Shown here: piece after piece, positions 1-55,358 of the stretch | How the letters are laid out: the number at the start of each line of letters is the position of its first letter | Numbering within the stretch: position 1 is the stretch's first letter | Assembly: GCA_017413085.1 (NCBI GenBank) | Contig: JAFPVC010000027.1 | Span: 1 to 55,358, forward strand | DNA: 55,358 bases | DNA from: Prevotella sp. | GTDB taxonomy: Bacteria; Bacteroidota; Bacteroidia; Bacteroidales; Bacteroidaceae | Direction of reading: 5' to 3' | Translations under genes and position numbers: made by a program | Notes under the pieces: generated by a model | Told to the model about the DNA's origin: nothing | The model's input: the letters and a program-made list of their open reading frames with translations, nothing else | Databases searched by the model: none

Positions 1-661
1 CCAGAGAGTACTCGTCAAGTCTCATGGCTTCTTTCAGTTTTACATAATCATTCGTTGTGTATCTATTATCCTTTACATATCCATTCGATTTAAGAATTTT
101 GTTCATCATTGAATCGATTTCTGTACATGATAGAATAATGATGTTTCTTAATGTGTTTCCATAAGAATCTTTGTTGTCTATTGTAGGTTCGATAACCCTA
201 AACACTTTTTTTAATTCTTCGAGAATAAGTTCAAGCTGTCGTAAATGACTTAAATACTCATTCCTATAATACCATATAGATATGTCATCATAACTATCTG
301 ATAAGGGCATCCCATCATGTACTAAATGAAAACGCTGTAATTTGTGAGAAATAACTGGCCGATAGATGTTTCTGTAGTACTCTCCAATATTATGATTAGA
401 TTTATGTTCAATGATTTGATATTTAAAATCCAGCTTCAAGCCAAGTTGTTCTGGTCGATTTGAAAGAAAATCTTCTATACTATCATATAGATCTCCATTT
501 TCTTTTTTTGTTGGAATACAAAATCTTACCCCGTCATCCAAAGATAGCCATTCTAATTTGCCATTTGAACATGAAAACAACAAGTCAAATGAATAATTTG
601 ACAAAATTGGATTACTGTCGTCAGCTACTATACTGTAGATATAAACACCATCAGCTTTCAT
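1..661 (-). CDS. Partial gene of unknown function, last gene of the defence operon
   Basis: The minus strand is open from an ATG at 661 to the window edge, giving at least 220 residues without a stop; the 3' end lies outside. The start follows the upstream gene's stop by 28 bases. The first 100 residues look globular and beta-rich (starting MKADGVYIYSIVADD). The rest is helical with a run LRQLELILEELKKVF and a later segment with NTLRNIIILSCTEIDSMMNK. I do not recognise a named family. Its place behind restriction and TIR-like genes suggests a defence role, which is inference. The codons are AT-rich like the rest of this operon. Confidence 0.7.
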   Translation of the reverse strand, partial: MKADGVYIYSIVADDSNPILSNYSFDLLFSCSNGKLEWLSLDDGVRFCIPTKKENGDLYDSIEDFLSNRPEQLGLKLDFKYQIIEHKSNHNIGEYYRNIYRPVISHKLQRFHLVHDGMPLSDSYDDISIWYYRNEYLSHLRQLELILEELKKVFRVIEPTIDNKDSYGNTLRNIIILSCTEIDSMMNKILKSNGYVKDNRYTTNDYVKLKEAMRLDEYSL

Positions 662-689
662 TCTTAAATACTTGAATTTGTAACAAGTC

Positions 690-1319
690 TTATTCTTCAA
701 ACGGATAAGTTTCGTCGTAAATGTCGCTCAGAAGTTTCTCTTTATAGAGCCAATGGGCACCAGGGGCAATGTGCTTGACCTTATAGCCTTTCAGCTTTGC
801 AGAAAGCGCACTGATGGAAGCTTCTTCTCCCTCATAGCAGACTTTCCGCTCCGATACAATCGTAACGGAAACGGTTGGGTCGTCTTTCCATACAAGCACA
901 TCACCCTTTTGCATTCCCATTTCGTAGAAGTTGAGCGGTGGACGGTGAATCTGTGCCTTTGCCGATGCAGCCTTGTCGTCGTCGGTGAGGTCGTTTTCTA
1001 TCTCGTCACTCACTTCTTCCGTCACGTCGGTATGGTGGAATAGTTCAAGAATGGCCTTTGCCTGCTCCACCTGAATACGGAAGAACTCACGGTTAGCGTT
1101 TATCCGTTGCGGGGCAAAAGCCATGTGCAGGGCTTTCTCAATCTTGGCGCAGTCGCCTTTCTTCACCTTGCAAGCAAACTGGCACTCAAAGGGAACGGGA
1201 ACGCCCGTCGTATAGAGTTCCTTCATCCTCTTGTCTATATCTTCCTGTGTCGTCATGCCAATCTTCACAAGGCCGGGCATTACAGGATTGGTTAAAAGAT
1301 AAACTATTCCGTATTCCAT
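690..1319 (-). CDS. GIY-YIG (T5orf172/MUG113-type) protein with RAMA-like C-terminus
   Basis: The first 95 residues match the T5orf172/MUG113 branch of GIY-YIG nucleases: G-I-V-Y at residues 4-7, LVKIGMTT near 17-24, and a later NREFF. GIY-YIG domains cut DNA with a Tyr/Arg/Glu active site. Residues 130-209 (GDVLVWKDDPTVSVTIV ... ISALSAKLKGY ... WLYKE) resemble the RAMA domain, proposed to read modified DNA in restriction systems. The middle, around residues 97-125, is acidic and probably a linker. The gene starts 9 bases after the TIR-like gene and belongs to the same operon. The N-terminal assignment is firm; the RAMA call is moderate. A nuclease guided by base modification would fit the neighbouring methyltransferase. 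Confidence 0.82.
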   Translation of the reverse strand: MEYGIVYLLTNPVMPGLVKIGMTTQEDIDKRMKELYTTGVPVPFECQFACKVKKGDCAKIEKALHMAFAPQRINANREFFRIQVEQAKAILELFHHTDVTEEVSDEIENDLTDDDKAASAKAQIHRPPLNFYEMGMQKGDVLVWKDDPTVSVTIVSERKVCYEGEEASISALSAKLKGYKVKHIAPGAHWLYKEKLLSDIYDETYPFEE

Positions 1320-1328
1320 AATTAATAT

Positions 1329-2084
1329 TTATTCTACGCTAATATCGTCAGATGTCACTTTATATCCACATTCTTTTAATTCATGAGCCAATTTGTGTTT
1401 CCAGTCTTCATTAACAGAGCAATGTACAACACCGCTTATGTCACTTGGAATTTCTATATTATCATCTTCAAGCAGTAAAAACATGTTTGATCGTTTAATA
1501 CGAGCCATAAAATAACCCATTTCAAGAATGACATTTTGTCTCGCACGAGGTTTGTAATTCACTTCTAAATTTGCTTTTCCTGTATCATCAGCAGTCATTA
1601 GTATTATTGCGTAATTAACTTTTGAACTCTTCGCTTCAAATTTCTCAATGATGGTCTTACCTCTATTTGCTTGTTCACTCAAAATGATGGGTTTCAATCC
1701 CATTTCATATAGAACAGCCTTAACTTCTGTACGCAAATTTTTATTATGACCATGAACAATGAAAACCTCATTACTTTTGGGCTTGGCTGTTCCATTATTA
1801 GAACTTGGCAAATCCTCTTCTTGTGGCAATGCTTTCAAGACAGCCAACATGTCATCAATATAATTAATATCAAATCGACCATTATGCCCAAAATTTACTA
1901 CTGCTATGTTGAATCCTGAAAGAGTGTACTTATTTAGTTTCAATGAATCTACATAAAATGCACATTTATTTTTCCAAATGGATGCCTTTTCTTTTAGCGA
2001 TTCACTTAAAGCCTTACTTCGATTCTTAGAAATAGCATTCCTAATTTCCGTTCCCTTTTCTATAAGTTCTTTCAAGTTGCTCAT
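1329..2084 (-). CDS. TIR-like nucleotide-binding protein (PF10137, CAP12/PycTIR type)
   Basis: Residues 105-235 carry the hallmarks of the TIR-like family called CAP12/Pycsar effector TIR: VFIVHGHN at 107-114, a GLKPIILSEQ strand-turn, the run YAIILMTADDTG, and ARQNVILEMGYF at 181-192, where Glu188 is the likely catalytic glutamate. Family members studied experimentally degrade NAD+ when activated during phage infection. Residues 1-100 are helical and probably sense or bind a partner; there is no recognisable cyclic-nucleotide sensor. No cyclase gene lies nearby. The start ATG follows the DUF262 gene by 12 bases. Its AT-rich codons match its operon neighbours. The TIR-like call is strong; NADase activity is inferred. 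Confidence 0.88.
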   Translation of the reverse strand: MSNLKELIEKGTEIRNAISKNRSKALSESLKEKASIWKNKCAFYVDSLKLNKYTLSGFNIAVVNFGHNGRFDINYIDDMLAVLKALPQEEDLPSSNNGTAKPKSNEVFIVHGHNKNLRTEVKAVLYEMGLKPIILSEQANRGKTIIEKFEAKSSKVNYAIILMTADDTGKANLEVNYKPRARQNVILEMGYFMARIKRSNMFLLLEDDNIEIPSDISGVVHCSVNEDWKHKLAHELKECGYKVTSDDISVE

Positions 2085-2096
2085 ACTAAATCCTCC

Positions 2097-3296
2097 CTAT
2101 CTATTCCCTTTAGCCCTGTTATGTGTCTTACACAACATTTGGCAGTTTTCTATATCTGTACTGCCGCCCTTGCTCCATGCGGTTACATGGTCGGCATCCA
2201 TTTCTTCCAGTTTCCAGATGCGCTGGCGGTTGGCATCGTGACCAATGGCGCAGTAGGGGCAATTGCTAACGCCCTCGGCCTTTGCCTTATCGGTTTGTTG
2301 CTGATATACTTTGCGCATGGTTGGTTTGTCGAACAAGCGGACATTCAACAGCTTTGTATCTTGACAACCACCAAGCACATATTCAAACACGCCTCGGTGA
2401 TTCCCTACGAAATCATCATGCATTAATTCGCGCACTTTTTGCGACAGTTCCGTATGGTTCAATGGCAGAGAATGGAAACGCTCGTAGAGTTCGCCCCAGT
2501 TCAAGCCTTGCATTTCGTCATAGACATCATCAAACTTGCTATCCACCCAATCTATTACGGTGTTGAAATAGGTCCTTATCTCACTGATGTCCTCGTCACG
2601 ACGATGGGCAGACATATAGGCACTTACTTTATCCTTTGCGTCCATATTCCGACTTACCCATTCCAAGGCAGTTGCTAAGAACTGCTGTCGGTTGGCTGGT
2701 CCTTTTACATAGCTTTCCCAACGCTGAATATTGGCGTTTTGTGAGTTACTGAACTCCGCTTTGCATAGTGTAACAAATGGCCCACTGAACACGGCGTTCA
2801 ATTCCTCTTGATGATTAAGAGGAATGCCTGCGATGTTAATTGTCTTAAACCATTCTTTGATTTCCTCCTCGGCATGTTCGCCCTCGCCTTCACAAATATA
2901 GATTAACAACTTAGTTTGAAGAATCTTCTGTTGCTGCCCTTCATTCAGACCGTCAAAAATCTGTTCTAAGTCATTAATCTTAACAGCAAACTTGTTCTTA
3001 ATGAAACGACCAAGCGAAGTGATGCGTTGCTGACCATCGAGAACTTCCAATTCAGTTTGAGGTGACTGATAGTCTTTGTTGCGGTTGAAGTATATCAGCC
3101 CAAGCGGATAGCCTTTCAACACAGATTCAATCACAGCAACGTCGCGTTTGCCGTCGGCATAAATGTAGTTACGCTGATACTCTGGCTGAATAGTCAACTG
3201 ACCAGCCAAGCCATAGAGACCTTTGCCCTCCAGTTCGTTATACTCAAAACCGTCGCAAATCTGCTCAACGGTGTAGATTTTCAATTCTGTCTTCAT
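2097..3296 (-). CDS. DUF262 and HNH nuclease, restriction partner of the EcoRI-type methyltransferase
   Basis: The N-terminal half is a DUF262 (GmrS-like, ParB/Srx-fold) domain with the signature DGQQR at residues 87-91 and PEYQRNYIY at 38-46. The C-terminus from about residue 346 is an HNH zinc nuclease: CPYC, then ADHVTAWSKGG, and CKTHN close to the end, supplying the metal and catalytic histidines. DUF262 proteins such as GmrSD and BrxU couple nucleotide binding to cleavage of modified DNA. The ATG overlaps the stop of the methyltransferase gene by 4 bases, so the two are translationally coupled. Whether it cuts unmethylated or modified DNA cannot be told from sequence. Confidence 0.88.
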   Translation of the reverse strand: MKTELKIYTVEQICDGFEYNELEGKGLYGLAGQLTIQPEYQRNYIYADGKRDVAVIESVLKGYPLGLIYFNRNKDYQSPQTELEVLDGQQRITSLGRFIKNKFAVKINDLEQIFDGLNEGQQQKILQTKLLIYICEGEGEHAEEEIKEWFKTINIAGIPLNHQEELNAVFSGPFVTLCKAEFSNSQNANIQRWESYVKGPANRQQFLATALEWVSRNMDAKDKVSAYMSAHRRDEDISEIRTYFNTVIDWVDSKFDDVYDEMQGLNWGELYERFHSLPLNHTELSQKVRELMHDDFVGNHRGVFEYVLGGCQDTKLLNVRLFDKPTMRKVYQQQTDKAKAEGVSNCPYCAIGHDANRQRIWKLEEMDADHVTAWSKGGSTDIENCQMLCKTHNRAKGNR

Positions 3297-4402
3297 ACTG
3301 ATTGCTTTTTACGGATTAGTATTCTTTCGTACAATCTGACAAGTTCACCATCACGCTCTACATATAAACGAGGGCCTCCATTCAGTTTGCCAAGTTTTTC
3401 CCTGATAATATCCATGTTTGCAAGTTCCAGTCCTATACCAAGAATTTCAAATTGATCTGGACAATACTTGTCAAGGAAAGAGATTGGAACACCCATTGCA
3501 CCGTTATAATCACATGGTATTGCATCCGTATATGGTACTTCTATTCCTTCAAAGTTAACATAAGGCTCATACTCTTTCTTTCCTCTTATTTCTTTATGTT
3601 TGCTGTGCTTGAAATTATCAGCCATAGTCATAAGCCGTAAAGGTTGATGTCGACGCCCATGGTCTATGTTAGTATACCAACAGCAATTACGGAACTTTAC
3701 AAGCCCTGTCGTTTCATCATAAACACCATCTGCATATTCGTTGCGAACAGCGGCTATTCGGAAGTAAGCATTGCCACTTTGGAAACCATTTCCAAGCCAT
3801 ATTTTATTTTCTTTAATTAAAGGAAACACTTCTTTGTACATCGCTGCATTCATGTTGCCTATAATGATAAATTGCTTTCCAGCCTCCACCAACCAAGCCA
3901 CGAACTCACGGAACAGCGAGAAAGGCGGATTAGTTACAATGATGTCTGCCTCGTCACGCAGTTTGCGTATCTCCTTGCTACGGAAATCACCGTCACCCTC
4001 CAGATACTGCCACTGCAAATCTTCGATGTTGATACGATTGTCGCCCGTTACATCACGCTCAAGCACGAATATCTTTCCATGCGTCTTACTTTTGTCTGCG
4101 TTGAAATGCGGTTGCTCAGTTTCAAAGAGTGTCGGTTGGTATGGCATTTTGTACTTCTTGCTTTCAGGGGCATAGCTTGTGGAAATCAGTTTCTTCAATC
4201 CCAATAGTTCAAAGTTCTGAGCAAAGAACTTAGTAAAGTTACTCCACTCTGGGTCGTCGCAAGGCAGGAGCACCGTCTTGCCACGAAATACATTCGGGTC
4301 ATAGTCCAGATAGGCGTTTATTTCCTTCTGAATATCGGGATATTGCGTATAGAACTCGTCGTTCTTTGCCTTCTTCGCATTTGCTAAATTCGTATTTGCC
4401 AT
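3293..4402 (-). CDS. Adenine-specific DNA methyltransferase, EcoRI methylase family
   Basis: This 369-residue protein matches the M.EcoRI family (PF13651). The N-terminal NDEFYTQYPDI and LLPCDDPEWSNF regions form the cofactor fold, and the catalytic NPPFSLFREFV motif lies near residue 157. The family transfers a methyl group from S-adenosylmethionine to adenine N6. A later segment (GNGFQSGNAYFRI ... CCWYTNI) fits the family's target-recognition half. It starts 79 bases after the PD-(D/E)XK-like gene and overlaps the DUF262-HNH gene by 4 bases. No EcoRI-like endonuclease is present, so the DUF262-HNH protein is the likely partner. The recognition site cannot be predicted here. Confidence 0.9.
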   Translation of the reverse strand: MANTNLANAKKAKNDEFYTQYPDIQKEINAYLDYDPNVFRGKTVLLPCDDPEWSNFTKFFAQNFELLGLKKLISTSYAPESKKYKMPYQPTLFETEQPHFNADKSKTHGKIFVLERDVTGDNRINIEDLQWQYLEGDGDFRSKEIRKLRDEADIIVTNPPFSLFREFVAWLVEAGKQFIIIGNMNAAMYKEVFPLIKENKIWLGNGFQSGNAYFRIAAVRNEYADGVYDETTGLVKFRNCCWYTNIDHGRRHQPLRLMTMADNFKHSKHKEIRGKKEYEPYVNFEGIEVPYTDAIPCDYNGAMGVPISFLDKYCPDQFEILGIGLELANMDIIREKLGKLNGGPRLYVERDGELVRLYERILIRKKQSV

Positions 4403-4481
4403 ATTAATTGCTCAGTATCGTAAAAACTACGTAGTTACAACTATTTCCTAAGATCATAACGACTCATAGTGAAATCTGCCG

Positions 4482-5072
4482 CTATAACATTTTACCAATA
4501 GGTATTATTTCCCCTGCTTCAAAATAGAGAAGAGGCATACCTGTTTCATCAATAATTGCCTTACCTTTCAACAGGTTCAGTAAAAAATGATAAGGAGAAA
4601 ACCCGTTGCCACGCTCATCATTTATCTGCCGACGAAGGCGGGCTTTACGGTGGGCTTCATCAGAAATTGGCTGGGAAACAACTATTCCTTTTTCTGTATA
4701 AGAAGTCATATCAATTGCACTTTTTGATGCAATTGACCACAAATGATGCTGGCTGTCTGTGATTTGAGCTCTTGCTTTTAGAACATTATTGGTAGAACAA
4801 GTTGACTTCAATTCAAAATAACCAATAAATTTGTTTTTCTCGTCAATGGCTATGATACCGTCACACACAAAAGCATGTGGATTATTGGCAATAGAATCAC
4901 GTTCTAAAGCTAACAAGCTCTTATTGATTTTCAGAATATCCACACCTATGTGCTCAATGATGATCTCACGCGTAGCAGCCCCCTTTTCATCCTCTTCGAT
5001 CACCGTTTGCGTGTTGCTTAGAGAGAAGTGCTCTGGCGTATAAATCTTTGTTAGTTTATCATATAGTTCCAT
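4482..5072 (-). CDS. PD-(D/E)XK-like protein paired with the ATPase
   Basis: A 196-residue protein with no close named match. The central segment has a nuclease-like arrangement: Asp71 in CDGIIAID, then Glu87-Leu-Lys89 in GYFELKST, and a glutamine in the following helix (RAQITDSQ). This is the D...ExK pattern of PD-(D/E)XK nucleases. The gene begins 6 bases after the ATPase stop, so the two are surely co-transcribed and probably act together. Pairs of an ABC-type ATPase and a nuclease are common in phage defence (Septu and PARIS are examples with other nuclease folds). Nuclease activity is inference from the motif. Confidence 0.72.
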   Translation of the reverse strand: MELYDKLTKIYTPEHFSLSNTQTVIEEDEKGAATREIIIEHIGVDILKINKSLLALERDSIANNPHAFVCDGIIAIDEKNKFIGYFELKSTCSTNNVLKARAQITDSQHHLWSIASKSAIDMTSYTEKGIVVSQPISDEAHRKARLRRQINDERGNGFSPYHFLLNLLKGKAIIDETGMPLLYFEAGEIIPIGKML

Positions 5073-5078
5073 TGCTGC

Positions 5079-6296
5079 TTAGTCCTCCATGTATTGTTCT
5101 ATTAAGTCATCCACTCGCTCTTGTCGATTGATGATTTCATGGAAAGTTGTAAAGGGGATTCCATTACTAATATTCTGTTCCTCAATGATAACACTGTCAC
5201 CTTGCACCTTAAAATAGTAAGCACCCATCTGCTCATAGTCAAGATATAGGTTCTCACTTTCCTGATTATCATTACAATACTGCCTAAACTTTTCTGGATT
5301 CTTGCGGCGAAGATTCCCCAAACGTATCAGCTGGTTGAAGCGACCAAGGATGAAATCACTATGGGTGGTTATTTGGAATTGCACACCACGGTTGAAACAG
5401 CGGGCTATCAAATCTGCCACCAAATCTTGACTTTTGGGATGAACATGCGCTTCTGGCTCTTCGAAAAGCAGAGAGTAAGCACTGATATTCAATTCTGATT
5501 GTAACAGCAACAACAATGGTGCTAATTCCTTTACGGACGAAGCAGCTGCACTGATAGGTATGGATGTGCCTGTTGGAAGACGCAAAAAAGTTTGACCGTC
5601 TCTTAATTCAATTTCTCCATTAGTTAGTCGCCTCATCATACTTTGGAAAAACTGGTCATTTGGGAGCTTCCTTGGACGGACAGAAGATACCCAGTCATTA
5701 AAATCTACGAAACTCTCGTACATTCCAATCCCTTGAAATGCTGACTTAGCATTTTTTGCTCCCATGAATGCAGCCCTTGCTGGTGGCATCAAATAGGGTA
5801 TCACGGTTTTGTTGAATATGATAGAGGAAAAGTAATGGTTCAATGCATGAGCATAGATATGCGTCCAATCAGAAAAGTCGTTAGGGAAAAAAGAAGATGC
5901 CCCATTGACATTGACCCGTCTGAGGTAACTTTCCAATGATGTATTCACTTTTATGACTAGATCATCAGGCAAATCAAAAGTATAGGTTACGTCACAAGAG
6001 AATTCTTTGTTACCTAAAAGATAGCCAAGATATTGTGATGCATCTCGATTCATCCACAACCTAAGGTCTTGGAATTTGAATGCAAAACCATTATTTTTAT
6101 TTTCTCCCAATGCTTGGATTTTATCCTCAACAAAATATTTTATCCTGTCATTTGCCAGGACACTATACACATGGTATATCAAGAATGCAGTATAACTTTT
6201 ACCTAATCCCGAATCACCCGTGAAAACCATCATTGGTTTCACATTTATTACCGCATCACGTATGCGACCTAATTCATTGATATATATTTTAAGCAT
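5079..6296 (-). CDS. ABC/OLD-like AAA ATPase, first gene of the defence operon
   Basis: The protein of about 405 residues has a Walker A GDSGLGKS at residues 27-34, a Walker B SLLFEEPEAHVHP in the last third, and an H-loop ITTHSDFILGRF, the layout of SMC/RecF/OLD-type ATPases (AAA_15/AAA_21). The long insert between A and B should form the arm. I place the start at ATG 6296. A longer TTG start at 6320 would overlap the -7 box at 6318-6325, so it cannot be used by that promoter. The next gene follows by 6 bases. Related ATPases sense phage or broken DNA and license a nuclease partner. It could also be an overcoming-lysogenisation type protein, but no Toprim domain is present. Confidence 0.87.
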   Translation of the reverse strand: MLKIYINELGRIRDAVINVKPMMVFTGDSGLGKSYTAFLIYHVYSVLANDRIKYFVEDKIQALGENKNNGFAFKFQDLRLWMNRDASQYLGYLLGNKEFSCDVTYTFDLPDDLVIKVNTSLESYLRRVNVNGASSFFPNDFSDWTHIYAHALNHYFSSIIFNKTVIPYLMPPARAAFMGAKNAKSAFQGIGMYESFVDFNDWVSSVRPRKLPNDQFFQSMMRRLTNGEIELRDGQTFLRLPTGTSIPISAAASSVKELAPLLLLLQSELNISAYSLLFEEPEAHVHPKSQDLVADLIARCFNRGVQFQITTHSDFILGRFNQLIRLGNLRRKNPEKFRQYCNDNQESENLYLDYEQMGAYYFKVQGDSVIIEEQNISNGIPFTTFHEIINRQERVDDLIEQYMED

Positions 6297-6317
6297 TGAT
6301 GTATGAGGTTTTGTTTG

Positions 6318-6325
6318 CAAAGATA
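6318..6325 (-). promoter_or_regulatory. Promoter -7 box of the defence operon
   Basis: On the minus strand the octamer TATCTTTG matches the Bacteroidetes -7 consensus TAnnTTTG. It lies about 20 bases before the chosen ATPase start, so the leader is very short. I see no clear TTTG at -33. Confidence 0.65.
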
Positions 6326-6388
6326 CTTCTTTTTTATGAGAATTAAACTATTTTCTTCCATAATTACACATTAATTTATTAATATGAA

Positions 6389-6511
6389 CTATTTTCTATT
6401 TGTGAGCAAGTCAATCCAAAAGGGTTGCGACTCACCCCTCTCATATCCTCTGCCTTTCCACCGCTCTGCAAATTCAGCTGCAGCCATAGCCATTTGTTTT
6501 TCTGTTTTCAT
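6389..6511 (-). pseudogene. Relic of an MmeI-like (Type IIL) restriction enzyme N-terminus
   Basis: A 40-codon minus-strand frame encodes AAAEFAERWKGRGYERGESQ followed by PFWIDLL, then stops. This is the signature of the very N-terminus of MmeI-like single-chain restriction-methyltransferases, which are usually around 900-1000 residues. Everything after the first 37 residues is missing; the DNA continues directly into the promoter side of the defence operon. It suggests that the current operon, or a deletion, replaced an older restriction gene at this site. It might still be translated as a short peptide, but function is unlikely. Confidence 0.72.
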
Positions 6512-6596
6512 ATCGCTTGCCTTAGGGTTTCATATTACTAAAGTTTCCCACCCTTAGAAATCTCCGATAAAATAACGGTTTCTCGAAAATTTGTTG

Positions 6597-6604
6597 TATA
6601 TTTG
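6597..6604 (+). promoter_or_regulatory. Promoter -7 box of the transposase relic
   Basis: TATATTTG fits TAnnTTTG and sits 46 bases before the ATG at 6650 of the transposase fragment. Confidence 0.45.
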
Positions 6605-6649
6605 TATTCGCTAAAGTACAATAGACACAGCAAATTAACAAGAACTGTT

Positions 6650-6937
6650 ATGAATGCAAAATTAGACAAAATTTCTGAGTTGAGCAACATTTTGTGCGAA
6701 AAAGACAGTCTTGGCAGGAAAATTGTTGCCGTAGGTCGTGAGTTCAGCCTTGGCATGCTGATGCGCCAGGCACATATCATCAAGGAGCAGGGTGTGCCAT
6801 GTTCCGTATTTCTGCTGTACCTTGTTCTTATCCACCTGCTTGATGTCAGTCTGTTCCGTTTCTACAAGACCAAGTGGTTTGGGCTGCTGAGTGCTGAGAT
6901 TGGGAAGAGTTACTTAGCGCAACCGAGGTACAACTGA
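6650..6937 (+). pseudogene. N-terminal fragment of a transposase
   Basis: From ATG 6650 the frame reads MNAKLDKISELSNILCEKDS, then a hydrophobic stretch VFLLYLVLIHLLDVSLFRFY. This resembles the N-terminal region of IS4-superfamily transposases common in Bacteroidetes. The coding look ends near 6880 and the frame stops at 6937 without any DDE catalytic region. A further short open stretch at about 7020-7144 (FLLSFDWQIGFSLLTEVVKS) may be another piece of the same decayed element, but I cannot assign it. The family call is tentative; the truncation is plain. Confidence 0.5.
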
Positions 6938-7474
6938 CGAACGAAGTAAGAGCAGAACCAAACTCGTTTGAGTTATGCCGAGTCGTGACGGAAGAAAACG
7001 GAGTTAAGGTCGGTACAAATGACCCCATTTTGATGCATTTTCTTCTCTCTTTTGACTGGCAAATAGGCTTCTCTTTGCTCACCGAAGTTGTCAAAAGCTC
7101 AAAATGGCTAAAAATAGACTGTCAAATAATCTTAATAGTTTGTTAAATGTTGCTGACGTTTTACTGCTTGTTTTGCTCTGTAAAACTCAAAGAATCGCCC
7201 TTTTCAACAGATGACGATTTTTGTACCGTTCATCTTCGTGGTTATTATATTAATGCTTGTGTATCAATCACTTGCAAAAGCCTAAAACAATCCCACATGA
7301 ATACTTCACCAACAACTTCCGAAAAGTGTTACTTTTACACACAAAACGGAACTTAACAGTGTAAAAGACAGCATAGAGGCTGGAGTTATGTTCTGCTCCA
7401 GCCTCGTTTATTTTGTCATAACTTCTCTTGCGTACGCATACATTGCACTGAAACCCAAAGCATTACACATGGTA
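6938..7474. other. Intergenic region without a supported gene
   Basis: About 540 bases hold a possible transposase scrap (7020-7144) and the hairpin at 7376-7405. The open frames here have no protein-like character. No tRNA, riboswitch or CRISPR structure is visible. Confidence 0.5.
7376..7405. terminator. Hairpin terminator
   Basis: A perfect 10-base stem (GAGGCTGGAG / CTCCAGCCTC) with a 10-base loop, followed on the plus strand by GTTTATTTTG. It would shield the susC promoter region from upstream reading. Confidence 0.7.
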
Positions 7475-7545
7475 ATACCATAAAGAGGGTATGCAGAATA
7501 ACTAACAAAGGGGATTTCACAGGTGGGAAAAACTGAGTAATTTTG
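7475..7545 (+). promoter_or_regulatory. Tandem operator and promoter of susC
   Basis: The distal site ATACC-N8-GGTAT lies at 7475-7492. Five bases later comes a second, looser site ATAAC-N8-GGGAT at 7498-7515. Exactly 22 bases then lead to the -7 box TAATTTTG at 7538-7545, with a GGGAAAAA run in between. The same layout with the same spacings precedes susD and two double-OsmC units. There is no TTTG at the usual -33 place, which the proximal site covers, so an activator is likely. The 165 bases from about 7460 to 7620 are a near-copy of the susD leader. Confidence 0.8.
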
Positions 7546-7643
7546 CACTCAGAAATCAGTGACGTGCACCAGTCTGACGACTGACGTTCACTATTTCTTC
7601 ATGCGAAGAAGCACTCAGAAATCAAAAACAAATAAATAAAGTT

Positions 7644-7691
7644 ATGGCAGAATTAAAGGAGATTACAATGATGAAACGAATGTGTTGCTGA
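7644..7691 (+). CDS. Possible 15-codon leader ORF upstream of susC
   Basis: ATG at 7644 opens MAELKEITMMKRMCC and stops at 7691, inside the transcribed leader of susC. It could be a leader peptide, but nothing beyond an open frame supports it and the susD leader has no counterpart. Confidence 0.18.
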   Translation: MAELKEITMMKRMCC

Positions 7692-7769
7692 CAGGCAACA
7701 AAGAGAAGATTTTTATTGACAGTTTGAATCAACAACATTAACAAAAACTTGAAAAAACTGATTGTATTT

Positions 7770-10700
7770 ATGGAGAAAAGAATATACACATTACTTATTG
7801 CACTGGCGACGGTAGTGTCGTCATTTGCACAGACCACTATCACCGGACGAGTGATCGATGCACTGACAGGCGAAGGACTCATAGGTGCTTCGCTCGTGCC
7901 TAAGAACTCAAAGGAACTCGGTGCAGTGACCGACGTTGACGGTAACTTCACGCTGAAGACTAATGTTGATTTGCCGCTCACGCTCAGCGTGCAGTATATA
8001 GGTTATCGCTCACAAGAGGTTGATGTATATGACGCCGACGAACCGGTGAACATCAGCCTGGCTGCCAGCGGCAACTCAATCAATGAGGTAGTAGTCGTGG
8101 GTTACGGTACGCAGCAGCGTAAGAAACTGACTGGTTCTGTGGCTTCACTCAACACCGAGGACCTGCTGATCACCCCCGTATCTATTGACAATGCACTGGG
8201 CGGTGCAGTGGCTGGTCTTGACGCTACGGCTTCATCAGGACAGCCGGGTGCTGCCATCAACATTCGCATACGTGGCGGCAACTCAATCAATGGCGGCAAC
8301 GAACCGCTCTACGTTATCGACGGTGTGCTGGTATATAACAGCAGCGATGCAACAGACGCGGGCAACACCGTGGCAGGAACAAACTTCAACCCTCTGGCAT
8401 CAATCAACCCTTCTGACATAGAATCCATACAGGTGCTCAAGGATGTGTCGGCATCTGCCATCTATGGTTCGCGCGGTGCCAACGGTGTTATCATCGTAAC
8501 TACGAAGAACGGCAAGAAGGGCCGCCTGAAGGTTGACTACGGCTACTCTGTTGGCGTATCGTCAGTGCGCAAGCGCCTCGACCTGCTCAACGCTCAGCAG
8601 TGGGGTGACCTCTATCTTGAACTCGCCACCGATGCACAGAAGACGGCATCGGGCGTGACGCCGGAACTGGTCAGCACATGGGGTGCAGGCACCGACTGGC
8701 AGGATGCACTCTTCCGCACTGCCGCCACACAGCAGCACCAGCTCTCAGTGAGCGGCGGTTCTGACAAGGAGCGTTTCCTCATATCAGGCAACTACACCGA
8801 CCAGAATGGTGTGATACGCGGCAGTGACTTCACACGCCTTGGTGCCCGACTGAACTATGAGCGCGACATCTTCAAGAACGTGACCGTGGGTTTGAAGGCC
8901 AACTTCTCAAAGAGCACACAGACGGGCTCGCAGTCGTTCCGCGGACAGTCAAACGGTGTGAGCGGACTGCTCGAACTGGCACTGCGCACATCGCCGGCCG
9001 TACCTATTTACAACGCTGACGGCTCTTACAACTATGCCAACCCATTCGAGGCAGGCGACTTCGTGCGCAACGGTCAGACACCAAACGCCATTGCCGACCT
9101 CAGTCAGGTGTCGGCAGAGACAAAAGTGGACAACACTCTCGTATCGGCCTTCGCACAGTGGGAAATCATCAAGGACCTGCGCTTCCGCACACAGGGTTCG
9201 GTGAACATCATCAACACACGCCAGAACGTATTCGGACCCGTGACATCACAGATAGGCTTCAACTCCGACGGCTATGGCGCAGTAGGTTCAAAGCGCTGGG
9301 AGAGCGACCAGTTTGAGGCTACGCTCACATGGAACAAGAAGTTTGGCATACACGAGATTGAGGCAATGGGCGGCTACACCTATCAGCAGGAGAAGAGCGA
9401 GCGCGTGCTCGGCTCATCAGCCAACTTCGCCAACGAAAACCTCGGCTACCACAGCCTGCAGTCAGGTTCGCAGCTGGTGGCTACTGAGACCGACTTCATT
9501 ACATCGGTGATTTACTCAGGCATTGGCCGACTGAACTACTCGCTGCTCGACCGCTACCACCTCACCGCTACGCTGCGTGCCGACGGTTCAAGCCGCTTCG
9601 CCAAGAACAACAAGTGGGGATGGTTCCCGTCACTGGGCTTCTCATGGAACGTCAACGAGGAGAAATTCCTGAAGCGCCACAAGTGGATTGAAGACCTCAA
9701 GCTGCGCGCCAGCATCGGTACCGTGGGCAACCAGGAGATTGGCGACTATAAGTTCCTCTCCACATACGCTGCCACACACTATTTCCTCGGTGGCACCAAG
9801 AACATAGCATACTACCGCTCTGCACTGGGCAACGATGACCTGAAGTGGGAGACCACTACATCGTATGACCTCGGTATCGACTTCAACGTGCTGAAGGGCC
9901 GCCTCGGCTTCATCTTCGACTTCTACCACAAGAAGACCACCGACCTGCTGCTTGACATTCCGGTGGAGGAGACCACAGGCTTCAGCCGTCAGCTTGCCAA
10001 CGTGGGCAACGTGACCAACGACGGTGTGGAGTTTGCCGTGAACGCTACGCTGTGGCAGTCGAAAGACCTCACATGGAGCGCCAGCGCCAACATCGCCCAC
10101 AACAAGAATGAGGTGACGAGCATCGGCGGTTCGCAGAAGGAGATTATCAACACCAACCAGACCATCATCCGTCCGGGCGAGGCACTGGGCACATACTACG
10201 GCTGGGTGTTCGACGGCATCGTGCAGAAAAGCGACGACCTCGACAAGGTGCCAGTACCGTCAAACAAGACATACGTGGAGTATGGCGACGTGAAATATGT
10301 TGACCAGAACGGCGACGGCTACGTTGACCAAGAGAACGACCGCGTGGTGCTCGGCTCTACACAGCCAAAGTTCACTTACGGCTTCTCTTCACAGCTGCGC
10401 TACAAGAACTGGGACTTGGCAGTGACCTTCCAGGGTTCATACGGCAACAAGCTCTACAACCAGCTTGAGCAGGCCCTCGAATCACCAAACGCAAGTTACA
10501 ACGCATCAACGAAACTGCTCGGACGCTGGACAGAGGACAACCCAAGCACCACCATACCGCGTGCCTTTGCGCAGAACAACTACAGCGCATACCTCGACAG
10601 CCGTTTCATAGAGGATGCCAGCTACCTGCGCCTGAAGAACATACAGCTGGGCTATAACTTCCAGCCACGCCTCGGCAACGGACAGAAACTCGGCATATAC

Positions 10701-10835
10701 CTCTACGCCTCAGCGCAGAACCTGCTGACGATAACCAACTACAGCGGCTTCGATCCAGAATACAGCGGCTATGTTGACCGTGGCACATACCCATCAGCAC
10801 GCACCTTCACTTTCGGCGTGAAGTTCTCATACTGA
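7770..10835 (+). CDS. SusC/RagA-family TonB-dependent outer membrane transporter
   Basis: This 1021-residue protein has a signal peptide (RIYTLLIALATVVSSFAQ), a carboxypeptidase-like N-terminal domain (TITGRVIDALTGEGLIGA), the SusC plug motif NEVVVVGYG and a TonB plug, then a long beta-barrel ending in an aromatic residue (GVKFSY). SusC proteins import oligosaccharides or peptides across the outer membrane with TonB energy, together with a SusD lid. I chose ATG 7770 over the TTG at 7749 because the signal peptide starts there. The SusD partner is unusually 1.5 kb downstream with its own promoter. The substrate cannot be read from sequence; no neighbouring glycosidase cluster points to one. 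Confidence 0.95.
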   Translation: MEKRIYTLLIALATVVSSFAQTTITGRVIDALTGEGLIGASLVPKNSKELGAVTDVDGNFTLKTNVDLPLTLSVQYIGYRSQEVDVYDADEPVNISLAASGNSINEVVVVGYGTQQRKKLTGSVASLNTEDLLITPVSIDNALGGAVAGLDATASSGQPGAAINIRIRGGNSINGGNEPLYVIDGVLVYNSSDATDAGNTVAGTNFNPLASINPSDIESIQVLKDVSASAIYGSRGANGVIIVTTKNGKKGRLKVDYGYSVGVSSVRKRLDLLNAQQWGDLYLELATDAQKTASGVTPELVSTWGAGTDWQDALFRTAATQQHQLSVSGGSDKERFLISGNYTDQNGVIRGSDFTRLGARLNYERDIFKNVTVGLKANFSKSTQTGSQSFRGQSNGVSGLLELALRTSPAVPIYNADGSYNYANPFEAGDFVRNGQTPNAIADLSQVSAETKVDNTLVSAFAQWEIIKDLRFRTQGSVNIINTRQNVFGPVTSQIGFNSDGYGAVGSKRWESDQFEATLTWNKKFGIHEIEAMGGYTYQQEKSERVLGSSANFANENLGYHSLQSGSQLVATETDFITSVIYSGIGRLNYSLLDRYHLTATLRADGSSRFAKNNKWGWFPSLGFSWNVNEEKFLKRHKWIEDLKLRASIGTVGNQEIGDYKFLSTYAATHYFLGGTKNIAYYRSALGNDDLKWETTTSYDLGIDFNVLKGRLGFIFDFYHKKTTDLLLDIPVEETTGFSRQLANVGNVTNDGVEFAVNATLWQSKDLTWSASANIAHNKNEVTSIGGSQKEIINTNQTIIRPGEALGTYYGWVFDGIVQKSDDLDKVPVPSNKTYVEYGDVKYVDQNGDGYVDQENDRVVLGSTQPKFTYGFSSQLRYKNWDLAVTFQGSYGNKLYNQLEQALESPNASYNASTKLLGRWTEDNPSTTIPRAFAQNNYSAYLDSRFIEDASYLRLKNIQLGYNFQPRLGNGQKLGIYLYASAQNLLTITNYSGFDPEYSGYVDRGTYPSARTFTFGVKFSY

Positions 10836-10850
10836 TGAAAGAGAAAAGAG

Positions 10851-10906
10851 ATATAATGAAATAAGGATATAAGGGGTTAACTCCTTATATCCTTATTTCA
10901 TTATAT
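10851..10906. terminator. Long perfect hairpin after susC
   Basis: A perfect 24-base inverted repeat (10851-10874 with 10883-10906) and an 8-base loop follow the susC stop by 16 bases. It should end susC transcription and, read the other way, the methyltransferase relic. Confidence 0.8.
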
Positions 10907-10929
10907 GATTCACTCCTCTATTACAAAAT

Positions 10930-11267
10930 CTATTTCTTTCTTGCCCTGAAATAAAGCATGGCACCCTCTACGTGGAAACTGACAATATCACAGAAAGGCT
11001 CCAGTCGCTTGCGCACGTCTGCCGCCGTGTCAAACGGAGGAGTAAACCAGCCCATGCGGGTCATGACGGTCTTGGCGAGCCAGTCAGCAACCTTCTGTTC
11101 ACCAGAAATATAGAAACATGCAAGCAGTTCACCACCAAACTTCAGGGTTCGCAGTATCTCTGAATATGCCTTGTCCTTGTTGAGGAACACATGAAGTCCG
11201 TTCATGCAAAGCACATAGTCGAAGGAACCGTCTTTTTACCTGCATCATTTTTCTCTTCAAATCGCAT
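10930..11267 (-). pseudogene. Internally deleted class I methyltransferase
   Basis: The minus strand keeps a start (MRFEEKNDAGKK from ATG 11265-11267) behind a good -7 box (TACCTTTG near 11270-11277). It then runs out of frame into the C-terminal part DGSFDYVLCMNGLHVFLNKD ... LKFGG, typical of UbiE-like S-adenosylmethionine-dependent methyltransferases. The cofactor-binding N-terminal half, roughly 100 residues, is gone. The remaining C-terminal 95 residues have no start codon of their own in a sensible place. It is a relic lying between susC and susD. Confidence 0.75.
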
Positions 11268-11389
11268 CGCAAAGGTACGGCGAAATAATAACATGTGCAA
11301 TACCTAAAACGCAGTGTTTTACGTATTGCACACCCCGTTGACCTGCATGAACAGGTTAATCAAAAATAAGTATTTTCTGTTTGTATTTC

Positions 11390-11420
11390 TTTGCACATTC
11401 CACAAAAATTACTAACTTTG
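11390..11420 (+). promoter_or_regulatory. Promoter of the small secreted protein gene
   Basis: TTTG (11390-11393) and TAACTTTG (11413-11420) are 19 bases apart, the standard Bacteroidetes spacing. The ATG is at 11473. Confidence 0.75.
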
Positions 11421-11472
11421 CAGTTGGGTTTTTATTACACCTTTATTTATAACCTATTAAAACAATAAAAAG

Positions 11473-12078
11473 ATGAAACGTATTTTATTAGCTATTTTGC
11501 TTGCTGGCTGCACGCTGGCAATGTCAGCCCAGATGAAAGTGAACTATAAGGGATCAAAACCAGCGATAGATGACTTTATATGGGCTTTGGTTACTTACTC
11601 CACTGAGGAGACAGATGCTGATCATGAGTCTATCAATGCCGTGAGAGATGCCATGGAAAGGTATCGTCGGGGCGCATCACAGCCTAAGAACATAACATTT
11701 ACGGTGGATAAGCAGAATGGCTACGCGCTTTATGAAAGCAAGCAGGACGAAACGCTGGTGAGGGTTGATATGTGCTATTGGAACGAGGCTGACGGCAAGC
11801 ATAAGATTTTCGCTTTTAACACCACCACGTTTATGGATGGCCAGAGCTACAGGGGTGAGTTTGACGGGATCATGTTCTATCGTTATGACAATATCACGAA
11901 AAGGCTGGATACTTACTTCAGCGACAACTTCGATGCGTTATATGCCTGTGATTTTGAAGGTTGGAACACTTACTCCCTGCCACGTCAAGGTAAGGATATC
12001 GTAGTGACAACGTGGTATGATGACGCTCCGAGCAAGAAGAGAACGGTGAAGTGGAATGGTCACGGCTTTAGCAAATGA
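11473..12078 (+). CDS. Secreted protein of unknown function
   Basis: The 201-residue product has a clear signal peptide (RILLAILLAGCTLAMSAQ). The mature part has alternating polar and aromatic strands (YALYESKQDETLVRVDMCYW, MFYRYDNITKRLDTYF) and looks like a small beta-rich periplasmic or surface protein. I do not recognise the family. It has its own promoter and terminator and sits between susC and susD. A role linked to that pair is possible only by position. Confidence 0.85.
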   Translation: MKRILLAILLAGCTLAMSAQMKVNYKGSKPAIDDFIWALVTYSTEETDADHESINAVRDAMERYRRGASQPKNITFTVDKQNGYALYESKQDETLVRVDMCYWNEADGKHKIFAFNTTTFMDGQSYRGEFDGIMFYRYDNITKRLDTYFSDNFDALYACDFEGWNTYSLPRQGKDIVVTTWYDDAPSKKRTVKWNGHGFSK

Positions 12079-12104
12079 TTAGTCACACATAATATATATA
12101 TAAT

Positions 12105-12137
12105 AAGGAACGGGTTCATGTGATGAGCCCGTTCCTT
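12105..12137 (+). terminator. Terminator of the small secreted protein gene
   Basis: AAGGAACGGGTTCAT pairs with ATGAGCCCGTTCCTT across a 3-base loop, followed by TTGTTTTATT. Confidence 0.8.
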
Positions 12138-12187
12138 TTGTTTTATTAAAGCGGATAACGCTGTATCACAACGCTTTACATGGTGTA

Positions 12188-12258
12188 ATACCATAAAGAG
12201 GGTATGCGGAATAACCAACAAAGGGGATTTCATGGATGGGGAAATAGTCGTAACTTTG
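12188..12258 (+). promoter_or_regulatory. Tandem operator and promoter of susD, near-copy of the susC leader
   Basis: The distal ATACC-N8-GGTAT site is at 12188-12205, the proximal ATAAC-N8-GGGAT at 12211-12228, and the -7 box TAACTTTG at 12251-12258, again with 22 bases between. The likeness to the susC region continues into the leader to about 12340, including the hairpin CAGTC..GACTG and the palindrome TTCTTCGTACGAAGAA. The susC copy reads TTCTTCATGCGAAGAA and keeps the stem. The whole block looks like a duplication that gave susD its own promoter. Confidence 0.8.
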
Positions 12259-12387
12259 CACTCAGAAATCAGAGACGCGCACCAGTCTGGCGACTGACGT
12301 TCGCTATTTCTTCGTACGAAGAAGCACTCAGAAAAAAAGGAGTTTAAGTATAAAAGTATTGTATAAAAAAAGAAAGGAGACGACAAC

Positions 12388-14049
12388 ATGACAAAAACAA
12401 GTAAACTGAAACACGCGCTCGGCTTATATTATGCCGTCAATGCGGTTATCGTGATTCTCTTCCTGCTGCTGGTTTCAACATTCATCACTTCGTGTGAATC
12501 GCTCGACCAGGGCAACCAGAGCGAACTGGCGGAGAGTAACCTGCCACAAAGCGATGCCGACGCAAAGGCGCTCGTAAATGCGGTGTATGCATCAGACATC
12601 GAACTGGCAACGACATACATGTACCTCATCGACCTGACCACGGAGACTACAGTCAGCGGCGAGAACCCCAACGGCGGCGGTGGTATGCTCGGACTGCTCT
12701 CATGGGACGGTACAAACTCATACCTCGTTCGTCTGTGGGCTGCTGCATACACATCAATAACACGCGCCAACGACGTCATCGCAAAACTGGAGCAAAACCC
12801 CGACGGCGTGTCGCCGAATATTGCCGCACAGGTTATAGGCGAGGCTAAGTTCCTCCGCGCTTACTATCTCAACTACGCAGTACAGATATGGGGCCCCGTG
12901 CCCATTGTCACAAAGGTGGGCGAAGGCAAGAACGCAGTGCGCAACTCTGAGACGGAAGTATATCAGCAGATTGTCAACGACCTTACGGATGCTGCAGAAC
13001 TGCTGCCGGAGGTGAGCGAGTATGGCCTGACTGACATAGGCCGTGCCACCAAGGGTGCTGCAAACGCTGCTCTGGCAAAAGTATATCTGACTTGGGCACA
13101 GGTGGACGACGACCTGACAGATGCACAGCGCCATGAGTATTTCGCAAAGTCGGCAGAATATGCACAGAAGGTTATCGACTCCGGAGAGTATGCCCTTGAG
13201 GAGGACTTCTACGACAACTGGAACAACCAGAACCGCAACGGCAAGGAGAGCATCTTCGCCATACAGTTCTACCTTGGTTCAAGCACACGCGTCAACGATG
13301 CCAGCGGCAACAACCACCTCTGCCACTGCTCATTCTCAACAAGCTACAGCGTATCACTGCCGCACATAGCACCGGGACCTGACAACACCGTAGAGAACTC
13401 ATACCTTGAGGGTGACCAGAGAAAGGATGTGTCGTTTGCCGATTCACTGTGGCAGCCGTCAAAACAAAGCTGGTTCCATTTCTACTATGATGCCGACGGT
13501 GACGGCACACGCGAGTCTGGCTTCTCACGCTACAACAAATACATAGACCACGACAGTCCGGAAACCAGTGCTGCAGACCGCGCCATGAACCGCCAGGTCA
13601 TCCGCCTTGCAGAGGTTTACCTCGTGCTTGCCGAGGCCATCAACGAGCGTGACCACCAGCCGAACCAGAAGGCATACGATGCCTTCAACAAGGTGCGCCG
13701 CCGTGCTTTCCGCGAAGACATCAACGCCACAGAGGCACAGGCTCACGACCTGGAGGCAGGACTCGACTACGAAGGTTTCAAGCAGGCCATCATACAGGAG
13801 CGCTCATGGGAATTCACCCTGGAGCAAAAGCACCTTCTCGACCTGAAGCGCTGGAAGATACTGGTGAAGACCATCAAGAACAGTGCACTGGCAAAGAACT
13901 ATCCTGAGTACAACAAGCAGACGATAGACTTCAAGCACTACCGTTTCCCAATACCGCAGGCACAGCGCAACGTCAACCCGAACCTCTGGCAGAACTACGG
14001 TTACGATGGCTCAACAATCACCAGCAACCCATACGTGGGAAGAGAGTGA
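12388..14049 (+). CDS. SusD/RagB-family outer membrane lipoprotein
   Basis: This 553-residue protein has an N-terminal hydrophobic run ending in the lipobox STFITSC, with Cys36 as the lipid-bearing residue. The SusD fold follows (LWAAAYTSITRANDVIAKLE, AKFLRAYYL, tetratricopeptide-like helices, and a C-terminal EVYLVLAEAINE with FPIPQ). SusD forms the lid on a SusC barrel and binds the ligand at the cell surface. A good Shine-Dalgarno AAAGGAG precedes the ATG. Normally susD follows susC within tens of bases; here it is 1.5 kb away. It is the likely partner of the SusC protein at 7770-10835, since the two share a regulatory block. Confidence 0.95.
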   Translation: MTKTSKLKHALGLYYAVNAVIVILFLLLVSTFITSCESLDQGNQSELAESNLPQSDADAKALVNAVYASDIELATTYMYLIDLTTETTVSGENPNGGGGMLGLLSWDGTNSYLVRLWAAAYTSITRANDVIAKLEQNPDGVSPNIAAQVIGEAKFLRAYYLNYAVQIWGPVPIVTKVGEGKNAVRNSETEVYQQIVNDLTDAAELLPEVSEYGLTDIGRATKGAANAALAKVYLTWAQVDDDLTDAQRHEYFAKSAEYAQKVIDSGEYALEEDFYDNWNNQNRNGKESIFAIQFYLGSSTRVNDASGNNHLCHCSFSTSYSVSLPHIAPGPDNTVENSYLEGDQRKDVSFADSLWQPSKQSWFHFYYDADGDGTRESGFSRYNKYIDHDSPETSAADRAMNRQVIRLAEVYLVLAEAINERDHQPNQKAYDAFNKVRRRAFREDINATEAQAHDLEAGLDYEGFKQAIIQERSWEFTLEQKHLLDLKRWKILVKTIKNSALAKNYPEYNKQTIDFKHYRFPIPQAQRNVNPNLWQNYGYDGSTITSNPYVGRE

Positions 14050-14078
14050 TAGGAAATGTAAAGTTTTATATGATGCAG

Positions 14079-14121
14079 AAAAGCGTGTTTTACTACCAAA
14101 ATGGTGATAAAACACGCTTTT
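14079..14121. terminator. Terminator after susD
   Basis: AAAAGCGTGTTTTA pairs with TAAAACACGCTTTT, with a small inner stem TACCA/TGGTG. T-rich DNA lies on both sides, so it may work in both directions. Confidence 0.8.
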
Positions 14122-14227
14122 CCATTTTTAAAGTATAGCCTTCCAATAATCTAATTACCTCATAGTTTAAGAAAAATATAATTTCAAGAATGTTTTGGAT
14201 TTTCACGGATAATTGAAAAATTATTCG

Positions 14228-14235
14228 TAACTTTG
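14228..14235 (+). promoter_or_regulatory. Promoter -7 box before the kinase-like gene
   Basis: TAACTTTG, 26 bases before ATG 14261 and 36 before ATG 14271. Confidence 0.65.
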
Positions 14236-14260
14236 CAAAGAAATATATTATTATAATAAA

Positions 14261-15082
14261 ATGTTACAGAATGCAGAACCTGGACGAAATAACAATGAGC
14301 GGCTCGGAACTCCCGATAACCTATTTCATAAAGTCACAGAAACCCGAGGACAGGGAGATTGTGACAGAGGCAGTATACGAGTGTTTGAGGAGAAACTGGC
14401 CAGTCAACCGCATGGAGATTGGCTATCTGGTGAGAGAGATGCGCAGGAAGCAGTCAGCCGTTTCATAATAGAAACGGCCAAGGAAGCAGGACTGTTCATA
14501 GAACACAGTCGCTGGACAGCCTTCGGAGAACGCAAACGACTTCCATCGGGCGAAAGCATCATCTATGAGAACAGCGCACAAGGTATAGTGTATAAGGTAA
14601 GAGACCCCTTTGCCAAACTGCACCTTAAAAGTGGGCGTTCCTTAGATGTGTTATATGACCATGTAATACACAATCTCCTTTTTCCCAATGCCGCCTATAG
14701 GCTAATAGGCATCTCAGAACTGTCAGGTGGGGTCAGGATGATACTTGCACAGCCTTTCGTATATACTTATGCCATACCTACAAAAAAACAGATAGAGGAA
14801 TACTTGATGTCAATAGGACTTCAGGCAGAGGATCATTATTATTATGGCAATGAATGGCTTGCTGTCACCGATGTAAGTGACAGCAGTGACAACGTAGTAT
14901 TTGATAATAATGGGAAACTACTGTTTATCGACCCCATTATTAAATTCAAGAAACCAGCAGTAGAGGTGATAGAGCATTACATTAAATATGGTCTGCCTAC
15001 TGTCGAAGACAATAAGGAATATGGACTCTTAAGTCGTTTATTGCACTTTGTTCAGCGGATTTACAAGATTTTTTCCATATAG
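14261..15082 (+). CDS. Polyvalent-protein-type kinase-like protein
   Basis: From about residue 65 on, the 273-residue frame looks like the kinase domain found in phage and plasmid polyvalent proteins (PF18762 type). It has IVYKVRDP with a candidate ATP-binding lysine, LDVLYDHVIHNLLFP, VRMILAQPFV, a catalytic-loop-like DVSDSSDNVVF and a DFG-like LLFIDPI. A related protein is encoded at 42401-43195. The first 60 residues look like a wrong-frame translation, because another frame (14271-14468) is more protein-like there. The true start is therefore uncertain, and a frameshift joining the two is possible. Kinase activity is inferred. Confidence 0.68.
   Translation: MLQNAEPGRNNNERLGTPDNLFHKVTETRGQGDCDRGSIRVFEEKLASQPHGDWLSGERDAQEAVSRFIIETAKEAGLFIEHSRWTAFGERKRLPSGESIIYENSAQGIVYKVRDPFAKLHLKSGRSLDVLYDHVIHNLLFPNAAYRLIGISELSGGVRMILAQPFVYTYAIPTKKQIEEYLMSIGLQAEDHYYYGNEWLAVTDVSDSSDNVVFDNNGKLLFIDPIIKFKKPAVEVIEHYIKYGLPTVEDNKEYGLLSRLLHFVQRIYKIFSI
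14271..14468 (+). CDS. 65-codon ORF overlapping the kinase-like gene, possible displaced N-terminus
   Basis: This frame reads MQNLDEITMSGSELPITYFI and later VTEAVYECLRRNWPVN, with a composition more natural than the overlapping +1 frame. It stops at 14468, exactly where the kinase-like frame begins to look real (RFIIETAKEAGLFI). Either it is a separate small gene translated just before the kinase, or it is the true N-terminus and a one-base change split the gene. Confidence 0.4.
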   Translation: MQNLDEITMSGSELPITYFIKSQKPEDREIVTEAVYECLRRNWPVNRMEIGYLVREMRRKQSAVS

Positions 15083-15500
15083 CCAAAATTTGAGGAAAAG
15101 TTTTTCCTGACGTGTCGTCTGCTGCAATGAAACATTACATGGGCATTACACGGGAATTATATGTTTAAATAAACTACCACGAACTACGCTGATTTAACGG
15201 ATTGGATGGTAATCCATTCTAAGGATTCAGTTTATTGTTAATTACGGTCATTCGTTTCTGTAAATTTGTGACATTTGTTTGCTGGCATCAAACAAAAATA
15301 TCGATTTTTATTTGCTCATGTCAAATAAATCTATTTACATTCTGACATGGTTTCTGCCTTAAGAGTGTCAAAGTGTCAAAACAGAAAGGTGCAGGCGAGA
15401 GGTGAGAAATAGATGTTAAAATAATTCACAATGCATGATTCACAATGCGCAATTAGGCTGGATGTGACAAAAAAAGCGAATCATGCGTAATGACTGTGCT
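15083..15500. other. Intergenic region, no gene seen
   Basis: Mostly AT-rich DNA with short repeats of the kind scattered through this genome (CACAATGCATGATTCACAAT near 15427). No promoter, RNA gene or coding frame is supported. Confidence 0.4.
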
Positions 15501-15765
15501 GTAATCAGGTGCTGATTGCAGTGCTATTTGGTACTGATTACGGTGCAATCGGGTGCTGATTACACTGTAATCAGGCCTTGATTATATGGGTAGGAATCTC
15601 CTTTGGAAATATCACTATTGATTTTCAACTAGTTACGTGTGGCTGAATTTTTCGCTGTACGCAAGCGGAAGGCGGGTTGGTTGTCTGTATCGCAAGGAAA
15701 TGGAGGTTGCAGAAATCAATGTGAAAGTAAAACGGCGAAAAGCCTGACAATGTGTAAAATAACGA
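15501..15765 (+). repeat. Four-unit 22-base array plus conserved tail, copy 1
   Basis: Four units begin at 15502, 15524, 15546 and 15568, exactly 22 bases apart, each an imperfect palindrome of the form TAATCAGG-n-CTGATTA plus a short spacer (CAGTG-like). Fifty-one bases later a block of about 130 bases (15630-15765) closely matches the block after the array at 28456-28540. That tail holds a 36-codon frame (GTG 15637 to stop 15747) with the same length and stop as its counterpart at 28592-28702. Most base differences between them change the residue, so it is probably not a selected protein. Confidence 0.8.
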
Positions 15766-15782
15766 TGCCTGCACCACGGGGC

Positions 15783-15853
15783 ATACTATATATATGGTAT
15801 GCGGAATGCCGTATATTGAGTATTGTGCAGGTGGGGAAAACTGAGTAATTTTG
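15783..15853 (+). promoter_or_regulatory. Tandem operator and promoter of the first double-OsmC gene
   Basis: Distal site ATACT-N8-GGTAT at 15783-15800, proximal ATGCC-N8-AGTAT at 15806-15823, 22 bases, then -7 box TAATTTTG at 15846-15853. A GGTGGGGAAAA run lies between, as in the susC promoter. The spacings are identical to those of susC and susD although the surrounding sequence differs, so they are probably kept by selection. Confidence 0.78.
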
Positions 15854-15928
15854 CAGTCAACTTCGCTACGCTCAGAGTGAATAGTAAAAAGTGAATAGTA
15901 AAAAATTAAAAAAGAAAGGAGAAAAATC

Positions 15929-17212
15929 ATGAACAAGAGCAGGATAACATCTTTTGCGATTGCACTGACCGCCCTCTCTCTCTGGGGAGGTGCGGCACAG
16001 GCCCAGCAAAACGACCAGCGACTGAACAAAGGCATTACCGATGCCTCATGGTATAAGAAGGCAGCGAAGAGCGCACCGTCGTTCCGTGACTTCCTCAAGC
16101 GCAGGAAAACAGCCGTAAACAACTGGCTCGCCATTCCAACCAGCGCACTGCAACCCATCACCATCAAGGCCTTTGCAACGGCTGAGCAACGTGCCGGCAC
16201 TCGCCACGTGATAATACGCGAACACCAGTTTCTTAACGACAGCGGCTACAACAACGGTGGCTTCGACCTCGGCATTGGCACACCCGACCACGTTATCGCT
16301 GCCATTGCAGGCGACATCATCGACAGCTATGCCACGCAGGCAGCCATCAAGGGCATCGCAATCGACTCGCTCGCAGTCAACGTAAAGCAGACTGGTCGCA
16401 GCATCGGTGACTGGGGCATCGACTACACCATATATATAGATTCACCTGCATCTGACGCACAGCTCGAGGAACTGCGTCTGCTTGCCGAGAAGAACTCACC
16501 ACTGTATCAGTTCTCACTGCAGGCTAACAAGGTGGAGACCACTATAGAATATACCCGCACACCAGAGGAACTGGAGATACCTCCAACGTATCAGCCAGGT
16601 CTGCGCGAGTTCATCGAGTGGGAGATTAAGAAAGGCGAAGGAAACAAGAAGCTCCGTGAGAGCGGACAGCGTCCTGACCGCAGCAAGTTTGGTGGCTATG
16701 CCTACGACTACCCATACTCACGCAAGAACGAGTTTACGCCAGCACAGAGCGACAGCTACCTGAGTCCAGACGGACCATCAGCGTTCATCAATCCTGCAGC
16801 AGGTGTGACAGTGGTACAGGTGCGCCACCACCGCGTAATACAGGATCATCCACAGATATTCGGCGGTAATGACCTTGGTGCCACGGCAGTGGAAGCCCAC
16901 ATCGGACTGCTCGGCTCATGCTTCACTCACGTGGCAGAGGGCACTGCAGCACGCAATAAGATACCTCTCGACACCCTGAAGGTATCGCTCACCGCAGAAC
17001 TGGACCCACGTGCCGGTCGCAAAGGTTTTGAGAATACACCGCTCTATCCTACGAATATAAAGATGAAGGTGGTAGTAAGCAGCCCACGCGACGAGGCAAC
17101 CATCCGTCAGCTTGTAGAAGACACCGAGAAGGGATGTCCTATCTACAACCTCGTAACACGCGCACAGACCCTCACCGGCCGAGTAAAGCGCGTAACGGCA
17201 AGCAACAAGTAA
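15929..17212 (+). CDS. Secreted tandem OsmC-like protein (paralogue 1)
   Basis: The 427-residue protein has a signal peptide (ALTALSLWGGAAQAQ) and two OsmC/Ohr-like halves. The first (about 75-210) keeps the fold pattern (GTPDHVIAAIAGDIIDSYAT, SPASDAQLEELRLLAEKNSP) but lacks both redox cysteines. The second (about 290-420) has Cys331 in LLGSCFTHV and Cys403 in KGCPIYNL, matching the peroxidatic and resolving cysteines of OsmC/Ohr. Those enzymes reduce organic hydroperoxides, usually as cytoplasmic dimers of single domains. Here one chain could form a pseudo-dimer with one live site outside the cytoplasm. The gene has a Shine-Dalgarno AAAGGAG and sits alone under the tandem operator. Peroxidase activity is inferred. 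Confidence 0.85.
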   Translation: MNKSRITSFAIALTALSLWGGAAQAQQNDQRLNKGITDASWYKKAAKSAPSFRDFLKRRKTAVNNWLAIPTSALQPITIKAFATAEQRAGTRHVIIREHQFLNDSGYNNGGFDLGIGTPDHVIAAIAGDIIDSYATQAAIKGIAIDSLAVNVKQTGRSIGDWGIDYTIYIDSPASDAQLEELRLLAEKNSPLYQFSLQANKVETTIEYTRTPEELEIPPTYQPGLREFIEWEIKKGEGNKKLRESGQRPDRSKFGGYAYDYPYSRKNEFTPAQSDSYLSPDGPSAFINPAAGVTVVQVRHHRVIQDHPQIFGGNDLGATAVEAHIGLLGSCFTHVAEGTAARNKIPLDTLKVSLTAELDPRAGRKGFENTPLYPTNIKMKVVVSSPRDEATIRQLVEDTEKGCPIYNLVTRAQTLTGRVKRVTASNK

Positions 17213-17242
17213 GAAATATCAAAATACAACTTGATAAAGATA

Positions 17243-17286
17243 AATAAAGGCAAGAAATGACATGGAGTTCATTTCTTGCCTTTATT
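17243..17286. terminator. Terminator after double-OsmC 1
   Basis: An 18-base perfect stem (17243-17260 with 17269-17286) around CATGGAGT, ending in a T-rich run. Confidence 0.85.
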
Positions 17287-17325
17287 CTTGTTTATACAAA
17301 AAGATATGTTTTTTATAATCATTTC

Positions 17326-17356
17326 TTTGTTTTCTCAAGAAAAAATCGTAACTTTG
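17326..17356 (+). promoter_or_regulatory. Promoter of the DUF2442 gene
   Basis: TTTG (17326-17329), 19 bases, TAACTTTG (17349-17356). Confidence 0.8.
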
Positions 17357-17460
17357 TGGCAAATAAAGAAACTATTCCAAAGATATTTGAATATTTCGGT
17401 TTTATATTTTACTTCTACTCCAATACAAATATAAAAAAGAAAATATAAGGAGGGGATATT

Positions 17461-17712
17461 ATGGAGAGAATCTATATAACGAAAGCTGAGAACGCAGGTA
17501 ATCTGAAAGTTTGTCTGACATTTAGCGATGATACACAGCAAACAATTGATGTGGGAGGTTTTATACGCAATCACCCCCATCCTCAGTACAACAAGTATCT
17601 AAACCCACGCAGTTTCAACCGTTTTACAGTGGAGAATGGCAATGTCGTGTGGGGGAAAAACTGGGACTTGATGTTTCCAATCGAACAATTGTATGTTGGA
17701 AAAATAGAATAA
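17461..17712 (+). CDS. DUF2442 domain protein
   Basis: An 83-residue protein with the DUF2442 layout: a short N-terminal strand (NLKVCLTFSDDTQQTIDV), then SFNRFTVENGNVVWGKNWDL, and a C-terminal FPIEQLYVG. Many DUF2442 genes sit beside DUF4160 partners in toxin-antitoxin-like pairs, but no DUF4160 gene is present here, so this one is solitary. It has a standard promoter and a strong ribosome site (AAGGAGGGG). Its function is unknown. Confidence 0.85.
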   Translation: MERIYITKAENAGNLKVCLTFSDDTQQTIDVGGFIRNHPHPQYNKYLNPRSFNRFTVENGNVVWGKNWDLMFPIEQLYVGKIE

Positions 17713-17843
17713 CCTTTGTATCAACAGCTAAATTAAAATCTGCAAGTAAATTGAGTAGGACGGAGTCTTACGAGGCGTTATTCATGATGTTTCCTGCTCT
17801 GTTTTGTTACCATAAGTCTTGTGTCGTTTGTTAGTAAACAGAA

Positions 17844-17886
17844 TAAAAAAAGTCCCTTCTTGTCTTTAGGCAGGAAGGGACTTGCT
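17844..17886 (-). terminator. Terminator of hsp20
   Basis: AGTCCCTTCTTG pairs with CAGGAAGGGACT over an 8-base loop; on the minus strand it runs into TTTTTTTATTC. Confidence 0.85.
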
Positions 17887-17899
17887 TATCATGATGTCT

Positions 17900-18322
17900 T
17901 TATGATATCTCTATGGATTTCGTGACCTTTGGCTTAGGTTCTGTCTTTGGCATGGTGATGGTCAGTATGCCGTCTTCCACCTTAGCTGAAATCTGGTCTT
18001 TCACAACATCGTCAGGCAACGTGTAGTTCTGCTCGTAGTTTGAATAGCTGAACTCGCGTCGTAGGTAATGGTGGTGCTTGTCCTCATGCTTGTGTTCAGC
18101 CTTGTTTTCAATGGCGATTGTAAGATTACCCTCGTCGTTGATGGCTACTCGACAAAATTCCTTTTTGATGCCAGGAGCTGCCAGTTCCATGGTGTAGGCT
18201 TTTTCACTCTCCTTGACGTTGACTGCAGGTGCTGTACTGTTGGCACGAGGCATGAAGTCTGTTTTCAAGAAATCCTCAAATGTAGTTGGCATCCAACTGT
18301 TCTGAAACATTACTGGTAACAT
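17900..18322 (-). CDS. Hsp20/alpha-crystallin small heat-shock protein
   Basis: A 140-residue small heat-shock protein. Residues 30-140 form the alpha-crystallin domain (YTMELAAPGIKKEF, LTIAIENK, a YLRREFSYSNY loop and the closing ISAKVEDGILTITMPK). These holdases bind unfolding proteins without ATP. I start at ATG 18322, after a strong AGGAGGT; a TTG two codons earlier is unlikely. The histidine-rich KHEDKHHHY insert is a local peculiarity. No heat-shock operator can be assigned with confidence; TGTCAGTATGTCAG about 120 bases upstream on the coding strand is a candidate repeat. Confidence 0.93.
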   Translation of the reverse strand: MLPVMFQNSWMPTTFEDFLKTDFMPRANSTAPAVNVKESEKAYTMELAAPGIKKEFCRVAINDEGNLTIAIENKAEHKHEDKHHHYLRREFSYSNYEQNYTLPDDVVKDQISAKVEDGILTITMPKTEPKPKVTKSIEIS

Positions 18323-18551
18323 AATCAATACCTCCTAATTATATTTTAGTTAAACATGTTGTTTTTTATAGCCTTGCCTGTTGCTTTGGCTTTCGCTATA
18401 CATAAGGCAATTACCGTTCCCGTCCATGCCTTGCTGACATACTGACACGTCGCCAGGACAGCTTGGCGTCTATTTTAAACTATTATAAACTTTACTGCCA
18501 TTTCATTAAACTATTTTAAACTATTGCTGTCCGATAAAAATCGGGATTTGA

Positions 18552-18793
18552 TTAATTCTGTTGGTTAACTGCCTGTAAATAGGCATTCGTCTTGTAATTC
18601 TCATAATTGGGCCCCTCTTTTTTCGGAAAGAGCTCCAACTGTGGCGAGGTATCGTCCTCTTGACTCCGGTTTTGAATGCTTCTAAGCCATTGTCCTTCGG
18701 GTAGATTCAAGAAGTTGTAGAGGTTGATGTAGGAGTTGAGCAGGATATGCACGACTGTCATGAGATTGGACAAACTCCACTTGCGTTTTGTTA
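18552..18793 (-). pseudogene. C-terminal scrap of a probable transposase
   Basis: The minus strand reads VTKRKWSLSNLMTVVHILLN, then YINLYNFLNLPEGQWL and SPQLELFPKKEGPNYENY before stopping at 18552. Its look (a WS.SNL..L. helix followed by a polar tail) is that of a transposase C-terminus, but I cannot name the family. Its upstream side ends abruptly where the double-OsmC relic begins, near 18794, so an insertion followed by deletion probably made the junction. Confidence 0.45.
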
Positions 18794-19089
18794 CTTGCTT
18801 GCCGAGCAAAACTCTCCGCTCTATCAGTTCTCTATACGCGCCCACAAGGTGAACACCGTGCTGGAATACCACAAGAGTGCCGACGAACTGGTGATACCTC
18901 CCACATACCAGCCAGGACTGCGCGAGTTCATAGATACAGATGCGCGTAATCATCAGCAGTCCGCGCAGCGAGGCAGAGATACGCCAGCTGGTGGCAGACA
19001 CGGAGAGGGGCTGTCCTATCTACAACCTCGTAACCAACGCACAGGAGATAAAAGGCCGCATAAAGCGAGTGACGGCCTACTTGAAATAA
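18794..19089 (+). pseudogene. Relic of a fourth double-OsmC gene
   Basis: Two pieces survive. The first (from 18794) reads LLAEQNSPLYQFSIRAHKVN to PPTYQPGLREFI and matches the end of domain 1 of the 15929-17212 protein. The second, in another frame from ATG 18940, reads MRVIISSPRSEAEIRQLVAD to RGCPIYNL and ends at 19089, matching the end of domain 2. The signal peptide, most of domain 1 and the stretch with the first cysteine are lost, and the pieces are out of frame. It is the nearest relative of paralogue 1, not of the 31-33 kb pair. Confidence 0.88.
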
Positions 19090-19105
19090 CAAATAAAATA
19101 CTACT

Positions 19106-19159
19106 TTTTCGGAACGTAATCCAAAAAAGACATGACTTTTTTGGATTACGTTCCGAAAA
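19106..19159. terminator. Perfect 24-base palindromic hairpin
   Basis: Bases 19106-19129 pair perfectly with 19136-19159 across a 6-base loop. It lies 16 bases after the relic's stop and directly upstream of the next promoter. It probably began as a terminator of the lost gene, or may now act as an operator. Confidence 0.65.
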
Positions 19160-19160
19160 G

Positions 19161-19192
19161 TTTGCATATTCCATAAAAAATTATTAACTTTG
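19161..19192 (+). promoter_or_regulatory. Promoter of the DUF4143 ATPase
   Basis: TTTG (19161-19164), 20 bases, TAACTTTG (19185-19192). Confidence 0.8.
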
Positions 19193-19218
19193 CCGCAGGT
19201 AATGAAAAAGGTAATTGT

Positions 19219-20346
19219 ATGTTTAAGAGAATATTACAGAAGGAAATCCTTGACAGGTGTTTCAAAAATAAGGCAATAATACTGCTTGGAGCAAGGCAAG
19301 TGGGCAAAACGACCCTGCTCAAGAATATCATTCAGGAGCAGAAAGAACTGGTTTCTTATCTGAACTGTGACGACCCGCAGACGGTGTCGGCACTGACAAA
19401 CCGTAATCTGAATGAACTGCGGATGCTTGTAGGTGCGAACAAGATGATTGTCATTGATGAGGCTCAGAAAGTGGATAATATTGGAATAACAATAAAACTT
19501 ATTGTTGACAACATGCCCGACGTACAGGTCATAGCCACGGGCTCATCTGCCTTTGAACTGCGCAACCGACTTAACGAGCCATTGACAGGAAGGAAATTCG
19601 AGTATCAGATGTTTCCTATTTCCACTGCCGAGATTTACCAGACCAATGGTTATCTGGAAGTGAAAAAACAGTTGGAGTCGCGACTTATATATGGTTCATA
19701 CCCTGACATCCTGAATCAGGGGAACGACCCAAGGGAATTGCTGCAGATGCTTACAGATAGTTATCTGTATAAGGATATTCTGGCTACGGACAACCTGCGG
19801 AAGCCTGACCTGCTCGACAAGCTGTTGCGTGCCCTGGCTTTCCAGGTAGGATCAGAGGTCTCGTATAATGAACTGGCCCAGACGATAGGCAGTGACAGCA
19901 AGACCGTGGAGAGATATGTTGAACTGCTTGAGAAATGTTTTGTGATATTCAGACTTAACGGTTTAAGCCGCAACATGCGCAACGAACTGAAAAAATCAAA
20001 GAAAATCTATTTCTGTGACAATGGCGTACGTAATGCCGTAATACAGCAGTTTGCCGCTGCCGACATACGCAACGACATGGGTGCGTTATGGGAGAATTTC
20101 TTCATAACCGAAAGGATAAAGTTCAATCATTACAGGCATCACTACTGCAACATATATTTCTGGCGTACGAAAAGCCAGCAAGAGATAGACTATATAGAGG
20201 AAGTCGACGGCATGTTCACCGTCTTTGAGATGAAATGGAACCCGAAAAAATCAGGTACGAGCATCCCGAAATCTTTCCTTGACTCATACCCAGTAGCCTC
20301 CACCGCCATTGTCACCCCGGAGAACTACATGGAGTACCTGATGTGA
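19219..20346 (+). CDS. AAA_14/DUF4143 family ATPase
   Basis: The 375-residue protein has Walker A GARQVGKTT near residue 24, Walker B KMIVIDEAQKV near 75, a sensor-like VQVIATGSSAFEL, then the DUF4143 region (DLLDKLLRALAFQVGSEVSY, VERYVELLEKCFVIFRL) with a winged-helix look. Its end (YFWRTKSQQEIDYIEE) carries residues like those of a PD-(D/E)XK nuclease fold. The family is abundant in Bacteroidetes and its role is not established; DNA-related or defence functions have been suggested. It is a single-gene unit with its own promoter and terminator. Confidence 0.93.
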   Translation: MFKRILQKEILDRCFKNKAIILLGARQVGKTTLLKNIIQEQKELVSYLNCDDPQTVSALTNRNLNELRMLVGANKMIVIDEAQKVDNIGITIKLIVDNMPDVQVIATGSSAFELRNRLNEPLTGRKFEYQMFPISTAEIYQTNGYLEVKKQLESRLIYGSYPDILNQGNDPRELLQMLTDSYLYKDILATDNLRKPDLLDKLLRALAFQVGSEVSYNELAQTIGSDSKTVERYVELLEKCFVIFRLNGLSRNMRNELKKSKKIYFCDNGVRNAVIQQFAAADIRNDMGALWENFFITERIKFNHYRHHYCNIYFWRTKSQQEIDYIEEVDGMFTVFEMKWNPKKSGTSIPKSFLDSYPVASTAIVTPENYMEYLM

Positions 20347-20390
20347 GCCTGCTGATTAATTTCGATTTTTAATCTACATTTACACAAAGA

Positions 20391-20422
20391 AACACGGGAC
20401 ACATCAACGTGCCCCGTGTTTT
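20391..20422 (+). terminator. Terminator of the DUF4143 ATPase
   Basis: ACACGGGACAC pairs with GTGCCCCGTGT (one mismatch) and is followed by TTTCTTATT. Confidence 0.75.
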
Positions 20423-20464
20423 CTTATTGTAAATATGCAGATGAAAAAGTTTTATTGTTCTACC

Positions 20465-20725
20465 AGTAATTGAAGAATTGAAAAGTTGAAGGGTTGAAGA
20501 ATTGAAGGGTTGAAGAATTGAAGAATTGAAGGGTTGAAGAATTGAAGAATTGAAGGGTTGAAAAATTGAAGGGTTGAAAAATTGAAGAGTTGAAGGATTG
20601 AAAAATTGAAGAGTTGAAGGGTTGAAAAATTGAAGAGTTGAAGGATTGAAAAGTTGAAGGATTGAAGAATTGAAGAGTTGAAGAATTGAAGAGTTGAAAA
20701 ATTGAAGAGTTGAAGGATTGAAAAA
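20465..20725. repeat. Octamer tandem repeat, about 32 copies of TTGAARRR
   Basis: About 260 bases consist of an 8-base unit varying among TTGAAGAA, TTGAAGGG, TTGAAAAA, TTGAAGAG and TTGAAGGA. Both minus-strand frames read through it as low-complexity Phe/Asn/Ser/Leu/Gln and are not real genes. The same unit, in the other orientation, occurs at 33498-33536 in the leader of a double-OsmC gene. Confidence 0.9.
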
Positions 20726-20731
20726 ATAAAA

Positions 20732-20768
20732 AATCCCATGCCAGACTATATGCAGTCTGCATGGGATT
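20732..20768 (-). terminator. Terminator of the GH31 gene
   Basis: AATCCCATGC pairs with GCATGGGATT, with an inner stem AGACT/AGTCT. The minus strand runs into TTTTTTATTTTTT. Confidence 0.85.
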
Positions 20769-20789
20769 CCTCAATCTTTATTCCTTATA

Positions 20790-23036
20790 TTAATACTTCT
20801 TTTCCTCAACGCGGTTCCAGTCTATCCACTGTGTTGACTGTGCCACCGGCACGGTCTTGATGCTCTGGCCTTTCTTCACCAGTATGACTACCGGCAGGTG
20901 GCCGCACTCTATGTTGTGCCATCCGGCAGTGTATTCGCGCCCTGTCTGATAATCCACCCAACTGTCTTTGCCCGGCAGATATACCTCGCGCGACTTGCCG
21001 TCCTCAAGCATCGGTGCCACGAGCATCTTCTCGCCGAAAAGGTATTCGTCTTCCACGAGCCATGCACCCGGGTCGTCGGGATAGTCGAGCAGCAAGGCAC
21101 GCTGCATGGGCAGTCCCTCGGCGGCACATTTCTTCGCTTCCTCATATACGTATGGCATGAGGCGGTATTTCAGTTCGGAGCACTCGCGGAAGTAGTCCAC
21201 GAACTTCTCGTCATACAGCCACGGCTCTGTTTCCACGCCATGTACTCGGCTGTGACTTGTCAGCATACCATATGGCAGCCAGCGGCGGTATAGGTTCTCA
21301 GGACTCTTGGTCACGAAGCCGCCTATGTCGTTTGACCAGAAGGAGAAGCCCGACAGGCCTATCGACAGTCCGCAGCGCAGCGAACCGAGCATTCCGGTGT
21401 TTGTCGTTGCGGCATCGCCACCCCAGTGCAGCGGGTAACGCTGGCTGCCTGCCCATGCCGAGCGTGCCCAGATTATGCCCTCGCCGTTGGTGCGCTTGAT
21501 AACGTCGTATGCGGCCTTGTTGTAGCGCAGCGGATAGAGGTTGTGCTCATACAGTCCGGTGCGCCCGTTGCTGTAAACACCGTTAAGGTATGGACCTGCC
21601 TCGCCGAAATCCACCTTTATCACAGCCACGCCCTGGCGCAGCAGTCCCTCCAATTGTCCCTGATACCAGCTCACGGTCTGCGGGTTGGTGAAGTCGAGCA
21701 CGGCATCCTCGAAGGGCAGACCGCCACCGGCATTCTTCACAGCCAAGCCATTGTCCACGAGATAGTCGAAGAAACGGTTCTTCGGTGTGAAGTATGGCAG
21801 TTGCCACAGGCAGGTATGGAATCCGTCTTTCTTCAGGTCGCTCAGCATACGCCGTGCATCCTTGAAATTATGGCTGAACTGGTAGTCGCACTGCCAGTCG
21901 GTCTCAAACCATCCTGTGTCGAAGTGTATCACGTCGCACGGTATCTTCTTGTCGCGCAGTTGCTTTGCCACACTGCGTCCCTCATCCTCCGTGAAGTATG
22001 ATATGCGGCTCTGCCACAGTCCGAAGCTCCACAGCGGCGGTGTCTCTGGTCTGCCCACCAGCGAGGTGTATTCGCCGAGTATCTCTTTCGGTGTGCCGAG
22101 CATGAGGAAGAGGTCTGCCGTCTCGTCGGCCATGAACAGTCGCGTGCTGCCTATGTATGAGTTGCCGAAATCGACGGTGACGGGTGCTGCCGTATGCATG
22201 AACACGCCATAGCCGCGGTTTGAGAAATAGAACGGTATGGGCTTATACATATCGGGGGTCTCAGGTCCCTGCGGGTCTGTGACGAAGAGGTTGAGCTTCT
22301 GCCCAGCCTTGTTCAGCGGCGTGGCAGACTCACCGCAGCCATATATGCGTTCGCCGGGTTTCAGGCTGAACACCGGTTCTATCATCCTGCCGTTGTCCTC
22401 GCCGCGCTTGATGAAGAGGAACGGCTGTGTCTTCACCTGTGTGGAGTCGTTGTCTGACAGATGGCGCGTGCGTGTCAACTCCTTGCCCTGCGCATCCTTT
22501 ACGATGATGCGCCACGGGTATTGCTGTATCTCTATGCTGCCGTTGGCAGATGTCAGTGTGTATCCTTTCTCGCTCTTTGAGCATCGCCACGCGCTCATGT
22601 CCACCGCCGGCTGCTGCACCAGTATCACTTCGTCGGAATTGTCCTTGGGCTTTGCCGGACTGGTATAGAAGCGCAGCCTCACCGTGCGGCTGTTCACTGG
22701 CTCTATGCGAAACTGCAACTGCGGACTTTGGTCGTATGCCGGACCGGGGAAGTCGAGATTCTGAAGTGGTGTAATCCAGTATCCGTTGGTGTTGAAAGCC
22801 TGTCGCGCATGCATCTCGTGGCGGCTCCATTGCAGCGTGCCGGTGCCGGTGGCGGCATCGAAGCTGACCAGCGAGTCAGCGCAGAACACCGTGTTGGTGG
22901 GTTGCATGAAACGCTGGCTGATGTCGTCAGACTGTGACAGCAGGTATGGTGCGCCCGAGGCAGAGTTCTGTGCCACAGCACTGTTGGCATACACCAAGCA
23001 TGTCAATACGATGATTTTTGATAGTCTTTTGTTCAT
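20790..23036 (-). CDS. GH31 glycoside hydrolase, alpha-xylosidase/alpha-glucosidase-like
   Basis: A 748-residue secreted enzyme. After the signal peptide (RLSKIIVLTCLVYANSAVAQ) comes the beta-sandwich domain, then the GH31 barrel starting around PPLWSFGLWQSR. The nucleophile is Asp476 in IKVDFGE and the acid/base Asp541 in HWGGDAATT; the arrangement is closest to YicI-like alpha-xylosidases. It should release alpha-linked xylose or glucose from oligosaccharides in the periplasm. I start at ATG 23036; the ATG 30 bases earlier would lengthen the signal region without need. It is monocistronic, with a promoter 270 bases upstream and a large hairpin in the leader. Substrate is uncertain. Confidence 0.93.
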   Translation of the reverse strand: MNKRLSKIIVLTCLVYANSAVAQNSASGAPYLLSQSDDISQRFMQPTNTVFCADSLVSFDAATGTGTLQWSRHEMHARQAFNTNGYWITPLQNLDFPGPAYDQSPQLQFRIEPVNSRTVRLRFYTSPAKPKDNSDEVILVQQPAVDMSAWRCSKSEKGYTLTSANGSIEIQQYPWRIIVKDAQGKELTRTRHLSDNDSTQVKTQPFLFIKRGEDNGRMIEPVFSLKPGERIYGCGESATPLNKAGQKLNLFVTDPQGPETPDMYKPIPFYFSNRGYGVFMHTAAPVTVDFGNSYIGSTRLFMADETADLFLMLGTPKEILGEYTSLVGRPETPPLWSFGLWQSRISYFTEDEGRSVAKQLRDKKIPCDVIHFDTGWFETDWQCDYQFSHNFKDARRMLSDLKKDGFHTCLWQLPYFTPKNRFFDYLVDNGLAVKNAGGGLPFEDAVLDFTNPQTVSWYQGQLEGLLRQGVAVIKVDFGEAGPYLNGVYSNGRTGLYEHNLYPLRYNKAAYDVIKRTNGEGIIWARSAWAGSQRYPLHWGGDAATTNTGMLGSLRCGLSIGLSGFSFWSNDIGGFVTKSPENLYRRWLPYGMLTSHSRVHGVETEPWLYDEKFVDYFRECSELKYRLMPYVYEEAKKCAAEGLPMQRALLLDYPDDPGAWLVEDEYLFGEKMLVAPMLEDGKSREVYLPGKDSWVDYQTGREYTAGWHNIECGHLPVVILVKKGQSIKTVPVAQSTQWIDWNRVEEKKY

Positions 23037-23120
23037 ATTGTTTAGTTTTATGGTTTGAATATTCATTGTTTACGTTTAGATATTGTTCTATAAATCAACT
23101 TTGGTATGCCACTTCGTGGC

Positions 23121-23254
23121 AGAAGGTTTAGCTCGACGGCCCGAAGGGGAAAGTCAAATCATTCAAATCTGTTCAAATCGTTCATTAATTTTTGAGTGAT
23201 TTGAGTAAATTTGAACGATTTGGCTTTCCCTTCGGCCGCCGAGCTAAACCTTCT
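23121..23254. repeat. Large imperfect inverted repeat in the GH31 leader
   Basis: Two arms of about 60 bases (23121-23180 and about 23195-23254) pair with few mismatches. Both begin AGAAGGTTTAGCTCG on their own strand and continue through GAAGGG and CAAATC. A short hairpin flanks each arm (GCCACTTCGTGGC on one side, TCGCCGAAGGCGA on the other). It lies between the GH31 promoter and its ATG, so it would be transcribed as a long hairpin in the leader. Confidence 0.8.
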
Positions 23255-23298
23255 CGCCGAAGGCGATAATAAATAGAAATACCCTTTAGTATCATTTC

Positions 23299-23329
23299 CA
23301 AAGTTACACATTTTCTGTGATTCACCAAA
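23299..23329 (-). promoter_or_regulatory. Promoter of the GH31 gene
   Basis: On the minus strand TTTG (23326-23329), 19 bases, TAACTTTG (23299-23306). It implies a leader of about 255 bases. The remaining 23330-23547 stretch shows no gene. Confidence 0.75.
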
Positions 23330-23548
23330 ATATCTCTCCGTAAAATCAACCCATTCGAAACATAATGACCCTTTTTTCTTACAATATGACACTTTGAAAG
23401 ATTATCCGGCTTTTAGTTTTACAGTCAGAAAAAGGATTCTCCATATTACGACTTTTTTCGTTACGAACTTTTTCGTACAGTCTAATACATGTGTCCCTTA
23501 ACTCCTCTTAACTCCCCTTAACTACAAAACTAAAAAAACTACAGAACA

Positions 23549-23586
23549 AAAGAGAGCGGGCAACCGAAAGGTTGTCTGCTCTCTTA
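23549..23586 (-). terminator. Terminator of the C_GCAxxG_C_C gene
   Basis: AAGAGAGC/GCTCTCTT and inner CAACC/GGTTG stems around GAAA; it begins at the stop codon and is followed by TTTGTTCTG on the minus strand. Confidence 0.75.
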
Positions 23587-24213
23587 AATCTTTACATCCT
23601 CAAACCTGACGGTCGACAGCTCTATGTCGCCGTTGTTATACAGCACCTCGATTACCTTCTGTATGGCGCAGAGGTTGCAGCCGTCGCAACGGTCGAAGTG
23701 GTATTTACCGTAGATGTCGCCGCACTTCACCGTGCCCTCCTGCTTCTTCAGAGCCTCAAACACCTTGGCTGCCATCTCCTGGTGGTGCTTCTTGTCGCCG
23801 CTGGCATAATAGCCCAGTGCCATGATTGCACCGGTGAGCGCACCGCACGTGCCTTCGCCAAACGTGTGGCCTATGCCGCCTGAGAAGGAGTCGGACATGC
23901 CACGCAGCTGCTTCTCAGTAAACAGCGGCCCCTGCGCTCCCTGCGGCACGCCGAGAGTGGCGCAGATAGCAGTCAGCGAGAGCGATGCGCAGCCGTAGTG
24001 CTGTCCATAGCGTGATTCGAGCTGCCGCTTCGCCTCAGCCTTCAGCGAGTCGAGCGAACTGTGGCGGCTCACGGCCTGGAATACCGACGGGAATGCCCGC
24101 CGTAGCGAGTCGTTGTCGGTGGCAAGGCGCACCGTGTCGGCCTTTATGTCGGCTGCCTGTGCCTGTGCAGGCAGGAATCCCAACAGTGCTATCAGTAAAT
24201 CTCCTTTCTTCAT
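23584..24213 (-). CDS. Secreted C_GCAxxG_C_C family cysteine-rich protein
   Basis: The 209-residue protein has a signal peptide (LLIALLGFLPAQAQA) and the family pattern: Cys75 in YGCAS, Cys123 in GTCGALTGAIMALG, and a C-terminal cluster Cys164, Cys176, Cys179, Cys182 (KCGDIYG, RCDGCNLC). The family is thought to be redox-active or metal-binding, but no reaction is established. Secreted versions would act in the periplasm. It stands alone under a perfect ATACC-N8-GGTAT site, placing it in the same proposed regulon as the double-OsmC genes. That context supports a thiol-redox role, by inference. Confidence 0.86.
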   Translation of the reverse strand: MKKGDLLIALLGFLPAQAQAADIKADTVRLATDNDSLRRAFPSVFQAVSRHSSLDSLKAEAKRQLESRYGQHYGCASLSLTAICATLGVPQGAQGPLFTEKQLRGMSDSFSGGIGHTFGEGTCGALTGAIMALGYYASGDKKHHQEMAAKVFEALKKQEGTVKCGDIYGKYHFDRCDGCNLCAIQKVIEVLYNNGDIELSTVRFEDVKI

Positions 24214-24238
24214 TGCTGTCTCCTTTCTTTACACGGTG

Positions 24239-24286
24239 CAAAGTTACAACTTTTTTCCCATTCACGCAATACCGCTTATACGGTAT
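24239..24286 (-). promoter_or_regulatory. Single-site operator and promoter of the C_GCAxxG_C_C gene
   Basis: The perfect site ATACC-N8-GGTAT is at 24269-24286; exactly 22 bases separate it from the -7 box TAACTTTG (24239-24246, minus strand), with GGGAAAAAA between. The distal second site seen at the other four promoters is missing here. Confidence 0.78.
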
Positions 24287-24320
24287 TTGTAGTGAGTTCT
24301 AAATATTTCCCGGCAGATTA

Positions 24321-24352
24321 TTTGCTCAATTCAAAAGAACCGCTTACCTTTG
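24321..24352 (+). promoter_or_regulatory. Promoter of the first ECF sigma module
   Basis: TTTG (24321-24324), 20 bases, TACCTTTG (24345-24352); a housekeeping-type promoter diverging from the previous gene. Confidence 0.75.
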
Positions 24353-24445
24353 TATTTGCATTTTCTAAAAAAAAACTGCATGTAGTGCGGGATATTTTCA
24401 TTTTTTTGTCGTATAACAAGTAGAAGAACCGAAAAAACAAGTTAC

Positions 24446-24994
24446 GTGAACAGGGACGAGCAAATAGTGGACGCCGTGAAGTGCGGCCGGCATGAGGGAC
24501 ACACCCTTATGGTCGGCTGTTACGGACAGCAGTGTTTCGCCATGATTGCAAGGATGGTGCCCAACGTGATGGATGCAGAGGAACTTACACAGGACACATT
24601 CCTCAGGGCCTTCAGCCATATCGGCAGCTACGACCCGCAGCGTGCATCGCTCGGCACATGGCTCTGCCGCATAGCATACCGCCTGACGCTCGATTTCCTG
24701 AAAAAGCGACGGCCACGCCTGGTATCGATAGAAGACAGCGAGGTATGGCAGACAGACATCAGCAACGAGCAGCTGGAGGCTGAACTCTCCACCGGCCGCG
24801 AGGAACGCATACAGCAGTTGGAACAGCTGATGGACACACTGCCGGAAGACGAGCGGATGCTGCTCACGCTGCACTACTTCGAGAACCGTCCGCTGGATGA
24901 GTGTTCGTTTATCATGGACGCCACGCCCCACGCACTGGCCAACCGCCTTTACCGGATCCGCAAGAAACTGTATAAACTACTTCAGAAGAAATGA
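24446..24994 (+). CDS. ECF-type RNA polymerase sigma factor
   Basis: A 182-residue sigma-70 family protein with region 2 (AEELTQDTFLRAFSHIGSYD, TWLCRIAYRLTLDFLKKRR) and region 4 (LPEDERMLLTLHYFENRPLD, then a helix-turn-helix ending in RLYRIRKKLYKLL). ECF factors redirect RNA polymerase to stress or surface genes. The frame begins with GTG at 24446; no ATG gives a full region 2. It overlaps the next gene by 4 bases, and the three genes form an operon: sigma, anti-sigma, secreted protein. A parallel module lies at 44395-47537. Confidence 0.92.
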   Translation: MNRDEQIVDAVKCGRHEGHTLMVGCYGQQCFAMIARMVPNVMDAEELTQDTFLRAFSHIGSYDPQRASLGTWLCRIAYRLTLDFLKKRRPRLVSIEDSEVWQTDISNEQLEAELSTGREERIQQLEQLMDTLPEDERMLLTLHYFENRPLDECSFIMDATPHALANRLYRIRKKLYKLLQKK

Positions 24995-25965
24995 CTACAT
25001 ATAAAGATACCGACATACGCGAAGCACTGCGGCGCAAATATGCCGACACGCCGCAGCTGCCAGCCGACTTCACCGAGCGGCTGATGCAGCGCACAAAGAT
25101 GCGTCCTGTCGTCGTCAACAACAAAACCGGCAGACGGTGGCGCTGGATAGCCGCTGCAGCGTGTCTGGTGCTGACAATGGGCATCGGCATAACGATGATG
25201 ACCCGCGAGCAGTCAAGGGAACAGACGGCACAGTCTTACGAACGCAGGCTGCGCAAGGCGGACAAGATACTTGCCAAGACTGAAACCGCCGAGCCTGCAA
25301 AGGCGGAGGCTCCTGCCACGGCTGCGCCACAAGATGAGAAGGCACCACAGGGCAAGCAGGAAACTGTTGAGCCTGCAGCAGAAACAAACAACAACGGCAA
25401 GGCTGCAACGGCAAGCAACGACGACGCTGCACCTGCCATAACGAAGTTTTGGAACCTCGGCAGATATGACACCCAGACAACCGACGTAAGTGCTGAAAGC
25501 CACGTCATATATGCGTCGAACGACACCAAGACCGACACCGTGCCGTATCAGGACCCTGCCCGCATGGATGATTTCATAGAGAAGTTTGCCGGCTACTGCA
25601 AGGTGAAGGAGGGCGAACTGCAGTGTGCCGCTCCGCTCGACAGCAACGTAGTCAGCAAGGTGTATGTCTTCCCCGACAAGAAGGAGCTTGACGTGTTCGG
25701 CCGACTGCTTCAGGTGGCGTGCTGGTACAGCGACGAGACGCCCGGCTACCTGCTGAGCTTCTCCCACCTGCAGTTCTACTTTGAACTTAAAGACCTGCGC
25801 AAGCAACTGCAATACCGCTGGATAGCAGAGCGTGTCAACGGCAAGATACTGCTCTACACTACCCGCTCAAACATAAATGCCACCGTATCCTCGGCGTGCT
25901 ACCAATCATATCGCGATGAACTAATGCATGCAAGAAATATTAACTCCAAAAGAAAAGAAATATGA
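24991..25965 (+). CDS. Single-pass membrane anti-sigma-like protein
   Basis: A 324-residue protein with a cytoplasmic N-terminus containing PQLPADFTERLMQRT, one membrane span at about residues 51-70 (IAAAACLVLTMGIGITMM), a low-complexity Ala/Glu/Lys linker and a periplasmic domain (NLGRYDTQTTDVSAESHV to the end). The second module's membrane protein has a matching VPEDFLVNVMQQV segment before its span. Position and topology suggest it holds the sigma factor at the membrane; no zinc-binding anti-sigma motif is visible. It overlaps its neighbours by 4 bases on both sides. Confidence 0.82.
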   Translation: MTTYKDTDIREALRRKYADTPQLPADFTERLMQRTKMRPVVVNNKTGRRWRWIAAAACLVLTMGIGITMMTREQSREQTAQSYERRLRKADKILAKTETAEPAKAEAPATAAPQDEKAPQGKQETVEPAAETNNNGKAATASNDDAAPAITKFWNLGRYDTQTTDVSAESHVIYASNDTKTDTVPYQDPARMDDFIEKFAGYCKVKEGELQCAAPLDSNVVSKVYVFPDKKELDVFGRLLQVACWYSDETPGYLLSFSHLQFYFELKDLRKQLQYRWIAERVNGKILLYTTRSNINATVSSACYQSYRDELMHARNINSKRKEI

Positions 25966-27137
25966 AAAAACTAATAGCCCTAAGCCTCATGGCCCTCTGC
26001 TGCGCCACCACGCAAGCGAAGCCTGATACGACAGACGACACGTCTGTGAAACAACTGGCAAAAGCCGACGGTTTCTATTTCATGTCATGTCCCGAGGCTA
26101 CCATTGACAAGAAAACAAAGAAGAAGACGGTGGTGTGGCACGACACCGAGAACAACTCATGGCACGAGAACATCGGTTTCGTGAAAGACATACCCACCAT
26201 CAGCAGTCTGGAAAGCATCTTCCCCGGTGGCATCCATGTATCTCCCAACAACGTCTCTTACATCCCGGCGGTATGGCAGCTGACCGAGGAGAATGACGAG
26301 ACCGTGCTGCACTGCTATTTCCGTATGCCCGCCGACGTGGTGAAGAACATGTGGCTGGCAAGCAACGAGTGCGTCATCCTCGACAAGCAGACTGGCACCA
26401 TCTACCAGTCGCGCCGCACCGTACCAGGCGACTGCTACGGCAAGGTGTTCGACGTGAAGGAGAAGGAGGGTACCGTGCTCGATTTCCAGATTTTCTTCCC
26501 GAAACTGGCAGAAGGCACCAAAAACATAGTTATCTACGGCGTGCCAAACTGGTATATGCGCGGCATGGAAGCATCTCTCCATGATAATTCGTCAACGACT
26601 TGCAGCAAGTACGGCACGGGGGGGGGGTATGATTCTGCTCCTCAAATCCACATGGCACACCTCGTGAGCGGCGAGCAGGACTACAACAAAGACAACCACA
26701 AGTCGTGGGCTGTCTATGACGAGCCTCACCTCATCAAGCCCCTGACAGACGGTACGCTGGCCGTATGGCTCACGCCTGAGGCCACATATATTGCCGAGGC
26801 ATGCGAGATGAACTGGAAGCGTGAGTATTTCGGTCGCGGAGGCAATGAGATACTGGTTGACCGTTCCGGCCACCAGTACAAGTTGAAGGAAGTGCTTGGC
26901 TATCCCAACGACCACATCTTTTGGATGGAAGGGTTGGCAGGCGACTATTTCGCCATCGTGAAGGTGTTTGAGCCACTGCCGCCACGCACCGAGACCGTAA
27001 CCCACATCATTCCCGAGGGCGAACCTTTCGCCGCATGGGGAGCCAACTGGGACGGCAAGGTGGAGAACCTTGACATACAGCAGCTGCGCAACAACCAGCG
27101 TCTGTTTGACTATCACCCGAGAAATATAGTGAAGTAA
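25962..27137 (+). CDS. Secreted protein of unknown function with a poly-G tract
   Basis: The 391-residue product has a signal peptide (KLIALSLMALCCATTQA). The mature chain is rich in Trp, Tyr and His (VVWHDTENNSWHE, NWYMRGMEASLHDN, PFAAWGANWDG) and looks like a beta-rich periplasmic or surface protein; I do not know the family. It is the third gene of the sigma module and may be its sensor or output. A run of ten G at 26618-26627 encodes three glycines near residue 221. In the present sequence the frame is intact across it. Slippage there would truncate the protein. Confidence 0.85.
   Translation: MKKLIALSLMALCCATTQAKPDTTDDTSVKQLAKADGFYFMSCPEATIDKKTKKKTVVWHDTENNSWHENIGFVKDIPTISSLESIFPGGIHVSPNNVSYIPAVWQLTEENDETVLHCYFRMPADVVKNMWLASNECVILDKQTGTIYQSRRTVPGDCYGKVFDVKEKEGTVLDFQIFFPKLAEGTKNIVIYGVPNWYMRGMEASLHDNSSTTCSKYGTGGGYDSAPQIHMAHLVSGEQDYNKDNHKSWAVYDEPHLIKPLTDGTLAVWLTPEATYIAEACEMNWKREYFGRGGNEILVDRSGHQYKLKEVLGYPNDHIFWMEGLAGDYFAIVKVFEPLPPRTETVTHIIPEGEPFAAWGANWDGKVENLDIQQLRNNQRLFDYHPRNIVK
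26618..26627 (+). repeat. Homopolymer G10 inside a coding frame
   Basis: Ten consecutive G within the secreted-protein gene at 25962-27137, an unusually long run for this DNA and of the sort that slips during replication. Confidence 0.9.
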
Positions 27138-27172
27138 ATCGCGTAACTTTTTTTTCGATAACCCGGGAAACG

Positions 27173-27200
27173 GCACGGGGCACAGTGATGTGCCCCGTGT
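27173..27200 (+). terminator. Terminator of the first ECF module
   Basis: GCACGGGGCACA pairs with TGTGCCCCGTGT over GTGA, followed by TATTTTTGTT. Confidence 0.88.
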
Positions 27201-27247
27201 TATTTTTGTTGGGTCATGTTGCATATCATATTTATTTTCAAGAAATA

Positions 27248-27279
27248 TTTGCAGGTTTAAAATTGTTTTTGTACCTTTG
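27248..27279 (+). promoter_or_regulatory. Promoter of the 45-codon ORF
   Basis: TTTG (27248-27251), 20 bases, TACCTTTG (27272-27279). Confidence 0.75.
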
Positions 27280-27305
27280 CCACCGTAAACACATAATAAG
27301 AAGAA

Positions 27306-27443
27306 ATGTATAAATCAATAGAATATAGTAGTAAAGCAGAAGCTTTGGAGGCTTTCCGCAAGATGGTAGAACGCAAGAAAGCATGGATAGAACAGACAGA
27401 GCGTGATTTCGCTCTTCTTAGACATCAACAACTTAATGCGTGA
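27306..27443 (+). CDS. 45-residue small protein of unknown function
   Basis: ATG 27306 opens a 45-codon frame (MYKSIEYSSKAEALEAFRKM, later WIEQTERDFALL) that ends at 27443. It is an amphipathic, charged, probably all-helical peptide with no membrane span. A textbook promoter 27 bases upstream supports real expression. I know no family for it. It converges with the minus-strand gene that ends 10 bases away, and no clear terminator separates them. Confidence 0.65.
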   Translation: MYKSIEYSSKAEALEAFRKMVERKKAWIEQTERDFALLRHQQLNA

Positions 27444-27453
27444 TGAGATGATT

Positions 27454-28191
27454 TCATTTATACACCGACAGGTCTTCTGGAATCTTCACACCTACCGGTG
27501 CTGACTTTATCAAACCGAGTTTCATGAAATATGAAGCAATAACCGGAGGGCTGTACCTGTATCTATTTTGTATGTCCTTTAACTCTTTTATGATGTCTTC
27601 GTCATTAACCAGCAAATCGATGTTATCTTTGTTTATAAGGGTGAATGTCTTGTTGAATGGATTGTAAATGTAGCAACGACGTTTGTCATACAAGGAATCA
27701 TTCTTCATTGATCTATTCTCTGCTATATCCATGGCTATTCCCCCAGCCATACTGACAAACATAAACATAGCTGCAGGTGCTGACGAACCGTTTTTCGGAC
27801 CTTCCTTTACAACGAAGAATTCATTTTCTCCATAGGGTATTGCAGGTATGAATCCCTTGCCTAATTTGCGGCCGTCGGTTGATGCTCCAAAACAATTCAG
27901 ATACACGACATCCTTATACTTGACGTATTTCACGTTATTCCTTATGAAGGATTTTTTTTTCTTGTCATTATCCGTTGGAAGGAACGCCACCGCATCATCA
28001 CCAAGCCATGCCACCTTATCGTTTTCTATCCTGCACTGAAACGGTAGTGTCTTCCATTCATCATGTGCCATTCCCTGATAGGTGTCGCAGTACTGCAAAT
28101 CTGTAATCACCATTTCTTCAAATTCAAATTTATCCTCCGCATGGACACTTGCGAACATGCCTACCAGTAATGCAATCAAAAAAAGTTTCAT
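27454..28191 (-). CDS. Secreted protein of unknown function
   Basis: A 245-residue product with a signal peptide (KLFLIALLVGMFASVHA). The mature part has alternating strands (KFEFEEMVITDLQYCDTYQG, KYVKYKDVVYLNCFGA), a hydrophobic stretch AMFMFVSMAGGIAMDIA near residue 145 and a charged C-terminus. No family is recognised. The gene is monocistronic, with a -7 box TACCTTTG at 28254-28261 on the minus strand. Confidence 0.83.
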   Translation of the reverse strand: MKLFLIALLVGMFASVHAEDKFEFEEMVITDLQYCDTYQGMAHDEWKTLPFQCRIENDKVAWLGDDAVAFLPTDNDKKKKSFIRNNVKYVKYKDVVYLNCFGASTDGRKLGKGFIPAIPYGENEFFVVKEGPKNGSSAPAAMFMFVSMAGGIAMDIAENRSMKNDSLYDKRRCYIYNPFNKTFTLINKDNIDLLVNDEDIIKELKDIQNRYRYSPPVIASYFMKLGLIKSAPVGVKIPEDLSVYK

Positions 28192-28253
28192 ATTGTTACC
28201 TAATCTGTAAACCTAAAGAGAGTATAAACCCTTGTGTTGTAAAAAAGCAAATG

Positions 28254-28261
28254 CAAAGGTA
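28254..28261 (-). promoter_or_regulatory. Promoter -7 box of the 27454-28191 gene
   Basis: TACCTTTG on the minus strand, 62 bases before the start codon. Confidence 0.6.
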
Positions 28262-28455
28262 ACTATATTTTTTTATGTATAAAAGAATTTGATGCCTTTT
28301 TTGTCATTTTTCCTCTTTTTCTGTTTTTTTGCTTACACTTTGCTTTTTCTGAAACTATCGTCTGGAGAATGAAAATAGAATGGTTTTCTGGTATGAAAAA
28401 GCCTCTGGAAGGCCATTTTCGCACCCCCGCAGCGCAATATGCATGCTTTTATGTC

Positions 28456-28702
28456 GTAATCAGTACTTAATTACATTGTAATTTGGTGCTGATTACATCC
28501 TAATTAGGTACTGTTTTCAGTGCAATCAGGCCCTGATTAGAGGGGGGAAAATATCGCTCAGAAACACTCACGCTGAAAACCAGACAGTTACATGTGTCTG
28601 AAATTTTCGCTGTACGCAAGCGGACGGCAGGTTGCTGACCAGTATCGCAAGGAATCGGAGGTTGCAAAAATCAATGTGAAAGCAAAACGGCGGAAAACGT
28701 GA
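28456..28702 (+). repeat. Four-unit 22-base array plus conserved tail, copy 2
   Basis: Units begin at 28457, 28479, 28501 and 28523, exactly 22 bases apart, the same layout as at 15501-15586. After 52 bases comes the conserved tail with the 36-codon frame ATG 28592 to stop 28702 (LYASGRQVADQYRKESEVAK). The counterpart at 15637-15747 reads LYASGRRVGCLYRKEMEVAE. There are no insertions or deletions between the two frames, but about ten codon differences change the residue and about two do not. The whole gap 28262-28713 holds no other feature that I can support. Confidence 0.8.
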
Positions 28703-28713
28703 CAATAACGTTT

Positions 28714-30846
28714 CTATGAAAACCTTTGTCTTTCCGCAGCCCCTGCCCCTGTGCCTTTATACTTGCTCTTTGCCTGATTATAGGTATAACGCAAGGTCAG
28801 TTCGACATAACGGCTGTCCCGTTTGTTCTGATTCGTAAGGACAACCTTTTCTGAACGTAAAACCGCACGCTTTTGACTATAAAAGAGGTCATAACCCGCC
28901 AAGCGTATGGAAAGGCAATCATTGAGGAACGTCTTGGTGATGCTGGCATTTGCATGCAACGTGACATTGTCTTTTTCCACGTTATTTTCGTTACCCTTAC
29001 TTATAAGCATAAGTGTCATTTCTGCACTAAGTGACTTAGAGAACTTGAACGTGTTGGCAGACTGTAACAAACACATCGGCTTGTTCATACGCTGAACAGC
29101 ATCTGTGGTTTGCAGCGTCATCCACTGCTTATACAGCAATACCATAAGCTGAGGATGCCACAAGCCTACGTTTGGAGCATAGCTTACAGAGGCATTGACA
29201 GCCTTCAGACTGTGATAGTTGCTGCGCGACATTACAGATACGGCAGGATTATCTTGCAATGGCTCCATCCAGTAGAATATAGCATCACGGGTGTTACTGT
29301 ATCTTACCTTCGCTGTCCACCTCTTCCATATAACCTGTGCCTGCAGAGTATTTTCTATAGCAGGCTTCAGATAACAGTTGCCTGTCTGCAACGTAAACTG
29401 ATTGATATAAAACACCGCCTTGCTGAGGTCCCTGTAAGACGGCCTGCTGATGCTTACTCCATAACTCAGCGTGCCGCTGACCTGTCCCATTTTAGTTTGC
29501 AGTGATAAATGCGGAAAGAAATGGTTGTATGTGCGACTCTCATTATTCTGTAAGACGCCATTATCGTAATAGTCGTCATGGTTGTGCTCATAACGCACCC
29601 CGGCACTGACGGAGCCGAAACTCAACGGATGTGTATACTCCACAAACGGTGCCACGGTATAATTTCGCTGAGTAGTGTTGCTCGACTTTATATACCCTTC
29701 AGGGTTTGTGCTCACCTGCTCACGTTTCGTATTGGTATATTCCGCTCCAAATGACAGGTTGCCGCCCATAAGTGGATGAGCAAGCACAAGCTTAGTTGCC
29801 CACAAGGTTGACTTGCTCTTGCTTCCGATAGTAAGTGTGCGGTCACTGTGCTCATCGTTCGTTTCTTGATAAAAGCCGTCGTTAGAACGGTTGTTATGCC
29901 ACCAGCTGGCGTTGAAATCCATGCTCCACCCTGCTACCTTACCGCTATAGTAGGCACTGAGTTCCTGAGTAGGTTTGTCATAGTATTCAAAACGTCCTGT
30001 ATTTTGCGTATTGTCATACGGCTGTCCGTCTTTCATAACAGCAGAGCTGAAGTTCACTCTCTCGTCCTTGTGTGGAAAATGCGTCCACGCATATCGAACC
30101 CCCAAAGAATTATCCGCATCAATTACATAGTTCAATCCTGCATTTGCCCGTATGGTATGTATGTCAAAAGTATTGTTTGTCTTCTCCTTCAACTGCCACA
30201 ACGTACCAGCATCAGACACTTGGTTCAGCTCACTTTTATCATAGTTTGTCTCTTTCATGAAGCGGAACATTCCGAACACATCAACCCCTTTATGACGATA
30301 GTTCAGATTGAATTGCTCATCTATGCCAGTATTGCAAGACTGTTTCAACACAAGTTTTTCATCCATACTCAGCCCCTCACCCTGCCTGCGCACTGTTTTT
30401 ATCTGCACCACTGCAACAACAGAGGCATCATACTTCGCTCCTGGATTGGTTATCAACGTAATGGCAGCTATGTCCTGCGACTTCAACTGACTCAGTTCCG
30501 CATTATCCTTTACCAACCTTCCGTCTATATAGAATACTGGCTCACCGTTTCCAAATAAGTTGTATTTGTCATTGTCAACCTTATACATACCAGGTATGTG
30601 ACGTATCACATCATCTGCCGTGCCTGCCTGACTCAGGAATGTGCCACTCACGTTTATACGCACCCCCTCATGTGTAAGTTTGTATATAGGCACATTACCA
30701 TTTACGACAATCTCACCAAGTTGTTGTTCTTTAAGTGCCCTCTCTATGCTTAGTTGCAGAGAGTCGACGGGCTCTTTGTTGATTGCAAAAGCAGAGATAC
30801 TCACCATTGACAACATTATGGTACACTTTGTTACGATATTCCTCAT
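28714..30846 (-). CDS. TonB-dependent-receptor-like outer membrane beta-barrel protein
   Basis: A protein of about 710 residues with a signal peptide (RNIVTKCTIMLSMVSISAFA), a plug-like domain (TADDVIRHIPGMYK, EPVFYIDGRLVKD, ITLITNPGAKYDAS) and a barrel of the OMP_b-brl_3 type (YRHKGVDVFGMFRF, SLGVRYAWTHFP). Such proteins form gated barrels, some for TonB-linked uptake; the ligand is unknown. It lacks the carboxypeptidase-like N-terminal domain of SusC. I start at ATG 30846 because the 13 preceding codons overlap the terminator of the upstream operon. No promoter of the usual form is clear, so read-through from the double-OsmC operon is possible. Confidence 0.87.
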   Translation of the reverse strand: MRNIVTKCTIMLSMVSISAFAINKEPVDSLQLSIERALKEQQLGEIVVNGNVPIYKLTHEGVRINVSGTFLSQAGTADDVIRHIPGMYKVDNDKYNLFGNGEPVFYIDGRLVKDNAELSQLKSQDIAAITLITNPGAKYDASVVAVVQIKTVRRQGEGLSMDEKLVLKQSCNTGIDEQFNLNYRHKGVDVFGMFRFMKETNYDKSELNQVSDAGTLWQLKEKTNNTFDIHTIRANAGLNYVIDADNSLGVRYAWTHFPHKDERVNFSSAVMKDGQPYDNTQNTGRFEYYDKPTQELSAYYSGKVAGWSMDFNASWWHNNRSNDGFYQETNDEHSDRTLTIGSKSKSTLWATKLVLAHPLMGGNLSFGAEYTNTKREQVSTNPEGYIKSSNTTQRNYTVAPFVEYTHPLSFGSVSAGVRYEHNHDDYYDNGVLQNNESRTYNHFFPHLSLQTKMGQVSGTLSYGVSISRPSYRDLSKAVFYINQFTLQTGNCYLKPAIENTLQAQVIWKRWTAKVRYSNTRDAIFYWMEPLQDNPAVSVMSRSNYHSLKAVNASVSYAPNVGLWHPQLMVLLYKQWMTLQTTDAVQRMNKPMCLLQSANTFKFSKSLSAEMTLMLISKGNENNVEKDNVTLHANASITKTFLNDCLSIRLAGYDLFYSQKRAVLRSEKVVLTNQNKRDSRYVELTLRYTYNQAKSKYKGTGAGAAERQRFS

Positions 30847-30876
30847 TGAACGCACTAAATTGAATGAAAACACAAA

Positions 30877-30910
30877 GGAAGCCATACAGCACGAATGCTG
30901 CTATGGCTCC
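30877..30910 (-). terminator. Terminator of the 31-33 kb double-OsmC operon
   Basis: On the minus strand GGAGCCATAGCAGCA pairs with TGCTGTATGGCTTCC over TTCG, followed by TTTGTGTTTT. Confidence 0.75.
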
Positions 30911-30947
30911 TATTAAAGAAAAACATTGATTAGATTAAAAGTTCCTA

Positions 30948-32198
30948 TTACTTCCTTCCGTCAGGAAATGGGTTGAAACTGCCGCGCACAATCTTGTGCT
31001 CGAAGGTCTGTGTGTCCTTGAAAAGGTTATACATCGGGCAGATGCCTTCCACGCGGCGCAACCACTCCTTCACCTTCTCCTCGCTCTCCGGGGTCTGCAC
31101 GTGCATGGTGTAGCGCACGTTCTGCAGGTTGATAGGAGTCTTCTCATATCCCTTGCGGCCGGCGCGCGGATCCCACTCTGCCTGTACGGTGAGGCGGATG
31201 GAGTCAACGTCGAGGTCGAGCTCTGCTGCCTGTCCGAGTGATATGTGGGTGATGCAGGTGCCGAGTATGCCGAGCACGCCCTCAGATGATGTCATGCCAA
31301 TGTCGGTGCCACCGAGATACTCTGGGTTGTCGTGCAGGATGAGATACTTGTCGTTGACCGTAAGCTGGCGCACGCCGTTAGGGAACACCTTCACCCACGG
31401 GCCGCGTGGTTCGCGCTTCGTGGTACTGCGCTCACGGTTGCGACGCTGTGCAGCAGTATCATTCTTCAGAGCTTCCTGCTTGGCTCTGCTGGCAAGTATG
31501 GCCTGACGCTTTCCCTTGATGTATTCACGCAGTCCAGGAAGCACACCGCCTCCCAATACCTTCTCGCGAGGTGTCTCGGTGCGGTCTATGATGAGCTGTG
31601 GCGTAACGGCCAGCTTCACCAGTGTGGCAACGGCTGAGTTCTGCTCTGCAAGCACTGCCAACTTCTCCAGTTCGGCATCCGATGCCGGTGACTCGATATA
31701 GATGGTATAGAGGAAGTTGCGCGGATACCACACGCGACCTGTAGGCTCTTTGTCTGGACGGCCGTGAATCTCTATTGTCAGCGAGTCGATGTCGATGCCG
31801 AGCAGTGCAGCCTGATTCAGGTAGCTGTCGGCAAGGTCGGATGCGAATACCGCCTGTGCCGTTGTCGGCGTGTCAACGCCTGAGTCCTGTCCACCGTGCG
31901 AATATCCACAGTCGCCGAGGTAGTGGAAGTCGCGCACTCGCAGTTCGCGTGCACCGGAACGGTTCTTGGCAGTCACGTTGGCGGTCAGCGTCACCTGCTT
32001 GAGGTCGCGCGGCGACAGTGCGTTCCATGCCTCGAGTGCGGTCTTGCGTGCCTTCAAGTGGTTGCGCAGTGACGGAGCGTTCTGCTCCAACTTCTGTTTT
32101 GTGGCATCAGAGCGGAAAATGTCGAGCGGTCCCTGTGCCTGTGCTGCCGCAGATACTGACAGCGCTGCAAATATTAATGATGCTATGTTATTCTTCAT
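30948..32198 (-). CDS. Secreted tandem OsmC-like protein (paralogue 2)
   Basis: This 416-residue protein has a signal peptide (SLIFAALSVSAAAQAQ) and two OsmC-like halves. Domain 1 (70-205) has no redox pair at the OsmC positions, but has Cys97 in YLGDCGYSHGG. Domain 2 (280-400) has Cys315 in GILGTCITHI and Cys387 in GICPMYNL, the OsmC/Ohr cysteine pair. The linker at 235-265 is Lys/Arg-rich. It follows paralogue 3 by 49 bases and has its own ribosome site (AAGGAG), so the two form an operon. The two are much more alike than either is to paralogue 1. A periplasmic peroxidase or disulfide-linked redox protein is inferred. Confidence 0.87.
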   Translation of the reverse strand: MKNNIASLIFAALSVSAAAQAQGPLDIFRSDATKQKLEQNAPSLRNHLKARKTALEAWNALSPRDLKQVTLTANVTAKNRSGARELRVRDFHYLGDCGYSHGGQDSGVDTPTTAQAVFASDLADSYLNQAALLGIDIDSLTIEIHGRPDKEPTGRVWYPRNFLYTIYIESPASDAELEKLAVLAEQNSAVATLVKLAVTPQLIIDRTETPREKVLGGGVLPGLREYIKGKRQAILASRAKQEALKNDTAAQRRNRERSTTKREPRGPWVKVFPNGVRQLTVNDKYLILHDNPEYLGGTDIGMTSSEGVLGILGTCITHISLGQAAELDLDVDSIRLTVQAEWDPRAGRKGYEKTPINLQNVRYTMHVQTPESEEKVKEWLRRVEGICPMYNLFKDTQTFEHKIVRGSFNPFPDGRK

Positions 32199-32247
32199 AT
32201 TCGTATTATCTCCTTCTTTTATTTATGATGTTGCAAAATGTGAATGA

Positions 32248-33453
32248 TTACTTTCTGTTGCTTTTCTTTACCCTTACTATGCGGTGCTCAAATGTCTGTG
32301 TGTCCTTGAACACGTTATACATCGGGCAGACATTCTCTGTCTGTTCTATCCACTTCTGCACGGTGGAGAAAAGTTCAGGCGTTGTGACATAGAGTGTCAC
32401 GCGCAGGTTCTGCGGTTCTATAGGCTCGTTTTCGAATCCCTTGCGTCCGGCGCGAGGATCCCATTCACCCTCCACACGCACACGGAGCGAGTCAATGTCG
32501 AGGTCGAGCAGTGCTGCCTGTCCTTCTGCTATATGGGTGAGGCAGGTACCCAGCACGCCCAAGGCATTCTCACGCGAGGTAAGGCCGATGTTCGTTCCGC
32601 CGAGGTAGGCAGGGTTGTCATGCACGATATGATACTTCTCTGAGATTGTCAGTTCACGCGCACCGTTGGCAAACACCGTGGCCCACGGACCCGTGACGGG
32701 CTTTGCCGACTTTGGCTTCGGGTTGTTCTTGGCTTGTTCCTGTGCCCAGAGCTTTGCCTGGCGCTTGCCCTTGATATACTCGCGCAGTCCCTCAAGCGTT
32801 GCACCCTCAATGACACGCTCACGTGAAGAGTGGGTATATACTATGCTCACCGGCACCGTCACGGCCTTCTTTATCAGCGTGACAACCGACGAGTTCTTCT
32901 CAGCCTCAACTGCCAGTTGCTCCAGTTCGGCATCTGATGCCGGTGAGTCAACGTAGATGGTGTAGAGGAAGTTGCGGTTGTAAGCCACGCGGTTTGTAGG
33001 AACCTTGTCTGGCTGACCGTGAATTTCTATTGTCAGCGAGTCGATATCGATGCCTGCCAGTGCAGCCTGGTTGATGTAGCTGTCGGCAAGGTCGGAGGCA
33101 AACACGGCGGCAGCCGTTGTCTGGGTCTCCACGCCGGCATTCTGTCCGCCGTCGGTATATCCGCAGTCACCTACGTAATGAAACTCCCTGACGCGCAATT
33201 CGCGGTAGCCGGCACGGTTCTTTGCCACCACGTTGGCGGTCAGCGTCACGGGTTTCAGTTCGCTTGCCGGCACGGCGTTCCATGCTTCGAGTGCTGCCTT
33301 GCGTGCCTTCAGGTGCTGACGCAGTGTGGGAGCATTCTGCACGAGCTGTGCTTTCTTCTTTGCAGAGCTGAATATAGACTCCACACTCTGAGTCTGCGCT
33401 GCTGCCGTTGTTGCCACTGCAGCCAGTGTAAATGCTAAAATACTTTTTTTCAT
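32248..33453 (-). CDS. Secreted tandem OsmC-like protein (paralogue 3)
   Basis: A 401-residue protein with a signal peptide (SILAFTLAAVATTAAAQ). As in paralogue 2, domain 1 keeps the scaffold (AAAVFASDLADSYINQAALA) without the redox pair and has an extra cysteine in VGDCGYTDGG. Domain 2 carries Cys304 (VLGTCLTHI) and Cys376 (NVCPMYNV) plus the conserved EWDPRAGRKGF. I start at ATG 33453, preceded by GGAAAGGAG; the longer frame to 33492 would add a charged stretch before the signal peptide. It is the first gene of a two-gene operon under the tandem operator at 33551-33621. Its leader contains six octamer repeats. Confidence 0.87.
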   Translation of the reverse strand: MKKSILAFTLAAVATTAAAQTQSVESIFSSAKKKAQLVQNAPTLRQHLKARKAALEAWNAVPASELKPVTLTANVVAKNRAGYRELRVREFHYVGDCGYTDGGQNAGVETQTTAAAVFASDLADSYINQAALAGIDIDSLTIEIHGQPDKVPTNRVAYNRNFLYTIYVDSPASDAELEQLAVEAEKNSSVVTLIKKAVTVPVSIVYTHSSRERVIEGATLEGLREYIKGKRQAKLWAQEQAKNNPKPKSAKPVTGPWATVFANGARELTISEKYHIVHDNPAYLGGTNIGLTSRENALGVLGTCLTHIAEGQAALLDLDIDSLRVRVEGEWDPRAGRKGFENEPIEPQNLRVTLYVTTPELFSTVQKWIEQTENVCPMYNVFKDTQTFEHRIVRVKKSNRK

Positions 33454-33497
33454 ACTCTTATTTTCTCCTTTCCGTTTTTTATTTGTTATCAATCCTT

Positions 33498-33536
33498 CAA
33501 TTTTTCAATTTTTCAACTCTTCAATTCTTCAATCCT
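33498..33536. repeat. Octamer repeats in the paralogue 3 leader
   Basis: About five TTCAAYYY-type octamers, the complement of the TTGAARRR unit at 20465-20725, lie between the promoter and the start codon. Confidence 0.75.
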
Positions 33537-33550
33537 TCTGAAAACTTTTG

Positions 33551-33621
33551 CAAAGGTACTGCCTTTTTCCCTGCTGCACAATCCTATAAATTGGTTATTC
33601 TTCATACCATAAACGTGGTAT
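33551..33621 (-). promoter_or_regulatory. Tandem operator and promoter of the 31-33 kb double-OsmC operon
   Basis: Minus strand: distal ATACC-N8-GGTAT at 33604-33621, five bases, proximal ATAAC-N8-AGGAT at 33581-33598, 22 bases, then -7 box TACCTTTG at 33551-33558. The spacings equal those at susC, susD and paralogue 1, although the sequence between differs. Confidence 0.8.
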
Positions 33622-33700
33622 CCACTACTGTAAGACATTTAGATAGAAGAAGATATTAATTATTCACTATTAGTTCTTCACCATTCACCAAATGTCCTCT

Positions 33701-33760
33701 ATCTCCTTCTAACTACTTTTATCTCCTTCTAAATACTTTTATCTCCTTCTATTTTCTTCT
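33701..33760. repeat. Three 20-base direct repeats
   Basis: Three tandem units starting ATCTCCTTCTA (33701, 33721, 33741); the first two differ by one base, the third diverges in its second half. No gene or promoter overlaps them. Confidence 0.75.
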
Positions 33761-33796
33761 AGAAAGTAGAGTTAATATATAAATAATGTTAAGGAA

Positions 33797-33828
33797 TTTG
33801 CGTAATTCATTCATAATGTGTAAATTTG
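33797..33828 (+). promoter_or_regulatory. Promoter of pnp
   Basis: TTTG (33797-33800), 20 bases, TAAATTTG (33821-33828), 78 bases before the pnp ATG. Confidence 0.75.
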
Positions 33829-33906
33829 CATGATTTATGTATAAAAGTGGGCGTAGTAAACGTGCTGCGTCTGATGATGAACAGTTAAAACAATAAGATT
33901 TTTTAA

Positions 33907-36123
33907 ATGAACGTAATTACGAAAACCGTCTCGCTGCCTGATGGACGCACCATCACCATTGAGACCGGAAAGTTGGCGAAGCAGGCCGACGGTTCATGTA
34001 CCCTGAAGATGGGTAACACCGTGCTGCTCGCCACTGTTTGTGCCGCAAAAGACGCAGTGCCAGGCACAGACTTCATGCCACTGCAGGTAGAATATCGCGA
34101 GCAGTACGCTGCCGCAGGCCGTTTCCCCGGTGGCTTCACAAAGCGCGAAGGCAAGGCTAACGACGATGAGATTCTCACATGCCGCCTGGTTGACCGCGCG
34201 TTGCGCCCACTCTTCCCAAGCGACTTCCATGCCGAGGTCTATGTAAACGTTATTCTCTTCAGTGCCGACGGCGTTGACCAGCCAGATGCCCTTGCAGGCT
34301 TCGCTGCATCATGCGCCCTGGCATGTTCTGACATTCCATTCGAATGCCCAATCTCTGAGGTGCGTGTAGCACGCATCAACGGCGAGTATGTCATCAACCC
34401 AACAAAGGAGCAGATGGCCGACGCTGACATGGATCTCATGGTGGGTGCCACAAAGGACAACATCATGATGGTTGAGGGCGAGATGAAGGAAGTGCAGGAG
34501 GTTGACCTCTTGAACGCCCTGAAGGCTGCCCACGAGGCTATCAAGCCTATGTGTGTGCTGCAGGAGGAACTGATGAAGGAGCTCGGCACCGACGTGAAGC
34601 GTGAATACTGCCACGAGGTGAACGACGACGAACTGAAGGAGCAAATCAAGACTGAGTGCTACCAGAAGGCTTACGACGTTGTGAAGCAGGCTCTTGAGAA
34701 GCAGGCACGCGCCGAGGCTTTCGAGGCTATCATCACAGAGTTCAAGGAGAAGTATGCAGCCGCCCACACCGACCTCACCGAGGACGAGATGGAGGAGAAA
34801 TATGCTCTCTGCGACAAATACTATCACGACGTGGAGCGTGACGCAATGCGCCGCTGCATACTCGACGAGGGCATACGCCTCGACGGTCGTAAGACAACAG
34901 ACATCCGCCCGATATGGTGCGAGGTAAGTCCGCTGCCAATGCCTCACGGCTCATCTATCTTCACACGTGGCGAGACACAGTCGCTCACCACCTGTACGCT
35001 CGGCACAAAGCTCGACGAGAAACTCGTTGACGACGTACTGGAGCGCTCTTATCAGAAATTCCTCCTTCACTATAACTTCCCACCATTCTGCACGGGTGAG
35101 GCTAAGGCACAGCGTGGCGTAGGCCGCCGCGAGATTGGTCACGGACACCTGGCATGGCGCGGACTGAAGGGTCAGATACCTTCTGACTTCCCATACACCG
35201 TACGTCTGGTAAGCCAGATTCTCGAGTCTAACGGCTCATCATCAATGGCTACGGTATGCGCAGGCACACTGGCACTGATGGATGCCGGCGTTCCGATGAA
35301 GAAGCCTGTATCAGGTATCGCAATGGGTCTTATCAAGAACCCAGGCGAGGAGAAGTATGCAGTACTCTCTGACATTCTCGGCGATGAGGACCACCTCGGC
35401 GACATGGACTTCAAGACCACCGGTACGAAGGACGGCTTGACAGCCACACAGATGGATATCAAGTGCGACGGTCTGTCATACGAGATTCTTGAGAAGGCAC
35501 TCATGCAGGCTAAGGCTGGCCGTGAGCACATCCTCGGATGTATCACCGACACCATAGCAGAGCCACGCGCCGACTTCAAGCCACAGGTACCACGCATCGT
35601 ACAGATTGAGATTCCTAAGGAGTTCATCGGTGCTGTCATCGGCCCTGGCGGCAAGATTATCCAGCAGATACAGGAAGACACCAACACCGTCATCACCATC
35701 GACGAAGAGGACGGCGTGGGCAAGGTTCAGGTATCGGCTCCTGACAAGGACTCTATCGAGGCTGCGCTGCAGAAGATTAAGGCCATCGTGGCTGTGCCAG
35801 AGGTAGGCGAGGTTTACGAGGGCACCGTGCGCTCGGTAATGCCTTACGGCTGCTTCGTTGAGATACTGCCAGGCAAGGACGGTCTGCTCCACATCTCAGA
35901 GATAGACTGGAAGCGCCTTGAGACTGTTGAAGAGGCAGGCATCAAGGAAGGCGACAAGATACAGGTGAAGCTCATGGAGATTGACGACAAGACCGGCAAG
36001 TATAAGCTCTCTCACAAGGTGCTCATTGAGAAGCCCGAAGGCTGGGAGGAGCGTGAGCGTCGTCCACGTCGTCCGCGTCCAGAGCGTGGCGAGCGTCGTC
36101 CGCGCCGCGAGGATAAGGAATAA
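33907..36123 (+). CDS. pnp: Polyribonucleotide nucleotidyltransferase (PNPase)
   Basis: A full-length 738-residue PNPase: two RNase PH-like domains separated by the helical linker, then a KH domain ([18 protein letters not shown] near residue 580), an S1 domain ([20 protein letters not shown]) and an Arg/Pro-rich tail ([19 protein letters not shown]). It degrades RNA from the 3' end with phosphate, releasing nucleoside diphosphates, and takes part in mRNA turnover in the cytoplasm. The basic tail beyond the S1 domain probably adds RNA contact. It is a single gene with its own promoter and terminator. Confidence 0.97.
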
Positions 36124-36148
36124 TTTGAGCAAATTTATATAAAAATAG

Positions 36149-36180
36149 CGAGGCAGGTTGCAATCAAGCAATCTGCCTCG
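36149..36180 (+). terminator. Terminator of pnp
   Basis: CGAGGCAGGTTG pairs with CAATCTGCCTCG (one G-T) and is followed by TGTTTTTTATG. Confidence 0.88.
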
Positions 36181-36227
36181 TGTTTTTTATGAGGGGTGGA
36201 ATATCGTTTTGAATTTATCGTTTTGAA

Positions 36228-37028
36228 TTACTGTCCGCGCAGCTCACTGGGATAAGCCCCGAGATAGCGTTTCACGTAGCGGTTGAAGTAAGAGGTGCTG
36301 CTGAAGTGGAACAGCTCCGCAATGTCGTTTGACGAGAGACGGTTCTCATGCAGCAGTTGGTTGATGTCGAATGCAGTGAAGCGGTTAATCCAGTAAGAGG
36401 CAGAGAAGCCGCTGGTCTTGTTGCTTATCTCCGAGAGGTACTTAGGCACCACGCCGAGTTTGTCGGCATAGTATGCCACCTCGCGGTTGTCGCGGTATTC
36501 CTTATCCTGCAGCATGTTGATGAAGCGAGTCATAATGTCGGTAGTGCCTGCCGAGGGCGACTCGACAGTTCTGGTGCGCGCGAGCATATCGAATAGGTCG
36601 AGCGCAAGCATGCGTGCCGACGTGCGCAGAATCTCATCATAGAACTTATGCCGCTTGTCGTCGATGCGCAACCCAAAGTTTTTGAACAGCTCACGACACA
36701 GTTCTTCCTCCTTCGGGTCAGAAAGCCTTATTATAGGATCACTGCTGAGCATGAGCGTGGCCTGAATGATAAACGGGTTGTTAGGTTCACTCTGGCGCAG
36801 GAAGTTAAAATCGATGTAAATGACATCGCAGTCGAAGTCAGGCGATGGCTTTACGCTACGTATAAAGCGCGTGATAATTACTGCGCAGCAGTTGCGTCCA
36901 ATCAGAAATTCCTTGCCGTTACAAGTAATCATGCAAGAGCCGGCCTTGCAGAATATGAACTCGCGATACTTCGCGCGCTCTGGCAACGTTATGTTGTCGA
37001 GATTGTGTTCAAGAATCACGTTTTCCAT
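36228..37028 (-). CDS. AraC-family transcriptional regulator
   Basis: A 266-residue regulator. The N-terminal 150 residues form a cupin-like sensing domain (EFIFCKAGSCMITCNGKEF). The C-terminal 100 residues are the AraC double helix-turn-helix (YADKLGVVPKYLSEISNKTS, then DINQLLHENRLSSNDIAELF and FSSTSYFNRYVKRYLGAYPS). It would bind DNA in response to a small ligand. The gene stands alone between pnp and rpmH, with a -7 box TAACTTTG at 37079-37086. Its targets are unknown; it is one candidate, without direct support, for the shared ATACC-N8-GGTAT sites. Confidence 0.93.
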   Translation of the reverse strand: MENVILEHNLDNITLPERAKYREFIFCKAGSCMITCNGKEFLIGRNCCAVIITRFIRSVKPSPDFDCDVIYIDFNFLRQSEPNNPFIIQATLMLSSDPIIRLSDPKEEELCRELFKNFGLRIDDKRHKFYDEILRTSARMLALDLFDMLARTRTVESPSAGTTDIMTRFINMLQDKEYRDNREVAYYADKLGVVPKYLSEISNKTSGFSASYWINRFTAFDINQLLHENRLSSNDIAELFHFSSTSYFNRYVKRYLGAYPSELRGQ

Positions 37029-37078
37029 ATCAAAACAGTCTTTAATCTAAAATTATTGATAGATAATAGGTTTGACTG

Positions 37079-37086
37079 CAAAGTTA
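37079..37086 (-). promoter_or_regulatory. Promoter -7 box of the AraC gene
   Basis: TAACTTTG on the minus strand, 50 bases before the ATG. Confidence 0.65.
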
Positions 37087-37157
37087 CGTTTTTTTTTCTA
37101 TACTTCCAAATTAATTTGGAAGTAAGAACACAAAATACAGAAAAATTAACCAAAAAT

Positions 37158-37220
37158 AAAAGACAGCATATTCGTATTGTGCCATTTACGACATCAAAAA
37201 CGCTTATATGCTGTCTTTTT
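37158..37220 (-). terminator. Terminator of rpmH
   Basis: AAAGACAGCATAT pairs with ATATGCTGTCTTT across a loop of about 33 bases, with T runs on both sides. Confidence 0.65.
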
Positions 37221-37241
37221 TTCCTTTTTACCCCGGAAGAA

Positions 37242-37397
37242 TTATTTTCCGTGGTGCTCGTCGCTTACGGTGAGCTTCTTGCGACCGCGTGCACGGCGAG
37301 ATGCCAATACGCGGCGGCCGTTCTTGGTTGCCATACGCTCACGGAAACCATGCTTGTTCACGCGACGACGATTGTGTGGTTGAAATGTTCTTTTCAT
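37242..37397 (-). CDS. rpmH: 50S ribosomal protein L34
   Basis: A 51-codon minus-strand frame begins [20 protein letters not shown] and continues [20 protein letters not shown], the unmistakable L34 sequence. L34 is a small basic protein of the large ribosomal subunit. The length is normal for the family, with a short His-containing tail (SDEHHGK). It is transcribed away from efp, with its own -7 box at 37476-37483. The neighbouring efp gene fits a translation-related locus. Confidence 0.97.
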
Positions 37398-37475
37398 TGT
37401 TGTTTTAAGATATCTTAATAGTTTTGTAATTCATTATGAACGGTGCATTTTTCGCAAAATACGCAATTCGAGGTG

Positions 37476-37483
37476 CAAAGTTA
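37476..37483 (-). promoter_or_regulatory. Promoter -7 box of rpmH
   Basis: TAACTTTG on the minus strand, 79 bases before the ATG. Confidence 0.65.
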
Positions 37484-37578
37484 CTCATTTTATTTCACTT
37501 ACGCAAGAAAACGAGCGTAAATCATACTAAAAAATGGTAAAAAAAACACCTTAGGCGGCTTTTTTCACTATATTTTAT

Positions 37579-37586
37579 TAACTTTG
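37579..37586 (+). promoter_or_regulatory. Promoter -7 box of efp
   Basis: TAACTTTG, 92 bases before the efp ATG. Confidence 0.65.
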
Positions 37587-37677
37587 CACTGTATATTGCG
37601 CATATATGTGCCTACATAACGTGCAACTGATACCGCATAAGAGGATAATAGACACAAAAAAAACATAACAAGAAAAA

Positions 37678-38244
37678 ATGATTAACTCACAAGACATTAA
37701 GAAGGGTGTAGCTGTCCGCATGGACGGCGGCATCTGGGTATGCATCGACTTCCAGCACCGCAAGCCGGGCAAGGGCAACACTATCATGAACATCAAGCTG
37801 AAGAACGTGACCGACGGCCGCGTACTTGAGCGCCGCTTCAACATCGGCGAGAAACTGGAGGAGGTGCAGATTACACGCCGTCCTTACCAGTATCTCTACA
37901 AAGAGGGCGAGGACTATATCTTCATGAATCAGGAGACATACGACCAGACTCCTATTGCAGCCGAGCTCGTAACGGGCGTTGAGTTCATGAAGGAGTCTGA
38001 CATCGTGGAGGTTGTAAGCGACGCCGACACCGACACCGTGCTCTACGCTGAGATGCCGGTGAAGACCGTGCTGCGCGTGACACACTCTGAGCCAGGCGTG
38101 AAGGGCGACACCGCCACCAACACGCTGAAGCCAGCCACACTGGAGACCGGCGTCGAGATACGCGTGCCTCTCTTCATTGAGGAGGGCGAGCTCGTGCAGG
38201 TTGACACCCGCGACGGCAGCTACATTCAGCGCATGAAAGAATAA
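37678..38244 (+). CDS. efp: Translation elongation factor P
   Basis: A 188-residue EF-P with its three beta-barrel domains. The KOW-like N-terminal domain contains the loop HRKPGKGN with Lys at the usual modification position, followed by the OB domains (YEDYIFMNQETYDQ-like region) and the C-terminal SYIQRM. EF-P rescues ribosomes stalled at proline runs. It is divergent from rpmH and monocistronic. The next gene starts 112 bases on, after a run of short GTGAAAA repeats. Confidence 0.97.
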   Translation: MINSQDIKKGVAVRMDGGIWVCIDFQHRKPGKGNTIMNIKLKNVTDGRVLERRFNIGEKLEEVQITRRPYQYLYKEGEDYIFMNQETYDQTPIAAELVTGVEFMKESDIVEVVSDADTDTVLYAEMPVKTVLRVTHSEPGVKGDTATNTLKPATLETGVEIRVPLFIEEGELVQVDTRDGSYIQRMKE

Positions 38245-38259
38245 TCACGCACAGTATGA

Positions 38260-38350
38260 AGTGAAAAGTGAACAGTGAAAAGTGAAAAGTGAAAAATGCC
38301 CTCCGCACATAGGTTGGGGTAATCATAATTTTCAATTTTCAATTTTCAAT
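38260..38350. repeat. Short intergenic repeats (AGTGAAA and TTTTCAA types)
   Basis: Five AGTGAAMA-type heptamers (about 38261-38297) and three ATTTTCA repeats just before the next ATG. The first type is the same unit that has entered the GT9 gene at 54.5-55.0 kb. Confidence 0.75.
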
Positions 38351-38355
38351 TAATA

Positions 38356-39405
38356 ATGAAATATTCATTTATAATTCCGGTATACAATAGGCCTGACGAG
38401 GTGGATGAACTGCTTGACAGTCTCACCCGTCAGGCCTATGCCGATTTTGAGGTCATAATCGTTGAGGACGGCTCTGACGTGAGGTGCGACGAGGTGTGCA
38501 TGAAATACCGCGACCTGCTCAACCTGAAATACTACTGCAAGCCAAACTCAGGACCAGGACAGAGCCGCAACTATGGAGTGGAGCGCGCCACGGGCGACTA
38601 TGTCATCATTCTCGACAGCGACGTGGTGGTGCCGCCAGGCTATCTAAAGGCCGTGGACGGTGAACTGCAGCGCAAGCCATGCGACTTCTTCGGCGGAGCC
38701 GATGCCTCACACCCGTCGTTCACGCCTGTGCAGAAAGCCATCAGCTATGCCATGACGTCGTTCTTCACCACAGGCGGCATACGAGGCGGAAAGAAGAAAC
38801 TGGACAAGTTCTACCCACGCTCCTACAACATGGGCGTGAATCGCGGAGCCTACACCGCCATCTGCGGTTTCGAGCGCATGCGCTTCGGCGAGGACATCGA
38901 CTTCTCCTACCGCATGATTGAAGCGGGATATGAGAGCCGCCTGTTTCCCGAAGCATGGGTGTGGCACAAGCGACGCACAGACCTGAGAAAGTTCTTCCGA
39001 CAGGTGTATAACAGCGGCATAGCGCGCATCAACCTTGAAAAGCGACACCCCGGAACCATGAAACTGGTACACATGCTTCCGGCTGCTTTCACCGTTGGGG
39101 TAATGACATGGCTGGTGCTGGCCATTGCCGGACTGCTATTGGCACTGCTCTGCACCAATGCCACATGCAAGACCATAGGCATGGTGCTGTGCCTGTTGTC
39201 GCTTTCACCTATTATATTATACAGCCTCATCATCTTCATCGACTCATCGGTGCGCAACCGCAGCCTGTGGGTCGGACTGCTCTCAGTGCCCGCCGCCTTC
39301 ACGCAGCTCATGGGCTACGGACTGGGTTTCATCAGTGCGTGGTGGAAACGCTGCGTACTTGGCAAGGATGAGTTTCAGGCTTTCGAAAAGACGTTTTATA
39401 AATGA
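38356..39405 (+). CDS. GT2-family membrane glycosyltransferase
   Basis: A 349-residue family 2 glycosyltransferase. The GT-A core shows FIIPVYNRPDEV, IIVEDGSD, the metal-binding DSDV near residue 92 and the catalytic GEDIDFSYR near 180. Two or three membrane spans follow at about 235-310 (MTWLVLAIAGLLLALL, MVLCLLSLSPIILYSLIIFI). It should transfer a sugar from a nucleotide donor to a lipid or glycan at the inner face of the inner membrane. It overlaps radC by 4 bases, and radC overlaps the SufT-like gene by 4, so the three form an operon. Confidence 0.92.
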   Translation: MKYSFIIPVYNRPDEVDELLDSLTRQAYADFEVIIVEDGSDVRCDEVCMKYRDLLNLKYYCKPNSGPGQSRNYGVERATGDYVIILDSDVVVPPGYLKAVDGELQRKPCDFFGGADASHPSFTPVQKAISYAMTSFFTTGGIRGGKKKLDKFYPRSYNMGVNRGAYTAICGFERMRFGEDIDFSYRMIEAGYESRLFPEAWVWHKRRTDLRKFFRQVYNSGIARINLEKRHPGTMKLVHMLPAAFTVGVMTWLVLAIAGLLLALLCTNATCKTIGMVLCLLSLSPIILYSLIIFIDSSVRNRSLWVGLLSVPAAFTQLMGYGLGFISAWWKRCVLGKDEFQAFEKTFYK

Positions 39406-40103
39406 AGAAAAAAGAGTTCGACAAACTAAACATCAACCAGTGGAGCGAAGAAGACCGTCCGCGTGAGAAACTAATGAGACATGGGGCGTCTGCTTTGACA
39501 AACGCAGAGTTACTTGCCATATTGATTGGTTCGGGCAATCGTGAGGAAACCGCTGTCGATGTTATGAAACGATTGTTGAACGATTGCGAGAACAATTTAG
39601 CGGTGCTGAGCAAACGTACACTTGACCAGTTGACAAGTTACAACGGTATAGGTGAGGCCAAAGCCATAACTATAATGGCAGCGTGTGAACTGGGACGGCG
39701 AAGAGAGATGGAGAAAGTGCCAGAGCGTGATGTATTGAATAATTCGCAGAGCCTTTACTCACATCTGTGGCCACTGATGCGTAATCTTGACGTTGAAGAA
39801 GCATACCTGATACTGATGAATCAGGCATACAAGCACATCGACACCATACGCCTGTCGCATGGCGGAATAACGGAGACAGCAGTCGACGTGAGGGTAATAA
39901 TGAAACACGCAATACAACAGAACGCCACCATCATAGCCATAGCCCACAACCACCCAAGCGGAAACACCAGGCCCAGCCGCGACGACGACCAGCTGACGCA
40001 GCGCATAGCGCAGGCATGCAAGACCATGCGCATACATTTCTGCGACCACATCATAGTGACCGACGGAGACTATTATTCATTCAGAGATAACGGAAAAATA
40101 TGA
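39402..40103 (+). CDS. radC: RadC family JAB/MPN protein
   Basis: A 233-residue RadC protein: an N-terminal helix-hairpin-helix part (GASALTNAELLAILIG, LTSYNGIGEAKAITIMAA) and a JAB/MPN metalloprotease-like domain with the zinc motif AHNHPSGNTRPSRDD. RadC was named for DNA repair, but its activity remains unclear. It overlaps both neighbours by 4 bases. This is the chromosomal full-length form, not the short plasmid type. Confidence 0.95.
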   Translation: MKKKEFDKLNINQWSEEDRPREKLMRHGASALTNAELLAILIGSGNREETAVDVMKRLLNDCENNLAVLSKRTLDQLTSYNGIGEAKAITIMAACELGRRREMEKVPERDVLNNSQSLYSHLWPLMRNLDVEEAYLILMNQAYKHIDTIRLSHGGITETAVDVRVIMKHAIQQNATIIAIAHNHPSGNTRPSRDDDQLTQRIAQACKTMRIHFCDHIIVTDGDYYSFRDNGKI

Positions 40104-40420
40104 CACAGAAAGAACACGACGATACCGAACAGCGCATCATCGAAGTGCTGAAAACAGTTTACGACCCGGAAATTCCGGTCAACATATACGACCTTGGACT
40201 GATTTACAAGATTGACCTCGACATGGAGGGTCACGTGGACATTGACATGACGTTCACCGCACCGTCATGCCCCGCCGCCGACTTCATCATCGAAGACGTG
40301 CGCACTAAGGTGCTGGCGGTCGAAGGCATCAACAGCGCAGAGGTCAACATGGTGTTTGAACCCGAGTGGGACAAGAGCATGATGACCGAGGAGGCACGCG
40401 TGGAACTGGGATTTGACTGA
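40100..40420 (+). CDS. MIP18/DUF59 Fe-S assembly protein, SufT-like
   Basis: A 106-residue MIP18-domain protein (VYDPEIPVNIYDLGLIYKID, then MTFTAPSCPAADFI with the conserved cysteine near residue 55). Proteins of this kind help mature iron-sulfur proteins. It is the last gene of the GT2-radC operon and ends 6 bases from the convergent parE gene, with no room for a terminator between. Confidence 0.92.
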   Translation: MTQKEHDDTEQRIIEVLKTVYDPEIPVNIYDLGLIYKIDLDMEGHVDIDMTFTAPSCPAADFIIEDVRTKVLAVEGINSAEVNMVFEPEWDKSMMTEEARVELGFD

Positions 40421-40425
40421 TTTGT

Positions 40426-42387
40426 TTAATCAGTGTCCAAGTCTTCCGGACGGTCTTCCTCAATCACCAGGTTGTCAATGATGAACTGCTGTCGCTCCAT
40501 GGTGTTCTTGCCCATGTAGTAAGCCAGGAGTTTCTCCACCTCGTCGCTCTTCTGCAGCGTAACCTGCTCCAGGCGTATGTCAGGACCGATGAAGCCCGCA
40601 AACTCGTCAGGCGATATCTCGCCCAGTCCCTTGAAGCGTGTAATCTCAGGGTCAGGACCGAGTTCCTCGATGGCTGCCAGTCGCTCCTCGTCGCTGTAGC
40701 AGTAGCGTGTGATATAGTCTTTTGCCTTCTCGCCACGTTCCTTCAGTTTCTCGTCCTCTGCCTTTACCACGTTTTTGTTCTTTATCTTCGTGCGCTTGTT
40801 TCTTACGCGGAAGAGCGGTGTCTGCAATACATATACGTGACCCTTCTTTATCAGTTCGGGGAAGAACTGCAGGAAGAACGTAATGGTGAGCAGGCGGATG
40901 TGCATACCGTCAACGTCGGCATCGGTAGCCACGATGACCTTGTTGTAGCGCAGGTTGTCAAGTCCGTCCTCTATGTCGAGTGCCGCCTGCAGGAGGTTGA
41001 ATTCCTCGTTCTCATATACCACCTTCTTGGTCAGTCCGTAAGAGTTCAGCGGTTTGCCGCGCAATGAGAACACCGCCTGCGTGTTTACGTCGCGGCTTTT
41101 GGTGATAGAGCCGCTTGCCGAGTCGCCTTCGGTGATGAAGATACTTGACTCCTCCTTACGGTCGTTTTTCACGTCGCAGAAGTGTATGCGGCAGTCGCGC
41201 AGCTTACGGTTGTGCAGGTTGGCTTTCTTAGCACGCTCGCGCGCCAGTTTCGTAACGCCTGCCATGGCCTTGCGCTCGCGCTCGCTTGCCTTCACCTTTT
41301 CTTCTATTATTTCGGCTATGTCGAGGTGTCGGTGCAGGTAGTTGTCAACCTCGTTCTTTACGAAGTCGCCTACGTATTTGTTTACCGACACTCCGTCGGG
41401 CGACATGGTCAGCGAACCGAGTTTTATCTTCGTCTGCGACTCGAAGATAGGCTCCTCCACGTTGACGGCAATGGCAGCCACGAGCCCGTTTCTTATGTCG
41501 CCGTATTCATACTTGCCGAAGTATTCCTTTATGGTCTTTGCGATATGCTCCTTGAATGCCGACTGGTGTGTGCCGCCCTGCGTGGTGTGCTGTCCGTTGA
41601 CGAAGGAATCATACTCCTCACCGTTCTGGTTGGTGTGGGTGAAGGCTATCTCAATGTCCTCGCCCTTCATGTGGATGATGGGGTAGAGGGGGTCGGAGGT
41701 CATCTGGTCTTTCAGCAGGTCTTCCAGTCCGTTGCGTGAGATGATGCGCCTGCCGTTATACATGATGGCAAGCCCTGTATTCAGGTAGGTATAGTTCCTG
41801 AGCATGGTCTCCACTATGTCGTCGCGAAACATATATCCCTTGAAGAGCGTATCGTCGGGCTCGAAGGCTATGTATGTGCCGTTCTCGTCCTGCGTCGGTG
41901 CGGTAGTGTCGCTTATGAGGTTTCCCTCCTCAAAAACTGCCGTCCTTACCTGTCCGTCGCGGTAGCTGCGCACCTCGAAGTGTTTCGACAGGAAGTTTAC
42001 GGCCTTGATACCCACGCCGTTCATGCCCACCGACTTCTTGAAGGCCTTGCTGTCATACTTGCCGCCGGTATTCAGCTTGCTGACTGCCTCGATCATCTTT
42101 CCCTGCGGTATGCCGCGGCCGTAGTCACGCAGCGACACCGCCTTGTTTTCACGCACGTCTATCTCTATGCGCTTGCCGGCGTTCATTCGGAACTCGTCGA
42201 TGGAGTTGTCTATGGCCTCCTTGAGCAATACGTATATGCCGTCCTCGGCATGTGAGCCGTCGCCCAGGCGACCTATATACATACCCGGGCGTGTGCGTAT
42301 ATGCTCACGTGCCGACAGTGTGCGTATGTTGTCGTCGGTATATTGAGTCTGTTCTCCCTGCTGCTGCGTGTTTATTTCTTCTTGCAT
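40426..42387 (-). CDS. parE: DNA topoisomerase IV subunit B (GyrB/ParE type)
   Basis: A 653-residue type IIA topoisomerase ATPase subunit. It has the GHKL ATP site ([29 protein letters not shown]), the transducer domain, the Toprim domain ([20 protein letters not shown]) and the C-terminal RFKGLGE. It powers strand passage for chromosome decatenation. I favour ParE over GyrB because of its length and the [18 protein letters not shown] segment; GyrB remains possible. It starts 13 bases after the kinase-like gene, so the accessory genes upstream are probably in the same transcript. Confidence 0.92.
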
Positions 42388-42400
42388 TACAGTTTTATGT

Positions 42401-43195
42401 TTATTTTCTATATTTTACTATACAATCAATACAGATTGGCTCACCGCTTAATTCGTCTATAAATACATTGGCAGGATGCATATCCTCAAGCACAATGCGT
42501 TCTGAAATATAGTTTACACCGCTGCTGTCATTGTTGCTTTGAAAGCCTTTTGACGATACCATTCTGTCTATTTCTTCTTTTGTTGCCAAACGAAGGCAAT
42601 TTACGTATGGTTGCGTCAGCACTATTCTGAACAACCCATCATTGTCACGTGTAAACCCTATTACGTTCATCGGTGTTTCCGTGAACAAAGCATTATGCAA
42701 TACTATGGCATCCAGTGCCTTTAGCGTAGTGGAGTATATCGAGACTCTTTCTTTAAGAACAGAGGGGGCACCTTCCATGTAATATACTTTGGATTCCGCT
42801 CCCTGCGCAATCATAGGCCCGAATACCTCCTTAAGCATGTTTTCCGAATCGTCAATCCACTGCTGTGTATTTTTTGCCCATTGCTCTATAAGTTCTTCCT
42901 GCAATTCATCTACTTGCCAGCTTGCTGGCTTTCCTTGGCCTGCCGCAGCATTGCTACTTGCTGCAAGGCTCTCTGCAGCGTAGCCTGCGACGATGCGCGC
43001 CCCGATGAGAGCCTCACCAGCCTTGCAGAGTCCTGCATGCTCTTGCTGATTAAATCCTTCAATGTCTGTCTTTCCATCTTCTATGTCATTTACAAGGTTA
43101 CTTATCATGCCAGCCGTTCTCTCCGTGAATCCTTCAGTAGCGATGGCTTCATATATTGCTGAAATGCTGTCTGCCTTATTCATTGTATTGCTCAT
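42401..43195 (-). CDS. Polyvalent-protein-type kinase-like protein, second copy
   Basis: A 264-residue protein. The N-terminal 110 residues are helical ([37 protein letters not shown]). The C-terminal 150 resemble the kinase domain of phage polyvalent proteins: [15 protein letters not shown] with a candidate ATP-site lysine, [17 protein letters not shown], a catalytic-loop-like [11 protein letters not shown], and ICIDCIVKY as the DFG equivalent. It is a relative of the gene at 14261-15082. It overlaps the upstream HNH gene by 20 bases and precedes parE by 13. Activity is inferred. Confidence 0.78.
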
Positions 43196-43811
43196 TTTCC
43201 GGCATTGTACTCTTTATTTCATTCTCTTTCTCCTGACTTCCATTTTCTTCTATCTGAACAAAATCATCTGTCTCATTGTCAATGTTTTTTTCTTCTTTCT
43301 GCTCAGACATTCGTTTCTTTTTCTTATGAGACTTCTTGCCTCTGCTATGTTGCGTACTTTTCTTTTTGTTTATTTCATCTACCTGTTCCGTTTTTTCTTC
43401 CTGTGTATCTGGCTGTCTATTCAGATAGTTATATGACACTACCAAGAATATTATAATACAAACTAAACAACATACTCCTCTTTTACTAAATACAAAATTC
43501 AACAGTTTATCATACCATTCTGTTTCAGTTGTTGTTTCAATGTTATCGTATTCTTTCTTGTCATCAACATCAGAATATAACCTATGACGTTTCCTGTGGC
43601 AAGCGTCACATAATACCACTAATTCATCAGGACTATATGACCATGGATTCGCATCTCGGTATCTCAGGTGATGTACTTGCAATTTGTTTCTTTGTCCAAA
43701 GAATCTTCTGCCGCAATCCTCACATGTGAAGTTTCGCTCTTTTATCAAAGAATAGGAATAACCCTTCCAATAATCGGAGTTTAGCAACTGTCTATATTCT
43801 TCCTTTGTCAT
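43176..43811 (-). CDS. HNH nuclease-domain membrane protein
   Basis: A 211-residue protein. Residues 28-75 form an HNH zinc finger: Cys30-x2-Cys33, QVHHLRYRD with the histidine pair at 47-48, and CDACHRKRH with Cys68 and Cys71. One membrane span follows (CCLVCIIIFLVVSY, about 113-127), then a highly charged Lys/Glu-rich tail. A membrane-tethered HNH domain is unusual. I start at ATG 43811; the longer frame starts at 43838, beyond the transcription start implied by the -7 box at 43841-43848. It begins an operon with the kinase-like gene and parE. Confidence 0.82.
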   Translation of the reverse strand: MTKEEYRQLLNSDYWKGYSYSLIKERNFTCEDCGRRFFGQRNKLQVHHLRYRDANPWSYSPDELVVLCDACHRKRHRLYSDVDDKKEYDNIETTTETEWYDKLLNFVFSKRGVCCLVCIIIFLVVSYNYLNRQPDTQEEKTEQVDEINKKKSTQHSRGKKSHKKKKRMSEQKEEKNIDNETDDFVQIEENGSQEKENEIKSTMPENEQYNE

Positions 43812-43840
43812 ATTTTCCCTGTGACTGCAAATTTCCACTG

Positions 43841-43848
43841 CAAATTTA
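43841..43848 (-). promoter_or_regulatory. Promoter -7 box of the HNH-kinase-parE operon
   Basis: TAAATTTG on the minus strand, 30 bases before ATG 43811. Confidence 0.7.
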
Positions 43849-43949
43849 CAAAACTTTTTTCATTCTGCAAAATATTTTTCCATGCAGTCACGCATCCGTG
43901 CGATTAAACGGCAGTTCAAACCTGACATGAAGCATGCGGTGCATGAGGG

Positions 43950-44138
43950 CTATTGCAACCTTCCCGTAGGCAGGTCGAGCACGCCTACGAAGAGCGTGGC
44001 AAAGATGTTTGAGGTGTTGTTTTGCGAGGATATGCGTTCCTGCGACACGCTGGTAACGACGTCAGCAGATTGCTGTGAGAACAGCAACTGCGGCAGCAGT
44101 GCCAGGCAGCATATAAGGAAAGACAGATAACGAGCCAT
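43950..44138 (-). CDS. Short secreted protein, probably a truncated gene
   Basis: The 62-residue frame starts with a good signal peptide (ARYLSFLICCLALLPQLLFS) and ends after LFVGVLDLPTGRLQ. The mature part of about 40 residues has no clear fold, and coding character seems to stop here, so it may be the remaining N-terminus of a larger secreted protein. The promoter palindrome at 44207-44241 reads toward it. Confidence 0.5.
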   Translation of the reverse strand: MARYLSFLICCLALLPQLLFSQQSADVVTSVSQERISSQNNTSNIFATLFVGVLDLPTGRLQ

Positions 44139-44206
44139 ATTTTAATGAAGAATATAGAATGAAGAATTTACCTAATTGATTGGATGGATTATGACTTTCT
44201 CCACCA

Positions 44207-44241
44207 TTAAAAAATATCGCCAACAAAGTTAGCGATATTTT
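44207..44241 (-). promoter_or_regulatory. Promoter embedded in a palindrome
   Basis: AAAAAATATCGC pairs with GCGATATTTTT around a 10-base centre that contains the -7 box TAACTTTG (44224-44231, minus strand). A -7 box inside a palindrome could mean a repressor site. The surrounding 44139-44394 holds nothing else that I can support. Confidence 0.5.
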
Positions 44242-44394
44242 TCTTTTTCTCCAAATTATCTGATTCTCAGTAAAGGGGTATTTAGCATAATTTATGACAT
44301 TTGGAGCTATTTTACCCCTTACATGTAAAATTACTCAATTATCACAAGTAGCCAAATAATCAGTGGTTAAGACTATACATGCTAATTGTATAGT

Positions 44395-46368
44395 TCAGTT
44401 ATTCAACAATTCATTCACCACCTCTTTCATTTCATCAATAGTTGCGGGCGACGAAACAACCTTGCCGTCTGGACTCAGAAGAACTGTTTCAGGCAGCGAA
44501 TGGATACCAAAGGTTTGGGCTGCAACAGATGGGGTGTCACGACCTTCACCACCCCAGAGTTGTGTCCACTTCAACTGTCGTTTCTCTATCTCATCGCGCC
44601 ATCCTGGTGGGTAATTGTCGCTGTTGAGTGCTATGCTGATGACCTGAAGACCCTTCGGATGACAAGTCTCGTAGATAGATTTTATCTGCTGCAGGCCACT
44701 TATGTCAGCTTCCCTGCTATTCCAGAAATGTAATAGCACATAGCCCTTGCCCAGATACTCGCTTAAAGGATGAATAATGTTTTGCGGGTCTTTCAGTTCC
44801 ACATCATGAAAATCCGTACCTGGATTTCGTTTCATCAATCCTTCATAGTACTCATGTACAGGGGCAAGCAATGGGTGATTGGTGAAAGCATAACTATCAT
44901 CCATATAGGGCTTTAGCTGTGTTGCATTCATTTCACTGTATGACTTAAACAGAGAAAAGGCAGAGATAATGTTGTCAGGATGCCGGATGATACCATCTTT
45001 ATATATTCCCCTGAGGGTGGATAATATGCTGTCTCTCTCTGTCGTGTCTGTTGTATTCCACATCTGTAATTCCATTCTTCGGATATTTTGTAGGAAATCG
45101 TTAGTCGGCTGGCTGCTGGTGGAACTCTTAACTTTACGGTTTGTCAGATCGACTTCAATGGGTTTCCCGTCAACAACAAATCGAACTCTGCCATCTTTTG
45201 AAATAATCTCGATGATTTCATTCATTGGCAACTTACATCTAATATTAAACTGCCCACCTTCAACAGGGTACTCACCCATTCCCTCCATTTGAGGAATTCT
45301 TCTCAAGGTGACACATGACGCATCCAGTTCTGTATGCCCTGTGATAACACACTCTACCTGTTCTGCATCGCTGAGCAACATAGAGTTAAAGGTGACCATT
45401 TTTGACAGGTTAGCCATCGTTACACGTGTATGTGCATAATGAGAAGTCATCTGCTTTTCCTTCAGTTGCTGCTCTTCTATGGTGTATTCATAACCTTCGC
45501 TTTTTTGGTAAAGTGTTGCACAACTCAAGCACAGCATACTCTCGTGACCTTCATTCTTGGTACTGGCAATCAGGGGCAAAATCAAATTTGTCAATTTATC
45601 ATATTGTTTCTTAGACAACTTACCATTGTAGGAGTTACATAATTTATTTAAAACGATTACAGCAGATGTACGTCCCTGTTCTGTCTCACGATTGTATATC
45701 TGGCAGATTTTTTCCACCTTTGCCAATAGATCATCATAAGTAGCAGCATGGGTTGCCTCTCCTCCCTCAGAGGTTACCTGGCTTGCCTTAGGTTGGTAAA
45801 CTGACAGATATGTCTTGGCCTTGGGCTTTTTACCCTCAAACTCATAGACCTCGCCGTTCATATACCATGTCTGGCCTTTCGAACTGCCGAACTTTCCCCC
45901 CCTTTTCAGATATTGGCTCCAGATTAACAGGAAACAGTGGCGCATCCCATCAGGCTTATTGAAGGAGAGCATACGCACATTTGAACCAGGCAGGAAGGAC
46001 AAAGCTCGTCCCATTATCGGCTTTTCACCAATGTTTACCTGAATGCCCGTCAGCGGCGAGTCGCCTTCATTGGCATTGTGCAGATAAATCTCCTGAGCTA
46101 AACTTGCCTCTGAATAAAAAGCACGGTCTAATTTGCAGAGCGACTCAAAGAGAAACATCGGATCGCTAATGCCCTCCATACCAAAAACCTTACTGAATCT
46201 ATAAGCTCGCACATAGGGATTCGTGGAATCTATGCGATGAATGTTGTACTCCCCTGACTCCGCGAATTCCGTGAGATACTGGTGGAGCAAGGCATCACCT
46301 TTCTCCTGTGCTGACAGTGCTAATGACAGTAACAGGGCAATAGCAGCGACAACAAGTCTATTGTTCAT
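44395..46368 (-). CDS. Secreted TlpA/thioredoxin-fold protein lacking the CxxC motif
   Basis: A protein of about 657 residues with a signal peptide (RLVVAAIALLLSLALSAQ), a long middle of helices and beta-sandwich-like stretches, and a C-terminal thioredoxin fold from about residue 520. At the active site, where TlpA/ResA proteins have WCxxC, it reads LHFWNSREADISGL, without cysteines. The rest of the fold is kept (LQVISIALNSDN, FGIHSLPETVLLSPDGKVV). Redox activity is therefore unlikely. The start is ATG 46368 or 46380; both overlap the upstream gene. It is the third gene of the second ECF module and probably its secreted output or signal. Confidence 0.87.
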   Translation of the reverse strand: MNNRLVVAAIALLLSLALSAQEKGDALLHQYLTEFAESGEYNIHRIDSTNPYVRAYRFSKVFGMEGISDPMFLFESLCKLDRAFYSEASLAQEIYLHNANEGDSPLTGIQVNIGEKPIMGRALSFLPGSNVRMLSFNKPDGMRHCFLLIWSQYLKRGGKFGSSKGQTWYMNGEVYEFEGKKPKAKTYLSVYQPKASQVTSEGGEATHAATYDDLLAKVEKICQIYNRETEQGRTSAVIVLNKLCNSYNGKLSKKQYDKLTNLILPLIASTKNEGHESMLCLSCATLYQKSEGYEYTIEEQQLKEKQMTSHYAHTRVTMANLSKMVTFNSMLLSDAEQVECVITGHTELDASCVTLRRIPQMEGMGEYPVEGGQFNIRCKLPMNEIIEIISKDGRVRFVVDGKPIEVDLTNRKVKSSTSSQPTNDFLQNIRRMELQMWNTTDTTERDSILSTLRGIYKDGIIRHPDNIISAFSLFKSYSEMNATQLKPYMDDSYAFTNHPLLAPVHEYYEGLMKRNPGTDFHDVELKDPQNIIHPLSEYLGKGYVLLHFWNSREADISGLQQIKSIYETCHPKGLQVISIALNSDNYPPGWRDEIEKRQLKWTQLWGGEGRDTPSVAAQTFGIHSLPETVLLSPDGKVVSSPATIDEMKEVVNELLNN

Positions 46369-47017
46369 GTAATTCTTCATACACTTCTTCTTTTTTTACA
46401 TTATAAATAAGAATGGCTTCATGTGGCTGTGAATCTTTTTTCAATTCATGCACGATGAATTTGTTGACAAGACGCTGCAGTCGCTCATCAGCGTGTATCA
46501 CTCGTTGCATTTTCTCAATATATAGATTTTCATCCACTTTCGTCAATTCACGTTCTATTTTTGCAATATAGTAGTCCAGACTGTCAACATTTTGGGCTTG
46601 GACAGATTGCTTCCGGGTAACATATCTCTCTTCAGTATATTTCTTTGCCGCTGGCTTGGAATCAATAGTCTTTTCCGTAGTTACGAGCTGCAAATCTGAA
46701 GGTGACGGACTCGGAGTTTGCTCTTTACTGACTATGAGACTATTGCATATAGGCCTTTGTTCATCTCCCTTTGGCAAAACTAGTAACACTGCCGTGATAG
46801 TACAGGCGGCGAGAGCGAGAGAGGTAAGAGCAATGCGCCATGCCTTGGACGCTGTGTGAGTCTTTTCTGACCCCACCTGCTGCATGACGTTGACAAGGAA
46901 ATCCTCAGGCACTTCCACTTCTGGCCGTTTGTCTTCCCTTCTCCGCAAGGCCTCACGCAGGTCATTGGCGAAAGCATCGTTTCTCGTCTGAAGGTCTTTA
47001 TCTTTAATCTCGTCCAT
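46358..47017 (-). CDS. Single-pass membrane anti-sigma-like protein, second module
   Basis: A 219-residue protein with an N-terminal cytoplasmic part containing VPEDFLVNVMQQV, a membrane span at about 60-81 (IALTSLALAACTITAVLLVL) and a periplasmic helical part (YYIAKIERELTKVDENLYIE). The layout equals that of the first module's protein at 24991-25965. It overlaps the sigma gene by 14 bases. The zinc anti-sigma signature is absent, so the anti-sigma role rests on position and topology. Confidence 0.82.
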   Translation of the reverse strand: MDEIKDKDLQTRNDAFANDLREALRRREDKRPEVEVPEDFLVNVMQQVGSEKTHTASKAWRIALTSLALAACTITAVLLVLPKGDEQRPICNSLIVSKEQTPSPSPSDLQLVTTEKTIDSKPAAKKYTEERYVTRKQSVQAQNVDSLDYYIAKIERELTKVDENLYIEKMQRVIHADERLQRLVNKFIVHELKKDSQPHEAILIYNVKKEEVYEELHEQ

Positions 47018-47537
47018 CTTCTTTCTGTTTAATCATTACCATAAGTCTTTTTCGTATTCGGCGAAGCCGCTGTGACAGGGTATTCGGTTCAGCATCCATG
47101 ATGTATGCTATGTCGTTCAGGGAACGCTCCTCGTAGTAATACATGTGGATGAGCAACTGATCATCGGGTTTCAGGTCTTCCACCGCCTTCTCAAGCAACT
47201 GTATGCGCTCGTCGCTTCCTGTTGTAAATTCCTTGTCAATGGTGGAGCACGACATCATATCACTGTGCGACGCAACCTCGTCAAGCTCTATCATGCAGGG
47301 CCTTTGTCGTCGCAAGTGATTTACCGACTCGTGGTAGGCTATGCGCAACACCCATGTAAGGAAGGAGGAATCACCGCGAAACGTGTCAAGCCTCTGATAA
47401 GCCTTTACGAATACGTCTTGCGCCACGTCCTCGGCTTCGCTGCGGTCTGACAACAAACGCATCACGAATCCGAGCACGTGCTGGGCATGTTGTCTGACCA
47501 ACTCGCCGTATTCTTTTTTACTTATCACTGAACTCAT
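47004..47537 (-). CDS. ECF-type RNA polymerase sigma factor, second module
   Basis: A 177-residue sigma factor: region 2 (AEDVAQDVFVKAYQRLDTF, TWVLRIAYHESVNHLRRQR) and region 4 (LKPDDQLLIHMYYYEERSLN, then a helix-turn-helix ending RLRRIRKRLMVMI). It heads a three-gene operon with the anti-sigma-like protein and the TlpA-fold protein. No -33/-7 promoter of the usual form stands out, so self-regulation through an ECF promoter is possible. Confidence 0.93.
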   Translation of the reverse strand: MSSVISKKEYGELVRQHAQHVLGFVMRLLSDRSEAEDVAQDVFVKAYQRLDTFRGDSSFLTWVLRIAYHESVNHLRRQRPCMIELDEVASHSDMMSCSTIDKEFTTGSDERIQLLEKAVEDLKPDDQLLIHMYYYEERSLNDIAYIMDAEPNTLSQRLRRIRKRLMVMIKQKEDGRD

Positions 47538-47644
47538 TCTGTTATTATAGACGGCTTACCTTGAAAAATATGACAGGTTATGTTGTTAAAAAAAGTAAAG
47601 GATAATATATATACTTGGAAATCAGAGGTTTCGTTAGACCGTTC

Positions 47645-47732
47645 TAATAGCAGCCATATTACACTGTAAAAGCATTCGTATTACTGCGTAAAAGCATCCA
47701 TATTAGACAGTAATATGGCTGCTATTGCAATG
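47645..47732. repeat. Four-unit 22-base array, copy 4 (diverged)
   Basis: Four units start at 47645, 47667, 47689 and 47711, exactly 22 bases apart. Each begins TAA and carries ATTA (ATTG in the last) near its end, but the centres differ from those of copies 1-3. The first and last units are complementary, so 47646-47662 and 47710-47726 form a perfect 17-base inverted repeat. The array ends TTGCAATGCCC, as does copy 3. Confidence 0.72.
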
Positions 47733-47767
47733 CCCTTTGAATTGCTCTAAAATAAGGGACGAAAAAA

Positions 47768-47791
47768 CCGACTGATAATGTAATCAGTCGG
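47768..47791 (-). terminator. Terminator of the GNAT gene
   Basis: CCGACTGAT pairs with ATCAGTCGG over 6 bases; the minus strand continues TTTTTTCG. Confidence 0.82.
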
Positions 47792-47841
47792 CGTTTCTCT
47801 TTTTCACGTTAATTACTGATGAAATTCCCTCTATCTCCTCC

Positions 47842-49002
47842 TCACTCCTCTATCTTCCTCTTATAGCTCCTGAGCCTCTTCACGGTACTTGCCTCAAAAT
47901 ACTGCCAGGCTGAGAGCACGCCGTCGTTGGTCTCCATCATGGCAAGGGTCAGCGCCTTGGTGAAGCCGTATTTCTGATACCAGCGTATGAGGTCGTCGAA
48001 GAGTATGGCATTGGCACCCTTGGCTCTGTATTCGGGCAGCACGCCTATCAGGAGCAGGTCAACGGTATCGGTGTTGTGCCACTTCAGCGTGCGCAGCAGG
48101 TGCCACCAGCCGAAGGGGAAGAGCTTGCCGTTCTTGGTCTTGCGCAAAGCCTCTGAGAATGACGGGAAACTTACGCCGAAGCCCACCATCTCGCCGTCGG
48201 GATGCTCCTCAGACTTCTTGTTCTCGTCGAAGATGAAAGTCACAAGGTTCAGGTCGGCAATGGCGAGGTAGTTCTTCAGCAGGTTGTCTATCTGGCGGTC
48301 GGTAAGCTCCGAAAACTCATACAAATCCTTGTAGCACTCGTTAAGCACATGAAACAAACGCAGTCCGTAGCCCTCCTTCAGCAACTGGTGCTTGGTGAGC
48401 TTGTGGGCCTGCAGGTTATAGCGCTTGCCTATCATCTGCGTTATCTTCGCCATCTTCTCCGGCACCTGGTCTGGCACGGTCACGAGCTGCTGCACCCAGT
48501 CGTTGTCCTTCACGAAGCCCAGTCGCTCTATGTGGCGCTGGTAATACGGGAAGTTATGGTTGGCGTGCATGGTGGCCATCACGTCGTGACCCTCTATGAG
48601 CAGTCCCTCGCGGTCCATGTCAACGAAGCCCATCGGACCGATGATGGTGTCCATGCCTTTCGACAGTCCGTATTCCTTCACCCTGTTGATAAGGGCCTCG
48701 CTGACTTCCTCATCGTCTATGAAGTCAATATATCCGAAGCGCACGCACTTCTGCCCCCACAGTTCGTTGGCCTTGTTATTGATGATGGCAGCCACGCGCC
48801 CTACCTCACGGCCGTCCTTATAAGCCATGAAATACTCCGCCTCGCAGAAGTCGAAGGCGGGGTTCTTCTTTCTGTCCAGGTCGTCGCGCTCACCCATGAA
48901 GAGGTAAGGCACGGCGCATGGGTCGTCCTTATACAGTTCCGTGCGGAAGTCTATGAATCGCTCTGTCTCTTTCTTCGTTGTGACGGTCTTTATCTCTACC
49001 AT
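47842..49002 (-). CDS. GNAT-like N-acyltransferase family protein
   Basis: A protein of about 386 residues. The N-terminal part (DFRTELYKDDPCAVPYLFMG, REVGRVAAIINNKANE) and the C-terminal part (LLLIGVLPEYRAKGANAILF) fit a GNAT acyltransferase fold; the second contains the acyl-CoA-binding-type loop (PEYRAKGAN). The family is common in Bacteroidetes and its substrate is unknown. I start at ATG 49002, because the longer frame from 49044 lies upstream of the -7 box at 49026-49033. The gene ends next to a terminator. Confidence 0.85.
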   Translation of the reverse strand: MVEIKTVTTKKETERFIDFRTELYKDDPCAVPYLFMGERDDLDRKKNPAFDFCEAEYFMAYKDGREVGRVAAIINNKANELWGQKCVRFGYIDFIDDEEVSEALINRVKEYGLSKGMDTIIGPMGFVDMDREGLLIEGHDVMATMHANHNFPYYQRHIERLGFVKDNDWVQQLVTVPDQVPEKMAKITQMIGKRYNLQAHKLTKHQLLKEGYGLRLFHVLNECYKDLYEFSELTDRQIDNLLKNYLAIADLNLVTFIFDENKKSEEHPDGEMVGFGVSFPSFSEALRKTKNGKLFPFGWWHLLRTLKWHNTDTVDLLLIGVLPEYRAKGANAILFDDLIRWYQKYGFTKALTLAMMETNDGVLSAWQYFEASTVKRLRSYKRKIEE

Positions 49003-49025
49003 AACCTTTAAGCTATAAATTTCTG

Positions 49026-49033
49026 CAAATTTA
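49026..49033 (-). promoter_or_regulatory. Promoter -7 box of the GNAT gene
   Basis: TAAATTTG on the minus strand, 23 bases before the chosen start. Confidence 0.65.
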
Positions 49034-49079
49034 CAACTTTTCATTTAAATACCGAAATAATAAATAAAAAAAATAAATA

Positions 49080-49400
49080 AAACAGTGGATAACTCTGTGG
49101 ATAACCACATGGAAAAGCCAGTGATAATTATTTATAAATTCCACTTTATCCATACAACATATACATTACATCGGTAACTGAAGATGACAATGTGAATATC
49201 CACACACTTTTCACAGTGTACTCAACACAATTTTCCACAGTTTTCCACTCTCTGTAATCAGGCCTTGATTAGGGTGCAATCAGGGCCTGATTACAGTGTA
49301 ATAAAGGCCTGATTACCACCTAATCAGGGCCTAATTGCAATGCCCACCATTACACTATGTTACACTTGATAATTTACCTGTTTATCCACTTTTCAACCAT
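49080..49400. other. DnaA-box cluster, candidate replication origin
   Basis: TGTGGATAA (49096-49104) is a perfect DnaA box. One-mismatch versions occur at 49084-49092 (AGTGGATAA), 49146-49154 (TTATCCATA), 49196-49204 (ATATCCACA), 49231-49239 (TTTTCCACA) and 49382-49390 (TTATCCACT). A very AT-rich stretch follows (49396-49500). The region has no gene. Genes to the left are mostly on the minus strand and those to the right on the plus strand, as expected at an origin. A four-unit 22-base array (49253-49342) lies inside the cluster. dnaA itself is not in the window. Confidence 0.5.
49253..49342 (+). repeat. Four-unit 22-base array, copy 3
   Basis: Units begin at 49255, 49277, 49299 and 49321, exactly 22 bases apart, each of the TAATCAGG-n-CTGATTA form. 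The 36-codon tail seen after copies 1 and 2 is absent here. Confidence 0.85.
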
Positions 49401-49506
49401 CTATTATTATTATTCTTTTTATTTTTCTATTTTATTATAATGAAAATAAAACAAAGAGAAAAAAGAAAAGGAGAGGAAAAATTTTGCATTTTCAAAATTT
49501 TTTTAC

Positions 49507-49514
49507 TACCTTTG
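49507..49514 (+). promoter_or_regulatory. Promoter -7 box before the small membrane protein
   Basis: TACCTTTG, 75 bases before ATG 49589; it may also serve the large gene at 49898. Confidence 0.6.
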
Positions 49515-49588
49515 TCACCGAATACGTATTCTTATGCTACAATAAGTACAAAACTAAGCAATAAAACAGCAGGGAGGAGGGAAAAAAT

Positions 49589-49699
49589 ATGAATGAAGGA
49601 CAGATAGCAGCACTGGCAGGAATGGGAATCATTGCTATCATAGGGTTATTTGTAGCCCTATGGGATTACTATGAACTTAAAAAAGCAGGCATATATTAA
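49589..49699 (+). CDS. 36-residue small membrane protein
   Basis: ATG 49589 follows a strong GGAGGAGGG ribosome site, rare in this window. The peptide is one membrane span (GMGIIAIIGLFVALW) with a short polar start (MNEGQIAAL) and a basic end (ELKKAGIY). The next 125 bases have an open frame shifted by one base (KKKKYKSLPNDFKHKSDMES to 49826) with a natural look. The ancestral protein may have had a cytoplasmic tail, lost by a frameshift, or that frame may be a second small gene. The family is unknown. Confidence 0.65.
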   Translation: MNEGQIAALAGMGIIAIIGLFVALWDYYELKKAGIY

Positions 49700-49897
49700 T
49701 GATTCGTCCGTCTGTAAGAAGAAAAAATATAAGTCTCTGCCTAATGACTTCAAACATAAGAGTGACATGGAGAGCGTCTCTGATGCATATCTTGATGATA
49801 TAATATTAAAGATAGACAGAGGTTGACAGCCTGTAAATAATGAATTATTATTATTTAAACTAACAATATTATTAACTAAAAAAAAGAAGAAAAGCTT

Positions 49898-52800
49898 ATG
49901 AGAAAGTTTTACTCTCTCTTAGTCGCGACCTTGATGAGTGTCGCGGCTTCGGCTGACGAGACGGTTAGTGCCGTGTTGGTGCACACTGCAAGCTCACACT
50001 CAGGCTCAACCACTGCCTATGTCAGCACGGTAGACTACGAGGCTGAGTACTTCAACAATTCAAAGATGAATGCCAGCACATGGCAGGGATGTGCCTATGC
50101 TGAGTTTTCGTTTGAGTTGCCGGCTAATGCAACAGTTACCGGTGCCTCTTTGACATGGAGTGCTACAGGCGCAGATCGTAACGCATACGGCGTGGATCTT
50201 ATGTATGTAACAGACGGTACGCTTGACTATTCAGCTACTGGACTGAGAAGCGGCACCGCACAGGTGAACCTTACTGCTACTAAAATTCTGTCACAAACCA
50301 TTGCAAAAGGTTCTACTGTCACAACCAATGCAACATCTGATGTAACAGATGCGCTCAAGGCAATCGTTGAAGCAGGAAAGAGCTCTGTAATTTTCAAGTG
50401 GACAAACAGTGCAGGTAGCGGCAACCTCGTTGGTAAGGGTTCTGAAGACTGTACACTTGCTCTCAGCATTACCTACACTACGGCGAAGACAAGCAAATAC
50501 TTCGTTGTTCGCCAGCTCGATGCTGAGCATCAGGTTGACACTGTGAAATATACAGGTGTAATAGTTGGCCAGCCTGCTTATGCAGAGGGTACTGACCTTG
50601 ATCCTTTCTGGAAGGACGGCAAGAAGTACGTACACAACCCAAGCGAAAGTGACATTGACTTCATCGCCATTGACGAGGATGAAACCAAGAACTACATGTA
50701 TATCACTGTGAGCGAGGCTCCTAAGGCTGCATACACAATATATGATAACGTGAAGAGCGAGGTTATTACATCTGGCGAGGCATACGTGGGTGATGACGTG
50801 AAGTATTACTTCCCACGCTATCTGCTCAACGAAGGCACTCTCTATCAGTCAAAGGAAGCCTATGAGTTCAGTGGCACGTTTAAAGCTACCGAGGGCGGCG
50901 TAGAAGAAACTGTTGTTTTCTCTCCGATAGAGGAAGGCACAGACGCTGTATTCTTCGCAGAGGCTGAAGACATTGAGGGAGTAGAAAGAGTTGAGGACGG
51001 ATACACAAACAGCCGCATGTCAAACGGTGCTGCCGGATTTGCCAACAACGCTACAATTTACACATTCACTGAGCCTGGCAAGTACACCATCACCAGCTCT
51101 ACACGCTCTGGCGCTACCTCTTTCACTGTAAACGGCGAGGAGGTTTACAACCTGAGTTCTACTGGTGCAGTGGTAGTTACTACTTCTGACGAGTTTACCG
51201 TTACAGAGTCTGGCACAGCACTCGTTGCTACCAACCAGACTGCAGGCAAGGACTACTTCGACTACGTGCTTATCCGCAAGACCGGCAACGTGAACTACAC
51301 CGAAATCAAGGCCTTGAAGGACACCGTTGTCATAGAGAAGGGCAGTGCATTCAGCTTAAATAAAATCATAACTATCAACAGCTCTGCCGATGAGTCACAG
51401 TTCAGCGCTATAAACATGCTCACGACTGCTAAGTTAGGCATTGCTGCTGCAGGCGAGGGCACAGACAAGGCTACCGCTACATACACCGAGACTAACTTAG
51501 CAGGTGGTTTGTCTATGGTCAGCACAGTTGGCGACTACTATGTATATGCGAAGATTCCTGTAACTTATCAGGACCAGAGCACCGAAGATGCTATCTCTGA
51601 TACTCTCGTAGTACAGGTGAAGGACGTTTACTACCTCAACGTAGAGGAAAACCTGCCTGACACCATCAAGTACCTCAAGGGCACCGACGACGATATGAAG
51701 CCTATGCTCAGCAACTACATGACAGCTGTCAGCGACGGCGTGCTCTCTGCTGAGATGTTCATCGCTAACGCTATTGAAGGAGTAACTAAGGAGGATGCTA
51801 CCTATGCAGGCTACGGCACCGAAGAGGATGCCAAGAATGCAATGAGCACTCCTGGCGCTTACTTCGCTTATGGCGTAGTAACTGCTTCTTACGACGACAA
51901 GGATCCTCTGACCTACACCACCGACACTATCGTAATCGTGGTAAGCGATCCTAACCAGTTTGAGATTGAGACAGTGCTCGAATATCAGGAGATTGCTAAC
52001 AATGCCACTGCAGATGAGGTTAAAGACTTCTTCACCGTATATGCTACCAACACTACTGACTTGAACTTGTATATTGGTGTAGCAAAGGCTGAGAATGATG
52101 AAGCCGACAAGGCTGACCTCAGCTACGACGAATACAATGCAGAAGAATTTGATCAGAACTTCGAGCCTGGCACATACTACATCTACATGAGGGGTCTCGC
52201 AGCATTTGAGAACGGCGACGAGGCAACTGCAAAGTCTGACACCGTATGCCTTGTTGTTTCTGAGGCAGCTCCAGCTGAGGAGGTTATTACCGACTGGACA
52301 TTCGACAACAACCAGTCGCCTTCATTCACCGTAGAAACTGGTGAAGGTTCAACAAACCAGGACTACAGCCACAATGCAGTTATCGGCGAAGAGTATGACG
52401 GCAACAAGTTCCTCAACGCATGGGGTGACAACAACACTAACAGCACTCTCACTGCAACTATCACCGATCAGAACCTCTCTGAGGCAGGACAGTGGACTCT
52501 TGAGTTCGACTTCGCAGGTTACAGTGGATGCAACAAAAGAGCTGGTACATTCTCTATCCTTGATCCTAACGGCCAAAGCATCATGTCAATCACCGACGCA
52601 GCAGATTGGCAGAATACCTTCTCTATCAGCGACGGCAGCACCTTTGAATGCTATCCATGCAACAGGGATACACGTCTTAAGAATGATTGCGGTAATGTAC
52701 TGACAGCAAAATACTGGCACCACTTTAAGCTCGTGGGCAATTCTACCGGCGTGAAGATGACTGTATCTAAGTATGATGCTGAGGGTCAGCTCGGCGATCC

Positions 52801-53899
52801 TATCATCGTGAAGTCTCAGGTATCTGCTACTAATGCTACTCCTTCAGTGTTCAGCGTAAAGGCTGGCAGCGCATCTTCGTTTGCATTCGACAACCTCATA
52901 CTCTATTACACTACAGAGGAACCAGAGGCAAGTCCTTACGTTGTGAAGTACATGTGTGGTGATGAAGAGATTAAGCCAGATGCAAACCGTTCTGACGAGG
53001 CAGGTGCAGAGATTATCCTCTCTCCATCTGACACTGAGAACTTCACTGTTGACGGTCAGAAGTACATCTACGACAGTGACGACGCAGAGGGCAAGGTAGT
53101 CAGCGCAGAAGAGGTAGTTGTAGTAACAGTCAACTTCCACAAGGCTGCTTTGGTTGACTACTCTGTATATGTTGATCCTAACGAGAGCGGTGACTACATC
53201 TTCGTATATGGTGGTCAGAACTTCGAGGATGAGACCATAAAGATTGGATTCCCTGGAAGATTTGAAATTGACGGCGTAATCTACGAAGGCGTTAAGGGTG
53301 AAAGTGACGACAGCAAGGGCTTTGCCAAGACCGTCACATTAGGAAAGAATAACAGCTTCGTATTCACTGTAAACGAAACCCAGACCAACAACGTAGTATT
53401 CTTCAGCGAGGCTGAGAACATTGAGGGTCTTACTCTTTGCGACAACGGCAACACTGCTATCCGCAGCTCTATGGGCGCTTCAGCTTATGCAGAAAGCGAG
53501 GACGTAACAATCACTACTCTCCCTGTAGGTGTGTATAAGATTGTTTCTGTAGCATGCGACGCTGCCGGCAAGAATGCAAGCGCTGTATTCAGCTACAAGG
53601 CTGGCGACGAGGTTATATTCACACAGACCTGCGGTGCCATCAACTGGGATGAGCAGACATCTGAGGAGTTCACAGTTACTGAGAACGGCACAGAAATCAA
53701 GCTCGTTCAGGGCGGCAATGAGAAGCAGGGCATCGACCTTGTTTACATCATCAAGACTGGCGAATATGACCCAACAGCCGTTGACGGCGTAGCTGAGAAT
53801 GTAGAGGGTGCAGCTCCTGTTAAGTTCGTCAAGAACGGACAGCTCATCATCGCTACCGGCAACAAGCAGTTCAACGCTGCAGGCGGTCAGCTGAAGTAA
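49898..53899 (+). CDS. Large secreted multidomain surface protein with T9SS-like C-terminus
   Basis: A 1333-residue protein. After the signal peptide (RKFYSLLVATLMSVAASA) comes a beta-sandwich domain (about 20-190). A carbohydrate-binding-like domain follows at 350-465 (VFFAEAEDIEGVERVEDG) and a related one at 1167-1287 (VFFSEAENIEGLTLCDNG). Between them lie three tandem repeats of about 110 residues (465-795), ending SDTLVVQVKD, TDTIVIVVSD and SDTVCLVVSE, and a concanavalin/LamG-like domain (798-1006). The end, APVKFVKNGQLIIATGNK, resembles the type IX secretion sorting tail of Bacteroidetes. It is probably exported to the surface and binds glycans; no catalytic domain is seen. T-ending codons (GCT, ACT) are more frequent here than in neighbours. 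Confidence 0.88.
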   Translation: MRKFYSLLVATLMSVAASADETVSAVLVHTASSHSGSTTAYVSTVDYEAEYFNNSKMNASTWQGCAYAEFSFELPANATVTGASLTWSATGADRNAYGVDLMYVTDGTLDYSATGLRSGTAQVNLTATKILSQTIAKGSTVTTNATSDVTDALKAIVEAGKSSVIFKWTNSAGSGNLVGKGSEDCTLALSITYTTAKTSKYFVVRQLDAEHQVDTVKYTGVIVGQPAYAEGTDLDPFWKDGKKYVHNPSESDIDFIAIDEDETKNYMYITVSEAPKAAYTIYDNVKSEVITSGEAYVGDDVKYYFPRYLLNEGTLYQSKEAYEFSGTFKATEGGVEETVVFSPIEEGTDAVFFAEAEDIEGVERVEDGYTNSRMSNGAAGFANNATIYTFTEPGKYTITSSTRSGATSFTVNGEEVYNLSSTGAVVVTTSDEFTVTESGTALVATNQTAGKDYFDYVLIRKTGNVNYTEIKALKDTVVIEKGSAFSLNKIITINSSADESQFSAINMLTTAKLGIAAAGEGTDKATATYTETNLAGGLSMVSTVGDYYVYAKIPVTYQDQSTEDAISDTLVVQVKDVYYLNVEENLPDTIKYLKGTDDDMKPMLSNYMTAVSDGVLSAEMFIANAIEGVTKEDATYAGYGTEEDAKNAMSTPGAYFAYGVVTASYDDKDPLTYTTDTIVIVVSDPNQFEIETVLEYQEIANNATADEVKDFFTVYATNTTDLNLYIGVAKAENDEADKADLSYDEYNAEEFDQNFEPGTYYIYMRGLAAFENGDEATAKSDTVCLVVSEAAPAEEVITDWTFDNNQSPSFTVETGEGSTNQDYSHNAVIGEEYDGNKFLNAWGDNNTNSTLTATITDQNLSEAGQWTLEFDFAGYSGCNKRAGTFSILDPNGQSIMSITDAADWQNTFSISDGSTFECYPCNRDTRLKNDCGNVLTAKYWHHFKLVGNSTGVKMTVSKYDAEGQLGDPIIVKSQVSATNATPSVFSVKAGSASSFAFDNLILYYTTEEPEASPYVVKYMCGDEEIKPDANRSDEAGAEIILSPSDTENFTVDGQKYIYDSDDAEGKVVSAEEVVVVTVNFHKAALVDYSVYVDPNESGDYIFVYGGQNFEDETIKIGFPGRFEIDGVIYEGVKGESDDSKGFAKTVTLGKNNSFVFTVNETQTNNVVFFSEAENIEGLTLCDNGNTAIRSSMGASAYAESEDVTITTLPVGVYKIVSVACDAAGKNASAVFSYKAGDEVIFTQTCGAINWDEQTSEEFTVTENGTEIKLVQGGNEKQGIDLVYIIKTGEYDPTAVDGVAENVEGAAPVKFVKNGQLIIATGNKQFNAAGGQLK

Positions 53900-53966
53900 T
53901 TTTGTAATGCACAATGCATAATTAGTAATGCATGATGCATAATGCATAATAAGCGTAAATAAAATT

Positions 53967-54005
53967 TCCCGGAAGGTTTTTAATTTCCTTCCGGGATTTT
54001 TTTTG
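53967..54005 (+). terminator. Terminator of the large surface protein gene
   Basis: CCCGGAAGG pairs with CCTTCCGGG across TTTTTAATTT, then ATTTTTTTT. Short ATGCATAAT repeats lie just before it (53907-53950). Confidence 0.88.
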
Positions 54006-54013
54006 TCCATTTC

Positions 54014-54044
54014 TTTGCTGAGAGAGAAAAAAATAGTAACTTTG
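54014..54044 (+). promoter_or_regulatory. Promoter of the GT9 gene
   Basis: TTTG (54014-54017), 19 bases, TAACTTTG (54037-54044), 22 bases before the ATG. Confidence 0.8.
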
Positions 54045-54065
54045 TTTCGTGTAAAGAAATAAAAG

Positions 54066-55274
54066 ATGAATATACTGCTTATAAGATTCTCTGCCCTTGG
54101 CGATGTTGCCATGCTGGCTCCCGTAGTGCGTGAATATGCACTGAAACACCCCGATGACAGGTTGACGGTGCTGTCAAAGCCGTTTCATGCCCCTCTGTTC
54201 GACAATCTCGCTCCAAACGTATATTTCCTCGGACGGGACCCTAAACGTGATTATAAGGGCATCAGAGGGCTTTACAGACTGTTTCGCGAACTGCACCAGA
54301 TGAACTTCGACTTGGTCATCGACATGCACGACGTGTTGAGGACGAAGTTTCTGCGCAAGCTGTTCCGTATGCATGGCTACCCCGTGCGCCATATAGACAA
54401 GCACCGCTCACTGCGTCGCAAGATTACGGCACCAGAGGAGAAGAAGCAGTTGATGAGACTGCCAACGGCGTTTGAGAACTATCTTGAAGCGCTTGGCGCT
54501 TCAAGTGAAGAGTTAAGAGTTAAGAGTGAAGAATACCGTGAAGCGTTGGACGCTTCAAGTGAAGAGTTAAGAGTGAAGAGTGAAGAATCCCATGCGGATG
54601 ACATACAGTCAAAAGGTAATTCAAATTATTCACTCTTCACTCTTCACTCTTCACTTAAAATAGGTATTGCCCCTTTCGCCGCCCATGCAGGAAAGATATA
54701 TCCTTTGGAAAGGATGGAGAAGGTGATAGAGTTATTGATAGAGAAAAGGCCTGAGTGCCGCATCATCCTCTTTGGCGGAGGAGGAAAGGAGAAGGAGCAG
54801 ATGGAGAAATGGGCAGAAAAATACAGTAACGTAGAGTTGGCCTCTACGTTAAGTGAAGAGTTAAGAGTGAAGAGTGAAAAATTTAAGTTACGGGGGGAGA
54901 AGGAAGATGTGAGTGAAGAATGCCAGTCAAAAGGAAATTCAAATTATTCACTCTTCACTCTTCACTCTTCACTAACAGACTCTTCACTGTATTATGAGCT
55001 TCAGCTTATGAAAGACTTGGACGTTATGCTGTCCATGGATTCAGGCAACATGCACATGGCATCGCTTATGGGTACGCGTGTGGTGAGCATCTGGGGTGCC
55101 ACGCATCCGTGGGCAGGGTTCCTTGGGTGGCAGCAAAGTGAGGACGACTGCGTGCAGCGCTGTGACCTGAAATGCCGTCCGTGCAGCATCTACGGCAACA
55201 AGCCATGCAAGAGAGGCGACATGGAGTGCATGAACATAGAACCTTTAAAAGTTGTGGAACAACTTTTGAAGTGA
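54066..55274 (+). CDS. GT9 (heptosyltransferase-like) glycosyltransferase with two repeat insertions
   Basis: A 402-residue protein of glycosyltransferase family 9, which adds heptose or similar sugars to lipopolysaccharide core at the inner membrane. The N-terminal domain starts ILLIRFSALGDVAMLAPVVR; the C-terminal domain has IGIAPFAAHAGKIYPLERM, IILFGGGGKE, and MLSMDSGNMHMASLMGTRVV. Two segments do not belong to the family: about 138-195 (ASSEELRVKSEE twice, then SNYSLFTLHSSL) and about 263-305 (SEELRVKSEKFKLRGE, then SNYSLFTLHSSL). Both are encoded by palindromic repeat DNA inserted in frame. Without them the protein would have roughly 300-310 residues. Whether it still works is unknown. 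Confidence 0.88.
   Translation: MNILLIRFSALGDVAMLAPVVREYALKHPDDRLTVLSKPFHAPLFDNLAPNVYFLGRDPKRDYKGIRGLYRLFRELHQMNFDLVIDMHDVLRTKFLRKLFRMHGYPVRHIDKHRSLRRKITAPEEKKQLMRLPTAFENYLEALGASSEELRVKSEEYREALDASSEELRVKSEESHADDIQSKGNSNYSLFTLHSSLKIGIAPFAAHAGKIYPLERMEKVIELLIEKRPECRIILFGGGGKEKEQMEKWAEKYSNVELASTLSEELRVKSEKFKLRGEKEDVSEECQSKGNSNYSLFTLHSSLTDSSLYYELQLMKDLDVMLSMDSGNMHMASLMGTRVVSIWGATHPWAGFLGWQQSEDDCVQRCDLKCRPCSIYGNKPCKRGDMECMNIEPLKVVEQLLK
54486..54654. repeat. In-frame palindromic repeat insertion 1 in the GT9 gene
   Basis: A 54-base segment is repeated in tandem from 54486 and 54540 (18 codons each, EALGASSEELRVKSEE and EALDASSEELRVKSEE). It ends in AGTGAAGAGT units whose complement TTCACTCTTCAC follows at 54629-54654, giving an overall inverted repeat. 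Confidence 0.85.
54850..54974. repeat. In-frame palindromic repeat insertion 2 in the GT9 gene
   Basis: AAGTGAAGAGTTAAGAGTG at the left and TTCACTCTTCACTCTTCACT at the right flank a core containing CAGTCAAAAGGAAATTC. That core and right arm are almost identical to insertion 1 over about 50 bases. Confidence 0.85.
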
Positions 55275-55358
55275 AAAGTGAAAAGTGAAGAGTGAAGAAT
55301 TTAAATTACGGGATGTAAAAGGTAACTTAAATTCTTCACTCTTCACTCTTCACTCTTC
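55271..55358. repeat. Intergenic copy of the same palindromic repeat, cut by the window end
   Basis: AAGTGAAAAGTGAAAAGTG at the left, core AATTTAAATTACGGG with AAAGGTAACTTAAATT, and TTCTTCACTCTTCACTCTTC at the right. The core resembles that of insertion 2 (AATTTAAGTTACGGGG), which links the intergenic and coding copies. Confidence 0.8.

Follow-up and report, generated by a model that had tools for sequence, protein, structure and literature searches.

Five promoters in a stretch of 55,358 nucleotides from a Prevotella sp. genome (hereafter, the window) share one palindromic layout, which raises the question of which regulator reads it and in response to which signal. The reading to which we assign a probability of roughly 0.85 is that this promoter pattern represents tandem operators of a NarL-type regulator, encoded outside the window (G000:C58:1538-2179), that controls sulfur and cysteine supply. 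It builds on computed features, namely the operator architecture, the spacing, the sulfur content of the regulon and, for the regulator, the co-occurrence and linkage of its gene and the fold class of the protein.

All five promoters proposed in an initial annotation of this DNA are present with the sequences and spacing described there, three on the plus strand (7475-7545, 12188-12258 and 15783-15853) and two on the minus strand (33551-33621 and 24239-24286). Four of them consist of ATACC-N8-GGTAT, a looser second copy 23 bases further on, 22 bases and a TAnnTTTG box (Table 1), with ATACT instead of ATACC in the distal palindrome of osmC1. The C_GCAxxG gene has, as had been noticed, one perfect site with the same 22-base spacing to the -7 box, and this site occupies the proximal place. 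The GGGAAA run is likewise found in all five promoters, starting 12-13 bases ahead of the -7 box. It had further been claimed that spacing is kept while flanking sequence is not. The spacing is indeed kept, but the flanks of susC and susD do not diverge: both promoters sit within a duplication some 180 bp long and are a recent duplicate pair. Since, in addition, the osmC1 promoter has its upstream flank in common with the promoter at C42:1598, the sites of this genome cannot all be counted as independent; neither pair enters into the evidence drawn from other genomes.

Table 1. Genes, operators and -7 boxes of the five window promoters.
Feature	Position	Strand	Basis
susC promoter, distal operator, ATACCATAAAGAGGGTAT	7475..7492	+	sequence and double-site pattern search
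susC promoter, proximal operator (looser), ATAACTAACAAAGGGGAT	7498..7515	+	sequence and double-site pattern search
susC promoter, -7 box, TAATTTTG	7538..7545	+	sequence and spacing search
SusC/RagA TonB-linked receptor; listed start TTG 7749, likely ATG 7770	7749..10835	+	TIGR04056, 888 bits
susD promoter, distal operator	12188..12205	+	sequence and double-site pattern search
susD promoter, proximal operator	12211..12228	+	sequence and double-site pattern search
susD promoter, -7 box, TAACTTTG	12251..12258	+	sequence and spacing search
SusD-family lipoprotein	12388..14049	+	PF07980, PF14322
osmC1 promoter, distal operator (ATACT arm)	15783..15800	+	sequence and double-site pattern search
osmC1 promoter, proximal operator	15806..15823	+	sequence and double-site pattern search
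osmC1 promoter, -7 box, TAATTTTG	15846..15853	+	sequence and spacing search
OsmC-family protein 1; likely signal peptide; two OsmC-type cysteines in C-terminal half	15929..17212	+	sequence
C_GCAxxG_C_C protein; likely signal peptide	23584..24213	-	PF09719
C_GCAxxG gene, -7 box, TAACTTTG	24239..24246	-	sequence and single-site pattern search
C_GCAxxG gene, single perfect operator at proximal place	24269..24286	-	sequence and single-site pattern search
Outer-membrane beta-barrel (OMP_b-brl_3) after osmC2; possibly same operon	28714..30885	-	
OsmC-family protein 2; same direction as osmC3, likely same operon	30948..32198	-	
Double-OsmC protein 3; likely signal peptide; listed start TTG, likely ATG 33453	32248..33492	-	halves 30% identical, E 7e-13
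osmC3-osmC2 promoter, -7 box, TACCTTTG	33551..33558	-	sequence and spacing search
osmC3-osmC2 promoter, proximal operator	33581..33598	-	sequence and double-site pattern search
osmC3-osmC2 promoter, distal operator, ATACCACGTTTATGGTAT	33604..33621	-	sequence and double-site pattern search

The genome-wide search for the spaced pattern that had been suggested bears the architecture out: at up to three mismatches, the double site with its promoter spacing gives seven matches and the reversed control none. A single site with spacing is a weak signal at the same threshold (49 matches, control 29), and the palindrome alone was rejected as a signal, as it is not clearly enriched (133 per strand versus 118 for the reversed pattern at up to one mismatch). 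Nor is the word pair GGTAT-N38..52-TAnnTTTG enriched as such, since its 30 matches compare with 31 in the reversed control. An exact N45 occurs in seven of these matches, all seven carrying at least four of the five letters of ATACC on the left, and at most three such letters are found in the 16 of the other 23 that were readable. The genome holds six other perfect palindromes outside the described promoters, four within ORFs and two between ORFs of at least 130 aa (L028, L032), none of which has TAnnTTTG at N45. Three more canonical double sites lie beyond the window, two on C42 and one on C58, followed by a cysteine-synthase-like gene, a lipoprotein/receptor pair and a secreted protein; in a further double site at C45:64433, the distal palindrome is one base closer.

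Across 201 genomes of the family, the double-site pattern matches 52 times in 30 genomes, compared to three matches in the control. Of these sites, 51 were used for the base matrix and the count of downstream genes (G163:C1:1818496 was left out). The resulting consensus, TACCAYN-NN-NRTGGTA, comprises two inverted 7-base halves 2 bp apart, with an A at position 6 in 43 and a T at position 13 in 42 of the 51 sites, both positions having been left free by the search. A downstream ORF was assigned for 48 sites, while two of the other three (L195, L202) are located inside or next to a longer ORF whose start coincides with the site or precedes it. The profiles found among the 48 downstream genes include Cys_Met_Meta_PP (n = 11), PALP (n = 9), ThiF (n = 3), DsrE (n = 2), OsmC (n = 2), sulfite reductase (n = 1) and hexapeptide (CysE-type) transferase (n = 1). 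Ten more form, by eye, a single family of secreted proteins that lacks any Pfam hit (nine were aligned); it has weak PDB matches (best E 0.065) and for one member a model with a mean pLDDT of 77.3. Genes behind the operator in other genomes include those for cysteine-synthase and O-acetylhomoserine-sulfhydrylase-type enzymes, sulfite reductase, CysN/CysH, CysE-type and ThiF/ThiS/DsrE proteins, along with an operon for the sulfur encapsulin and a radical-SAM gene of sulfatase-maturase type. A gene of sulfatase-maturase type lies behind a site in L201, and another adjoins the regulator gene in L213. Divergent cysN/cysH and sulfite reductase genes have one palindrome in common. As most genes behind the double sites of the 201 genomes serve sulfur assimilation, the regulon is taken to be one of sulfur and cysteine, not of peroxide, and the window's OsmC and C_GCAxxG proteins are most readily placed in it as envelope members. 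Co-regulation of the five window genes is an inference, as are the roles given here to the OsmC, SusCD and C_GCAxxG members.

The candidate regulator gene lies directly before the cysK promoter, its end being 52 bp from the cysK operators and 126 bp from the far end of the operator pair. It occurs in 69 of the 201 family genomes and in 29 of the 30 with a double site (E ≤ 1e-20); within the genus, the same nine of 13 genomes hold both. This co-occurrence has a Fisher probability of 7e-15 with kinship ignored. With the double-site pattern and the free-distance search described below taken together, a site is found in 45 of 69 regulator-positive and two of 132 regulator-negative genomes. The operator is not universal, as both patterns fail to yield a site in the remaining 24 regulator-positive genomes. 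In 28 of the 45 genomes having both, the gene lies within 6 kb of a site, a limit of our own choosing, and in 17 it does not. The C-terminal GerE/LuxR HTH (PF00196) scores above cut-off in four orthologues (L199, L213, L286, L289) and was aligned in the protein of the Prevotella genome. An N-terminal receiver fold is indicated by the full-length sequence match of the regulator to VraR and NarL and by the predicted model of orthologue L112 (pLDDT 81.5, pTM 0.58), which matches the folds of LiaR, VraR, RcsB and NarL. The corresponding profile, PF00072, passes its cut-off in L289 but falls short of it in L199 and L286, and is absent from the list for L213. All 12 regulator rows retain the Asp at the likely phosphoacceptor site, with an acidic pair that reads DN or DK, not DD.

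One common operator architecture, plausibly read by a single regulator, is supported, and so, as a reading of the sequence, is the earlier suggestion that a dimeric regulator binds twice, its proximal site covering the -33 region. In the mechanism that we propose, the regulator probably binds the operators directly, with one dimer per 7-2-7 inverted repeat. The proximal dimer would sit at about -41.5, overlapping the -33 region, and the second one on the better palindrome at about -64.5, or one base closer. Because the distance to the -7 box is fixed, the proximal dimer is suggested to touch RNA polymerase and thereby activate transcription. The regulon would be switched on when sulfur or cysteine is scarce, which is probably the inducing signal. 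Its targets in the window would comprise the SusC, SusD, OsmC and C_GCAxxG proteins. Elsewhere in the genome they would be cysK, the lipoprotein/receptor pair, the secreted protein and a row of genes extending to a glutamate-cysteine-ligase-like one.

The closest parallel is Escherichia coli NarL (yeaR, ogt), which belongs to the same HTH family and is similar to the regulator over its full length. According to the part of the source consulted, NarL binds inverted repeats of 7-base halves 2 bp apart, and it activates ogt from a tandem pair at -44.5 and -77.5, both upstream of the -35 region, with activation from the proximal one (PMC7419079). The systems differ in that the operator centres are 23 (or 22) bp apart here and 33 in the NarL system, in the Bacteroidota -33/-7 promoter and in the sulfur rather than nitrate genes; in the loci read, moreover, no sensor histidine kinase was recognised by eye beside the sulfur regulator gene. 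The same regulator and operator might instead repress when sulfur is plentiful, which would differ from the preferred explanation in sign only, as a protein on the proximal site over the -33 region could block polymerase. The spacing speaks against such repression. When the distance to the -7 box is left free, 135 matches are obtained in the 201 genomes and 71 in the reversed control (sums of the table); this search has many chance matches, and the case rests on the gap positions. In regulator-positive genomes, gaps pile up at 46/47 bp (55 of 98 matches) and 24 bp (18 of 98), as expected for polymerase contact, compared to one and three of 37 matches in regulator-negative genomes. NarL, too, activates from comparable places in what we could consult of the source (PMC7419079). 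Repression is thus unlikely, and activation a likely sign of control.

The initial annotation had proposed an envelope redox/uptake regulon. Its uptake part stands, given SusC, SusD and TonB receptors, but the redox or peroxide part is not supported, given the sulfur genes behind the operator elsewhere. Control by an OxyR/PerR-like or thiol-sensing factor would fit the OsmC-family and C_GCAxxG proteins downstream in the window, yet sulfur-assimilation genes make up most of the remaining members, both in this genome and in the 29 further ones with sites. LysR-type HTHs (PF00126) have no match in two site-positive genomes, G000 (79% complete) and G017 (three sites). For both reasons this reading is set aside as very improbable. 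Cysteine and sulfate assimilation are controlled in other bacteria by CysB, CysL, CymR and cyanobacterial CysR, of the LysR, Rrf2 and CRP families. They do the same biological job as the proposed sulfur regulator with other protein families, and to our knowledge none is of NarL type. Among the open-licence PubMed Central papers listed, none describes such a regulator or operator, or names the regulator that governs sulfur assimilation in gut Bacteroidales.

A still less probable assignment is to the iron regulator CdhR (PG1237/BT0520, with hemerythrin-fused forms), likewise a LuxR-type response-regulator-like protein of Bacteroidota. Iron-type TACCTA-N4-TAGGTA sites have the same ATACC/GGTAT core at the same promoter place, and among the matches listed a CdhR-like or hemerythrin-LuxR gene occurs at nine of 58 iron-type loci. 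In the part of the source available to us, hemerythrin/CdhR genes go up when P. gingivalis and B. thetaiotaomicron are depleted of iron (PMC10434189). CdhR is linked to iron and heme genes and has a hemerythrin partner; beside the sulfur regulator, no such partner was recognised by eye in the loci read. The inner bases differ, however (CTA versus CAY), and by these a single-site scan of the collection divides 120 loci among the matches listed into 58 iron-type, 34 sulfur-type and 28 undecided. Since single-site patterns are mixed in this way, the sulfur claim was built on double sites. Genes behind TACCTA-type sites include feoAB, flavodoxin and TonB receptors, as opposed to the sulfur genes behind double sites, and this operator probably marks iron genes through CdhR. 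The CAY label is impure, two feoAB-type genes (L118, L142) having a CAY-looking site. Site presence tracks the sulfur regulator, and in G073, the single exception under the strict pattern, a weak site precedes a hemerythrin-GerE protein, which is what the iron reading would lead one to expect of this site. CdhR-like rows, whose orthology to CdhR is our reading and involved no CdhR sequence, are 21-25% identical to the sulfur regulator and its orthologues, and in two of them the Asp kept in sulfur regulators reads Asn.

Least probable of all, and rejected, is binding by the AraC-type regulator of the window (36228-37028), which is the sole DNA-binding regulator among 30 window ORFs scanned and is encoded about 2.6 kb from the osmC3 promoter, but whose orthologue does not track the sites, as site-positive relatives lack it (among 19 genomes searched, the 18 others have relatives of at most 35% identity (n = 16) or none at E ≤ 1e-15 (n = 2)), while AraC factors usually bind direct repeats.

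The proposed NarL-type sulfur regulator also appears in a family of another class, where the order O-acetylhomoserine sulfhydrylase, regulator, cysK is seen in four of five stretches. A tandem operator (18 bp, 5 bp, 18 bp) lies directly between regulator and cysK in L286 (7756-7796) and L287 (8607-8647), and L290 has a perfect ATACCATGTTTGTGGTAT ahead of the solute-binding-protein gene of a sulfate transporter row. These operators appear only when no TAnnTTTG box is required; with the box, none is found. One each occurs at zero, one and two mismatches (shuffled means 0.025, 0 and 0.475), and L288 and L289 have no operator at up to two mismatches. We lean towards the broader view that Bacteroidota possess an undescribed NarL-type master sulfur regulator, and that two of their classes conserve its tandem operator before cysK. 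Its reach would extend from sulfate reduction and cysteine synthesis to the sulfur encapsulin, to sulfur carriers of the ThiS/ThiF type and to envelope proteins, secreted OsmC among them; in some gut species it would include sulfatase maturation as well. The regulator would be a paralogue of CdhR, the promoters of both being told apart by two bases per half-site (CAY versus CTA) at an otherwise identical place. If true, this would place host-glycan sulfate scavenging, sulfide chemistry and the supply of cysteine in the gut under one switch, and the envelope OsmC and C_GCAxxG proteins would gain a likely nutritional role. With a candidate gene, operator and regulon now named, sulfur-assimilation control in gut Bacteroidales becomes directly testable.

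The encapsulin genes recall the family-2 encapsulin system of SrpI, as encapsulin and cysteine desulfurase genes lie behind sites or in the gene row of the regulator. SrpI is up under sulfur starvation in Synechococcus, in the portion of the report consulted (PMC8049743); its regulatory context in cyanobacteria is another one, whereas here the system is tied to a NarL-type regulator. In the distant genome L289, an OsmC gene directly follows the regulator gene.

The operator that the initial annotation had proposed for five promoters, namely susC, susD and osmC1 on the plus strand and the C_GCAxxG gene and osmC3-osmC2 on the minus strand, is present in the sequence as claimed. All five carry ATACC-N8-GGTAT; in four, another palindrome copy follows 23 bases on (a double site, with a distal and a proximal copy), and the copy nearest the TAnnTTTG (-7) box lies 22 bases from it. 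The GGGAAA run described before the -7 box likewise starts 12-13 bases upstream in 5/5 promoters, within the 22-base spacer; family-wide, its A-rich part alone is kept (A in 34, 41 and 29 of 51 sites). Part of the likeness among these promoters is due to duplicated DNA, as those of susC and susD have about 180 bp in common and the flank upstream of osmC1 recurs at a promoter of contig C42. A SusC/SusD pair with separate promoters is unusual; here each gene is driven by its own, and a 201-aa ORF lies between them. Beyond the operator, the first bases after the -7 box, GCACTCAGAAA, are common to susC, susD, C42:1598, C42:4905 and C58:1485.

Two palindromes at the correct spacing occur as seven double sites in the whole genome and not once in the control. 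The palindrome alone is common (133 per strand versus 118 in the reversed control, at most one mismatch). A looser test of GGTAT...TAnnTTTG pairs with gaps of 38-52 gives 30 matches versus 31 in the reversed control. Seven of these 30 have gap 45, all seven with at least four of five left-arm letters, compared with 0/16 pairs at other gaps (16 of 23 others examined).

Three extra canonical double sites lie outside the window in the same genome. Behind one of them, the 654-aa protein that follows a YtkA-like lipoprotein has no Pfam match and reads by eye as a TonB-type receptor. At a ninth promoter, the distal palindrome is one base closer, and the gene row reaches a partial glutamate-cysteine-ligase-like ORF that ends at the stretch edge (NF002688, 143 bits, cut-off 425). 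Across the family, 30 of 201 genomes hold at least one double site (52 matches versus 3 in the control, at most two mismatches). From 51 of these 52 sites, our rule assigned an ORF to 48, in which Pfam (E<=1e-5) finds Cys_Met_Meta_PP (11), PALP (9), Plug (4), ThiF (3), DsrE (2), OsmC (2) and, once each, sulfite reductase with TusA, a hexapeptide transferase in the CysE place, SusD, radical SAM with SPASM, YtkA and hemerythrin with GerE. Ten of the remaining ORFs appear by eye to form one secreted family without a Pfam match, nine of them aligned. This family of about 300 aa (the L025 protein and 14 relatives, alignment A6) has no Pfam match in the members scanned, and its profile finds nothing stronger than weak matches in the PDB, two of them phosphate-binding proteins.

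Wider stretches add cysH, cysN, ThiS, a family-2 encapsulin and a SufS-type cysteine desulfurase, all of which pass an NCBIfam cut-off, together with a sulfite reductase gene (PF01077) and, by eye, a gene at the cysD place; the encapsulin-cargo model stays below its own cut-off, as do DsrE2-like and TusA-like genes. Gene names without a family accession were read by eye from sequence. In several loci (L195, L198, L200), one palindrome serves two divergent promoters. From this gene company we infer that the OsmC, C_GCAxxG and SusC/SusD proteins act in sulfur supply.

Features of the window, of its own genome (contigs C28, C42, C45, C58) and of fetched loci (L numbers)
Feature	Sequence	Position (strand)	Family or remark
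Gene row, likely a defence/restriction island	window	690-6320 (-)	
Duplicated stretch with susC and susD promoters, ~180 bp	window	about 7447-7630 and 12160-12340	
201-aa ORF	window	11473-12078	
Polyvalent-protein kinase domain	window	14261-15082	PF18762
1333-aa protein	window	49898-53899	
Cysteine-synthase-like gene	C58	326-1270	PF00291; behind extra canonical site
YtkA-like lipoprotein, then 654-aa protein	own genome		behind extra canonical site
Secreted 296-aa protein	own genome		behind extra canonical site
Candidate NarL/LuxR-type regulator	C58	1538-2179	
Ninth promoter	C45	64433	
Iron-type operator, about TACCTA-N4-TAGGTA, with genes behind it	C28; L266	94763-94810; 1347-2300	also L267, L268, L270, L271
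Secreted-family protein (C42:5082-5972)	L025	5082-5972	
Radical SAM/SPASM gene	L201	5936-7156	
Anaerobic sulfatase maturase	L213	7978-9150	over cut-off
OsmC gene	L289	2117-2566 (-)	PF02566
Regulator	L289	2624-3268 (-)	

The candidate regulator of these sulfur and cysteine genes is encoded outside the window. A LuxR-type gene follows cysK in genome G017, and in G005 it is oriented divergently from a serine-acetyltransferase-like gene; in the window's genome, 52 bp separate the end of the orthologous gene from the cysK operators. Near full-length matches occur in 14/14 site-bearing genomes examined and in 0/4 site-less members of the same genus. The regulator is found in 69 of 201 genomes, among them 29 of the 30 that hold a double site (Fisher 7e-15, kinship ignored); within the genus, the same nine of 13 genomes have both. 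A free-distance search (ACCAY-N4-RTGGT-N20..50-TAnnTTTG) returned 135 matches versus 71 in the reversed control (our sum). Of the 98 matches in regulator-positive genomes, 55 fall at gaps 46/47 and 18 at gap 24; the corresponding counts in regulator-negative genomes are 1 and 3 of 37. By either test, a site is present in 45/69 positive and 2/132 negative genomes (p 1e-24, kinship ignored), and in 28 of the 45 with both, no more than 6 kb, a limit of our choice, separates the regulator gene from a site. Among 20 additional genomes to which collection loci led, six also have the regulator (E<=1e-15): Hoylesella shahii, Prevotella multiformis, Phocaeicola plebeius, Parabacteroides sp. Marseille-P3160, Prevotellamassilia timonensis and Myroides guanonis.

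By sequence, the protein matches VraR and NarL across its full length, and the modelled structure of the L112 orthologue (mean pLDDT 81.5, pTM 0.58) gives fold matches to LiaR, VraR, RcsB and NarL. All 12 regulator rows retain the likely phosphoacceptor Asp, whereas their acidic pair is altered. In NarL sites, two inverted 7-base halves stand 2 bp from each other (PMC7419079); the 51-site matrix reads TACCAYN-NN-NRTGGTA at the distal place. The proximal matrix is roughly ATRCC...GGKATTG and extends into the -33 region. Counted from the -7 box, the spacing predicts site centres near -41.5 and -64.5. These are comparable to the NarL sites at -44.5 and -77.5 from which E. coli ogt is activated (PMC7419079), so activation is favoured over repression, by about four to one in our judgement. 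The regulon content suggests that the regulon is on when sulfur is short, as does the related SrpI encapsulin, which goes up in sulfur-starved cells (PMC8049743). Family-2 encapsulin and cysteine desulfurase genes stand behind a double site or in the regulator gene row (L198 and L195, of G017 and G075; L287, L288), a placement that may represent a transcriptional switch for sulfur encapsulins. The radical SAM/SPASM gene behind a double site in L201 reads as a sulfatase maturase and is followed by a sulfatase-like gene; in L213, from another genome, an anaerobic sulfatase maturase adjoins the regulator gene. Both point to a possible link to host-glycan sulfate scavenging.

Phylum-wide, the regulator occurs in 49 of 296 genomes (E<=1e-30), of which three belong to the window's family and 46 to one family of another class, at a guess the green sulfur bacteria. 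Four of five distant stretches (L286, L287, L288, L290) show the order O-acetylhomoserine sulfhydrylase, regulator, cysK. In L287 and L288 this row continues with cysE, encapsulin and cysteine desulfurase, in L290 with sulfate ABC transporter genes. The sulfhydrylase, cysK, EpsC-type transferase and encapsulin of L287 and CysT of L290 exceed NCBIfam cut-offs. The remaining stretch, L289, has an OsmC gene directly after the regulator, which supports the link between OsmC and sulfur drawn for the window. The regulator-cysK gap holds ATACCGCAAATATGGTAT, 5 bases and ATGCCGTATATGCGGGAT in L286, and ATACCCTATTTGCGGTAT, 5 bases and ATGCCCTTTACAGGGGAT in L287, which matches the genome of the window in both tandem architecture and location. 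In L290, a perfect ATACCATGTTTGTGGTAT lies upstream of a solute-binding-protein gene (PF13531) in the transporter row. No operator was found in L288 and L289 at up to two mismatches. Promoters of the distant family look different, since the TAnnTTTG box is absent 20-55 bases after the L286, L287 and L290 operators.

A sister operator differs in its inner half-site bases, being CTA instead of the CAY of the sulfur type (TACCAY-N4-RTGGTA). Among the loci listed, CTA-type single sites occupy the same promoter place in 58 of 120 collection loci; a tally of 47 proteins behind them includes feoAB, TonB receptors and flavodoxin. Nine of the 58 additionally contain either a CdhR-like LuxR gene or a fusion of hemerythrin and LuxR. 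Similar sites, seen by eye in the window's genome before a hemerythrin-LuxR gene, a flavodoxin-like gene and outer-membrane receptor rows, probably mark an autoregulated CdhR-type iron regulon. Iron depletion raises hemerythrin and CdhR genes in P. gingivalis and B. thetaiotaomicron, the two being fused in P. intermedia (PMC10434189), and CdhR is reported as the hmuYR regulator (PMC9666725). In G073, the one genome of the 30 with a double site that lacks the sulfur regulator, the site is weak and precedes a hemerythrin-GerE protein, which fits the iron-type operator. The split is not clean, as two feoAB-type genes (L118, L142) carry a CAY-type site.

A sulfur regulon under one factor is of a known kind; new here are the factor family, the tandem operator and the regulon content. 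Among the titles listed in searches of open-licence papers, none concerns a NarL-type sulfur regulator or this operator in Bacteroidota. Elsewhere in the window, the 1333-aa protein has a likely signal peptide and no Pfam match, a polyvalent-protein kinase domain comes after susD, and the likely defence island comprises T5orf172, a CAP12/Pycsar TIR effector, GmrSD-HNH, an EcoRI-type methylase, a family-less ORF and an AAA gene.
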